This document shows positions 1 through 64,000 of a stretch of 64,000 nt of DNA, one piece after another. The stretch comes from Crambe crambe. Taxonomy: Eukaryota; Porifera; Demospongiae; Poecilosclerida; Crambeidae. The notes beneath the pieces were generated by a model. It ran no database searches. It was not told the DNA's origin and saw only the letters and a program-made list of their open reading frames with translations. The translations under genes and the position numbers were made by a program. Each line of letters begins with the position of its first letter. The stretch's first letter is position 1. The DNA lies in assembly GCA_963924555.1 (NCBI GenBank), contig OZ004591.1:7192001-7256000 (forward strand), given 5' to 3'.

Positions 1-562
1 CAGGTGGGAAATCTGTAGAGAGGCGCTGAAAAAGGTATGGAGTGAGTACATTACTGGGTAGCATTCCGTGTGTATGAAAACATACCATTTGCTTGGCTTC
101 TGACAAAATGGTTGTTATGGTAGCATTGGGGTCATCATACTATGAAGTGGTGAAGTATTAATCAATATAGCTACTGTGACTTCTTTTAGTTACCTCCTGC
201 GGCTGATCGTATCGCTTGCCTCCAAGATTGAGAAGCCATATTGCCAAGTTACTGAAGGCAAAGAATTGTTCCCCAGAATTTGTTGGTAGAGCAAAATAGT
301 GCCTGTATAGAAGACAATAAGATAGATATGTATATAGATCTTATAAACTTTACTTGCTAAAAGGTTTAATTTTGAATTTTTTGCAGAACTCGTTCTCATA
401 ATCCAGGAGTTTCAGTTTATCCATAATATCTTCCATTTTCACAAAAACCAGTTGAGCCAGCAAAGGGTTCTCCACACTAATGGTGGTAGACCTCCTGGAA
501 CCCGCACCCGCACCCGCTGAACTCCCACTTCCACTGGACTCTTCCCTTTTTTCTGTCGCCAT
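1..562 (-). CDS. IFT57: IFT57, intraflagellar transport protein 57 (5' exons, partial)
   Basis: IFT57 is a subunit of the IFT-B train that carries cargo along cilia and flagella. Four exons are readable on the minus strand: 354-562, 194-302, 86-139 and the start of a fourth at 1-25; the rest lies left of the window. Joined in phase, they give the N-terminal calponin-homology-like domain with family hallmarks: MEDIMDKLKLLDYENEF, HYFALPTNSGEQF and YDDPNATI, followed by an LSTDFPP element. The first 25 residues are a Gly/Ser/Ala-rich acidic leader without similarity. The start codon at 560-562 is the first in-frame Met. Donors are gtaaag, gtaac and gtatg, acceptors atacag, catag and ttcag. A cilium gene is expected in a flagellated animal such as a sponge. 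The call rests on sequence identity recognisable by eye across three exons. Confidence 0.93.
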
Positions 563-751
563 GTTTGTTTGTTTCTAAGGAGACCGGGTGTTGTTACTTG
601 CTCTATATAATGCGCACCCATTTGCTGGGCGTGGTTATCATTGTCTTTCATTGTGTTGTCTCCTATTCTCTGTAAATTTAATACGTGTGTGTGTCCTTGT
701 CAGTGCGCACCAGACTATAAATAGTGACCGAGCAGAGGCAGTTATTATCAG
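563..751. promoter_or_regulatory. Divergent intergenic region IFT57 / F-BAR-J gene
   Basis: 189 bp separate the start codons of the two head-to-head genes. A bidirectional promoter and both 5' UTRs must lie here. No TATA box or recognisable element was seen; a short ORF reads through it but has no support. Confidence 0.4.
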
Positions 752-3700
752 ATGGAAAAATTGTGTGGACTTGTAAGTAAAACTTAGAGATGCTGTGTCA
801 GAATGCTAGATTGGATGGTGAGAGCACATTGTAATTTTGGCTAGCAAGCTACTGTAGACTCCATACAATGTGGCAGGATTATTGATGTCTGGTTGCATTT
901 GGTACCTGCAGGATTCCTTACAAGTGGTGTGTCACAGGTTTTCAGATGGTGTGGATGTAGTCAAGTGTGTGTCTGGATTCATCAAGGTTTGCAAGCTTCT
1001 AGGTAGCTTGAGCAAACTGGGTCAGTGAATACTTGTGTTTTCTGATTCAGGAAGTAGGAGATGTTGAGCAGTCTTACTCAAATTCCTTGGAGAAGCTTGT
1101 CAAGAGTCACTTGTACAACTTCCATTCAAATTTTTTGACTCAGTTGCTGGGCAGCAGTCCATATGAGGAGATGGGGTGAGTGCCCACACTCACACATATT
1201 CCAATGTGATCAAAATATCTCCTCTGACCATGATAACTTAATGGATCGATATGGTGTTCTTTTTGTGCAGGACTGTGAAGCGTACTTGGTCTGAACTCGG
1301 CTCTGAACTCATCACACTGGCCAAACTCCATGCTGAGAAAGCTCAGGCATATTTGGAGAATGTTCGTAGACCTCTGTTAGACCTGGTACCAGCTCTCGAG
1401 GAAACCAGAAGAGAGGTATGATCATGTTATGTCACTATTGTGGCCACTGAATAGATGACTCCATAATAATATGGTAGTTTGTTGTAATGGCACATATATT
1501 TTGAATAGCTGAGAAACAAGATTAAACAACTTAAGGATAATTTGGATATGGCTGCTAATAAGCACCAAAAAGAGAGACAGAAGTACCTTCACATTGCTGA
1601 AAATTTAGAGAAGACCTGGAAAAGACTATGCAATTCAAGGTCACAGGACCTTGTCAATCCAAAAGCATACTTGAAGGTACATGCAATGTGTTATCTACTA
1701 GTGCTAATCTTCTAAACTTAAAGTGAAAGCTATTAACGTGTGTAAATATCAGAGTGAAGAGAGATTTGCTGTTATGAAGGCTGAGTTTTTTCTACAAGAA
1801 TTAGTGTACCGTGAGGCCCAGAGGAAGCATGTAGAGGTGCGAGAGAGCTTTGATAGAGATGTGAAAGAGTTATATAAGGTAGGTGTTGTGTGTGAAACAT
1901 GTCAGGTGTACTAAATATGTGTCCTTGACAGAATATTCATGACAAAGAAACCGAAAGAGTCAACACAATCAAGAAGTCACTTCAAGGCTTTGCAAAGTGA
2001 GCATAATGTATTCTCCTCAACAAGCGCTTGCATACAATTACTACCCCTTATCTGCATAGTTGAACAACAGGGTGATTATTATTCAAGAGAGTGGTCTGAA
2101 CATTATTTTAAGTTCTGGGTTGAAATAGAGTTACATTTAGCTTAATGGGAGAGAACACAGTGTGCAATGTAGATTGGTTGTTCTCTGAATTCTGAAACAG
2201 CAGGCATTTCTCGGTACAAATATTACTGTCTACACTATCCTCCCACAATGCTTGCAGGATACTGTCCAACACAGCTCCAGCTTACCTCGAGTCTATGCAG
2301 CGCATAGTCATAAGTGTGGACCAGATAAGCGGTGATAATGACATTGATGCATTTGTGCAACAGCACATGTCTCTAATGCAACCAGCAGGTGTTCCAGAGT
2401 TCGAAGTCCACCCCATAGCTGCAGCTATTGACTCAAAGGTCTGTGCTAACTGACTGTGTATAATACAGGTCTGCTATGTAAGTAATGACACTGTAGAATG
2501 GACGTCTCCCCACTATGGGAGCAGTGGGAAATGAGAACCAGAGGAACAATCCCCCTAGAGATTTGTACGTGGGTGGGGATGCTTCTCCCATGGGTGGGGA
2601 CATTTCCCCCACCTCTCCTATGGAGGGAAGCAACCCAGTGGGACCTCGTGAGGTACCCACACCCGACATGAGTAGGGAAGATGAGCTTCCAGTATCACCT
2701 ATTTATGACCTCCACTCTAAATCAGAAGCAAACTCCACACCCAAGAGACCCACCAAAGCACAGAAGCCAGCTAGTATCAAAGCTAGGGTACCCTCTAAGG
2801 AAAGCTTTACTGCTTCTGAAAGACCAGCTCTAGATGAGAACAGGTCTCCTAACCATGTGTCTGCTTTATCCAGAGGATCTTCTTTCAAAGCTCCACATCC
2901 CAGACACAAAAGATCCGAAAACACAAAACAATCTTTCAAGAGACCTTTACCACCTGCTAAACATGTCTCAGCTGATAATCGACTGCGACCCACTGCTAAA
3001 ACGATGCCATTATCATCTGATACAACTGATGGAGTGACTGCTAGAACAAGTGCTAAGGAAGCAGATATTAAACGTCGAACTCTCTCTACTTCCTATCAAC
3101 CTAGTCGGTCAAATAGTGAGCTCTCAAGAAGTAGACAACTGCCCATTGCTGGTGACCAGGAAGAACTCCGACTGCTCTTGGCTCTACAGCAGAAAGCAGA
3201 GAACAATGATTACTACAATCTGTTTGGGATTTCTCCCAAAGCATCAGCAGATGAAGTGGGGAAGGCAAGAAGAGACAAGTCAAGGGAACTTCACCCTGAC
3301 CACTTTGCCAATGATGAAAATCAGAGAGGAATGTAAGTCACCATAGAGATTACAATACTTATGTTGTTCTCCCTGCATGGCTGACCCTCGTGTTAGGGTC
3401 ACTGGTCCTTATTATGTTCTCCCTGCATGGCTGACCCTTGTGTTAGGGTCACTGGTCCTTATTTTCACATCATAGAGCAGAAAAACGACTAAGTGAGATC
3501 AACCAAATATTCCAGAATGTTCTCAGGAGTGAAGAATCAAGACAGTGTTACGACCAGCTGTGTAGCTTTAGAAAGGTATTCATGATATTACGCTAGAAAA
3601 ATAATTCAATATTACATGTACACCTACTCAGAAATACCATTGTATCCTGGAGCAGGACTTACATCCCTTAGAGAATGCAAAGAAGAAGTTAACTGAGTTG

Positions 3701-3805
3701 AAAAGGGATTTAAAGAAGAAGCAATGTCCCCTGGCGTTAGTGGAGGAGCTGGACTCCGCACTGAACCTCATCAACATCAGAATAGCAAAAATCCAAATCT
3801 CGTAA
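752..3805 (+). CDS. F-BAR domain protein with C-terminal J (DnaJ) domain
   Basis: Eleven exons join in phase to a 671-residue protein: 752-772, 912-986, 1051-1175, 1271-1415, 1509-1676, 1753-1878, 1932-1996, 2258-2438, 2497-3332, 3476-3575, 3632-3805. Residues 1 to about 290 form an F-BAR membrane-bending coiled coil: an FCH start (CHRFSDGVDVVKCVSGFIK), a long charged helix with FLTQLLGSSPYEEMG, and the typical C-terminal wing ending FEVHPIAA. A Ser/Pro/Lys-rich, probably disordered linker follows (about 300-530). Residues about 540-610 read as a J domain: DYYNLFGISPKAS, then the HPD tripeptide (ELHPDHFAND) that activates Hsp70 ATPase, then AEKRLSEINQIFQ. A basic helix closes the protein. The 836-bp exon carries both the linker and the first half of the J domain, so the fusion does not depend on a doubtful splice. 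I know of no named family with this architecture. Confidence 0.85.
3364..3463. repeat. 50-bp tandem duplication inside an intron
   Basis: Two nearly identical 50-bp units (3364-3413 and 3414-3463) lie in the 143-bp intron of the F-BAR/J gene; I see only two substitutions. Each unit contains the short inverted repeat GACCC...GGGTC. The high identity suggests a recent duplication. Confidence 0.9.
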
Positions 3806-3916
3806 TTACTTTGCCAATTTTATTCTGGTCTGTCTGTATTTTTGTCCAAGAATTAATAATTATATTGTCACAGGCACCATAACAATGTTTACAAAAGATA
3901 GTGGATAAACGTGTAG

Positions 3917-5018
<1,102 letters not shown>

Positions 5019-5075
5019 TTCTTCCAGAGGTCAAAGGTTAGCGTAAATCTGAATTCGTTTAATTAGATAGTAAAG
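5019..5075. promoter_or_regulatory. 57-bp divergent spacer NKAP / SELENOT
   Basis: Only 57 bp lie between the two start codons, so both 5' UTRs are very short or the transcripts overlap. No core element is recognisable. Confidence 0.4.
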
Positions 5076-5820
5076 ATGGGGTGGCTGAGCAGTGGTGTTG
5101 TACTGGCCAGTTTGATTTTGTTAGTGGGGAGTTCAGTGGAAGGAAAGAAGAAGCTGACTCATCCCTCTTTGACAGGTATAAGCACACTAACTCTTCAGGT
5201 GCTCTACTGGTGAGTGAGAATGCTGGAATTAAGCAACTTAGCATCATGTTTTCTGTTATACCGTACCAGCTACTCATGAGGCTACCGAAAAGTGTTTGAG
5301 CAGTATGCTCAAGCACTGCAAGCAGAAGTGCCACATCTTAAGATCGAAGGGAAGACGTACCCACCTCCGCGTATCAATGAGATACTGAGCAACATAGTGT
5401 TTGCCTTGAGAATGTTATGCATAGTGGTACTATTAGGTGGACCCCAGCTACTTGCCTCTGTGGGGATACAGAACCCTCCGTGGATCTATAACTGGGCACA
5501 GGAAAACAAGGTAGGCTCTACACAATTACATGTTGTTTATTCTCAATGTGAATTGGGCTATAGATGACGTCTTTTCTCTTGATATTTCTGATTGGCAGTC
5601 AGATAGAAAACCAGCTTCTCTCCACAGGAGCATTTGAGGTCTACCTGAATGGTGAGATCTGCACACTGTAGTATAACTTAATCTTTTGATGGTTTATAAT
5701 ACAGATCAGCAAATGTGGTCCAAGCTGGAGTCTGGCCGCTTGCCTTCTCTTGCTGAGGTGAAGAGTCTGATTGATGACGTGAGCTCTCCTGGTCATCAAG
5801 TCGGCTCCACGGCTTCATAG
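5076..5820 (+). CDS. SELENOT: Selenoprotein T (UGA-encoded selenocysteine)
   Basis: Thioredoxin-like ER redox protein. Four exons: 5076-5209, 5270-5510, 5564-5651, 5705-5820, 192 residues. The redox motif is split by intron 1: exon 1 ends VLYC and exon 2 continues Y-S-U-GYRKVFEQY. The UGA at 5277-5279 is in frame and aligns with the selenocysteine of the family CxxU motif. The frame stays open for another 180 codons and is conserved: PPRINEILSN, NPPWIYNWAQENK, QIENQLLSTGAFEVYLN, MWSKLESGRLPS. An N-terminal hydrophobic segment serves as signal or anchor. A SECIS element follows in the 3' UTR. A gene predictor would wrongly stop at the UGA or start at a later Met. The AATAAA at 6077-6082 lies just 35 bp before the PIN4 start. 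Confidence 0.96.
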
Positions 5821-5905
5821 TCCAGGCCTGCCATTTCAAAGTAAGCTGGTGTTTTACACTTGATCTCTTCCTGTCATGTATGTGATAATCAATAGGTTGC
5901 TGTGG

Positions 5906-5986
5906 TCACATGTGAGCAGTATGATAGAGTATTTGCTAAACCGCCTGAGAGTGGGGCATTACTCTTGAGGATTATGTCACTTGTGA
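5906..5986 (+). promoter_or_regulatory. SECIS element of SELENOT 3' UTR
   Basis: The 3' UTR folds into the selenocysteine insertion stem-loop. Helix I pairs TCACATGTGA (5906-5915) with TCACTTGTGA (5977-5986). The 5' quartet strand is ATGAT (5921-5925). Helix II starts AGAGTA (5926-5931), pairing perfectly with TACTCT (5960-5965). The apical loop opens with AAA (5938-5940), 12 nt after the quartet. The 3' quartet strand is TGAG (5966-5969). Order and spacing fit the known SECIS consensus (UGAN / AA / NGAN). The middle of helix II needs one bulge and a U-U pair. The fold was done by eye. Confidence 0.8.
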
Positions 5987-6117
5987 TAGAACACCTTTGA
6001 AACTGGCATAAATTTATATTTTTCATACAATTTTTATTTATTTATTTATGTGGTGTGTGCATGTGTGTGATCTTTCAATAAATTATTGAATCTAAATGAT
6101 GCCCACCTAGTCTGATT

Positions 6118-6637
6118 ATGCCCAAGAACAAAGGTTCAGGAGGTGCTAGTAAGGGGGGGAAAGCCAAAGGAGCTGGAGGGAAAGGTAGACACGAATCAGT
6201 CAGTCTTCTGATTGTTGGTTCATACTCGTGCAGGAGCAAGTGGTGGTGAGCAAGAGAAGGGAGGGGCAGGGGGCAAGAAATCAGGTGCTGGTTCTGCTGT
6301 GAAAGTCAGACACATCCTGTGTGAAAAGCACTCCAAAGTGATAGAAGCAATGGCAAAGTTAAAGGAAGGGCAGAAATTTAATGATGTCGCTAGTGCCTAC
6401 AGTGAAGATAAGGCTCGTCAAGGAGTAAGTTCAGTTCTATACAGTAATGGTAAAGATGATTAACGCTCAATGGTATAGGGGGATTTGGGCTGGATGACTC
6501 GAGGCTCAATGGTGGGACCCTTTCAAGATGCTGCTTTCCAGCTTGAACCCAGCACAGTGGGTTCACCAAAATACACTGACCCCCCAATCAAGACTAAATT
6601 TGGCTACCACATTATCATGATTGAAGGAAAGCGCTAA
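6118..6637 (+). CDS. PIN4: PIN4 / parvulin-14 peptidyl-prolyl isomerase
   Basis: Small parvulin-type cis/trans prolyl isomerase linked to ribosome assembly. Three exons (6118-6184, 6234-6424, 6479-6637) give 138 residues. The N-terminal 40 residues are a Gly/Lys-rich basic tail of the kind that binds nucleic acid in Par14. The isomerase domain is highly conserved: [65 protein letters not shown]. Length matches the family. An AATAAA lies at 6657-6662, and CDC20 ends on the opposite strand 78 bp downstream. Confidence 0.97.
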
Positions 6638-6715
6638 AAAGTAAAGGGGAAAAAATAATAAATCAAATCTTTTTATAATGAATTGTGCCCTAAGCTTGTT
6701 TTATCCTATTGTTGA

Positions 6716-8884
6716 TCAAGTGAAGCTGTGTAGCATGGCACAAATACTATCCTCGCTGTAACTTCGCTGGCTAACATCGTGTCGGAGTCTTTCAAAGCAG
6801 TTCCATATTCTGAGGGTTTCGTCACTACCGGCTGAAGCCACCCTACTCTTTCTGGGGCTCAAACACATATGCAAGATCCTGTCTGAGTGCCCAGTTAGTT
6901 CTCTAAGGCGCATCATGCTGGGGTACTGCCACACCACCATCTGATTTTTGGGGTCCCCATGAGCAGAGATAAGCTGCTTATGGTCCATATTCCAAGCCAA
7001 GGAAGACACCTAATGAAAAGAAAGAAGTTATTTGTTTCTAACAATGAGCAATCTAGTGTATTACTTACTGATGATTTGGCATTGATGGTATCAAGGCATT
7101 CACCAGAAAAAGAGTTCCATAAGCGAATGGTCCTGTCATTTTTACCACCACCTGTGGCCAATATGTTTGGTTGCCATGGACACCATGCTACGGCCTATGA
7201 TAATTTAATATTGAGTTGAAGTGCACATAATCAAGTTGTTTCTGACCTTGATGGCAGACTGGTGACCTCTCAGGACTTGGGTTGGTTTGGTGGGGTCTCT
7301 GGGATTCCAGATGCAGACAAGGTTATCATTGGCTCCACTGGCTAATTTGCTCCCATCAGCAGACCACTGGAGTCCACACACCTCAAGCTTGTGGTAGTTG
7401 GACCTGCCAATCACATGTTCTGCTTTCCTGACATCATTGTATAGTATCATCCCATCTCTACTTGCACTAAAAATAGAAAAGAATCGATGGGCTAAGTGTT
7501 TTATGAATTGATGTGTACCTAGTGACAGTGTGTCTATTCCAGGCTAACACTCCAACTCTGTCTGCATGTCCCTTCATCACTCTGATGGTCTTCTCTCTCT
7601 CCACATCCCACAATTGGACACAAGCATTGCTTCCACCTATGGCAAGAAACTTCCCATTGTTGGACCACGAGACACTGGAGACGTACTGTCCCTCTTTCAT
7701 CTCTGTCAGCATCTTGACTGACCCATCACTGGCATTCCACAAGTAGACACCTTGACCCAATCCAATAGCAACGCAATTGTTCTTTCCCCAGTGAAGATTA
7801 TTTAGATCTGTGACATGTGAATTAGATCATAATACCTGTGCATGCATTGCAGTATGTTAAACTTCAAAGCTAGGTGCTAATGCTTGGTAAAACTAAAGAC
7901 TTGCAATAGTCATCCATTATAGTAGGTGCATCCAGAATCTTCTCAGCTGTGGTAGAGAGATGCTGGCCAGATCTTTTTGCAGACTTTGCATGGGAGTTGC
8001 AGACAGAACTTGCTCCTTCAGTGACACTCTTAGTGTAGTCCAACAGGGAAGCTGCGGTGAGGTACATAGCTAAAGCACTCTCACCCCTTGTGCTGATCAT
8101 GGTACTTACTCGAGGCAGAAGGTGTAGCGGCTTTGAAGGATAAGACCCCTCTCTGTCTTTGCCCACGACTTCTGGACAAGGCATTAAGCAATTCCCGCTG
8201 ATACTCTTCTCTACTTGGACTGCCTGTGTCATCATCATCACCACCGCTCCCATCTTCAACTTCACCTTCTTTCTCTCCGGCCTCTTTCTGCTGGAGTAGG
8301 AAAGAGCTGTATTCCACATCTGTAGTCACCCTATTAAAGAATAAGAATGGAGTTAAAGCATTGCATAAGGAAGCTGACTAGCTATTGGCACCACATCCCA
8401 AAATATCTCTCATGTTCCACACACACACACACACACACACACACCTGCTAGGAATGAATCTACAACTGGAAGGGGTCTGTCCATTCCTTCCAGGACTCTT
8501 GCTTGTTAATGACTTCGGTGTTTTGTGCTGCTGACTTGGTAGTCCAGGAGTTCTGCTTCTACAAGGGGTCTTGTTGCGACCAGGACTTTTGCAGGGCGAG
8601 TTCTTTCCATTACGTTTTGGGGTCTTATACTTTAGAGCTATTCTGTTGGGTTCGGGAGTCTTTGCTGGTATGTTGGTTGGTATCTGTTTGAGAGGAGAAG
8701 TGGGATGCCGGTGCTGTCTGTCTATCGTCGGGGCCTTAGTGCTGGAAGGAATACAACGAGAGGTTGGTATCATCTGCCATCTCTCAACTGGAGCGACAGG
8801 AGCCTGCTTAAGGCGAATCATATCGTTCAGTTTGGCATCTTTCTCCATCTTTCTCAGATCTAGATCGGAACAGCTGAAAGGCAC
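6716..8884 (-). CDS. CDC20: CDC20/Fizzy, WD40 activator of the anaphase-promoting complex
   Basis: Seven exons (8445-8884, 8110-8330, 7905-8069, 7519-7807, 7247-7466, 7069-7194, 6716-7009) give 584 residues. CDC20 recruits substrates to the APC/C and binds Mad2 at the spindle checkpoint. The first 220 residues are basic and low-complexity with SPGRN/KTP repeats. A C-box-like SSCRFIPSR follows, where the usual Asp is Cys. Then come a VLSFK element, the family junction EKILDAP...DDYYLNNLHW and seven WD40 blades (GQGVYLWNASDGSV, GLQWSADGSKLASGANDN, DGSDETLRIWNCFERL-like). The intron between exons 3 and 4 uses a GC donor (|GCAAGT); only this junction keeps the frame and restores YYLNN. The predicted C-terminus (SICAMLHSFT) lacks the Ile-Arg tail that normally docks on APC3. 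The donor of intron 1 lies in a GT microsatellite. Confidence 0.93.
8419..8444. repeat. (AC)n microsatellite forming the CDC20 intron-1 donor
   Basis: About 13 AC units on the plus strand, i.e. (GT)13 on the gene strand, begin exactly at the 5' splice site of CDC20 intron 1 (exon ends at 8445). The donor GT is therefore the first unit of the repeat. Confidence 0.9.
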
Positions 8885-8956
8885 TTTTTGATTTTTGAAC
8901 TTCCCCCCAAATTATGACGTAATGCAATTCAAATACGATTGGTGGGTATAAAGAGC
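8885..8956. promoter_or_regulatory. 72-bp divergent spacer CDC20 / first SSAT-like gene
   Basis: The head-to-head starts are 72 bp apart. An ATTGG (inverted CCAAT) occurs at about 8938-8942. Nothing else is recognised. Confidence 0.35.
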
Positions 8957-10515
8957 ATGCGCGTAGAAACAATGGATGTGCACTTCAGGCCAATAACTGT
9001 GGAAGATGTACCTGCTTTACTTTGGCTCATGCAAGTAAGTGTAGCTCAATTTCATTACCTGGCTACTAATAAGATATTTAAGCTCTTCACAGAAGATAAA
9101 AATGAACCAGATGCTTTGAAGAATGGGAAAGAAGGTATTGTTTCCTATTGTCACATGATTTCTCTATAATATACTCTGTTTTATTCAATATAGGACTCTT
9201 ACGTGATGGATTTGGGGAAAAGTGTTACTTTAGAGTGATATTAGCAGAGTTGGTTGGTGGGAGCCCCAGTGAAGACCCTGGTCCTGTTGCTGACCCTCCT
9301 CTGTCAGCCAGCATGCAGAAAGATGAACGTTTGATTGGATATGCACTCTATTACTTCACCTACTCTACGTGGCAAGGACGTGTCTTGTTCCTGGAGGACC
9401 TCTTTATACGAGCCCCTTATAGGAGTAAGTTCAACAATCATGTTGAAGCTAAATGATCTTTTGACCCACCTGGCCAGATAATGGATATGGGAATGCATTA
9501 ATGAAGGAGTGTGCTAGGGTAAAGATGACATTTGAGTATTGAGCTAGTTCTAATGCTGTTATGATTGTTGCTAGCTAGGTAGCTGTGGAGAGGGATTGTT
9601 GTCGTATGGCATTGCAAGTGCTGGACTGGAATACAAATGCCTTGAGATTGTATGAGAGAGTTGGAGGGAAGTGTCTACGCGAGTGGTGGAGTGTGTATCT
9701 CTATGAACCAAATTTGCATAAATTGGCTGATTCATTGCCAGAGACTAAGGAAGCTGCAGAGAAAGTCCACTTGAGACCAGCTACCAAGCAAGATGTTCCT
9801 TCATTGCTTTGGGTCATGCAAGTGAGAGTGGAAAGGACACTTATAAACACAGAAATCAGAAAACATTCCTACAGATGCTTGCAGAAGATATGAAAGAACC
9901 ACATGGTGTGAAGATCGGAAAGAAAGGTATACTTTATTTATTTCACAGTTCTGTCTTTATGTCATTCATGTGGCTATTTTAGAGCTGTTGCGTGATGGAT
10001 TTGGAGAGGACTGTTACTTCAAAGTGATACTTGCAGAGTTGGATGTAGACAGCACTCCCATTCAAGAACCTGTTTCTGACACTTCTCTCCCGTCAGCAAG
10101 CATGCAGAAAAATGAACGATTGATTGGGTATGTTATATATTACTTTAACTACTCGACGTGGCAGGGACGTAGCTTCTATATGGAGGACCTTTTCATACGA
10201 AAACCATACAGAAGTGAGTTAGAGTGCTGGATAGCACACCGAATTATGTTTAACTTGATTATATCAGATAGAGGATATGGAACACTTTTGATAAGAGAGT
10301 GTGCCAAGGTAACCAAATGCTAGTTGTATGCACTCTGATTATGTGCACTGTTATAGATTGCCAAGGAAAATGACTGCTGTCGTATGATGTGGACAGTTCT
10401 GGACTGGAACAAAAAGGCCCTGGACTTGTATGAGAGGATTGGTGGCGAGTGTGAACAAAAGTGGTTAAATCTACTGATCTACAGACCAAATCTACACACA
10501 CTTGCCAATTCATAG
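8957..10515 (+). CDS. Double-domain SSAT2-type GNAT acetyltransferase, copy A
   Basis: Nine exons (8957-9034, 9083-9134, 9194-9424, 9478-9518, 9579-9821, 9875-9926, 9983-10213, 10268-10308, 10357-10515) give 375 residues and two complete GNAT domains in one chain. Domain 1 covers about 6-185 and domain 2 about 199-375. Each has an FRPAT-type first strand, the SSAT signature IGYALYYFTYSTWQGR followed by EDLFIR, the acetyl-CoA motif RxxGxG (RNNGYG and RNRGYG) and a SAT2-like VLDWNTNALRLYE. The family acetylates polyamines or thialysine. The VLDWN block points to the SAT2 side, but substrate is inference. Both domains are cut by introns at the same places (exons of 52, 231 and 41 nt in each), so the chain arose by internal duplication. 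Met at 8939 or 8972 are alternative starts. Confidence 0.9.
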
Positions 10516-10566
10516 TTTTGTAGTGATAAAATAATTATTATAATGATAACAAAGAGTGGGTGTGGC

Positions 10567-12172
10567 ATGGATACATTAAATGGAGATGAGATGGATGTAC
10601 ACTTCAGACCAGCTACAGAGAAGGATGTTCCTGCTTTGCTGTGGCTCATACAAGTGAGTGTAGCTAAGCTCCTTGTACCACACTGCTAGCTATTAAATAA
10701 ACCTATTTTTCAGCTTTGCTCAGAAGATAGAAATGGACCAGATGCTTTGAAGATTGGGGAAGAAAGTAATTTTATGCATCATTGGCTGAATGAACTACTT
10801 ATTCTTTTACTGTAGCACTCTTACGTGATGGATTTGGGGAGAAGTGTTGTTTTAAAGTGATACTAGCAGAGTTGGTTGGTGGGAGCCCCAGTGAAGACCC
10901 TGGTCCTGTTGCTGACCCTCCTCCTCTGTCAGCCAGCATGCAGAAAGATGAACGGTTGATTGGATATGCACTCTATTACTTCACCTACTCAACGTGGCAA
11001 GGACGTGTCTTATTCCTGGAGGACCTCTTTATACGAGCCCCTTATAGGAGTAAGTTTGACATTTCTGGTTGCCCTGCCCAGAAAGAAATGATCGTATTGT
11101 TCTGATACTCAGATAATGGATATGGAAAGGCATTAATGAAAGAGTGTGCTAGGGTAAAGATGTCATTTGAGTATTGAGCTACACGTTCTAATGCTGTTGT
11201 GATTATTACTACTCTAGGTCGCTGTGGAAAAGGATTGTTGTCGTATGGCATTGCAAGTGCTGGACTGGAATACAAATGCCTTGAGATTGTATGAGGGAGT
11301 TGGAGGGAAGTGTCTACGCGAGTGGTGGAATGTGTATCTGTATAAACCAAATTTGCATAAATTGGCTGATTCATTGCCAGAGACTAAGGAAGCTGCAGAG
11401 AAAGTCCACTTGAGACCAGCTACCGAGCAAGATGTTCCTTCATTGCTTTGGCTCATACAAGTGAGAGCTGAAAATAATGTGAAACACTGACTGATGTTTG
11501 TACAGATGCATGGAGAATATATGAAAGAGCCACAGGGTGTGAAGATTGGAAAGAAAGGTGTAGTGTTGCGATACCTAGACCTTTTACAGCTCTGTCATTC
11601 ATGTGGTCATTTTAGAGCTGTTGCGTGATGGATTTGGAGATGACTGTTACTTCAAAGTTATACTTGCAGAGTTGGATGTAGACAGCACTCTCATTCAAGA
11701 GTCTGTTTCTGACACTTCTCTTCCATCAGCGAGCATGCAGAAAAATGAACGATTGATTGGGTATGTTATATATTACTTTAACTACTCAACGTGGCAGGGA
11801 CGTAGCTTCTATATGGAGGACCTTTTCATACGAGAACCATACAGAAGTGAGTTATGTTCAGCCACAGTGCTGGAGAGCAGACAGCACATAATTTTGTTCA
11901 TAATTGTATCAGATAGAGGATATGGAACAGTTTTAATAAGAGAGTGTGCCAAGGTAACCAAATGCTAGTTGTATGCACTCTGATTATGTGCACTGTTATA
12001 GATTGCCAAGGAAAATGACTGCTGTCGTATGATGTGGATTGTTCTGGACTGGAACACAAGGGCCCTGGACTTGTATGAAAGGATTGGTGGCAAGTGTGAA
12101 AGAAAGTACTTGAATTTACTGATTCATAGACCAAATCTACACACACTTGCCAATGCAGAATCATGTGATTGA
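10567..12172 (+). CDS. Double-domain SSAT2-type GNAT acetyltransferase, copy B
   Basis: Nine exons (10567-10653, 10714-10765, 10816-11049, 11113-11153, 11218-11460, 11506-11557, 11616-11846, 11913-11953, 12002-12172) give 383 residues. Architecture and splice phases are the same as in the upstream copy. The start codon is only 51 bp after the stop of that copy. Domain 1 has CCFKVILAELVGG, domain 2 has DVDSTLIQESVSDTS; the two halves differ from each other much more than from their counterparts in the sister genes. The acetyl-CoA loops are RNNGYG and RNRGYG. A motif GTGGGTGTGGC precedes the start, repeated before the third copy. AATAAA follows the stop at about 12185. Cofactor and fold are supported by sequence; substrate is not. 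Confidence 0.9.
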
Positions 12173-12240
12173 TGTTTTTGTAAAAATAAAATTATAACAA
12201 AAAGTGGGTGTGGCTCAGGTGACATCCCAGCTGAATGGTC

Positions 12241-14144
12241 ATGGAGATGGATTATGTACACTTCAGACCAGCTACAGAGAAGGATGTTCCTGCTTTGCTG
12301 TGGCTCATACAAGTAAGTGTAGCTAAGCTCCTTGTACCAAACTGCTAGGTACCTTTTTTCCAGCTTTACACAGAAGATAGAAATGAACCAGATGCTTTGA
12401 AGATTGGGGAAGAAAGTAATTTTTTAATGGATCTTTGCTGAATGAGCTACTTATTCTTTTTATAGCTCTCTTACGTGATGGATTTGGGGAGAAGTGTTGT
12501 TTTAGAGTGATACTAGCAGAGTTGGTTGGTGGGAGGAGCCCCAGTGAAGACCCTGGACCTGTTGCTGACCCTCCTCCACTGTCAGCTAGCATGCAGAAAG
12601 ATGAACGTTTGATTGGATATGCACTCTATTACTTCACCTACTCGACATGGCAAGGACGTGTCTTGTTCCTGGAGGACCTCTTTATACGAGCCCCTTATAG
12701 GAGTAAGTTAGTATTGGATTTTAGCCTCATTATTTTAGTGGGTTCTCCCAGATAAAGGATATGGAAGGGCCTTGACGAGGGAATGTTCTAAGGTAATAAT
12801 AAATGCTAAGTAGGGTGTTGAGTAATACTATGAATTGTGCAGGTAGCTGTGGAGAAGGATTGTTGTCGTATGGCATTGCAAGTGTTGGGCTGGAATACAA
12901 AGGCCTTGAGATTGTTTGAGAGAGTTGGAGGAGAATGTCTACGCGAGTGGTGGAGTGTGTATCTCTATAAACCAAATTTGCATAAATTGGCTAATCAGGA
13001 TATGAAGGAAGCATGTACTGCAGAGAAAGTCCACTTCAGACCAGCTACCAAGAAAGACATTCCAGCAATACTGTGGCTCATACAAGTAAATATAATCAGT
13101 CATGGCATGGCCAGCCATCCATTTGTGATATACTACAGGTTCTTGCAGAATATGAGAAAGAACCACATGCCTTGAAGATTGGGAAGGAAGGTATAGTATG
13201 TACATGGAAAAGGGACCAAACGTACAAGTTTGTGACTGATTTAGGTTTTAGCAGTCAAAATGAGTCTAGGCATCATGCTGAATGCTTAGATTCTCATAAA
13301 ATATCGGACCATTTTTTTCAAAGTCTATAGCTAGTAGCCTTGGTAAAATGGCTGAAATTTTTTTGTAACTGATTTAGGTTTTAACAGTCAAAAGTGAGTC
13401 TGGGCATCATCCTGAGTGCTTACAGGTTCACATTTGATATTCAGAACAAAAAATGTACATGGGTGATATCTGACTTCACAAAAAATAACATTTGAAGCAG
13501 AAGTATTCATGTCTGCTTTCCTTGGCAAGAGTTGCTCTAAATGGTTTCTTCATTGATCACTATGGATTGGTAAACTTTATTTTAGAGCTGTTGCGTGATG
13601 GATTTGGAGAGGACTGTTACTTCAAAGTGATACTTGCAGAGTTGGATGTAGACAGCACTCCCATTCAAGAACCTATTTCTGATACTTCTCTCCCGTCAGC
13701 AAGCATGCAGAAAAATGAACGATTGATTGGATACGTGCTGTATTACTTCAACTATTCAACATGGCAGGGACGTAGCTTCTATATGGAGGACCTTTTCATA
13801 CGAGAACCATACAGGAGTGAGTTATGTTCAGCCACACATAGTTCATCTGTTGATTCCAGCTTTCCTTGTGTGCAGATAGAGGGTATGGAACAGGGCTAAT
13901 AAGAGCATGTGCCAAGGTAACCAAGTGCTAGTCAAGAATGCTCTATCATTACGCACACTGTTATATATAGATTGCCAAGGAAAATGACTGCTGTCGGATG
14001 ATGTGGATAGTGATTTACTGGAATAAAAAGGCCCTTGACTTGTATGAGAGGGTTGGTGGTGAGTATGTGCAGGAGTGGCTCCTTGTGCACATGTACAAAT
14101 CAAACCTTCACACATTTGCTACTGGTGATTCACCACAAAATTGA
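12241..14144 (+). CDS. Double-domain SSAT2-type GNAT acetyltransferase, copy C
   Basis: Nine exons (12241-12312, 12364-12415, 12466-12702, 12752-12792, 12843-13085, 13139-13190, 13586-13816, 13876-13916, 13971-14144) give 380 residues. It begins 68 bp after the previous stop. It is the most divergent of the three: the acetyl-CoA loop of domain 1 reads NKGYG, the inter-domain linker is shorter (NQDMKEACTAEK) and the final helix ends YKSNLHTFATG. The third exon has two extra codons relative to copy A, caused by a GGA/CCT expansion. The intron between exons 6 and 7 is 395 bp, far longer than its counterparts, because it holds a dispersed repeat. The stop lies 33 bp from the end of the convergent profilin gene. 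A second in-frame Met lies 6 bp upstream. Confidence 0.88.
13225..13438 (+). repeat. Dispersed intronic repeat, copy 1 (with internal duplication)
   Basis: Inside the long intron of SSAT-like copy C, two related segments of about 60 bp (roughly 13231-13290 and 13364-13424) share ACTGATTTAGGTTTTA, CAGTCAAAA and GAGTCTRGGCATCAT. The segment between them (AAGTCTATAG...TAGCCTTGGTAAAA...GCTGAAATTTTT) plus the second unit reappears on the other strand at 28041-28140. It has no coding capacity. Confidence 0.75.
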
Positions 14145-14177
14145 CTGTGTAATTATGGGAACTGTTGTATTATTAAT

Positions 14178-14675
14178 CTATAGTTTATGTTGTATAAGGT
14201 AATCTGCTAATTTTTCCATGACAGAATTACAATTTCCTGGTTGAATGCCTGACCCGTAAGTTCCTATCAACATTGCCTTCTTGGATTTGACAATGCAGAT
14301 GCCAGCATTTGCCCCCTTCCTCCCATAAATAGAACGTCCTTCTTCACAGCGCAAGAAAATGTAGTTTTGGCCTCCTACTTTGATGCCTCCTCTCCTTACA
14401 GCTGCACTATCACCCATCATGCATGCCAGTAGTCTTGATACTTCTGAGGGGTTCACCTATATATAGTTGATATCAGGTCCTCACTTCAGTCAGCTAGCTA
14501 GCTAGCCTAGCTATTACAGACATACATTGAAGTTTTTTGAAGCAGCCCACTGAACTCCATCCAGGCCGTATATAGCAGCATCTGTGACTTGTCCAGTAAG
14601 TAACAAAGCCTTGTCAATGTAAGCTTGCCATTTCTGTTTCTTTGTTCTTTTATCTGGTTGTTTACTGATATCCAT
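14178..14675 (-). CDS. Profilin
   Basis: Actin-monomer- and polyproline-binding cytoskeletal protein. Two exons (14526-14675, 14178-14456) give 142 residues. N-terminal helix KWQAYIDKALLLTGQVTDAA with the profilin WQAYID signature, then VQWAASKNF. The second exon has GGQNYIFLRCEEG, SIYGRKGANAGICIVKSKKA and the C-terminal helix VMEKLADYLIQHKL. The frame is open to an upstream Met at 14700-14702 (nine more residues). The shorter start fits known profilin lengths better, though even it leaves about 14 extra basic residues (DKRTKKQK) before the WQAY motif. Downstream of exon 1 the intron carries a short CTAG-rich repeat (about 14490-14515). Confidence 0.93.
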
Positions 14676-14767
14676 TTCGTAGGCACTCAGCCCCGCCCAC
14701 ACTAGTAGTTGGTGCGCTCTATAAAGAGTATTTTCACCCTGTCAACAAAATCAACATCACGTCTCAG
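14676..14767. promoter_or_regulatory. 92-bp divergent spacer profilin / EIF4E2
   Basis: Head-to-head starts. A CCCCGCCCAC GC-box-like stretch lies at about 14691-14700 on the plus strand. It is otherwise featureless. Confidence 0.35.
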
Positions 14768-15786
14768 ATGGATTCAGCTAACAAAGAAGATAAAAACGCA
14801 GAAACACCGCCTGATAATAAGATTCAAGTCCCCACAGCTAAGGTTAGTGTGTTTGAGTCATGAGATTTGTCGTTAAGAGGTCCTTGTACAGACCTGTGGA
14901 ACGTTGGTGGCCCCAGCTGTTCATGAAGGGGAAAACCGTCTCCAATACTCCTATTCAGTGTGGTTCACACAGAGAACGCGTGGTTCAGTTTCTGCTACTC
15001 CTTCTGATTATGAAGATAACATCAAACTAGTTGGCTCTTTCTCCTCTGTAAGATTGATGATGTGAAACAGTACTAATTTTACTTGGTCATGTGACACATA
15101 CATGCAGGTAGAGCAATTCTGGGCTCATTATTGCCACCTCACCAAGCCCAGTGACCTCCCCTCCCACTGTGACATCCACCTCTTCAAGATGGGCATCAAA
15201 CCCATGTGGGAGGTGGGCATAATTATATAGACAATATTAGTTGTTGTCAGAGTAATAATCATGTGTTATTATAGGATGAAGCCAATAAGAGTGGTGGGAA
15301 ATGGATCGTACGTTTGAAGAAAGGAATAGCATCACGATGTTGGGAGAACCTGGTACTTGCATCCTCTAATTCTGTACTTTGAATGGATATTTTGTGTCCT
15401 ATTGCAGCTCCTGGCCATCATTGGTGAACAGTTTATAGTTGGCAATGAGATTTGTGGTGCTGTGATATCTGTCAGAACCAGTGAAGACATCATCTCTCTC
15501 TGGAACAAAACAGCCAGTGATTCTACCATTACTGTGGGAATTAGGTAAGGGGTCCTCAATCATCTTTTATGTGACAATGGTTGTATTTGGGGCACATTCA
15601 TTTTAGAGACACCATGACTAGGGTTATGAGTCTTCCAAAAAACACTGTCATCGAATACAAAGCTCACAACATCAGTTTAAAGTAAGTAATAAAGGCTTTC
15701 TCATAAATCTTTGAATAAGAATAATAATTATTGGTTTCATTAGGGACAAGTCAAGTTTCAGGAACACTGATGTATTTGTACGGTAG
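14768..15786 (+). CDS. EIF4E2: EIF4E2 / 4EHP cap-binding protein
   Basis: 4EHP binds the mRNA m7G cap without eIF4G and represses translation. Seven exons (14768-14842, 14892-15047, 15108-15212, 15275-15352, 15408-15544, 15607-15681, 15744-15786) give 222 residues. Class II traits are clear: [12 protein letters not shown] (Tyr where class I has Trp at the first cap-stacking position), [71 protein letters not shown]. The C-terminus ends NTDVFVR shortly after the conserved [11 protein letters not shown], slightly shorter than the human protein. SPO11 ends 87 bp downstream on the opposite strand. Confidence 0.96.
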
Positions 15787-15873
15787 CCAATTTGAGTAAA
15801 CCTAGTTCTGTATCATAACTTGACCTCATCAATAACAAATTCCAATGGTATCCATGATTCTCTTCCTCTTGAA

Positions 15874-17305
15874 CTAAAAATACTTTTTGCAGAGGATTTT
15901 TCGTATGATGGTGTTTTCAAGTGAATCTAGCTCTCTGGTGGAGATGTTGACTGCTTCTATTTCAGCCTTGACCCTGGCTTGGTTCATGAGTTCCACTTCC
16001 CTGCTGTATGCTGGCTCCATCATCAGTTGTACTCTGGACCTAATTGCTGTGAAGACCCTATTATCCGAGGCTGTCCACTGCTGTAGGGCAGATGGGTCCA
16101 CCTTGGGACGATGGTCATCGTCCATTACATCGGAATGGTGTAGTCCCAACCACTTGATGTCTACTGCATACTCGTGTGCTTCCAGTCCCATCCTAGTTGA
16201 CCCAAACTTGTAGGTCAGAAGGATCTGGACTCCATGAGGATTGTAGTCAAACAAGCCAACAACAGGGAGCTCCAGCTTAGAGGAAAGTGTTTTAAGGACT
16301 GCCCGTACACTGAGGGGTGGGTAGCCACACCCAGTAACCAGCACACATGGGAGGCTGTCCCACAAACGCTGACCACACAGGTATGTGAATACTGCATCTT
16401 TCTCCACCACCAAAATATACCGTGCTCCAAGAGATTCAAATTGGACTCCCTGTATGCAGCCAGGAATCTGGAAAGGTGTCTTCATAAATAATATATACCA
16501 CATTGTTACTAACCTACCCTTTTCCCACTAGTTGAAGTGGAGCAGTCAACTGGTTCCGCCCCCTCCTCCTACATAATGATTATTATATAAGCATCAATTA
16601 ATCTAATTAATTAATGGACCTTCCATAAGAGACAGCCTGCAATGGCTCCTGAACTGCTGGCACAGATTCCCAGAGAACAGCGTGCACATCCAGTCAGGGC
16701 AACCACATCTACAGAAATAATAATAATAATAAAGGCTTTTTAAAAAACCCTAAGAATCATGATCAAACCTTGAAGGGTATTGTTGAATTCTGATTGACTC
16801 TTAAAGTGTTGGACCAGACAATAATATGCTTCTCTCTGAGTAATTAGTTTCCCTTCAAGTAACAACCTTTGGACAAGTGCAATCACTTGCCAGACTGCAA
16901 TAATAAGAATTGCTATAAGAATATAATTCAGCTAGTGGTATCAATACACTGACTCTTAGCGTATCTTTCAGACCCTATCCCTTTTTTGCCAAAAAGTGTC
17001 TTGATTGTTTTCCCTTTGCCAAGATGGGTGTGACCCTTGGTGTCCCTAATCACATTTCTCTCTGACCTGCATGTCTAAACAAATAACCCATAAAAAATGA
17101 ATCCAATTAAACCCACTGTTGCAATTATAATGTCAACAAGTATGATTATCATTATTCTAACCAAGTGCAGAGCTGGGTCTTCTCCACTAGCTACAGCTTC
17201 CAAGAGCTCAAGTGTGACTCCTTCTATAATACATAATGTCTCTGCTTTAGAAGTTACTTTAGCATCAGCAACTTCTTCTGCCAGATACCCACCATCCATT
17301 GCCAT
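15874..17305 (-). CDS. SPO11: SPO11, meiotic double-strand-break transesterase (TopoVI-A family)
   Basis: SPO11 makes the DNA breaks that start meiotic recombination. Six exons (17162-17305, 16954-17074, 16769-16894, 16620-16708, 16518-16568, 15874-16467) give 374 residues. Winged-helix part: ERYAKIWQVIALVQRLL, then ITQREAYYCLVQHF; the second Tyr of the pair (residue 113) matches the DNA-attacking tyrosine. Toprim part: RYILVVEKDAVF (metal-binding Glu), LVTGCGYP, FDYNPHGVQILL, YKFGSTRMGLEAH, WLGLHHSDV. In the last metal motif the order is Asp-Tyr-Asn rather than Asp-x-Asp. The first exon is acidic and little conserved, as in other animals. All internal junctions keep phase, so the gene appears intact. 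Confidence 0.94.
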
Positions 17306-17480
17306 GGAAACGACCCTGAATTGATCTTTCTGATCTGCTTGACACGTGTTGATGAAAAATTCATTTTTATAGTGTCATGTTTATGGTGAAGAAGAGATGC
17401 GATTAGTAAGAGTACCGCTGTTCTCCTCGCTCACCCTAGCTAGATCCAGTACCAGATGAGCCACTGCTTTCTATCTAGAC
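17306..17480. promoter_or_regulatory. 175-bp divergent spacer SPO11 / NT5DC-type gene
   Basis: Head-to-head starts. No core promoter element was recognised. Confidence 0.35.
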
Positions 17481-19874
17481 ATGAAGGTGGGAAGAATCTT
17501 GAGCAATTCTACGAATACATTATCACTATTACGCTTGGGAGTGGCACTGAACTCCTTCAGAGCTAGCTCTAGTGGCAGCAGAGAACCGAGACATAGACTT
17601 GCAAGCGAAGGTCGGGCGAGTTCGTCCATTTCAGGGGTGCTGCCATGGGCCATACAGCCAGTGGTCAACCTGCAAGACCTAGAGGATGGTGATCTTGTAC
17701 AGGAGTCACTTCCTTTAGAGGCAAGAGTCACTCAGATCAAGGCCACCATAGAGAAGAAGCAGCAATCCTATTTAAGTGTGTAGCCAAGTTATTATTAAAA
17801 GCTTGATGTGTCATCACTCATTTGCTATGCAGATGAATTGCAAAAATTTCACAGCAATGAGCATGCTGTCTTCACCAACAGCGAGTTCTCACTGGGTCAT
17901 ATTAATGTGTATGGGTTCGATTTTGACTACACTCTAGTACAATATGGCAATGAAGTTCACAAGTTTGCATATGAGCAAGCAAGGGATATGTTGATCAAGA
18001 AACTAAATGTGAGTAACGGGTTCCTGCATGTAGTAAACAATGATTATATAGCAATATTTACCACCCACTAGTACCCACCCACAATGAAGGGGTTAGTGTA
18101 TGACCCTGATTTTGCTATTCGTGGTCTTCACTGTGATAGTAAGAATGGCCTCCTCATGAAGATAGATGCATACAATCACATCCAACCAGGATCTGTGTAC
18201 AGGTGAGCTCCACATACTCTCAGTACTCGAGTATATACATGTGCTGGCTATGTATACAGGGGTCATTCTGATGTCAAAGTTGAGGAGCTGTTTGAGTTGT
18301 ATGGAGGACTGCATGTACCCATGCATGTGATGGACAACCTCCCCACCACTTCTAAATGGAAACTAACACACTTCCTGGACATGTTTTCCATCCCTGAGGC
18401 TACGCTATTTGCTGATGTCAGCCAGGTGAGGTTGATTTCATCTGTGCGTTATACATTGTGGAATAGTGAAACTATTCATTTGCAGTTTCTATTGGAGAGA
18501 AACATTAGTTATGATCCTGAGAATCTGTTTGAAGATGTCCAGAGAACGTTTTATAATTTGCATATTTCTGGTCAAATTCATAATGAAATAGCATCTGATC
18601 ACGGTGAGTGGAACTTACAGGTCTTCCTTGTGACCAGGATGTGATTTGTGTGGTTTCTAGAACGATACTTGTTGCCAAACTATCGGCTCACTGACTTCCT
18701 GCACAAACTGAAGAATGCTGGGAAGCAACTCTTTATTATCAGTAACAGTCCGTACTGGTTCATGTGAGTTTCATACTCCAGAAAGCAATTAGTGAGATTT
18801 CTTGTTATATTTTTATTCAGAGATGCACTCCTGAAACATCAGCTTCACTCCAAAAGGTGGTCTGATTTATTTGATGTCATTATTGTTGGGGCAAAAAAAC
18901 CAAGCTTCTATAGTGACTCACATCGGCAAGTCTGTCCTTTATTTAGACCAAGTAGAATTGAATGTTACCCCAAATAGACTCATTAGGCTAAGCTGAAGTC
19001 TATGGTTTGTTTATAATTGCATTATGCCCACTCAGGCCATTTCGTTGTTTGAATTCCGAGTCGATGACACCGACATGGACTAAAGTGACTGAGCTGGTTC
19101 CTGGGAAAGTGTACCAACAGGGAAATGTCAAAGACCTTGTGGAGATGATGCAGTGGCAAGGGAAAGGAGTACTGTATTTTGGTGACCATGTGTTCAGTGA
19201 CCTTGCAGTGAGTTGGACTATGTTGTGTGATTGTATGAATGGACTGTGGAATTGCAGGACCCTATCCTTCAACAAGGCTGGAAGACAGGAGCTATCATCC
19301 CAGAGCTCGAGAAGGAGATACAACATGGCAAGGATGAGGAATTCAAGTATAATTTGTCCTGCATGCTAGCACTGGAGAGTGTTTTAAAGGGACAGGTTTG
19401 TCAATGCTTGGGGAGATGGAGGGAGGCCATAAGAATTCTCTCCAATTGCTTCTAGAATGTGACTACACTTGATGAGAAGTTGGTGAGTGAATGGAAATCT
19501 GAACGAAACAAGGCCAGGTCTGTCAAGTAGTTGGTTGTATAGAGAGGAAGTCAGTATTGACATAAAGTAGCAGCAGCACTTTGCATTGCCCTTGGGCTTT
19601 TGTAATGGGTGGAAGTATTCTTTACAAGTGTGTCGTGTGCAAGTATGATTATAATTATTGTTTTAGACGCCATTTGAAGGAGGCTCATAACATCAGGTTT
19701 GGCAGTGTCTTCCGTACTGAAAAGAGTCCCACGTACTTCAGCAGACGTCTTGCTTCCTTTTCAAATCTCTACACATCTTCCCTGGAGAATCTGCTCCAGT
19801 ACCCCCTTAATCATACTTTCATCCCAAGAAGAGCTGCCCTACCTCATGAACCTGACTTGAACTTTGACCTTTGA
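17481..19874 (+). CDS. NT5DC2/3-type HAD family 5'-nucleotidase domain protein, probably mitochondrial
   Basis: Eleven exons (17481-17775, 17833-18008, 18072-18202, 18260-18425, 18486-18603, 18661-18763, 18821-18925, 19036-19207, 19258-19395, 19456-19517, 19667-19874) give 557 residues. The N-terminus is Arg/Ser/Leu-rich with no acid for 35 residues, like a mitochondrial presequence. HAD motifs are in order: nucleophile YGFDFDYTLVQYG, motif II FIISNSPYWF, motif IV VLYFGDHVFSDLA. Family-specific stretches are PPTMKGLVYDPDFAIRG, PFRCLNS, KVYQQGN and GWKTGAIIPELEKE. The C-terminus (SVFRTEKSPTYFSRRL) matches cN-II-like proteins. The intron after exon 7 has a GC donor (|GCAAGT); a GT alternative breaks the frame. 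The substrate of NT5DC proteins is not established. Confidence 0.93.
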
Positions 19875-19936
19875 TCCATTATCAAATTTTATTTTCATAC
19901 ACAAAATTAATTTTAAACAAATTGCTCTGTTAGTGG

Positions 19937-21686
19937 TTAGTGGTAGGAAAATGTCCAAGGTCTTGTGATTTGAGGTCCTTCATAGTCCATGTATGTTGGC
20001 AATGGACGGTGGATTGGAGAGACAATTGGAGGAAGGAAGCTTTGGCTCTTTGTCTCCAGATCTCTGTCATAGTTATCCTCACTATCTGCCAGTAGATTGG
20101 AAGTGGATCCAGTGCGAGAGGCAGCAGTACTGGAGAGGAATGAGCGAGCGTGCAATGGGTCTCCCCACTCTGAGGATGTGGGACTAACCGCTCTCATGTA
20201 GCCACCACTCTTGCGTATTCTTTTCCCATGATCCTTTGGTTGAGTAAAGCTATTGTTTCCCTTCTCTTCTCCTCGCTTGTTATTTACAGACTCAAGTTCA
20301 TTTCTTTTCTGTTGAATGCTGCTATCTTGCAATTCTCTGTGTTTTGCCTGTGTGTGTTCTTGTTGGTCTCCAGTAGAGGAGGTGTTTCCATCATTCTGGT
20401 GCTTGCCTTCTGTTGCTCCATGTAGTTGACCACTCATTCGTGTGTTACTATTATCATGGCCACCGGCTCCTTCTCCACCCATGGTCTTACTTTCATCTAA
20501 CTGTAGATCCCGAAATCCCTGGATTCCTTTCCCACCATTCCTACTTAAGCTTCCTATCCTCTCTTGGTTCGTTAGTACCCTATCACTTGCTATAATGTCA
20601 AAGTTAGATGAGTTCTGGCCGCTATTTCCTGTTCTAGATGATTGTTTAGTTTTCATCTTTCTCACACCCCTTCCCTCTGCAGTGGTACCATCGGCTGTTG
20701 CTTCAGATGTGGTGGAATCTTGTTCTCTCTTCTTCCTTGTCCTCTTCTTCTTTTCCTCTTCTTCAGTCTTCATCTCAGTAGCAAGTCCTCCACCTACCCC
20801 ACCCTCTAGGTTGCCACCAATCATGCCTCTCCCTTTACTCCCTGCACTGTCACTGCTTGCTTCATCAGCTCCATCTCCCCCACTGATATCCCACACTTTG
20901 TGTAAATCTTTTCCAGCATTTTTCTTTGACTTGTCTCTTCCATCATGCTCACCAGAATGGTCATTGCTTCCTCCAGTAGTACTGTCATCATCAAGCTGAA
21001 AGGTAATCCTCTTCTTCTTCTTGGTTTTTTCTGCTCCTTCCTCTCTTTTCAGACCCCATTTTGCATCTCCTGAATTATTTCCACTGTGGTATTTTGTTTG
21101 TTTGATGATTGAGAATTCATCCCTTTCAAATGTGAATGGATCGTGGTTACGATCTCTCTCGTTAGGTTTAGAGATTTTTGAAGTTGCTTCTCTTGATGTT
21201 ATCGACTTGTTTGTTTCATTGGGATCTTTGCCAGTGTGCCACAGACCTTCTTTGATCAAACGTGCTAGCTCTTCATCGCATGGGAAGGAACTGATACCAT
21301 ACCAATGATCTCTACACCTTGGACAGTGGAAACGTGGTATATCCACTTCACCTGAGACCCAGTCTTGTTTCACGGCCTGAAAAATAATCATGTATTTGGC
21401 AGCAGATCACTCAAAAGCACATACCTTGGTCTCAACTCCTAAGGTGTTGCAAGAAAGAAGATTGCCTAGTTTCTCCACTGTTCCCTGATCTTCAAAGTCG
21501 TCATCAAAGAAAGAGTCTAGGGACTCGCAGTCTAGATTTTCAGTACCAAAGAGGTCGGAGTCCAGGTTGGGTTGACTGGAGCTTGAGTGCATGTCAGGGT
21601 ATCCCTTAGCCACCCAACCATGTTTAGAACTGTGACGCATAAACACATGACCAGAGAGAGGACGCACAGCTGAACTGGGTCTCTGT

Positions 21687-21717
<31 letters not shown>

Positions 21718-21951
21718 ACAGTAGCTCTAGCTATTAACCCCATGCAAAAGGCCTACTTTTGCTTGTGGATTTAGTCCCTGGCGTGAGACTGGTCTGGAAT
21801 CCAATACTTGGGAGTCATGTGGTGCAGGAATCACTCCCCTGCTTGGATGGTATGTTTTACTTCTGCTGAGCTCATTGGATTTGAGGTGGCTACTACTAGG
21901 CCTGATGCTGGATGTCCACCGCCTCTGTAGCAGTGCACTCTGAGATTTAGT
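19937..21951 (-). CDS. Unrecognised acidic/low-complexity protein with FHCPRC motif (5' end unresolved)
   Basis: Three exons are supported: 21757-21951 (or to 21924), 21425-21682 and 19937-21376, together 630 residues. The long last exon has one 480-codon frame, which chance does not explain. The best-looking part spans the second exon and the start of the third: SSKHGWVAKGYPDMHSSSS, an acidic SLDSFFDDDFEDQG, then FHCPRCRDHWYGISSFPC and a helix ELARLIKEGLW. After this the chain is polar, with runs of Lys (KTKKKKRITF), Glu/Lys and Gly, and ends with a Pro-rich tail (THE last residues are RPWTFSYH). Four cysteines/histidines at the FHCPRC site could bind a metal, but one such cluster is not enough to call a finger. 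I do not recognise the family. A possible first exon near 22030-22077 (MQLPLIIAVLHL) cannot be joined in phase. Confidence 0.65.
21687..21716. repeat. (G)30 homopolymer at a splice acceptor
   Basis: Thirty consecutive G on the plus strand, i.e. poly-C on the gene strand. It lies immediately before the CACAG acceptor of the second supported exon of the unrecognised minus-strand gene and takes the place of the polypyrimidine tract. The length may be imprecise in the assembly. Confidence 0.9.
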
Positions 21952-22190
21952 CTACCACGCAGAGATAAAGCAAGAAAGATTATAGAGTTACACAGAGTTT
22001 ATAGTAATTATAAATCACCTTTCTTATCATATCTGTGTGAATCATTCTTGAGGTGCAAAACAGCAATTATGAGTGGGAGTTGCATGGGAGCCCCTCCCTC
22101 TATGAGCCCGAGCTCGCGTGGTAACCACGTGGTTGCACATTGTACATTCTAGCTATCAGCCCTGAATATCTATGCAGCGACTAACTAGAC
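21952..22190. promoter_or_regulatory. Divergent region before the SLC19 transporter gene
   Basis: 239 bp that should hold the undefined first exon of the minus-strand gene and the promoter of the transporter. A perfect E-box CACGTG sits at 22126-22131 inside the inverted repeat GTGGTAACCACGTGGTT. Nothing else was recognised. Confidence 0.35.
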
Positions 22191-23871
22191 ATGTCAGCAG
22201 GAGAGAAAATCGAGAAGAGGGAGAGTGAGAATGAAGATCCTTCACCTAAAATCGCACCAGTTGAAGAAAGTGCAGTCTCTCAGTCCGATGGCCAGACCCC
22301 AGTGCTTAGGAGATTCTTCAAACATTGGCTTTATGCCACCATCCTGCTCTGCTGCTATGGGTTCTTTAAAGAGTTTAAACCCTCTGAACCTTTCCTTACA
22401 CCTTACCTCACCTCAGAGGAGTTTAAAAACTTTTCCAAAAGCAAGGTGTGTCCATTAGGCAGTCATTATGCGTCAATGATGTGACCCATTCACTGATGCA
22501 GGTATCCAGTGAGGTCTATCCCTATTGGACATACTCTTATTTGGTTGCAGCATTTTTTACATTTCTCCTGACTGATTTTGTCCGTTACAAGCCTGTCATT
22601 CTGCTCGAATGTTGTGCTTACCTTACGACTCGTATTTTGTTGATTTGGGGTACATCCATTGCTGCTATGCAGTGGATGCAAGTAGCCTATGGCATTGCCA
22701 CTGCCACTGAAATTGCTTACTTCTCTTATATTTACGCTGCTGTTTCTATTGTCCATTTCAAGAAAGTGACCAGTTATGTCAGAGCAATTCGTCTCTTTGG
22801 TCAATCCATAGGTGGTATAGTAGGACAGATCCTCATTTCTACCCAAGCAGTCAACTACTTAACTCTCAACTATTTTTCTTTAGTTAGTGTTAGCATTGCA
22901 TGCGTAATAGCAATTTTTCTCCCTGAGGTGTGGGAGTGTGATTGTTGTCAAGGCAGATCTCGATCATCTCGTGAAGTGATTGAGAGAAAGAGTGCCGGTA
23001 GGGCCATTAAGCAGTGGTTCATCACAGAGATCATGAGTAGAGCAAGGGACTTTGTCAAGTTCTATAGTCGGTTATCTTTGTTGAAGTGGTCTATTTGGTG
23101 GGCCCTGGCGATGTGTGGGGTGCTGCAGGTGGGTAATTATGTCCAGGTCTTGTGGAAGGAAGTGGCAGGTCAAACTAATCATGAATGGAATGGGATTGTA
23201 GAAGCAGTGGCAACATTGTGTAGTGCTGCAGCTGCTTTTGTGTTATCATTCATGAAAGTGAACTGGGCACTGTGGGGAGAACTGACTATAGGAGGACTCT
23301 CTCTTTTGGATAGCATTATCCTATTGTTGGCTTCGTCAGCTTCCCAACTGTGGGGTGTCTATCTCAGTCATATTGTGTACAGAACTACCTTTTCCTTTCT
23401 CATCACCATAGCAAGGTGAGCTTGAGTGAGTCGATAGACTGATGGCTATGTTATGTTATTTGCAGTGCACAGTTGGCTCAAAGTGTGGACCATAAGAGTT
23501 ATGCTATGATATTTGGATTCAATACATTTTTGGCATTGGTCTTGCAGTCACTTTTAACTTTGGTGGTGAGCGATGACAAGGGACTCCATCTTCCCATCAG
23601 GACCCAGGTATGATCAAGCACATGTGACATTTAAATATTTTTACTTCTCATACAGTTTGTAGTGTACAGTGGGTACTACTATGTGTTGACGTTGGTGTTT
23701 GTTGGAGCTGGTGTGTATAAGCTTACAAGTGAAGGCTGGTTCAATAGTTTCAAGAGATGTTTCCAGGAGATGAGTCCTACACAACCATCACCAGTGAATG
23801 AACAGAGACCAGGTCATGTGCAAGTCTCAGAGAGTGATGAAAATGAAGCACTTTTAGACAAACTTGTGTGA
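22191..23871 (+). CDS. SLC19 family vitamin transporter (thiamine/folate-type)
   Basis: Major-facilitator carrier of the plasma membrane. Four exons (22191-22445, 22502-23415, 23466-23607, 23656-23871) give 508 residues. After a charged N-terminus the first helix has the SLC19 signature FKPSEPFLTPYL. Then follow YPYWTYSYLVAAFF, TDFVRYKPVILLE, QVAYGIATATEIAYFSYIYA, YVRAIRLFGQSIGGIVGQIL and, after a cytosolic loop, WSIWWALAMCGVLQVGNYVQ, NGIVEAVATL and KVNWALWGELTIGGLSLLDS. The C-terminal part (HKSYAMIFGFNTFLALVLQS) matches too. Twelve hydrophobic segments can be counted. The pattern resembles the thiamine transporters SLC19A2/A3 more than the reduced folate carrier, but the substrate is inference. 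Confidence 0.92.
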
Positions 23872-24078
23872 CCCTTGGTGTGAATTGTATCAATTTCCAA
23901 GCAGTGGTATATGGGGACTTTGAAAAAAAAAAAAGAAGAAAAAAAATACTTGCCAGTCTTAGAATAATGATGGAAAAATTCATGAACAAAATTGTGCCGT
24001 ACCACTCAGTAACTTAATAGCTTCATTAACTTAAGGGTTGTGTTACTTGCATACATACTAGAGATCGTCACATTGAAA

Positions 24079-25198
24079 CTAGTTCAAAGTTTCATAGGAA
24101 CCCTTTCTCCGATTCCAGAGGCGTCCGATCAGATAGGCTACGATGACCACAATAACTAACAGGGCAAGTGCAGCACCCACTGCAATTGGCACTATTTTGT
24201 TTCCTTTATTCTGACTGTCCAACAGGCACACTCGAGCTGAAGAGGACAATTATATCATTTCGTATACTGTTGGTAAAAATGCTATTACCATTATCAAAAC
24301 TTCCAGTAGTAACATTCCTGAACCTGAAAGCTTGAACTTGAAGGTGGGTCACATAAAGGGTTGGCTGAATCTCAGTGTCGTTACTGTGGCTGAAGTTGAT
24401 GGTCTGGTTACTGTCACACTTGAAGGATCGGGTGAATTCAACCCTGGCATTGGACGCCTGATACAACTTGTCAGTAGTACTGAAAGGCTCTACATTGGTT
24501 GGGGGGATATTGAAGTCATGGGGACAAGATAAAAGAGCTAGAGAGGGTTGCTATACCTGAAACATTATTATGCTCGAGTGAGAGATATATGTTGTCCATA
24601 GACCAGTGCTGATTCCCCTGTGTCAGGTCCTATGTGAAAATAATAATAATAACAAAAACACCACTAAAATAGTGTGGACTTACCCCACTGAATTCAAAAG
24701 TGAGGTTATACACACCATCATCATCACCACCAATGATCACCAGGACGGCATTCAGTGTTTTGGAGTTACAAAAACTCGAACTGGATAGTGTTCCATTGTC
24801 ACTGACTGAAACTTCACTTACCTAAAAGAAAGTTATGTATTACACAAGAGTATCTTATAGTTCCATCTTTCCATACAAGACCAAGAGCTTAAAACTCACA
24901 TTGGTTACAGCAACGTCGACGAGTTCCAAAACAGCAGCCATGTGGAGACAGACATGTGAAGCATTTTCCTGATCATACACAAGATAGTTTTTTGGGGTGG
25001 GATCAGGTGCTGTTGTAGTGGCATTAGCTGAAAGGGGAAAAAAATCATCAGTAGCAGTTTTTTGAATACGAGTTTAAAAAAATGACGCAATTTCTCCCTC
25101 CTCCCCACCTAGTACCCATTAGACTTATATAACCCACCTAGGCCACTCATAAACAGAGCCAGAGCCACAATGCTCCCCACTGTCCAGTACTTCTCCAT
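24079..25198 (-). CDS. LAMP-like lysosomal membrane glycoprotein 1
   Basis: Six exons (25138-25198, 24900-25027, 24684-24821, 24557-24629, 24289-24489, 24079-24236) give 252 residues. Signal peptide (MEKYWTVGSIVALALFMSG), a short Thr/Pro stretch, and one LAMP beta-prism lumenal domain with paired cysteines (ENASHVCLHM, SSSFCNSK, SFKCDSN and RVCLLD). The membrane helix with its flanks ([15 protein letters not shown]...AYLIGRL) is the LAMP signature. The cytosolic tail ends GSYETLN, a YxxΦ lysosomal sorting signal (YETL). NxT/NxS sites are frequent. A single lumenal domain resembles CD68 or LAMP5 rather than two-domain LAMP1/2. The short intron of 67 bp before exon 5 was chosen over a 19-bp alternative. 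Confidence 0.9.
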
Positions 25199-25495
25199 AC
25201 TTTTTCTCGTTTCGAGTCACAACTGCTTAGGTGACGGGACCTGTGAATAGCCTTCTTAGGTAGCCTTGCGATCACTGTCACCGACAGTGTGCTTCAATTG
25301 GAATCAAAATCATTACGTAATCATCAGGTGACATATCGATGTGCGCAAGTGCACAACAAAAAAAAAAAGTAAAAATCAATACAAGCACAAAATAAGATAA
25401 ATTATACCAGACAGACAATGTGGTGTTTATAAAGTGTACAAGAACGTGTATATCTATGTAGAGTCATGTGTGCAGATATGAATGACCACCTCAAA

Positions 25496-26686
25496 CTAGG
25501 ATAAAGCTTCGTATGAACTCTGTCTTCGACTCCGCAGGCGTCCAATTAAATAAGCAATAAGTACCACCACAACTAATCCAGCAAGTGCAGCACCCACTGC
25601 AATGGGAACTATTTTGTTCCCTCGGTCACCAGTATCTAATATGCAATCACGAGCTGGGGGGGAGGGGAGAAGGAGGTGACAAGATGAACCATGCACTATA
25701 AGAAAATCTTGAGAAATTACCGTCATCAAATTCTCCACTTGTGGCATTCTTGAAATGAAATGCTTGAACTTTGAGTTTACTCACACCAAGAAGAAGGGTA
25801 CTGTTAGCTACTTCATTGAATGTTAGATTCTGTGATCCCGTGCAAGAGAAAGACTTCCCCCATTCAATCTTGGAATTTGCTTCTTGATACAGTTTATTAC
25901 TGGCTGTGAAGTTGATCCAGCCACCTAGAGCATTAAGAACATAGAGTTCAGTCATATCAAATAAGGTGTTGCTCCATGAGTAGAATTACTTTCATCATTG
26001 AGGCTGACGGTGACGTTGTTCATAGTCCAATATTGGCTTCCTGTAGCACTCTGCATATTCAAAAAGGGCACACTCACACACTGTGGATACCCTAACTTGG
26101 GAAACACTATACTATACTACACCAAAGACATATCCTCAATTAGCACTAATAGTTGATGGCTCACCCCAGTGAATTCAAAATCGACTTCAGCATGGAATTG
26201 GTCTTTCTTTACATCAATGACTAGGGAGGCACTGGGTACGCTTGCATCACAATGACTCTCAGAGTCCAATTCACCATCCTCTGTCAAAGAAATATCCCCT
26301 TGATATTTCTGTGAAGTTTTAAAGTGATAAAGAGAATTACAGAGAAAGGGGGGAAATGTGGCTCACTGGGGTATTGACAAACATCACCATAGCAGCCTCC
26401 AAGACGACACAAGACTCGCCTTTACTATTTTGAACACTGAATCGTTTTGTGGGTTCCTCAGGAGCGGGTGTAGCAGTTGGAGCGGGTGTAGTAGTTGGAG
26501 TGGGTGTAGCAGTTGGAGCAGGAGTAACTATCATTGTGCTGCTTTCTTGTGCTGTGCTTCCTTGTGCTGTGGCTATAGCTAAATATAGGGAAGAAAAAGG
26601 AGAATGTAAACTAGAAAACTTGACCTTAGTTACAACTTACAAAGTCCGCCCACAAAAAGAATCAGGGTGATTGCTAGCTTTTCCAT
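25496..26686 (-). CDS. LAMP-like lysosomal membrane glycoprotein 2, with Pro/Thr mucin-like hinge
   Basis: Six exons (26641-26686, 26367-26578, 26165-26308, 25990-26050, 25721-25924, 25496-25653) give 274 residues. Signal peptide ([14 protein letters not shown]), then a 60-residue Thr/Pro/Ala hinge with hexapeptide repeats, one LAMP domain (cysteines in [18 protein letters not shown] and RDCILD), and [19 protein letters not shown]...AYLIGRL. The tail ends SSYEALS, again YxxΦ (YEAL). Exon phases match the neighbouring LAMP-like gene one to one and the last exons are both 158 nt, so the two are tandem duplicates. The hinge is the main difference and probably carries O-glycans as in CD68. Confidence 0.92.
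26461..26523. repeat. 18-bp tandem repeat coding the Pro/Thr hinge
   Basis: About 3.5 copies of an 18-bp unit (GGAGCGGGTGTAGCAGTT on the plus strand) encode the TPAPTA hexapeptides of the second LAMP-like protein. Confidence 0.9.
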
Positions 26687-26806
26687 TTCTCTCTGAATAG
26701 TACTTCTAGACTTCACTAACGACCAAAATATGTTATCTCGAGGTCTCTAGTTGATCCTACACCCTCTCTACAGTATACAGGACGAGGCGTTTGCACACGA
26801 AGGTCT

Positions 26807-26816
26807 GTCACATGAC
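26807..26816. promoter_or_regulatory. CLEAR/M-box-like palindrome upstream of LAMP-like gene 2
   Basis: GTCACATGAC lies about 120 bp upstream of the start codon. It differs by one base from the CLEAR element GTCACGTGAC and contains the TCACATGA core bound by MITF/TFE factors, which control lysosomal genes in vertebrates. It may be chance; it also lies in the 3' flank-facing side of WDR44. Confidence 0.3.
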
Positions 26817-26904
26817 CGTGATCAATGCGTGCGCATTGAATTGAATAGACAACAATGAATCATGAATAATGCAATGATCTTAATTTTCGCGAAGAAGCAA
26901 AAAA

Positions 26905-29900
26905 CTATAGTTTTTCCCCACTGACATATATTTTTATGGAGCCCTGGTAATCTGCTGCCACCACCATCTCCCCCACTTCCTTTAGGCCCTCATCCACTGT
27001 GATACCAGGTACTGGGGCAAACACAGCTGTGGTCACTGGAGCAGAGTGTGCTGCAGAAAGAAGTCGCATCAAATACATCATTGAATATGCACTGCACATT
27101 GTACTCACATGAAAAACTCTCATAGAACTCATTTCTATCTCTGCGTGCAGAGGAGAGCTTGCTGAGGTCAAGGTGTGTTTTCCAGATGTAAATGAAGTTG
27201 TCTTCGGAGCCACTAATGATGTACTGTCCATCACGACTGAAGGTGCCCTTGATCTGGCTACTGGTATTCAGGCAACCCTTGTACTTGCACGAGAGCTCAT
27301 GGTCCTTCAAGTTGTAGAGTCTGATCCGAGAATCATTTGAGGTCACAAGTAACTACAAGCAAAAAACAAACAAAAAAAAATGAACAACAAAAAAAACAAA
27401 CAAACCCAACATTATATTGTCCCTGAGAAAATCTTGCACATAGAGAGGAACTACTCACTTTGTCTTCACCAGGCAAAGGTTCAACACCACTAATCTTTCG
27501 TCCTTTATTTTTTCCATGACGAGACTTGACATGGATTTGAGTGTGGTACTTGAGATGCTGAATAATATACTCCATGGCATACTGTAGTCATGTCAAATTG
27601 TTACCTCTGTCTCATAAAAAATGCACCGACCATCGTAAGTCCCAACAACTGCTATTTTCCCATTCATACAGAAATTAGCCGCTGTGATGAGGTGTGAACC
27701 TGTAATCACAAAAGAATGGGCCCACAAATCATCACATGATCTTATGTGAGTATGAATAAGAGACTAACCTACTCCCTCTATTTCATTCCAGAGAGCTACT
27801 TTCTTGTCAGGAATATTCCACAGTCTCAACTTGCCATCAAGGGAACCACTTAGGAAGTACCGATCATCCTAATGAAAAGTCATGAAGGGAAGAGGGCAAG
27901 TAAAAGGACAGGCTCACTCTTGGATGGAATGCAATGGCTGTGACAAAGTCCACATGTTGAAAACAGCATAGACACTCTTTTCTGGAGATGTGCCATAATC
28001 TACAGTCAGATATATAATGTGAAAACAGTCTCAAATGTGAGCATGATGCCTAGACTTACTTTTGACTGTTAAAAACTAAATTGGTTAAAATTTAATTGGT
28101 CACCAAAAATTTCAGCTGTTTTACTAAGGCTATAGACTTGGGTAATTTCCACAAAAAAAAAATATTTTTTTTTTACGAGATCTAAGCATGCCTAGATTCA
28201 GAATGCTTAGATTCAGGTCTCTTTTTTTTTTTTTGCGTAATGCCATCTCAAAAAAAAGTAGGTGAGCAGTGAGTGTATATTGACTCCCAAGAGATTACTT
28301 CATGAGATGGACATTGAGCTCTACTCACAGATAGTAATTTCTTTTGTTACGTAGTAGTGAAAGGCACATGCAGGAAGTTCATCACTAAGGAACTGATGTT
28401 AGTAACCACGTGACACACACAGTACTTTGTCAAGTGACCCAGAGCAGCTCATAAAGATAGTAGCGTAGCCTTTTTCATACCTGACAGTTTTATCCATTGA
28501 ACTAGACAACAAAAAGAAGTTCTGGAGGAGAGAAAGAGACACAGTTTGTGAAAACATGTGGGGCAGGTGGGGTAGGAGGGATAGGACAATTAGTCCCACA
28601 TACAGTAGAGCCCTAGACACACCTTAGACCAGGAGAGATCCAGCACGTCAGCAGTGTGACCGTAGTAGGAGCAGAGAGGCTGTTCCTGAAAAGGTAGCTT
28701 CCCTGCCATCGAGTCATCCTCCTATCAGACCACACAGTAATGGGAGGGGAAAGGAAGGGAGGAGAAGGTTACCTCTGAACTCTTGCTACTGCTGCTGGCC
28801 ACACTTGCTTTCTCACTTAAACTGTCCACACTGGAATGCACTCCTAGACAAGGAAAGAGAAGATAGTCATCAAGTGATGCAAAGAGAACTGGCAGACCTA
28901 GTCGTTGGTACTGTGCTTGAAGCTCATGGAAGAAATGAGCTGCTGTTGCTAGCACCCACACTCGCTGTTCACATAGCATAAAGGTGACATCATTCATTGG
29001 GCCATATCATGAGGGCAATGTATACACTCACCACTACGCTATCCTGACCAGCAGTTGCCAGCAGTCTCCCACATATAGAGAACTCCATGGCCCATATGGC
29101 TCCCTGCATTGCATTGCATTGCATTGGGAGGTGTGGTCAGGAAGAGATGTCATAGTATAGGCTTACCAAGTGAGTGCCTGTCAGGTCTTGCCTGAGACGC
29201 ACTCTATCGAACTCTTGTTTCCCTTGCTTGTGAGAGGATTGCTTATACTGCAACAGAAAAACTATTTTTCTAAGGGGCAATTGAACCCACTCATGAACCA
29301 CACACCTTGACTACAAACTGATCATCGACAGGGCCAGTGGGTTCATAAGTCCGAGCTCCACTGTCTTCTCCCACACGATCTCTCCTTCTCCATTTCAATT
29401 TGAATGTCTTTTTCCGTGTCTTCCTCCGATGTGCTGTGTCCTCATCTTCATATGTGGAGGATGGACGACCTTCCCTACATAAAGATGGTACCATTAGAGA
29501 ATTAGGTTGTTTGAGACACAATGATATATAGAAGACCATTAGAGAATTAGAGTATTAGGTCATTTGATACATAGAAACAATACAAGCTAACTGAGTAACA
29601 CAATATGCATTAAATCAAGTTGTGTTACCATGGTTATCACATAATTGCAAAATGAGTGCATGGACTAACGCTTCAGCCATTTCCTTTGTTCTGCGGAGGA
29701 GATGTTCAGAGAGAGGACTCCAGCCATGACCCTTGGGGATCCGCTCCTCTGCTGCACTCAGGGGAATCACTTCTCCAGTGTCCAGATTGGTAACCATAGT
29801 GCTGTCAAGGATTGCCTACAAGATCACAATGAGATGATGAATTGATGCTGTGTTATTATAAGCCACCATTATGAAGCTTACGCTGTCTGAATCTGGTGTT

Positions 29901-31564
29901 GAGATCACTCTTCCACCTTCTGCTTCTTGTAGATTGTCATTTTTTGATGAGCCTTTGACTTCACCCCCTCCTTCCTCTTCACTGTCTCCCCCGCCCTCTT
30001 CATCAGCAGTGTCGTCTGCAAACACTCCATCTACACTCTCATCGTCTGAAGGAAAGACGACACTAGGAGTAGTGGTGTTAGACCCCCGGGCCTTTGCAAG
30101 GGATGTTTCAGAAGATACCACCTCACTCTCTGGGAGGGATAGCATGTCAGCAGTCCACTCCGGCCCTAAGTCCGGCTCTATGGAGATGCCAGGGATGGGT
30201 GTGGCACTTCGTGACCTGCTAGATCGATCATGTAGTAGAGAATGATTGATGTCAGTGTTGATGTCTCGTAACTGGTCATCTGTTTGCTGGTGGTTGCTGG
30301 ATGACATGCCTCTCGTTTGAACCGAGTCAGGGATTACCTTTGGTTCTACCTCCAAGCTGTTGATGGAAGAGTCCAGATACGCTAACTGTATTGTTTCAGG
30401 TGAGGACTTTTCTGGGGTGAGTGTTTTTGTTGAAGGATTAGGTTCCACATTCTCATTCTCTTTCCCTTTGGCCTTCAGGGATGAAACTGCCGGCTTTGTG
30501 AGCTCCTTGCTATGGAATTCCTTAGCAAAGTCACTGCTCCCAACAGTTACAGAACGCTGGAGTGCAGGAGAATCAGCACTGGTCACCTACAGCAAATCAT
30601 CACATCACATCACACACTAGAGTACATACATACCTCAACCAAATTTTCTAAAGATGGCTGCTTCTCATACTTCTTCTTTCTCTTCCTTCTGGGTGGGGGT
30701 ACAGGAGGATCCTCATTTCCAGCAGCATCCTGCCCCTCCTTAGACAAGGATGGACTAATATGAGGTACTGAAGATGAGGGTGGATCTGTCTGCTGACTGT
30801 CAGGTATCGAGGTTAAGAGAGATGGATCCACTTGAGGCCCTGAAGGCAAGGACAGATCCACCTGAGGTTCCAAAGGCAAGGACGGATCCACCTGAGGTTC
30901 CGAAGGCAAGGACAGATCCACCTGAGATCCCGAAGGCAAGTACAGATCCACCTGAGGTTCCGAAGGCAAGGATGGATCCACCTGAGGTCCTGAAGGCAAG
31001 GACGGATCGACCTGAGGTTCCAAAGGCAAGGATGAATCCACCTGAGGTCCCAAAGACAAGGACAGATCTACCTGGGGCCCTGAAGGCAAGAATGGCTCCA
31101 CTTGAGGTCCTGAAGGCAAGGATGGATCCACCTGTTTGTTTTGAGGTATGGAAGGATCTGCCAGTTGAATTTGAGGTCCTGAAGACAAGGGTAGATCTTC
31201 TTGACATGCTGAGAGAGATTCATGTGCTTCAGGCTGATCTGACAGTTGTGAAGAACCAGCCGGTGGTGCTAGCCCACTTTCACGAGTGATGGCCTCCGAC
31301 TCAGGACTCTCCATCACTGTATTTTTTTGTCGTTAGAGTGGCTCAGAGTTAGAATGTGGAGTAAAACTAACTCACCTTCATTGCTAGCCTGCTCTGTTGT
31401 GGCAACAGAATCTGGGGGCACATACCTATCACACACATTGTTATGGTGGGTTCTATTTGGAGTAAGTTACAAGCTAATCAAACTTCTCACTTGATAGCTC
31501 CAGAACTGTTTTCTGAAATTCCTTCATCTGCGCTGACATACTCCTCGGAACTACTGTCGCCCAT
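26905..31564 (-). CDS. WDR44: WDR44 (Rab11-binding WD40 protein)
   Basis: Seventeen exons give 1,033 residues: 31491-31564, 31376-31425, 30634-31316, 29882-30586, 29670-29815, 29306-29474, 29167-29247, 29032-29103, 28773-28964, 28623-28721, 28481-28521, 27918-27999, 27769-27868, 27605-27699, 27459-27581, 27109-27352, 26905-27050. WDR44 acts at recycling endosomes and ER contacts through Rab11. The N-terminus has an acidic EEYVSADEG like the FFAT-type motif of vertebrate WDR44. A decapeptide repeat and a long disordered region follow. The signature FKLKWRRRDRVG-type basic box precedes seven WD40 blades: GAIWAMEFSICGRLLATAGQ, HTADVLDLSWSKNFFLLSSS, DKTVRLWHISRKECLCCFQH, YHTQIHVKSRHGKNKGRKIS, VTSNDSRIRLYNL, IISGSEDNFIYIWKT. 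The blades match WDR44 closely. The 481-bp intron at 28000-28480 holds a dispersed repeat. Confidence 0.94.
28041..28260 (-). repeat. Dispersed intronic repeat, copy 2 (reverse orientation), with A/T hairpin
   Basis: In a WDR44 intron. The reverse complement of 28041-28140 matches the repeat in the SSAT-like copy C intron: AAGTCTATAG.CCTTAGTAAAA, GCTGAAATTTTT, GTTTTTAACAGTCAAAAGT, GTCTAGGCATCATGCT. Adjacent is an (A)10-T-A-(T)10 type hairpin (about 28153-28175) and two near-direct copies of CTTAGATTCAG. No ORF. Confidence 0.75.
29105..29125. repeat. (GCATT)4 repeat at a WDR44 splice acceptor
   Basis: Four GCATT units; on the gene strand AATGC units run directly into the CAG acceptor of the exon ending at 29103, replacing a normal polypyrimidine tract. 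Confidence 0.85.
30820..31134. repeat. 30-bp coding tandem repeat in WDR44
   Basis: About 10.5 units of 30 bp encode decapeptides of the form QVDPSLPSGP, varying at the P/L/S positions. Because 30 is a multiple of 3, two other frames and the opposite strand are also open here; those are shadows. Confidence 0.92.
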
Positions 31565-32055
31565 CTCCAGTGCTACCGAACAGCTAGATATGACCTCATA
31601 TCTGCCTTCATCGCTAAAAATAAGTCCTCGCAAAAATATTTAAGCCTGCGGTATCAACATGCCCCTCCTCCACTCAATTTTAAAGCATTCGAGGTATTTG
31701 TACTGTAAGCTGCATATCTGGGATGAGGCAAAGCTGGTAGTGTACTGATATCGCTGAGATAATCCAGAGGTGAGCAGCAGCAGTGTAGATATGGGTCAGC
31801 CTGAGATTAGAAGCCTTAGCTAGCTAGATCTCGAGCATTGTTGATTGGCTTCTGAACGTAGTGCGTAGACTAAGTGTGTATATTTTGCTAGTTGAACATA
31901 GTTATTTTTATTTATAAATAAATTGCAAGGGAGGTGATACATTTCTTTTATCCATAAAGTTCCTTTATAGCAATCCTCAAAGAAGTGTTGATGATTTGCT
32001 AATTGGTCTCCTTTAGCAATCTTGCTTATATGCCTACCAGTCACCTATTAGTAAC
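31565..32055. promoter_or_regulatory. 491-bp divergent region WDR44 / guanylate cyclase
   Basis: Head-to-head intergenic region that should contain both promoters and 5' UTRs. It holds an A/T-rich stretch with the near-palindrome TTTATTTATAAATAAATT (about 31908-31924) and short CTAG repeats near 31820. No gene or known element was recognised. Confidence 0.4.
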
Positions 32056-35000
32056 ATGGTAAGCTCCTTTGATGATCTGTGTACGAGTTGATTAACATAC
32101 AATCATTCTGCTGTGACAGTATGGCTTCATTTATAACACACTACGTAACCTAGTGGTAGAGAAGTTTGATGAAACAACATGGAGAGAGATATGGTATGTG
32201 TAATAAGGAAATGATTATATAAATTCACCCATCTGAATCCATTTAATCATACTATTTTTGCAATGGATTCACTGTATGCTATTGGCAACCATTTTTAGCT
32301 AAGGGAAAAAGCATTTTTCCTCATGGAACTCCCACGGTAGCTACTTCTCTCAAGTGGTCGGTAGTTGTGGCTAATGATTTTGATTGCAGTGCATTCCTTG
32401 CCTTTTCCATGGGGTTGAATTTTTACCTTTGATGATCTGTTGATGAATATGATGAGTGTATTTATGATGAGTGTATTTATGGAATGTATTTATGAGTGAT
32501 AATGTGTGTGTGTCTATTGATCACAGTGATGAAGCACAGGCCTATGAAATGAAGGAAGACATTCTAGACAGACATTATTATGATGAGAGCTACTTGCATA
32601 GTCTTGGAATGGCTTCATCTAAAATACTTGGTAAAACAGTTAGTAGCTATAAATCGTATGCTAACTTGGAATTTTTCTAGAAATTCCGTTGGAAGAGATA
32701 CTGGAAATGTTTGGTGCATTTTTCTTTACTACTTGCAAAAAATCTGGTCACAGTAGCATCCTGACCTGCTTAGGTCACAATTTATACGGATTTTTGATGA
32801 ACTTGGATGCATTGCACGACCATTTATCCTTCATTTATACTCAAATGCAAGCCCCTTCATTTCGTTGTACCAAATCACCATCTCGAGATGGATTGACTCT
32901 TCACTACTACTCCCAGCGTCCTGGTCTGGGCAATATCGTGTTGGGCATTGTAAAAGCTGTTGCTAGCGACTTCTACAAACTGGACATCAGCATTAAGCAA
33001 GTGTTGTATGAAGAGACAACAGAGAATCTGGCGCATCACTATGTGTACAGCATACAAGTCACAGAATCTGGAAAGACTGGCAATTATTATGAACGTATGC
33101 AATCATAATAATTATTATAGTAGTTTTTTTAGTGCTTTGGGTGTTGGCAGTGCTCAGTGCTCTTGCATTTCATAGTAACAATTTGTTTTACATAACAATT
33201 AGTGTCATTTGGCTGCTCTTCAGCATTTCCAAATTCCCAGTCAAAGAAACTTCATGATCTCTACTCTGTCTCTCTTGTAGGTCTAACTGGAGATAGTGCT
33301 ATGCCATCGTCTATTACTGTCCTTCCACCTGTGAATGAAAATGAGTCTTTACCTCTGCACGAAGCATTGAGCTCCTCTCCCACTATTGTGAATGGGTTGC
33401 CTCTGGTATACACATCCTCTGGTGCTAACACTCCAGAGTCTCTGGAAAACAGCGGTGAAAAGATCCCCCGGGATTCTGACATACTGACAAAGGAAACAAC
33501 CGATCTTCTCAAAGAACAGTTGGCTTTTGCTGGCATTACAAGTGAACAATCTCTTTTGAACCGAATGCCACCTTCTATCCTTCCTGCGTTCTCCCTTTCT
33601 CGATTTCAATCTCGTCGTGCAAGTACAATTCCTGGAGATCTGGAGTGGCCCATTTCCCATAGTTTCTTTCAAGCTTGTTTTCCCTTCCACATCATTTTTG
33701 ACAAAGACATGGTCATTCGCTTCTTAGGCACTTCCTTTGCCAGAATCTTCCCTAGGGCCATAATATCAGGGGAAAAGGTCACTGACCACTTCATTTTGAT
33801 TCGTCCTCCCCTGGCCCTCACCTACCAGAACATCCGATCTAATTTCCACAATACCTTCATCATATCTACTAAGACTCCTGTGGGGTTGTTTTCTGGCAGG
33901 GAAGTCCTGCAGTTTCGTGGGCAAATGGTTCCAACATCTGCACATGAGGGATCACTTATCCTGTACCTCGGTTCTCCACGTGCAAGCAACACCCAAGAAT
34001 TGAAGACACAAGGTCTTTATCTGAGCAATATTCCTGTTCATGACGTCACCAGAGACCTCATCCTTCTCAACCACCACTTCATTGTGGAGAGAAATCTTGC
34101 CATTGAACTGGACAGAACCAGGCTGGAATTGGAGAAGCAGAAGAAAAGTGTGGAGCATGAGAAGCAGAGAGCTGATCAATTGCTTCACAGTATGCTCCCA
34201 CCTTCCATTGCCAGTGATCTGAAGAACAAAGGTGAAGCCAGTGCCATGGACTTCACTTCAGTGACCATCCTTTTCAGTGATATTAAGGGATTCACCACTA
34301 TCTGCAATAACTGCAAACCACTACAAGTGGTGGATATGCTCAACACCCTCTACACTTTGTTTGATAGCCAATCGGAAAAGCATCAGGTGTACAAGGTTGG
34401 TACTTGTAACGACATTTTATCCCTCTGATGAATGACACGCCTTTATTCCTCATTGTAGGTGGAGACTATTGGAGATGCATACATGGTAGCAGCTGGTCTG
34501 CTAGACACTCCGAAGGAACATGCTGAAGCAGTCACCAACATGGCCTTTGGCATGAGGGAAGAAGCTTGTAAAGTCATGGAACCAACCAATGAGACCCCAC
34601 TTCAGGTGAGATTGGCAACCACAAGAGGTTATTGGTGTGTAGTATTAATCATTGCTAATATGTTCAGATTCGCATTGGAATTCACACGGGTCCAGTTGTG
34701 GCAGGAGTAGTGGGAAGAAGAATGCCACGTTATTGTCTCTTTGGGGATACTGTCAACACTGCTAGCAGAATGGAGTCTCATGGTGAAGCCGGGAAAGTGC
34801 ACATCAGTGACGAGACATACAAGTAAGTCTCTAACCAAGCAGCTTCCAGCAGTTCAAGTACCATTGTTAAATTTCAGTGAGCTGAGAGGAAAAGCGTATA
34901 TATTTTACGGAAGAGGGAACATTACAGTCAAAGGTCTGGGCAAGAGGTACACATACTTTGTGGAGCCTGCAGATGGCCGTAAACTGTCATCAGCTGAAAG

Positions 35001-35484
35001 ATTATCATCAGGTCCCATAGCAGAAAAGTTGAGTATTGCATCCACAGATCCCAATGCAGACAGTGTGTCGTTTGTTGACTTCAATCAGTGCAACCTGATC
35101 AAGGTTCCACCTCTCACTCGCCAACAACACTCCTCCCCTTTCATTGAGCAGCAAGAGGACGAGAGAGACAGTGGACTAGTTGTACCAGAAATGCCTCCAA
35201 TGACAAAGCCACGTCCTTCAGAAGAACGATGGACTAAATCTTCATCGAATACCTCTACTCAGAATCTTTGGCCCCAACCACAAGTGCAAAGACCAGGTTC
35301 CCCCTTTGAGAAGAAAGTAGCACCCATCATTACAATAGAAAGTGACAGCAGAAACTCCAATGAAGATGGTCCCAAGAGAAACTCTGCACTGTTCATTGCA
35401 ACTCAAAGCGAGAGAGAACAAGATGTAGACAGCACTCCTCAGAGAGTAGATCATAGAACTAAAAAGAATTGTGTCATATTCTAA
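32056..35484 (+). CDS. H-NOX (soluble) guanylate cyclase, beta-2-like, with CaaX C-terminus
   Basis: Gas-sensing heme enzyme making cGMP. Eight coding exons (32056-32058, 32120-32193, 32527-32630, 32681-33094, 33224-34395, 34459-34605, 34668-34822, 34878-35484) give 891 residues. The first coding exon is the ATG alone, as in human GUCY1B1. H-NOX domain 1-190: proximal heme ligand His106 in NLDALHDHL and the YxSxR motif at 136-140 (YYSQR). A Ser-rich linker of about 110 residues follows, then H-NOXA ([18 protein letters not shown]), a coiled coil and the cyclase domain. The cyclase has both metal aspartates (Asp551 in [10 protein letters not shown], Asp595 in KVETIGDAY), guanine-specificity Glu591 and Cys661, and transition-state Asn668 and Arg672 (DTVNTASR). 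The tail ends CVIF, a prenylation box as in mammalian beta-2. It may therefore work as a membrane-bound homodimer (inference). Confidence 0.93.
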
Positions 35485-35572
35485 ATCACCCCACATCTAA
35501 CTGGTTACCATTTCTTGTGTTCACTATGAATTGATCATTCATTGTAGAGATCATGAATTATTTATTGAACTC

Positions 35573-35596
35573 TATTATTATTATTATTATTATTAT
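35573..35596. repeat. (ATT)8 microsatellite
   Basis: Trinucleotide run in the 195-bp spacer between the convergent ends of the cyclase and the giant receptor gene. Confidence 0.9.
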
Positions 35597-35679
35597 GAAA
35601 GTTCATTACCACAATAATGCTTAAACACCCTCTAATGAAGTCCTCTATGTTTCATGTTCTACACACTACAACTACTTTG

Positions 35680-38600
35680 TTAGTTCTTCCTAGAAACTAC
35701 AACTATAACTCCAATTGCCACCATCATGGCCACTACACCGAGGACAAGTATGCCAGGAAAGATTCCCAGCAAAGGTAACTTCTCAGACTTCAGTGAAGAA
35801 GGTTCTTCTTTATTTGTGCTCTGGAGCTTGACAATATTTGGCTCTAAAGCTTCTGCAGGTGCACTCTGGACATGGCGTTTGAAAACGTGCTGTTTGACCA
35901 GGGCACTTCTCCTTCTTCTTCTGGCACTGTCCACACTCACCACTTCCTGAACAGATCCTCCTCCATCAGATAACTGCAGTAATTCAATCATGATATTCAT
36001 GGTGGACACATAGAGAGCACACAACATGCAGCATAAGGTGTGGATGTACTCACCTCCAACTCAATGGAATTGATGTTAGGGTCAGGTGCTCTATTCAAAT
36101 ACTCAATGCTGCGTAACACTTGCTGCACTTCTGATGGAGAGGCAGGACCCAAAATCTCCAACTGTCGTGCACTCACGTTGAAAGGTGTGGCCCTAAGTGG
36201 AGTGCCAATAGTGTTCAGAGTTATGGATTCTAAGCAATCCAGAATGCATCTTGAGAATGCAGGAGGGGCAGTGTTAGGGGCAATTATGGCTGATGAAACA
36301 GAGCCAGTAAAGTGAAGATCAAAGCCATTGGTCACTGCACGTGCTCCTAGGACAAATACAGCATCAGAACCAGGAGAAGGACCCTCCAAGTCATAAGACA
36401 GAGGAAGACCTGTAGAGATATATAATCCATGGTCAATATGTATTGTACACAGAATGAGACTACTTGGTGGCCACATGGCATGCATTCATGTAGCTAGCTA
36501 ATAGTTTACCAAAAACTTGTCCTATGAAGGGTTGATCCTTGTACACCACAGCCACACTGTTGACAAGTTGTCCATCAACTATGCACACCAAGTTATTAGC
36601 TGAGTATTGGAGCATGATCAAGTGAAAAGCTCCATCACTCAGAGATGTGGTCAGTTGGAAGTTGATACGAATCTGTCCTCTGAGCAAAGGTACTCCCTCT
36701 CTCTTCACTGTCACAATCAGCTGGTTGTTGCTGCGCCCATAATAGAGAGCAAAGTAGCGCTCGACAGAATCTGGAGTACCAAAATAAGCAATGTATCCTG
36801 AGCTTTCTGCCCTCACCCAAAAGATGAAAGTGAAAGTGCTGATACGGCCAGAGAAGCTGCTAAAGTCAGTATTAACCACAGCATAACTAGAGTTACGAAG
36901 GTGGAGAATTTCATTTTCATCTGCATCATTGCTCAGTGTATAAAATCCTCGAAGAGTATTTTCCAGGAGCACGATGCCATTGTTCAGCCCCCCACACACT
37001 AAGGTCATCTTGTCCACTACATTACGTTCATCCACACATACTCGGCCAGTGAAAGGTGAAGGAGAGAGGGGTACCCCACCCAAGATGGAGATGGTGATGG
37101 TCTCTATTGCACCCGTTATGTCTGGATCAGTCACTTCAATGGAGGCAAAGGGAGATATAGGCTGATTAGTAACCACTGTGATGTTAGTCAAACTGCTGAC
37201 AGAAGGACGCACATCGTTTAGGTCCAGGATAGTGATATTGACAATAGCTCTTCCAGTTCGAGCAGGGGGAAGTGCATCAGTAGCAAATACGTTGATAATC
37301 AAGGTGGAATTCGTTTCTCTGTCTACTGGCTCCACTAGAGACAAAAATCCAGTGGATTCATTAATCATCACACCTCGTCCATCTTCTACACTGTAAGTTA
37401 TTACATCTCCTCCACTCTCAACAGTTGCTTGCACCTGCAGAAAGTTTGCAAACGTCCTTTCCTCCGTTAGGTTAAGTCGATAAACAGACTCTGAGAACTG
37501 AGGAATACTTGCTAAGGAGACAGTGATATTCACTTCCGGGCTGCTAACACCACTTGCATCTCTCATAACAATGGCAACTGTTCGTACGTCTATAGGCTGA
37601 AGTATAAGGTCTCCAGCAACATAAAAGATATTCCTAAGAGCTTGAGTGAGGGAAGAAGGATCTCCAGGGCCTGACAGTCGATAGACCTTGTTGCTGGTCT
37701 CTACAAAGGAGTATCCAGGGACTTCATCCCATACAAGAGACTCGTTAGATCTGGCAGGAACGTTTCGGAGAGTGAGGAAAGCTGTAGGAATAGTATCGTT
37801 AAAGTCTGGATCAGAAATTGTAAATTGAGCCTCAAATAGCAAGTTTCTGCTGGCAGGTCCCACAAAAAGAGCAGGATTAGGAGGGTTAAAGGTCAGTGAA
37901 GGTGCTTCATTAACATTGTCCACATCGATCACAACCAATGCAACTCCTTCATTGACTCCATCACTTACAGTAACATTAAAAGAATAGGAGTTGGTCTCTT
38001 CAAAGTTCAGGAGAGTTCTTGTCAGAATGTGCACTGCACTTCCATCAGGTGAGAGTCGGAAGGAGGGCTCCTCTGCAGCATACCTGAAGGTGGTGCTTCC
38101 TACATCAGCATCAGAGGCACTGAGAGAGCCAACCGTTGAACTCTGAGGGCTGTCTTCTCTGATGTTGAACTGGTAAGTATCTCTGGAGAACATGGGATGA
38201 TTGTCATTATTGTCTCGTATCACAACAGTGATCGTAGCACTTGCACATGGCAAACTGAAATCACAGACTTGAATTGTGATCGTGCGAGCCAACAAAGAAG
38301 GTTCAGGTGCAAGATTGACATAAGAAATGGATCTCAAGTTAGATACCATGTCAGCGACACTGTTTTGGCCAAAGCGAAGAACATTACCACTTTGAGTCCC
38401 AGTAGTCAAAATGTTGTTGTCCAGTGTCCCCACTAGCTCAACTGTCATACTCAAAAGTTGACGATTGTCAGAATCAGTGATTTCAGCATCAGGAGCAATG
38501 CGCACCATGTTGTCACCGTCTTCAAATATCGTCTGATTTGATAGTGTTATCACTGGAGGATCGTTGTTGGGCATAAACTGGATCTGGACAGTTGCATTGC

Positions 38601-41600
38601 TGCTATTCAGTTGACCATCAGACACTTGTATAGTCACTGTTCTGATGAGAGATTCTATGGAAGAATCCAGGAACGGACTATCCGATGACTGGAATTCCAC
38701 ACTGGCAAGGACCGTCTGGTATCGCAAGAGAGAATCACGCCCACTCAAAGAGAGAACACCAGTACTTGCATCGTAGTTGCTAGAGATAGTTATAATCGCA
38801 TCTGAAACAGATAAAGTGTCAAATCTTGATGCTGGACTGGTTAGAGTGATAACAGCACCAACAAGTTCAACGTCATCAACGTCAGATACTGTGATATTTG
38901 GAGCCACAAGGATTCCTTCTGAACCCTCTTCGAACCTCACAACATCCATCAAGTTGGTTCCAACTGCAGTCAGGGACAGTGATGGTGGATCATTCAAAGA
39001 TGTCAAACTAACTCTACTGAAAGCTGCTACGAGGTTCCTACGACCTTCAGTATCAAAGGCAATGTATGAGATTTCTCTTTGGACTGATGTGGTCAAGTTG
39101 GCATTTAAATTGTTATAACGCACAGTCTGTAGCACACTGTCAAATTCCCTTGGGATGCCAGGTCCCACAATGTCCAGTGTGTAGCCGTCACCAGAGACAT
39201 TTACAGATACAAATTCTGAGGCAGTTGCATTGATGGTCTCACCGATATCTTGAGGGTTGGTCAATTGGACCCTGACATGGCTGAACGTGGGATCGATGAA
39301 ACCATCAATATTACGACGAATTGCTGCCCGAGGTGACACTAGTGTCGGCTCACTACCTTCTGAAAAAGTGGCGGAAGTGTCAATTTCTTGACTGGTGAAT
39401 CCATTGAGGTTTACAACAGGAAGACCATTGTCAGAATTGACCAGTCTGATCGAACCTCTTCTTGTCCCCACAATTCCAGTTTCCTCAGTGATGGTAAAAT
39501 CAAGTCTACGAGTGGGGTCACTGGGGTCAATGCTTGGCGAATCAAACTGGTTGGTGTAGTTTATAGACCTAAGGACAGTGATGATATCTCCATTAGGAAT
39601 TAAGTCAGAACTTCCAACTCCCCGAAGGAATATATTGTGCTGGTTGGTTAGAGTTGAAGAAGCAGAAATTGTTGAAGGAAGGGGAGGAAGAACAAGAGCT
39701 TCAAACCCACAGCTGCAGAAGTCAGTGATCTGAGAAAGAGAAAGAGCTGTCGGGTGGTAAAAGAGTCCATGAAGCTGTCCTGCTAACCTCCCGCCATTCA
39801 GAGGGTGTGGCCTGGATCCTCCAATGAACACGTTAATTGCAGAATTAGTCGTCAGAACGTCTCCTTCAAGATTCGCTTGAGCGAAAATCACACAATCAAT
39901 GTATACAGTGAAGGTAGCAGGGTTTGTACGGAAAACAAGAGTAAAGTGTCGAGTGCGAGGGTTGGTGGGATTGAAGAATTCGGTGAGAGAATCTGCACTT
40001 GTAAGTCTGATAGTGGTAACTCTTCGAGTTCTAGCTGCACCAGACAGATAATAAAGTCTGATATCTCTACGACGGATCCAGAAACCAAACTCCCTCTCAA
40101 CTGCAGAAGAAGGAAGAGATCTATCAGTCTGGTCTGGAATGAGAATCACAAATCCTTCAGATCTCTGTGTGAGAACGAAAGATATTGAAAACTCGCCGGC
40201 AGCAAAATCAGCTGGGAGTGAGTTACGTGGAATCTCTCCGAAACCATCAGTGGCAATGGTGGTTCCACGTTCTAGAGTGACGGCTGGACAGTTGGCACTG
40301 CCTATAGTTGTTCGACTGTTTCCCACACTGTTGAAAGTAGCAGCATTCAGGAGGTCAATGGCAGGAGGTAGCAAACCAGCTTCCTGGAGTCTAGCATCCT
40401 GGCACTGTACCAGACATTGATCATATGTTCTGCTGAGATCTTGCACACTTGCAGTGAGGCTGATACTGATGCTGCTGATGGCTGGAGGATCGAGATCCAG
40501 ATCTGTAATACGGATCGCAGGACCTATTGATGCGGGATTGCCACCAATCACATAGACTGCTGGAGTGAGCTGGTCTACTGTGGCTGCATTATCATTAGTG
40601 TCAATCAGACTGAAACTGACTGTGGTATAGCTGGCAAGGGGAGGGTTTCCTGAGTCAGAAGCAGAGACATTCAGAACATAAGTCTGTTGTTCTTCTGCAT
40701 CAAGAGTCACATAGTACTCTATCACTCCAGAATCTGGATCTATTCTGAACTTATCATTATCATTTTCCAGGCCATATCGGATCCTGGAAGCAGAAAGATC
40801 TCTGTCGATTGCACGAACCGTAAAGATTACATTTGGAGGAGTTAGTGCCTCTCTCTCAGGTTCTGCTACGAAAGGCATTGTTCCCAAGAATATTGGAGCC
40901 ATATCATTTGTGTCCTGGACAGTCACTGTGATCTCAATGCTTGCCGTCATTACCGGGTTTCCTTGATCTGAAGCTAACAAGGTCAGCACATGAGAGGCAT
41001 ATTGCTCCACATCCAGACCACTAGGTGCACTCAACAGACCAGAGGATGAATCGATGCTGAAGATACTCGTGGTCACATCTACACGGCTTCCTATTCTTGA
41101 GAGAACTTGCTCAATGCTGTACACAACAGTGCCTTCTCTGCCTGAGTCAGCATCAGTAGCTCGTAGTGTTGCTATAGTGATTGGATCAGTTGTTTCCACA
41201 AAGTCATAAGACGTCACACCTGGCACAAACACAGGAGCAAAGTTATTTGGTGGAGATATCGTTACATTCACACAGGAGAGAAGAGAAAATATCTTAAAGT
41301 CTCGCAGTTCTACACACACTTGTCTTGGTGGTAGAACAGTCAGATCTAAGGCTCGGTTGTTGTATCTGAGCTGTGATATGGTTTCAGTGACACGATTCAC
41401 ATCAGCCCCACCAGTGAAAGTCACAGTGTACAAAATCTGAGGACCAGGTAGATCAGTGGGCCCCACAGAAATTGAAGACTCTGGAAGTTGTCGTGCAAAC
41501 TCAATGATTTCATTTTCAGATCCATCTTGTGGGTTGGTGATGTAGATGCGAAGAATATCAAACAAAGAGTCATCAGAGTCATCAATCACAATGGTGGAAG

Positions 41601-44600
41601 AGTTGATGATGGGAGTGGGTGTGTTGCGTATGGAGACATCATCAAGTTGTCTAAAGGACACTGCAGGTCTATCATTTAGTCGAATGATGTTGATGAATGC
41701 AGTAGAAGGGACTGAAGAGGCAGGACCAATGCTCAACCCTCTTGCTGTGATGAATCCCGTGTCAATTGCCGTAAATGAGACAGATCTTCCACCTACTTCA
41801 TTAGGTTCATCTTCTCTGTTGCAGTAGATGAAGTTTCTTAATTCAGCTTCATAATTAGCTGGTGAATTCATACTGGGACCCAAGAAGAGAAGTACTCCAG
41901 TTGGAAGTTCGACAAAGCCAGACGGTCTGCTTCCATTGTAATCAATTCGCTCTAGCTGCCTATTGACATTGTTACCTGAAAGGTCGATCTGCACAAATTG
42001 GATTCCAGTTGAGTCAGGCTCAAACAGCCTCAGGTTGGGAGCTAAAGGAACACATGGCCCATCTTCTGTAAAATCGAGAGTGACGTCTCTGATGTTGGAA
42101 CCACCCAAGTAGAGTTCAGGAGGGTCATTCTCTGATGTTAGTGAGATAGTTACATAGGCAGGTGCACTGAAGGCTCCACCGTCATCCTGGACGACCACCA
42201 CCACTTGGCGCAGGTCAACATCTGAAGGAGTTTGCTCGGTGTTCACGTATTGTACAGATCGAAGGATGTCGAGCCAATCACTGAAGCTAGCCGTGTGTGT
42301 GATAGTCAGTGTTCCTGTTGATGGATTGAAGTTACTTGACGTGACTTGAACCCGTGATTGACCCAGACGCAGTGACTCTCTCAGTCCATCTGGTCTCAAG
42401 GTGAAGCTGATATTGGCCTGTGACAGTTGGGAGCTATCAGAGTCTATGATGGCCTGATTGGTACCCATGAGGATGTTGACAGACCCTCTATTCTCCATGA
42501 ATGCCACTGAAGAGTTGAGTGAGTTGGGGTTTGTAGTGTCCAGATCCAGGCTAGGTCTGTCATTAGTTGGTACAACAGTGATGGTGGAGATAGAGATAGG
42601 ATCGTTGGTATCTCCAGCTACATCTTCTACTCTGAATCGAATCACTGCATCAAATATCGTTTGCTCTTCTTGCATATTGATGTAGCGAACTTGATGAAGG
42701 AGACTGATGTATTCTTCAGGGAAGACTTGCTGCTGTGGGTTGACAGGAGTCACCAGCAATGTTCTGGAACCATTAGTAAGGAGAGTGTGTAGTGTTCTTG
42801 ATGTGGAAGGTACTTCCAGGATGTGCCCTCTATCTTGAATCAATGAAACCTGAATAGACGCAATTGGCCAGTAACCACTGTCCGAATCATAGAGGAATGC
42901 CTCTTCTCCAAGAATGGCAGTACTGGGGGAGGTTTCATCAGAGCTAGTTACAAAGTTGATGCCAGGAAGAGCAGTGCCATTCAAATCAAAGACAGGGCTA
43001 CGGTCATTGAGAAGGATTGGTCGAAGAATAACAACGGCAGGATTATCACTCACTCCCACATCATCATCAGCCACTACACGGAATCCTCGGTCCAATGGAT
43101 GTGGTTCACTCACCTGATTGGAGTAAGTGATGTTGGCCAGGGCCTCCTGTAAGGTGGCCAGAGATGCTTCAGGGGCAGTGCCACTGTACGTCAATGTGAC
43201 AGATCGCGTTCGAGAGTCCACTGTCACATTGATCCCTGGTGTGGGTGTGTCTATATCAAGACTCTCTCCACAACTGAGAGTGCAGCAGATATGAGAATTT
43301 GAAACTGTCACTAAACTGCAAAAGTAGAACTCAGAAATGAATACTCTACCCAATCCATTTCCAAAGAAGAAACTGCCAGCCATGAAGGTGGTACTGATGT
43401 CATTGTTATCTTCTCCTGAAGCAACTTCTATACAGTCAAAGTATATCATGAGAGCCATTTCATCGCGAATGAAGGCGATCTGGTGCCACTCCCCATCGAA
43501 TATCGGTAACGTTCCAGTAGAGATCAAGGTTTCAGAATCAGTAGGACTTGTGCGTATTATAATCCTCATAGAACCATCACCATCAACAAACATCTCAAAA
43601 ACATTATTCCCTGCACTTTGCACCTCATATATGTTTCCACTAGTTCTTGCAGGAAATTGGACCCAGAATGTGATGGTGAAAGTTACGAACTGCTGACCAT
43701 TCAAGAGTTGTACAGCATTCCTGGAAGTGCTACGCAGAACTGGAAGTTCCATAATGCCATTTTCCAACGCGCTACCATCACGAAGATCAAGTTGCCCTTC
43801 TCTGAGCAAGTAAAGGCAGCCATCTTGCCCACACAGGCTGTGAGAGTTGTTGTCGTACAAGAGGGAATAGTTGGCATGGTCACATATCCCTCCTGGATTG
43901 GGGTAGCCCCGTGATGAGGTTGGGTCCTGTTGCAAAGAGGCCACCACTTGAGTGAGAGGGAAGGTGGAGAGAGTATCACCATCGATTATCGTTAGATTAG
44001 CCCCAGGCAAGACCTCAGGACCTTCTTCCAGGAATTCCACCACCAGACCAGTGGCAGGTTCAATGGCAGGTCTTTCGTCATTATCATCGAGTATGCGGAT
44101 AGTTATGCTTGCAGATGCCTCAGAACCAGCAGGGTCTCTAGCAACTACAGAAAATTGATACAGATCGACTGATTCTCTGTCCAGTGGAATTGCAGTGGTG
44201 AAGAGTGCCCCCACATTGGAGAGGGGGACAATTCGGAAGGAAGTCTGTGGGGGTCTGAGAGAAAATGTTAGGTCTGCAAAGGGAGTGTCTGCATCTGTGA
44301 TATTTACAGAAAACACAAGGCGTTCAGTTCCAAATCCTTCACGTATGTCTGCACTGTAGCTGGTGGGGAAGAAGACTGGAGGCAGATCATCTACATCCGC
44401 CACTTGAATGGAGATTGTCCCAACTTCACTGCACTGCACAGGTGAGCCATTATCACAAGCTTGGTATGCAAAAGTGTATGAAGAAGTTTCTTCAAAGTTA
44501 ACTCTTTCTTCACGAAGGACCAAGTCACCATTGGACCGAAAGTAAAACAAGTCTGCTCCACTGCCAGAAAGATTGTAGTTAATGACTCCACTCTGACCTG

Positions 44601-47600
44601 CATCAAAGTCTATGGCAATGGCCCGTGCTATGACTGTATCAACAGGAGAATTTTCCATCAGCTGAGCAGAGATGTTCATTGGAGACAAACGGGGAACATT
44701 ATCGTTACTCTCATTCAAAGTCAACATCACAGTTGCACTGTCGTCTATTATTCCAGACATATTGACTCTGCCAACACCCAAAGTGATATTGAAGAAGGAA
44801 GTGTCCTCAAAGTCCAGATAGTTTGCTGGAGAAACCAATGTTCCATTGGGTCCCTCGCTGATAACTGTGAATCCAGGGTCATAGGGGACAACCAATACGA
44901 TGGAAAACTCAAAGACATCATTGAATTGGTTTATGTCTCTGTCCATGGCAGAGATCACGCCAATCTCATAGCTAAACCTGTTCTCGGCAATATTGAAAGT
45001 GTAAATTTGTCGAGGAAATTGTGGGCGGGAACTGATAACGAAGAATACGGCCAGTGTGGAGTTGGATCTCATAGGGACTCCACTATCTCTAGCAATAACA
45101 GTCACTGTCAGCATTTCAGCTGTGCTAGAAGTGATGAAGATGTTTCTTATCAAACTGATATCTCCAGTGGTTTCATTAATCTCGAATGTATCTGAAATTC
45201 CGTCCAGTGAATATCGCAGCAAGGCATTGATGCCTTCATCTGCATCTTCACCACGTGCTGTCCCTACGATTGTGCCTATTCTGGAACCATCTATAATGTC
45301 TCCCATGATGTCAGCGAGAGAAGGGTCATTGTCATTTATGTCTGTGAGCCTGATGGTGAGGGGTACTGACTGCTCCAATGGTTGACTGCTGCGATCACTT
45401 GCAGTAACAATTAAATCAACCTGAGGACTGCCGCCTGTCATAGGATCACGATCCAGTCCATCCAAGTTCCTCAACACACCATTATCATCAACATCAAATC
45501 TTGCATCATTCACAGAATATGTGAGATTGGCATTGATACCAGCATCAATGTCTCTGAAAACCAGCACTGTTTCAAAGATGAACTCCTCTCTGAAGGTGAA
45601 TGTGTCGTCTCCCTGATATTCTGGTGGGTTGTCATTGACATCCAGCAGAGTTACAACAAGAGTTTGGGTGTCCATGTTGAGTCCATCTGAAACTTGGACC
45701 ATTAAGCTGTAGTCTTGTTGCTGTTCACGGTCCAAAGCTCTGCTGGTGGTGATTGCACCAGTCATGCTGTCAATAGTGAAGTTTCCTCCAGCATCATCAA
45801 GCAGAGAGTACGAAGGTACATTGAATGGAGGCAAGTCGATGTCTTGAGACGTAACTCTTATAACGAGTTCATTAGGCAGATTTTCCACCACAGTTGCCAA
45901 GTTACTGGATGTGATTTCTGGAATGTGGTCATTCTCATTGACGACATTCGCTGTAAAGGTAGTTATGTTGAGCAACTGTGGAGAACCACGATCAGAGACC
46001 ACAATCTCGAAGGAGTAGGTCTGGATTGTCTCATAGTCCAGGGAGAGACAAACAGCAATGCACCCTGTGGACTCATTGATGGAAAAGGGAGTGGTGAAGG
46101 TGCAGTCATCCACTGTAGATGCAAAGCGATATTCCAGCACAGCATTCTGACCAGAATCTGCATCATCAGCATCTACACATCCTACAATGCTGTCCACTGC
46201 AGTCAGTTCACTCACAGAAAAGTTGGTTGGTGGATTGACAACTGGAGCATTGTCATTAATGTCCCTGATCAAGAAGACCACTGGACAGGTAGTGCACAGG
46301 GGCATTGGTCGACCACCATCACACACTGTAAAGTTCACCTCGTAACTCATTTGTCGCTCGTAATCAAAAGGAGTGCATATAGAAATGGCACCAGAGTCAG
46401 GATCGATGCTAAATGGTTCTTCTTGGGAGCAGAGAGGGTCACCCATGGGGGATTCAGGAGGGAAGAACATGATGCCTTGGTTTCCATTCATTCCTGAGTC
46501 GATGTCTTCTGCTGATAGCTGGGCGAGTCTACTATTGATGGGAGAATCTTCAGGCAGTATGAAGGAAGCACTTCCAGTACAGTTTGGAAAGTTGTCATTT
46601 GTGTCATTAACACTAACCAAAAGTGTGAAGTTAGCAGTCTGTGTTTGATCGTCGGCAGCTGCAGGTGGATTGGTAGCTCTGATAGCGAGCATGTAGTTTC
46701 TTACGTTCAAGGGAGGGTCATAGTCAATGGCTTCACTGTCCCTCACCACCACATAGCGTCCTTGAATGGTAAAAGGCGAGTTTGGAGTGACAATGGAGTA
46801 ACTGACGTTAGAGTTGGCAAGAGTGTCTTCATCTGTGGAGTTGAGCTCATACACTATCATGCCCACACTTGAGTGCTCAGAAATCTCTGCAGAATCCATC
46901 CTGTCAGGGACAAAGATTGGAGGATTATCATTGCGATCGACTATGTTAATCACCAGGGCAACATCCACAGTTTGAGTCACATCGTCAGAAAAGTGTGGTG
47001 GATTTTCACCACGAATGTTTATTATAAATGCTCTGATGGGTCCTTCAAAATCCAACTGAGTGCTGTCTCCATCAAATAAAACTTCATTTCCAACTATGAC
47101 GAATGGCAAGTTAGTATTCAACGAGGAGTATGCGATGATGGAGTTGTTTTGTGAGTCGCCGTCTGTTGAAGTGATGAGGTCTACTCGTGTCCTGTTGGGG
47201 CTAAGCTCATTGAGGTTGGCAACGAAGGGATCTTCATCAAATATGGGAGCATTATCATTCAGGTCAATGATATTCACTGTAAACGTTCTATTTGAACAAA
47301 TGGGGGGATCTGTCAGGTCACACACGATTACCAGGAACCTGTAGGTCCTCAAAGATTCATAGTCCAAGGGTTGACAGGTTGTCACCTCACCTGAAGTGGT
47401 ATTAATCATGAAAGGAATATCCTGAGAACAAGATTGATCTGCACCGGCCATACTGATGAAGAAGTTTAGTTGACCACCAATTCCAGTATCAGAGTCCCTG
47501 GCGTTCACACGACCGATGCTTGTACCTGCAGGTTGATTCTCACGGACCTCCAGAGCAAATGGCTCCATGATGGTAGGAGCATTGTCGTTGACATCCAGTA

Positions 47601-50600
47601 CAGAGATGAGGACAGTGGTGTTGGCTAATTGAATATCGTCACCGACCACAGCAGGGGAATTGAGAGCCTGAACAGTAACCACATACATGGTAGTATCACT
47701 TTCAAAGTTGATCTGCTCAGGATTTTCCACAAAGACTTCCACACTACTGCCATTGCCTCCACGGAGACCAAATGGAGAGGGTTGAGGTGAGATTATGTTG
47801 AATGTGCTTTGAGAGTTAGGTGGTGAGTCGCGATCAAACACTGTTACTATCACCACTTGAGACATCATCAGTGAAGAATCAGTCTCAAAGACCCTAGCGG
47901 TGTAAGAGTCAGCATCAAAGACTGGGGGGTTGTCGTTTCTGTCAAGCACTCTTACTGAGATCTGCATAGTGCTGGACATTGGCACAGCTGCACTGTCACG
48001 AACTTGCACATCAAAGGTATAGACCTGTTGTGCTTCGTAATCAAGACCTTGGCATTGGATGATATTAGCAGTTGTGTCATTAATCTTAACGGCAAAGAAA
48101 GGAACTGCCTCTGAGCACTGACTCATTGTACTTCCATTCACCACAGAAAACACCAGGAGACTGTTTAGACCACTATCAATGTCATTAGCCGTCACTGATC
48201 CCACAATGGCCCCAGCAGCTTCATTCTCACCAATGGAGAAATCAAAATTTTGACCAGGAGGGAAGAAAGGAGTGTTGTCATTTGAATCGACTACATTCAC
48301 TGTGATTGTTTGGTCTACTGTATAGGTCACTGGTCTATTGGTGCCATTCAGTCCAGAATCAATCACCCGAACTCTGATGTCAAACACAGTACGATCCTCT
48401 TCAAAATTTACTGGTTCGCAAAAAGAGAGGTCTCCAGTTATTCGACCAAGATTGATAGGCAGGTAGTCAGGATGTGTACGTCCAACAGAAGTGAGGCACC
48501 CACTAGATAGTGGAGGATCTGTGAAGGACATCACTCGATATACTCTAGTCCCATTGATATCAGGATCGGTTACATTCACTTGGCCAAATACTTCATTAAA
48601 TCTTTGTGTCATTTCTTCAGTCACATTGAAGACAAAAGGCTGCACTATTTGTGGTGGGTTATCATCGATATCATAGATGGGAATGTTGATGGTGATGGGT
48701 GTGGAGCGAATGTTACCACTGAGATCTCCACCATCACTGACAAGGATGACCAGTGAATACAGACTTTCCACTTCACGGTCAATACGTTCAGAGATGACCA
48801 GTTCCCCAGACAGTGAGTTGAGAGAGAAAGGAACATCAGATGTGCCTAAAGAGTAGGTGAGGATTCCACCTGCACCTCCATCAGCATCTGAGGATATGCT
48901 GCTGAAGTTAAAGACAGATATTCCAATACATGTAGTCCTTCCACAGGCTTCTTCATGATAGCCTGTATGGTTGACAGATTCAGAGGTGACTTCAGGATCA
49001 AACTCATTGACAAGGTCCAGTGTTATTGTGACATTTTCACTTGTTGACTGTTGCATTGAGCTACCAGGACCGGGAGGATTAGTAGCCACAAGTGTTATCA
49101 CAAATACCATATCCCTCTCAATGGAAGTAAGGAGCGATGCATTACACACTACAATGTTCATGTCATCCGTAGCGAGGCAAAATGGGGTACCAGTGAGACC
49201 CTGAGCTGAATATTGAACTACACTGTTTGCCTGGGAGTCACGATCTTCTGATGAAAATGATAAAATTATAAAGCCATTGATAGCTGTCTCCTCCACAGAA
49301 ACGTTATATGGGGTATTCAGGAACACAGGTGGATTGTCATTTCTGTCCAAGATAGTGATTGTGACCATGGCTGAAGCCAGCATTGCACTCATGCCAGGAC
49401 CTGGACTATCACTGACTGTAATTTGGAAGGTGTAGCGGGTGGTTCTTTCGTAGTCAAGATCACCCACGACCACGAGAGCACCATTGGATTCGACCATGAA
49501 AGGCAGAGCAGGAGTGCCAGGGGATAGGGAGTAAATAAAACCACGGTTCATTGCATCGTTGTCAGTGGCCACAAAGGTGGTGATGGTGGTGGTGCGAGGA
49601 GTGTCTTCAGATACAGAAAAAGCATAAGGTGACCCAACAAACATTGGTGGCAGTTCATTCACATCTATGATATTGAAAGTGACATTCGCAAATGCTGACA
49701 TTGGAGGGAACAAGTTCCTCACACTGAAAGCCTCAACCACAGCAGAATAGTTTGAGCTTCTCTCCGAATCCAGATTGGAATTGACTGATATCACTCCTGT
49801 TGTGGAATCAATTATGAAAGGGTCGGGGTTCTCTCTGAGTCCAGTCCTATCTGACAGTATTTCAATGAAACGATACCTTATGAAGGTAGTATCACCTTCA
49901 CCATCAACTTCAAAGGCAGAGAGACTGGGTTGTAAGGGAGTTCCCACTGCAGTATTCTCTCTTACCATGAACGGAGAGAAAGGATTGAAGGCTAGCTGAG
50001 TTGCAGCAGGTGTGATGACCATGACATTGATGACTGTATGAGTGGAGAGGAAAGGGTCTCCACGATCCATAATGATCATCACTAGCAGATAGTAGTCCAC
50101 CAAAGTCCGGTTGAGAGCGACACGAGTGGTGACAAGGCCATTGCTGTCCACTTGGAAGTTTTCCGATCCAATACCCAAAAGGAGGTAAGTCAGAATTGCA
50201 TTGTCTCCCTCATCTGCATCAGTGGCTATCACTTGAACCACTCTGGCTCCTGGCATGCCTTCAGTCACATTGACGGTGTAGGAATCAGCAGTCGTGGGAT
50301 GATTATCATTCACATCAATCACATTAGCTGTCAGCTGAGCTCTGGCTATAGCGTTCAGAGGTGACGTCCTTATTCTTGCAGTTATGGTCAAATTGTACCC
50401 GGAAATCACTTCACGGTCCACTCTATTGTTCAAGAAGATGACTCCATCATCTCTCAAATCAAATGGCATGTTAATGTTTCCCTGTGAAATATTGTAGATC
50501 ACATCGCTAGGGGGAGGGACAGTACCATCACGAAGTCTCACTCGCAAGGTGTACAAGTTGCATGTGCGGTTAGGCCTCTCATCCTCATAAACAATGAAGA

Positions 50601-53600
50601 AAGGAGGATCCAACTCTATGATTGGGACATCTTGGTTGAGTACGCGGACTCTAGTGATAGCCAGAGGGTTGATCATTCCACTGAGAGAGTCAAATACTGT
50701 TATATTAAGCAATCTGATCTGACTGATTTGCCCGCCAGTTGGCAAGAGGAAGTCATAGCCAAGCAGACCTAACAGTGTCTCATAGCGAGTGGTGAGAGCA
50801 TTCCTCAAGTACTCAAATCGATATCCTTTTCTGCCAACGGCTGAGCAGAAGATGGTGACTTGCAAATCACTGCACACATCTTGAGCATTCGGCAAAGTGC
50901 ATGCACTAAAGACAGAGTTGTTGCATCTGGGAGCTAGGAAAGTGACTGGTGCAGAAGAACTGGAGTTGCAGCCGTAAGGTGGGATGGGTTGGGCTGCCTC
51001 ACAAGGAAAGCTGATGACATCATTTTCCAAGTTACTCCCTGCAAAGAATTCTACCTGGAGGTAAGAAAGTGTTGGACTGTCCATATCTCTCAGAATGAAG
51101 CCTGCATTGGACTCCTCCATAATTACTACTCCATGGAAGAAAGTCCCGTCATCAGAAGAAGGATTGTCAGTGGCACCAGGTACTGGAGGAGCTTCAGCTG
51201 CCATGTCAGCAGCCTCTCCTACTACTGTCATTTCCGTGATATTCCTGGCAGTGGTTGCATTAAATATGCTCACTATATGCTTTATAAGACCATTCTGAAA
51301 GTACACAGTGGAGAAGTCTCTGCCAGATAGCCCCCGGTCGAGGTCAATGAAAGGAGCAGCATTGAAGGCCCTTACTTGTATCGTAGCTGTTGCATGTGGT
51401 GGTATACTAGTCACACCTCTAGCATCCGTAGCAGTGACAGAGAGTGAGCAGTTTCCTGGAGTGGTTGTATCTGAACCAGAAAATCTGACTCCTCTTAGCA
51501 CGTCTTGGAACACTATGGCCTCACGGCAGTCAGTAAACCTGGACGACAAGAAGTAGTTAGCTCCACTGGGCATGTCACTTGAGTTGACAGTTATATCAGA
51601 GTAAGCATTGGTAAAGTCGATGTTGTTCACTTGACAAGTGGAGTCAGATCCAGACATGTTAATATTGATATTGCAGATATTATCTTCATCTAGATCTCTT
51701 AGGAATGCCGTTGGGAAGAGGACCAATGGAGGATTGGTTAACGTGTATGTGACGTCCACGTTGATACCAGCTGGTTCTCCATTGAGATCTAACATTGGTG
51801 GATTTCTACTGACTTGTAGTGTAATAGTTGAAGTGACTTCATCACTGATTGAACTGTTGTCAGCAACAGATACTACAACACGACGCCTGATATTGCTGTC
51901 TGATGGTGGCAAGCGGCGATTAGAATACATAATGCTGTTGAGAACAGTTGTATAGTTGGACACTGAACTGACACCTGTGATTACAAACTGACTGGTCTGA
52001 GATATGAAGGTTCCAGACAAGCCAAACTGGCTGAGGGTGACAGGAGGAGCCAACTCAAGGATTTCAAATGCTTGATCGGTTCGTGGAACTACTTGGTTTC
52101 CTGCGCTGTCTATCTCACTGAGGACAAGGGTCAAACGAACAAGAAACTCGTTGTCGGGATCAGAGATGCTGCCTCCCCCGGTGTCTACAATGGGAACTGA
52201 CACGTCAGTTAACTGCCGCATGGCATCTGAAGATACTGGATTGGCTACATTCAAGTCAATACGAGGAATATCATTCACCGGAATGACAGTGAGTGAAGTT
52301 TGCGAGGAGTTTGAAGGAAGAACTCCATCAGTCACTGTAAACACTATTGAACGGAGAGTAGGAGAAGGATCATCGATGTCAATATTCCTGTAGATGAGTA
52401 GGGAGAGATCCTGTTCCAGTGCTGTTAAGTTGCCTTCAAGTTCCAGTGAGCAATTGACTTGGTTGTAGGGTGACAGTACTGTGGATAGACTGCCAACTGG
52501 GAGTTCCAGGCGGTCTTCAGAAGGTTGACAACCTGACTGTATGACAATGTCAACTCTGTAGGATTCAGAGACGGAGCCATCGGGGTCATTGATACGAACT
52601 TGTCCAGTCACAGACACTGAGGCCATTCCTTCTGTGAATGTGGTCGAGTAGTCTTGGCTCGTGGGATAGTTCAGGTAAATTGTGGGAGAATTGTCATTGA
52701 TGTGTTCTATCATCACGCCTATGTCGGCCATTGCTCCCTGGCAAGAGGTGAGTGTGGGATCCCTTACCGTGAATCTCACCATCACCAGATTGAAACTCGG
52801 TTCATTGCCAGTGTCCACGAAGGCTACTGATCTGAGCAAATCCTGGTACTGGCTAGGTCCAGCATTTCCGGTGAAAGTGAGAGTCCTAATTGATTGGTCA
52901 AACCTAGAAATAACACCTGATGGCAGAGGAGAAAGCACTCGTAGCTCACAACTTGAGCATGGATCGTTAGGAGTAGATACGATCTGGACACTAGCTGAAC
53001 TGATCAGGGGACTTCTATCTCCATCGGTTACCACAAGTGCTGAGTCCAGCACAACTGGAGTACTGTGCTCCCGGTAGGTGACAGGACCCGAAGAAGCTAG
53101 AGTTATCTCAGGGCAAATGTCACTCACCAGCACCAAGGTAATGGTGGTGTATGCAGGAGCACTGGTGGAAGAGGCATCACTTATGGTGAATGCAATTTCT
53201 CTGGGATGATCACTGGGCTCCTGGTCACTCACACTGAATCTGATCATGGTGAGAAAGGATCTCCAATTATCCACACTCATAGTCCCAAGGAAAGAATAGG
53301 TGATGCAGGCCTGTCCAAATCTCTGAATCCTCACCTCACTTAGGGAGACCATGGTCGTGTTGAGGTAGGAAAGGCTGTCATTGGAGTTCCCTGGATAGTT
53401 GGGTAGGTCACAAATGCCACCCACACCACTAATTGCAACTATCAAGTTGGAAAGAAAGAGATCTTGTGTGTCGAATTCAATCACAACAGCATCACGATCA
53501 GACACAAAGATTGATGGTCCACCTTCAGTGTACACAGTGCTATAGTTCAGCTGGTCTTCCCCTCTACCACTAAGACGAATGACTGGGGGGTCATTACGGG

Positions 53601-56600
53601 CAAAAACTTCAACAGTTGCATTGCCATCCTCTAGAGAGAAAGATGTGTCGTTTGAGAGAGTCGTGTCTATATTCCTGCTGCCAAATGGAACGCCATTGCT
53701 GGCATCCCAACCCCTGAACACAAGAACGACTCTTCCATTCAAGTTATGGATGGGAACCCACCTAATCAAATTATAAGGTCCTAGCACGACAGCCGATTCT
53801 CTGGTCACTATATCAATATTCTGATAAATAATAACAAAAGAGGGTATGGTCGTCACCACAGTGGTCCTATCGGAGAGTGTGGCTATCAGTGTAGAGATAC
53901 TTAGAGTGAAGTTAGAGAATTGTTCAGAAGAAATGAACACATACTCACGTACGATACCAAGGTTGAGATTTGTTGAAATGTCAACTGCACTTCCTCCACC
54001 AAAATTTATTTCAAGTGTTGTTATAGTTGAGAATTCTGGCAAGGATGTCTGGACCAGCTGTTGGAGAGGAGACGAACAAGTGCAGAATTTAGCATTCCTG
54101 CCATTAACACAAGCAAAAATAATAGCTGAAGATGAAGCTACACATGTTACCACACTCGGTGGTGGACATTCACAGAAATCTGTACCATCAAGTTGTCCAC
54201 CTCCACAGCCACTCTCCCCCATACTTGAAATGTTGTCGTAGGCACTGCGACATTGAAGGTCGTCCATTAGCGTGCCAAACTGACCAGTAGCAGGACCTCC
54301 CTGACCAATGATGGCTATTCCTGTCACACTGTTTCTGTCTGTGTCCACAATAGCATTTCCAAACACATCAATCACAAATGAACCATGATTATCCGAGAGA
54401 GGAAAGTCTTCAGAAATAGGTGGAAACTCGACAAGAAAGTCAACCAGCACAGGCCTATCATTAGTTTCAATGAGATCTACTGCTACTTCACTAGAAATCA
54501 ACTGCAAACAAGAAATGAGCAAGAGCTGAGCATCACTATCGGGAAGGTCACTATCAGATGCTGTGGCATTGAAAGCTCTCTGAGTGTCAGATGTGAGCAA
54601 GGAGAGTACAGATCCATCCCCAAGCATGTCGCACACACCATAAGAGATAGTTCTGGACAGAGGCTGTTGAAAGAGAATAGCTGAATTGTCATATGTGATA
54701 TTGCTTAGAATGTCAGTATACAGGTCAGGGGGCCCAGGTCCGACTATGATCAAGGTAAAGTTATGGTAGCCAATTTTGAATCCCCTGGGCAGAGATATGG
54801 AAGGAAGCCCCAGTACTTCAGTATCTCCATCTAAAGGATTGACTATAGTGACGACCGCATAGAGCTGTGGATGATCATTGCTATCAGCATCAGAGACACT
54901 GACTGAAGCTGGAACTACTGGTCCAAAGTCTTCAATGAAGCCATTCCTAGAGGTTGCCTGAATGGTGGGGCGGTTATCATTCACATCATTGATGGTAACC
55001 ATTACGCTAGCTGTCCCCACACGTGGTACAATGCTGCTATCACGTGCATTTATTTCAAAAGTAAATATCACGTCTCCACTTTCAAAGTCAAAAACTCTGT
55101 TAGTTGAAATGTTCCCTACTGAAGGATCGAATATTATAAAGTCAGGAGAGGTGGGAACAATGCTGTAGCGCAATAAAGCATTGAGACCGACATCTTGGTC
55201 AGTGAATACAGCTGTCAAAACATATGTATTAATTGGCAAACCTTCATCCACAGAACCAGCGAAAGTAGTCATAGACGGAATGGGGTCATTATCATTCTCA
55301 TCCAGTACCTGGATCATGACTACTAGACTTGCATTGAACTGTCCATCAGCTACAGACACCACCAAGGTGAACTCTGAATTTCCAATGTCCCTGTCCACTT
55401 CTCTGACTAAACTCAGGTTACCATTGGAACGGTCGATGCTGAAGAATCCTTGCTCATTACCACTGACAATTGAATAGCTCAGAGCCGTATTGCTAAGTCC
55501 ATCGGGATCTGTCACTGAAATACCAAAGCGACCAAAAGTGACTTCAGCATTATCTCCCACCTCAGAGTCGCATATGCCAGCAGAAAATGAAGGAACTGGA
55601 CACTCAGAGCCGATTTGGCAGCTGGGTTCACCTAACCTGACATAAACAGCTCCACCCACAGAGAGTGTGTCTGATGGAAGCAAAGCTGACCCTGTGGTGG
55701 GGGAGGAGAGTGGACCATACAGCACACCACAAGGACCATTATTGCCATGGTAAAAGAAGAGTCGGGTCAGACCCACAGTGGTCGAGAGGGCAGACACACT
55801 GAAGCCACCATTAACAGTACTGCAGTTATGAAAGTCTGCCAACACATCGTAAGAAGTATCAACAGTGAAACGCTGTCCACTTGCGAGCGAGCAAGCTAAT
55901 TGTCCATCGAAGGTCAGTCCATTGAGTGCCCGAACATATGCACTGCTCTGAAATGTAATATGGCGACTAGAAACATTTACTTCCAGCTGGTTAAAAGTGG
56001 TTGAGAGAGTCAAATACCTGCAAAATAAAAGATGATGTTGGTAGCTTACATGTGTGGCTACTGGAGGAGCAAAATTTGATCAAATGTTTAATTCGGTCTT
56101 GCGAAAAATTTGACCATTTCCCCAAGTTGATAAGTTCATGAAAAATGGCTTTCACAGGATGACAAAGTTCAACTATTGCAGTGGGTGTGGTCAAACCATC
56201 ATGATCAAGTCTTACCTTTGGAATGTATCATCCGTTGGGTCAAGATTGAAGGCCCCTAATATGTCACTGCGGTAATCGTCTGATAGAGGAATGGTTAGGT
56301 TGACAGGGAGAACTTGTGCAACTGCTCCCTCCAATGTCTCCATTAAGACAGGAGTGGCAGTACTGTCTACACAGCTATCTCCATTCATGTATACAACCGT
56401 GGAGAGAGACAGTGTCTGATTCTCATAAATCATCAAGTACTGGCAAAGAAGGACTTGCGTATCGATATCGGTGAGCGAAGGCTCTCTCACTTGTCGTAAG
56501 TACAAGCCAGGAAATACTGAAAAAGGAAATAAATCATTAATTTTTAGCATGATAATTGAGCTACTTAATACTTACACGATATGTTCCAAGCAGTCCTTGC

Positions 56601-59600
56601 ATATGTTAGAATCTGTTCTCCAGGGCGTATTGACTCTGGGATGAAGGCAAAGTAGACATCTGGATCTGGTACTGGTGGGAATTCGTTGATGTCTTCAATT
56701 GTTATAGTGACAAGAGCAGTGTGTACAAGAGTTACATCACCCAGTGGAGGATTATCCTGCACCAGCACGGTGAAAACATACTGAGCAGCATCTTCTCTGT
56801 TCAAGACTCGCAACTTTGTGATAGCACCAGTGTCACGATCGATGTCAAAAGTATTGCTTGGCGGAGCATTCCGAGCTGAGAAAGAATAGATTAGCCTGTT
56901 ATTACCATTTGGATTGCCATCAGGATCCAGTCCATAGTCCAGATCTGTGGCACTGACATTGAGCACTATTGATCCACTTGGACTATTTTCTAATATCCTC
57001 CCAGTGTATTCATTTCGATCAAAAATGGGAGGGATATCATTAGCATCCTCAATAATTATGGTTGTGTTGGCAAAGACCATGGCGGCTTCAGGGTATCTAG
57101 AATCAGTGTTGACATCAACCAGCTGCAAAGTGACCTCAAATACCCTTGGGGCTACATCAGCATCAAGAGGCTCACGAACAGACAGTATTCCAGAACCAGG
57201 AGTCAAAAGAAACTGCGAAGGAGCTGGTGGAACAAAGGACACACTGAGAAGGGTACCCACAATGTTGTCTGGATCAGATGTGCTGATTCTCATGATGGTG
57301 TCTCTGACTTGAGTCAGCTCACTAACTACGATGCGATCAGGAAGATTGTCAAATCGAGGAGGCTCATCATTGATATTGCTGACCTGGATGATCACTTCAA
57401 CGTCTGATGATCTGGGCTCTGATGTAAAGTCATTGTCGTTAGCCATCACAACTATAACAAACCTTGAAAACATCTCAAAATCTATAGGCAACAGTTGCGT
57501 GATCTCTCCAGAAGTAGAATTAATAGAGAAATATGGCAAGACTGAGGGGGGCCCAATACTATAAGTAATTCTGCTGATAAACTGAGAGTTCTCTTGGATG
57601 TCAGGCTGTTCATCCAGGTCTGTAGCTGTGACTTGCAGCAAAGGTTGTCCGTCAGGTTCTGCATTTTCTTCCACACTGGCAATGTAATTGGCTCGTTCAA
57701 ATATAGGGGCATGTTCATTTTGTCCTTGGATTATTACTGTGATATTTCTAGAAGTGGACTGAGTAGAGTCACTGGCTGTGATGGTGGCAGAGAATTGCAC
57801 ACCTATCGTTTCTCGGTCAATATTGTCCACAACTGTCAAAGTTCCGGTGATAGAATCGATAGTGATCAGAGCACTCCCTTCAAATTCGTTTCCTTGAATG
57901 GTATAACGTATCTGATCCAGACCATCGGGATCTACTGCAGTACAGCTAGGAGGAAAGAGTGGTGCTGAAAATCTTTCATTTTCAACGACAGAGAAAGTCG
58001 GTGGACAGTTGTTGAATTCTGGGGGGATGTTAGGGAGATTGATCACTCTGATAGTTATGTTAGCTCTGGCAGTTCTGCTAGAGGATCGTGCCATTATGAC
58101 CAGACGATAGACCTCAACACGCATAAAGTCAATAGTGCCAGCAACAATGATCTCTCCTTGAGAACTGTTTGTAGGACTGTTACGAATGCGGAAGTCACTG
58201 AACCCAAGTGCAGGTTCAGCAGCAAATATGTTAAACTGCAGAACATCTGGTCCTTGGGGAAGATCAGCGTCAATGACAGTGACAGTGCCAACCAGAACCA
58301 TAGACGGGGAGTCTTCCATAACGCTAAATTCATACACATTACTGGGGGAAAATGCCGGGTCATTATCATCTACTGGAGTGATGCTAACAATTGTGGAGAC
58401 AGGGATGTTGGTGCCACCTCTGACATCAGTTATTACAAAATCAACTATTCTGGATGTGATATTAGCAATCTCATCTGCTGTGTTTTCATACATAACTGAC
58501 ATGACAATGGCCTGATAAGTTCCCAAACTAGCTGTTCCTGTCACAATGAGGCGAGGGTATGTGTATGAGAATGTCAGGGGACCTGATATCAGTGATTGGT
58601 TGAGAGTAAGGACATCTTCCGGTCCACTTCCCTCTCTGATGGTGACTTCAAGACGTTGAAAGACTGTAGAGTCTACATCTGTGATGATAGGAAACCTTGA
58701 GAGACTGACGCTATTGCCATTTTCCACATATGATGTGGAATAATCCAAAGCAGGAGACATGGAGTCCAAGTCCAGTGAAGGGGGGTCATTGGTGGAATTG
58801 AAAGAAATGGTTGTGATGGCGACATTGGACACGAGCATGTCATCATCAGACACATACACTTCAATGAGTCTCTGGGTTTCGTCAGGATTGTTACTAGTAT
58901 TGTTATACTCGATCATGCCCAGAGCAATCATGTAACTGGCTATATCAAGATTTCCCACGATTTGAATCACGTGAGGTGAGGTAGTAGCTGCCAATGAGAG
59001 TCCATTGGGAAGGGAGCCTCTCACAACAATCATTTCTCTATTGGAGTCTAGGGGATTGGTCAAGTTGCAGGTCAGAGAGAGGAGATTTTGACTGTCTTCA
59101 TCTGTGATATTGTAATTGCCTGTGTTAACAATGCTGGTCCCCCTACTTCCTTCTGTAAAGCGAGTGATGAAATTGAGACCAGCTTGACTTGTATCCAAAT
59201 CTACCAATGGTGGATCATTGACAACCTGAAACTCAACGAAGGCTTCTGAGATATTGCTTGCAAATCTAGAATCAAACACAGAGAATAAGAGAGTTCTGGA
59301 CAGTGGACCACGCAGACAAGGATACAAGCTACTTTGGCATTCACTCAACTCGTCTTCAGTGTTGCTATAAAGTACGCTTTGTAGAAGACTGTGGATATCG
59401 TCCGAACTGGCCACATTTTGAGGGAAGATAATGAGTTGACCTGGGTTGGAGCGAGTAGTGTGTGGGGGAGTATCAGGGTTGGTGGACACAGAGAGGACTT
59501 CGCTGCTTGGGTTTCCAGAATTAGCTACACTAACTCTGATCTCTGTGATGGTAAGAGCCAACTCATCAGGATCAGTGACATTTGGATCAGTGACTATCCT

Positions 59601-62600
59601 GACAGGATTTCCCTCTTCAGTGAACGTGAATGGTGTCAGTGCATCTTGTGAGTCTGAATCTGTGACATTGAGGTCAAGGACTGGAGGATCGTTGTTTATA
59701 GCAATGACGTTGACTAGCACTGTAGCAGTGTCATTACTACCACGAGGGTCAGTCACAATAGCCTCAAATCTGTAGAGAATGGCTTCAGCACGATTACTGG
59801 AAAAAAGAATGGACACGTTTCCACTAGTTTCATTCACCTCAAAGAGAGAAGACAGAGAAGACTGAGAATATTCTAAAGTTGAGCTGTCTCTATCAGTGGC
59901 TTGGACTCTACCTATGCTCAGAGGGAAGGTATTTTCTTCTTCTACAGTGAAGATGTAAGAATCCATGCTGAATTCTGGAGGAAAGTCGTCTATGTTATTC
60001 ACCGTTACAGTGATGGCAGCTCGACCACTCAAACTAGGCACTCCAGCATCATAAGCTATCACTTGAAAATCACAAGTACTTGCCATTTCGAAGTCAAGAC
60101 CGCTCGTAGAAAGAATAATCGTGTTTTCTGGACCTCTCCGGACACTGAAACGATCAAAACATCCTGTTCTCGTAGAAAAACTGTCTGGATCTATTTCTAC
60201 ACGAGCCAACTCAGAGTTTGATCCTTCATCAATGTCAGAGATGACAAGGACAGGGGAAATATCTGTTGCTACATTCTCATCCAAGTTGAAGCTGTATGAT
60301 GATGAGTTGAACACTGGAGGGTTGTCATTGACATCCTCTATGAGTACAGTGAGATTGAACTGACAGCATCTCTGAGGTGTTCCACTATCACATGCTTCCA
60401 CTCCCAATAAGTACTCTGGGACAACTTCACGATTCAATGAATCTCCAATCAGACGCACCAAACCACCTGGAGTCACTTCAAAAAGTGATGATACTCCCTC
60501 CACAAGCTGATAGCTCAGGACCCCATCCACTCCCCTGTCTGGATCAGTGGCTTCCAATTGAATAATTTCATAACCATCAGTTGAATTTTCTGAGACATTG
60601 ATGGGATTGATGGCAGGACATTCTGGTTGATTGTCATTCACGCCTAAGATGGTAATATTGCACACTGCTGTGTCATTGGGAGCTCCACCTCCAGGAATCA
60701 CCAAGAAGTCGACAAATCTATTGATGAGGATTGGTTCAGGTTCCTCATTACTATACTGGATCCTGCGGACAGCTTCTAGATATTGAGAGATGTCGGCAGT
60801 CTGACTAAAAGTGACTCTCTTCAGAGCAGTATTGATCTCGATAGATATGTCCAGACCTGTAGTACGAGTCACGCTAATCCTCTCTTCGTCTTCAGCGACA
60901 CCATCTGGCAGGACATCACGAATACTGACCACTATGGACTCAAGTGTGTTTATGGAAGTGTCGACTGCTCTCACCAATGAGTGGCAAAAAATGGGCTCTG
61001 CTTGAGCCTCTGTGAAAGTGGTGCTAAAATTTTGTGATGGGGCAGCAAGTTCAATGATCACTCGAGGATTCGCTGGAATGAAGTCTATGACGACATTTAT
61101 GTCTTGGTTACTAGAGGCCACACCATCACTTATGTTGATAAATACTGTACGATCCCTAAGGCTGGGCAGGTCAGTGGATTGTTGGAGATTGACATATCGC
61201 AGGGTCCTCAGAATGTCCTGATAGTCAGGTTGATCTCCAATGCCTCTGATGGATAACACTGTCCCATTGCATGCAGCAGGTACGCAAGTTAGACCAGTGC
61301 CCATGAATAGAGACATGTCAAAAGCAATACTTTCATTTCCAGTATCAAAAATTCTATCAATTCTGGCATCAGCTTGAACTAGTTGAAAGCTGTCGGGATC
61401 GTTTATGAGGAGATTCCTTACTAGAGCAATTGGAGGGCTTGATTCTACGTATCTGACTTGCTGGTTGAGGCCACCAAGATTGCCATTGAGGTCCAGTATT
61501 GGTACGTCATTGATGGTCAATATATCTATTGTAGTGACAGCACGTGGGTTGTTGCTACGGAGACCATCATAAACAGTGAATTCTATGATGCGATCGACAT
61601 CCGTAGGTTCATTTGCTGTATTGGAATAGCGTAAATTCAGCAGAACTGTGATGAATATGTTTGCTGTTGCTCTCAGAGGATCCACAGAATTGATGAAGAT
61701 GACTTGTGAGGTACTACCTGCTTGCAAAGCCTGTCCATTACTGCCTGTGACATTCACCAAATTGGGGGGGTTGTCCAGAAGTCTGAGGGTTTCTGCCTGA
61801 CCATTTTGGGGGTTAGTTAGGTTCACTGTCACACTCACTATCACCGAGTCAAGGTCAGTATCAGTGATAAAAGATCGAGGGGACAGGATGCCTACTTCTC
61901 CATCAACGTCTTCTCTAAAGTCAACAGAAAAGTTGATACCAGCAACCAAATCTCCATTGGCATCCAACAGAGGATCATTTTGATTTGAACGACCAATCAG
62001 ATTAATTATAGCCACGTTGCCAAGACCTCTTTCGTCATTGATGCGTAGACTGATGACTCTTCTCTCGCCACTTTCTTCAGGTTGCAGAAAGCCATTGCTA
62101 AAGTAGACAAGAGACTGAAGGAATTCAGTGTATCCAGCAGCATCGGTTCTCCCAGTGAAGTCAAAGACTCGTGTCACTGGATTGTAGAAAGTGATGAAGT
62201 TTGAGAAAGATCGCCTAGGATCCACACCTATCATGTTATTACAAGATGCTAGGCAGGCATACAAATTGTTGTTGACAACACTGGAGAGCACAAGTTGCCT
62301 CATTTCTCCAAACAGCGTAAATCTAGTTCCCCTGATGGAGCCACCGATACGAGCAACAATACTGTTGATCTGTGCGTCAGTTTTGGTTAGAATGGGTGCA
62401 GGCATGGAGTAATTCACTCCCGATACCTGATTCAACAAAATTCTGGTGTCAAATTGACTCCGGTAGTTTCCTCTAGTTGGTTGGTATTCCACACCATCTA
62501 TTAGAAGAGTCATCGAGGGGTAGCTTACTGTCAGAGATAGAAAGTGCCACAGATTATCACGAAGTCCATTGGGTAAATGTGTTCTGTCGTAGTAAAAACT

Positions 62601-64000
62601 GAGGGCCACCTGAGTATCATAGCCATCGTCATTTACAACTGCAATATTTGGCAATGCATCTCTGAAGTAGTACACAGTCATACGTGCAGTGCTACTTTCA
62701 TAAAGAGAAAAGTAGCGGTTGTTTCCAAGTTCAAAGGATGCAATATAAGAAGCATCTGAATCACTCTCAACTCTCAACCAAAAGGATAAACTGAATTGGT
62801 CGGTGGTCCGTAGGAATGTAGATTTGAGACTATCAGGGATAGTGAGCCAATTGTTGGCAAGACTGTTTAAGCCATTGAAAGAATAGACAGTGAAGTTTAA
62901 GCTCGGAACACGCGAAGGCCCATTGGTTGTTGCAGAAGTGGCTGAATCAAAAAAATTCTCTCGAAAGGTGAAATTACTTGCACCACAAAGTTGGAAAACA
63001 TCCCTGCATTCGGTGTTAGTGCATTCACAAACGCCATATTGATTAGGAAACGTCTCAACCTGCAAAGTTTGAGAGAAACAGACCATGAAATATTGCACCA
63101 GATATATCATCTATGGCTAGTTATCAATTTACCAGTGGTCCTCGAGTCACTGTGAGTGTGGCAACACCATCCTGTAGAAATTGACTGTCTGAGTCACTGA
63201 CCATTAATTGACCACCTGAGCCTTCAGTGAGAAACACTTGTCTCTGCCTGACGTCCAGGTCTATCAGAATAGTCTTGGTAGCTGGACTGATGACTGGTCG
63301 GTTATCTGGTATGTCGATTACTCTCACCTGTACAGTGGCAGTGTCAGTAAACATTCCATCAGTAGCTTGCACTTGAAAACTGTATGCTTGAATGGATTCA
63401 AAGTCCAAGCCAGGGTCTTGCACTGTAATGATTCCTGTTCCTCGATTCAGTTGAAAGTTTTGTACAATTTCGCTGCTGGGATTAACGATTTCAAAGAAAA
63501 CGATTCCAAGAGTATTAGTATTAGGTTCCTGATCCTCATCAGTAGCAGATATGGTTCCCACTTCGACATTAGCAACTCCTTCAGTGACACTGAAGTTGTA
63601 AATTCTGGCAGTGAAACGAGGAGGGTTATCATTGACGTTATTCACAGTGATCGCCAAGGTGGTTTCTGATGTCATGGGTGATATGGGATCTCTGTCTGCC
63701 ACTATTATAACCAGATCAAAACGCCTTTGGGATGGTGTCTCATAGTCCAAGCTGCTGGGATCCAGTACAGTTACAAGTCCATCGGATGACACAGAAAATA
63801 CGGAAGATGCAGTTTGGAAGGAATAAGTAACACCTTGACCTTCAGGGTCTGTTGCATTCAATTGTGTGACAGATGCACCCGTTTGAGCATTTTCATTGAC
63901 TGATGCAGGGATTCTTAACTCCACTGATGGAGGCAGCCGGTTGCTTGGCACGAGTAGTAAGCGGGCAGTTGCTGGCTCACTGGAAACATTACCACTTGCA
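35680..64000 (-). CDS. Giant cadherin / calsyntenin-like / LamG single-pass receptor (3' part; 5' end outside window)
   Basis: Six exons read on the minus strand: >63133-64000, 56576-63059, 56216-56516, 36510-56017, 36054-36409 and 35680-35973, giving 9,269 residues in the window. The 36510-56017 exon is 19,508 bp with no stop. Two repeat types alternate. Cadherin repeats (about 110 residues; DxNDNPP linkers, DxD and LDRE/LDYE motifs) form blocks, the longest about 20 in a row (44050-50640). The other type (about 130 residues; FTEG/FxED start, DxD, then VLRSIxYxN...R.I.F.V.D) resembles the calsyntenin sandwich. Four of these hold an inserted LamG domain. A cysteine-containing stretch of some 250 residues (about 55540-56600) fits neither. 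The C-terminus has SARRRRRSALV, a convertase-type site, then one helix (LVLGVVAMMVAIGVIVVV) and the tail SRKN. Extracellular adhesion is the likely role. No catenin-binding tail, phosphatase or hedge domain is seen, so it is neither a classical cadherin nor the visible part of a lefftyrin. Confidence 0.9.
36230..37047 (-). other. LamG/LNS domain 4 of the giant receptor
   Basis: From GRVCVDERN to RCILDC, spanning the 100-bp intron at 36410-36509. Core FTFIFWVRAESSGYIAYFG and AFHLIMLQYSANNLVCIVDG. The host repeat resumes with VLRSIEYLNR and is the last before the membrane. Confidence 0.82.
39700..40430 (-). other. LamG/LNS domain 3 of the giant receptor
   Basis: From YDQCLVQCQDARL to FCSCGFEAL. 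Core FSISFVLTQRSEGFVI and RHFTLVFRTNPATFTVYID. The host repeat resumes with VLRSINYTNQ. Confidence 0.82.
43260..43905 (-). other. LamG/LNS domain 2 of the giant receptor
   Basis: From GGICDHANYSLL to CCTLSCGES. Core FTITFWVQFPARTSGNIYEV and GEWHQIAFIRDEMALMIYFD. The host repeat resumes with LQEALANITYSNQ. Confidence 0.82.
62235..63040 (-). other. LamG/LNS domain 1 of the giant receptor
   Basis: Starts after a Cys-rich lead (GVCECTNTECRDVFQLC). Core strands are FSLSFWLRVESDSDASY and LWHFLSLTVSYPSMTLLIDG; it closes at ACLASC. Flanking halves of one calsyntenin-like repeat (LTEGSGGQLMVSDSDS before, EFLQSLVYFSNG after) show that it is inserted into that repeat. Confidence 0.8.

Follow-up and report, generated by a model that had tools for sequence, protein, structure and literature searches.

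A predicted giant adhesion gene of the sponge Crambe crambe with LNS-like domains nested in a calsyntenin-like repeat

In animals with nervous systems, calsyntenins are proteins of the synapse, and their cytoplasmic tails carry an acidic stretch and WDDS-type motifs. A 64,000-nt stretch of the genome of the demosponge Crambe crambe (contig OZ004591.1, positions 7,192,001 to 7,256,000; here called the window) raises the question of what kind of adhesion protein a sponge builds from cadherins and calsyntenin-like repeats, and how close that protein stands to calsyntenin. An earlier note had proposed a single minus-strand gene with at least 27.8 kb of coding sequence and more than 9,200 residues. 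On the minus strand of the window, two stop-to-stop frames span 6,539 and 2,181 codons, and a third of 291 codons is open at the edge. Joining these at GT/AG sites picked by eye, with phases agreeing at five junctions, gave one frame and a predicted single gene of six exons, 28,266 nt of coding sequence including the stop, and 9,421 residues, which bears out the proposed size. Exon 1 was completed from upstream contig DNA and begins at an ATG at 64455, 455 nt outside the window; the coding sequence ends at 35680.

35680..64000, minus strand: whole gene, part inside the window (spliced model; coding sequence extends to the ATG at 64455)
63133..64000, minus strand, extending to 64455: exon 1 (signal peptide, partial N-terminal rep2, two cadherins)
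63940-64245, minus strand: partial N-terminal rep2 in exon 1 (domain map)
63295-63888, minus strand: two cadherins in exon 1 (domain map)
56576..63059, minus strand: exon 2 (spliced model)
56216..56516, minus strand: exon 3 (spliced model)
36510..56017, minus strand: exon 4, 19,508 nt (spliced model)
36054..36409, minus strand: exon 5 (spliced model)
35680..35973, minus strand: exon 6 with the stop codon (spliced model)
35908..35922, minus strand: polybasic RRRRR, candidate furin-type cleavage site (sequence motif)
35695..35772, minus strand: transmembrane helix, then the tail SRKN (hydropathy peak 3.23; boundaries by eye)
35561..35566, minus strand: AATAAA, candidate polyadenylation signal (raw sequence)

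The predicted protein begins with a signal-peptide-like start (MAQLSPGKVVLLGILLLVAVKQGVEA) and ends in a cytoplasmic tail of four residues. In a hydropathy scan with a 19-residue window, the C-terminal helix gave by far the strongest peak (signal peptide, 1.95). Five internal peaks reached 1.52 to 1.90, the top value being near that of the signal peptide; they sit within repeats or within inserts that contain Cys, and hence none of them was taken as a clear membrane helix. The motif R-x-[KR]-R occurs at two places in the whole protein, one of them the juxtamembrane RRRRR. The AATAAA motif may be the polyadenylation signal.

A second beta-sandwich repeat, claimed earlier to alternate with cadherin blocks, proved to be real. 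We call it rep2 (signature L-x2-[IV]-x-Y-x-N); bootstrapping from 12 seeds yielded a profile with matches throughout the protein. In the final non-overlapping map, blocks of cadherins (36 segments) alternate with blocks of rep2 (25 segments, besides one degenerate rep2). Tandem Pfam Cadherin repeats (PF00028), a feature of the cadherin superfamily, were present in four coding pieces (E from 1e-24 to 1.5e-135), with 8, 13, and 11 stretches in the three large pieces, two of which overlap by 100 residues, and 2 in exon 1. Laminin_G_3 exceeded its cut-off in one of the large pieces when these were scanned whole. All four loose calcium-motif patterns were found in 20 of 37 cadherin segments, and the other 17 miss at least one.

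60630..61949, minus strand: rep2 block, 3 copies (domain map)
59682..60587, minus strand: cadherin block, 3 repeats (Pfam and domain map)
58362..59645, minus strand: rep2 block, 3 copies (domain map)
56673..58310, minus strand: cadherin block, 5 repeats (Pfam and domain map)
55531..56672, minus strand: no recognized family, residues 2571-2865, exons 2-4 (Pfam scan)
54967..55530, minus strand: cadherin block, 2 repeats (domain map)
54568..54963, minus strand: rep2, 1 copy (domain map)
53566..54567, minus strand: no recognized family, residues 3187-3520 (no credible Pfam match)
51361..53565, minus strand: rep2 block, 5 copies (domain map)
50623..51357, minus strand: degenerate rep2 with Cys-bearing insert (half-joining test)
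44068..50568, minus strand: cadherin block, 20 repeats (Pfam and domain map)
41242..42984, minus strand: rep2 block, 4 copies (domain map; copy at 42121-42552 modelled)
40585..41190, minus strand: cadherin block, 2 repeats (domain map)
38200..39408, minus strand: rep2 block, 3 copies (domain map)
37900..38151, minus strand: cadherin, 1 repeat (domain map)
37504..37863, minus strand: rep2, 1 copy (domain map)
37204..37410, minus strand: cadherin, 1 repeat, profile positions 21-91 (domain map)

The Pfam scan and domain map left two stretches of about 300 residues without an assigned family; residues 2571-2870 matched no Pfam family at E up to 10. By eye, the ending of the 3187-3520 region, IRWVPIHNLNGRVVLVFRGWD, resembles the Cadherin_5-type repeats of a paralog on contig C6 (see below).

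Four of the rep2 copies are each split by an insert, three of them by a Pfam-supported LNS domain and the fourth by a weak LNS-like sequence.

61974..63279, minus strand: nested module 1 (rep2 N-half, LNS about 62241-62999, rep2 C-half; intron 1 inside)
43003..44073, minus strand: nested module 2 (rep2 N-half, LNS about 43270-43851, rep2 C-half)
39430..40590, minus strand: nested module 3 (rep2 N-half, LNS-like insert about 39706-40425, rep2 C-half)
35926..37209, minus strand: nested module 4, membrane proximal (rep2 N-half, LNS from about 37044, rep2 C-half; intron 4 splits the LNS)

We removed each insert, rejoined the rep2 halves, and compared scores to the rep2 profile in seven modules (four in the window, two on contig C19, and one in calsyntenin-1). 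The score rose by 7.8 to 24.2 bits in 7/7; random cadherin stretches matched the gain in 0 to 4 of 300 draws per module, and shuffled N-halves did so in 2/300 for module 1 and 0/300 for all others. Within the window, joining gained 10.5 bits for module 1 (4/300 cadherin controls), 19.4 for module 2 (0/300), 24.2 for module 3 (0/300), and 13.5 for module 4 (2/300). Laminin_G_3 (cut-off 27.6 bits) scored 25.3 on the module 1 LNS alone and 29.2 with its neighbors, 44.9 in module 2, and 29.4 in module 4. The module 3 insert had no Pfam match at E up to 10 and reached 3.3 bits with a leave-one-out LNS profile (1/300 shuffles as high). The degenerate rep2 behaved similarly on joining (18.7 bits versus 8.5 for the C-half alone; 0/300 controls). 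At the level of sequence, then, LNS sits within the rep2 sandwich and not beside it; the structure model of a nested module had a pLDDT of 37.9, too low to serve as evidence.

What is rep2 itself? Structure prediction of single repeats had been suggested as a check, and AlphaFold2 modelled one unit (42121-42552) with a mean pLDDT of 90.1. We rejected the reading of rep2 as just another cadherin repeat, since a separate profile describes it and its model shows an additional helix, though its ends resemble those of cadherins. Rep2 had no significant relative among PDB sequences, and in Foldseek searches of the PDB 1 of 1,781 matches reached E ≤0.001 (TM 0.47), the remainder being low-TM sandwiches that resemble cadherins, cohesins, and adhesins. 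Among viral models a single protein of an uncultured phage matched best (TM 0.71), and tblastn of one rep2 unit against phages found nothing. Bacterial relatives were found: 10 copies at 8 loci in adhesins, beside cadherin-like repeats, scored 62.6 to 97.4 bits. These giant adhesins (tandem-95, DUF4347 annotated) share the rep2 domain with the sponge gene but carry it uninterrupted in those 10 copies, with one or two strong copies per open reading frame and without long rep2 blocks. Rep2 is common to animal and bacterial adhesins, and the 20 units tested reached no Pfam model for it; none matched CLSTN_C at E up to 10.

For calsyntenin, we used an approximate human calsyntenin-1 sequence (978 residues versus an expected 981); it scored 709 bits to Pfam CLSTN_C. 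The own-genome rep2 profile found two rep2 segments in it (12.7 and 21.8 bits; 1,001 controls, ≤6.1), and this sequence has a nested LNS-in-rep2 module followed by another rep2. The module profile matched residues 282-624 in one piece at 56.8 bits (controls, ≤5.4), and the top single-domain chain of the PDB reached 28.5 bits; the 66 bits of neurexin add up the scores of several LNS domains. Calsyntenin-1 and the sponge modules also agree in the Cys motifs on either side of the LNS. With LNS alone, calsyntenin-1 (20.1 bits) could not be told from a single neurexin LNS (19.7 bits). Neurexin and laminin LNS domains share the fold with the sponge modules by profile, but matches there span the LNS part only, which is not nested in rep2. 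CLSTN_C reached 16 bits in exon 2 of the window gene (E 0.0058; cut-off 27), with no match over the cut-off in the four nested modules by Pfam scan, and 32.7 bits on the C6 paralog (E 4.8e-8). The earlier interpretation is partly supported: the proposed kinship holds for rep2 and the module, by the profiles and the C6 match, with the window gene itself below the CLSTN_C cut-off. These data support kinship of the second repeat with the calsyntenin sandwich, and we propose that the module is homologous to the part of calsyntenins that lies between their second cadherin and the membrane.

The same genome has at least four more loci built from the same parts; these, together with the nesting of LNS and the occurrence of the sandwich in bacterial adhesins, add to the earlier note. 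Giant rep2-bearing open reading frames lie on contigs C6, C19, and C20. The C19 gene, like the window gene, has the LNS-in-rep2 module and ends in cadherins, module, module, rep2, and membrane, the terminal rep2 being weak (12.5 bits). Unlike the window gene, the C6 paralog is nearly free of cadherins, and it carries P-domains inside rep2 as well as bacterial-type Cadherin_4/5 and Big_9 repeats. Juxtamembrane polybasic sites occur on C19 and C6 as well.

Among known proteins, Fat/Dachsous combine a large cadherin array with membrane-proximal EGF and LamG domains and a long tail; unlike them, the sponge protein has no EGF match in Pfam scans, and unlike classical cadherins its short tail has no catenin-binding region. 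Lefftyrin, coherin, and hedgling are built with cohesin, FN3, EGF, VWA, hedgehog, and phosphatase domains, none of which was found by Pfam (E ≤1, or ≤10 for selected pieces) in scans covering most of the protein, with exons 5 and 6 scanned as parts; the earlier exclusion of lefftyrin and hedgling types stands. These three, from sponges and choanoflagellates, are likewise large surface proteins with cadherins, dating to early animals (PMC6030884). Our literature search found no paper joining sponge cadherins and calsyntenin.

We consider it probable that the locus encodes a single-pass type I giant adhesion protein, a cadherin/rep2 chain with four modules of the LNS-in-rep2 kind, homologous to part of calsyntenin. 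That long open reading frames of two or more genes were joined here is improbable: splice sites were picked by eye on the DNA, but the phases agree, a single signal peptide and a single strong membrane helix were found, and one exon holds 19.5 kb of the coding sequence. A more serious, though still unlikely, alternative is a Fat/Dachsous-like giant cadherin into which rep2 and LNS were shuffled independently, with no common descent of the module. Cadherins, LNS, and rep2 are each widespread, LNS alone scores calsyntenin-1 like neurexin, and the C6 paralog carries a P-domain at the same rep2 site, which therefore accepts different domains. Against this, insertion site, order, and Cys motifs agree between calsyntenin-1 and the sponge genes, and the whole-module score on calsyntenin-1 is well separated from the best single-domain chain.

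Least likely of all, and very much so, is a strict sponge calsyntenin, that is, an orthologue. For calsyntenins, PMC9064300 gives two cadherins and a single LNS, and the sponge gene shares with them (CLSTN1-3, CASY-1) cadherins followed by LNS within a rep2-type sandwich, with a single membrane helix near; this membrane-proximal feature is indeed present. The window gene was also the sole scored match genome-wide to the part of calsyntenin-1 that starts where cadherin 2 ends (E 0.064); such searches are insensitive, having missed the CLSTN_C match on C6. However, the sponge protein counts 36 cadherins, about 26 rep2, and four modules; its tail of four residues is shorter than that of calsyntenin and lacks the acidic stretch; and no rep2 lies between its last module and the membrane, where the C19 paralog has one. 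Strict membership was rejected on the tail, the cadherin number, and the subthreshold CLSTN_C score; lacking a calsyntenin tail and any calsyntenin preference of its LNS alone, the sponge gene is no calsyntenin.

Returning to the giant adhesion protein with its established gene, repeats, nesting, and kinship, we infer calcium dependence, ligand binding, shedding, and a tissue role. Calcium would stiffen the cadherin/rep2 rods, which would extend far from the cell; LNS modules near both rod ends may serve as binding sites for glycans or protein partners of other cells or the matrix; a signaling tail would be absent; and cleavage at the juxtamembrane RRRRR may free the rod. In C. elegans, the LNS region of CASY-1 is needed for axon fasciculation and the cadherins are dispensable (PMC5619950). 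We tentatively suggest, as a possibility somewhat short of even, that calsyntenin descends, in trimmed form, from a giant preneural adhesion protein whose sandwich is shared with, and perhaps came from, bacterial adhesins. LNS would have entered one rep2 loop, a reusable socket since the sibling gene carries P-domains at the same loop; the module would have served giant sponge cadherins first and later become a synaptic ligand-binding unit. If the calsyntenin LNS is nested and a second sandwich follows it, the boundaries chosen for constructs in deletion and binding experiments would need review, and conflicting reports on the neurexin-binding part of calsyntenin could be retested with whole modules. 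With several giant genes built from one module in a demosponge, an origin of this synaptic adhesion module before neurons would become directly testable.

The minus-strand cadherin gene (the giant gene) had been proposed in the earlier note to be one continuous gene with at least 27.8 kb of coding sequence, and the spliced model bears this out: six exons join in phase to give 28,266 nt and 9,421 residues. Within the window, its minus-strand stop-to-stop frames span 6,539 and 2,181 codons, plus one open at the window edge, and exon 1 was completed by contig DNA outside the window.

Spliced model of the giant gene (window coordinates)
64455-63133, minus strand, exon 1
63059-56576, minus strand, exon 2
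56516-56216, minus strand, exon 3
56017-36510, minus strand, exon 4
36409-36054, minus strand, exon 5
35973-35680, minus strand, exon 6

The N-terminus of the protein is signal-peptide-like, the top peak of a hydropathy scan lies 22 residues from the C-terminus, and the tail reads SRKN. Lysine is almost absent (25 of 9,421 residues, 16 of them within residues 28-9340, versus 476 arginines). The paralog on contig C20 has 6 lysines and one tryptophan in 6,113 residues analysed; the paralogs on C6 (0.79%) and C19 (1.88%) are less extreme, and four other window ORFs contain 3.3-8.6% lysine.

The giant gene converges on a soluble guanylate cyclase gene (33196-35484, plus strand; HNOBA, 158 bits, and a cyclase domain), with about 200 nt between the two stop codons. 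The window also holds a reduced folate carrier (22427-23416, plus strand; 304 bits) and a frame of many (P)SGPQVDPSLP-type units without a Pfam family (30613-31332, minus strand). Elsewhere in the genome, a degenerate pattern of the silicatein active site CGASYAF matched six times on contig C15 (872-885 kb), and the reversed pattern gave 0 matches in the genome pattern search. These silicatein-type motifs form three tandem pairs in a cathepsin-like cluster (C15:872855-884857), and three of the six fall within listed Peptidase_C1 matches. The genome is probably that of a siliceous demosponge.

Pfam matched Cadherin in four coding pieces of the giant gene (E 1e-24 to 1.5e-135), as well as Laminin_G_3. 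We mapped repeats with two bootstrapped profiles, one for cadherin (24 seeds) and one for the second beta-sandwich repeat (rep2; 12 seeds), the latter subsequently rebuilt with 20 window and 25 paralog units. The final map holds 36 cadherins and 25 rep2 segments (20 near complete, 4 C-halves behind inserts, and 1 partial N-terminal), or 26 rep2 counting one degenerate copy; these counts are not independent of the giant gene, because both profiles were partly trained on it, unlike the Pfam cadherin matches. An AlphaFold2 model of the rep2 unit at 42121-42552 (mean pLDDT 90.1) is a strand sandwich, with the L-x2-V part of the signature on a helix and Y-x-N on the next strand. This model aligned with that of an uncultured phage protein (A0A6J5RVH2) at TM 0.71.

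Four rep2 copies of the giant gene (modules 1-4) carry an insert that follows approximately profile position 47-50. Halves were cut by eye and scored with a rep2 profile built from uninterrupted units only; in controls, the N-half was replaced by random cadherin stretches (300 draws) or shuffled (300).

Scores of joined halves versus the C-half alone, and controls reaching the joined score
Module 1: 36.3 versus 25.8 bits; cadherin 4/300, shuffles 2/300
Module 2: 62.6 versus 43.2 bits; cadherin 0/300, shuffles 0/300
Module 3: 42.4 versus 18.2 bits; cadherin 0/300, shuffles 0/300
Module 4: 55.2 versus 41.7 bits; cadherin 2/300, shuffles 0/300
C19, first module: 32.7 versus 24.7 bits; cadherin 2/300, shuffles 0/300
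C19, second module: 46.9 versus 39.1 bits; cadherin 4/300, shuffles 0/300
Human calsyntenin-1, approximate sequence: 30.4 versus 18.4 bits; cadherin 3/300, shuffles 0/300
C6, rep2 with P-domain-like inserts: 79.3 versus 52.7 bits; controls 0/300

Inserts 1, 2, and 4 are supported as laminin-G-type (LNS) domains by Laminin_G_3. Insert 3 lacks this Pfam support and, against an LNS profile built leave-one-out, scored 3.3 bits (1/300 shuffles equal), versus 8.6-20.2 bits for the five other LNS domains (shuffles 0/300). A rep2 on C6 is opened at the same place as these modules by two inserts that resemble P-domains; Pfam P_proprotein matches one, and the second was read by eye.

The reading as a relative or ancestor-like form of the calsyntenin layout, also put forward earlier, is partly supported. 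The approximate calsyntenin-1 sequence (978 residues, versus 981 expected) matched the Pfam calsyntenin family CLSTN_C at 709.5 bits over all 354 positions, so its C-terminal part is sound. In this sequence, the rep2 profile matched residues 570-624 and 717-814 at 12.7 and 21.8 bits, respectively, while no control exceeded 6.1, and module profiles reached 27.8 bits with four units (best control, 3.8) and 56.8 bits over 282-624 with six (best control, 5.4). The best PDB chain for the six-unit profile was neurexin-1-alpha, with 66 bits as the sum of several LNS matches, followed by an S-layer protein (28.5 bits) and laminin alpha-1 (25.7). Motifs preceding the LNS are CDRLDYHLKIKLEQCG (C19), CDHANYSLLYDNNSHSLCG (module 2), and CDRDTYSEKSLHRLCG (calsyntenin-1), with C-x2-x-C-x-[EGN] past it. 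However, CLSTN_C stayed below cut-off in the giant gene and matched 0 of 20 single rep2 units, and in profile comparison the LNS domains by themselves showed no preference for calsyntenin.

One rep2 unit as genome query found at least 22 places (E up to 0.01); the matches listed include at least 8 in the giant gene, 6 on C6, and, on C20, 5 near 5.09 Mb and 3 near 1.94 Mb. The C20 ORF near 5.09 Mb has three rep2 blocks of five units each, alternating with cadherin blocks. The 6,327-residue C6 ORF (275003-293983) has many rep2, P-domains nested in rep2, bacterial-type Cadherin_4/5 and Big_9 repeats, and GSGS linkers, together with a membrane helix and then a longer tail. The C19 ORF comes nearest to calsyntenins in its layout. 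Of its 9,990-codon frame, 4,045 residues reaching 4037135 were analysed; they hold 29 cadherins followed by two LNS-in-rep2 modules and a weak rep2 (12.5 bits), then RQKR, and finally a membrane helix with a short end. Genome searches with the portion of calsyntenin-1 that starts at the end of cadherin 2 (sole scored candidate, 62235-62570 in the giant gene, E 0.064) and with CLSTN_C (sole scored candidate, E 2.83, elsewhere in the genome) were insensitive, since they missed the CLSTN_C match on C6.

Rep2 also occurs in bacteria. One C20 unit matched 10 plasmid records, 7 with at least 80% of the unit covered, and the same unit gave no tblastn match to phages. Two plasmid records and six genome-contig loci (Nostoc, Cylindrospermum, and Hydrogenophaga) yielded 10 copies (62.6-97.4 bits), all uninterrupted, and two weak C-terminal fragments, counted in the two longest ORFs of each partial locus.

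Candidate sites of proteolytic processing are RRRRR ahead of the membrane in the giant protein, RQKR in the C19 paralog, and RRRR/RVRR in the C6 one. Signalling by the giant protein's own tail is unlikely, given four residues inside the cell. Calcium stiffens cadherin arrays, and proteins and glycans are ligands of LNS domains. According to PMC5619950, axon fasciculation in Caenorhabditis elegans depends on the LNS region of the calsyntenin CASY-1 but not on its cadherins. By this analogy, binding by the giant protein would most likely fall to the modules close to its tip and close to the membrane, and the remainder may serve as a spacer rod.
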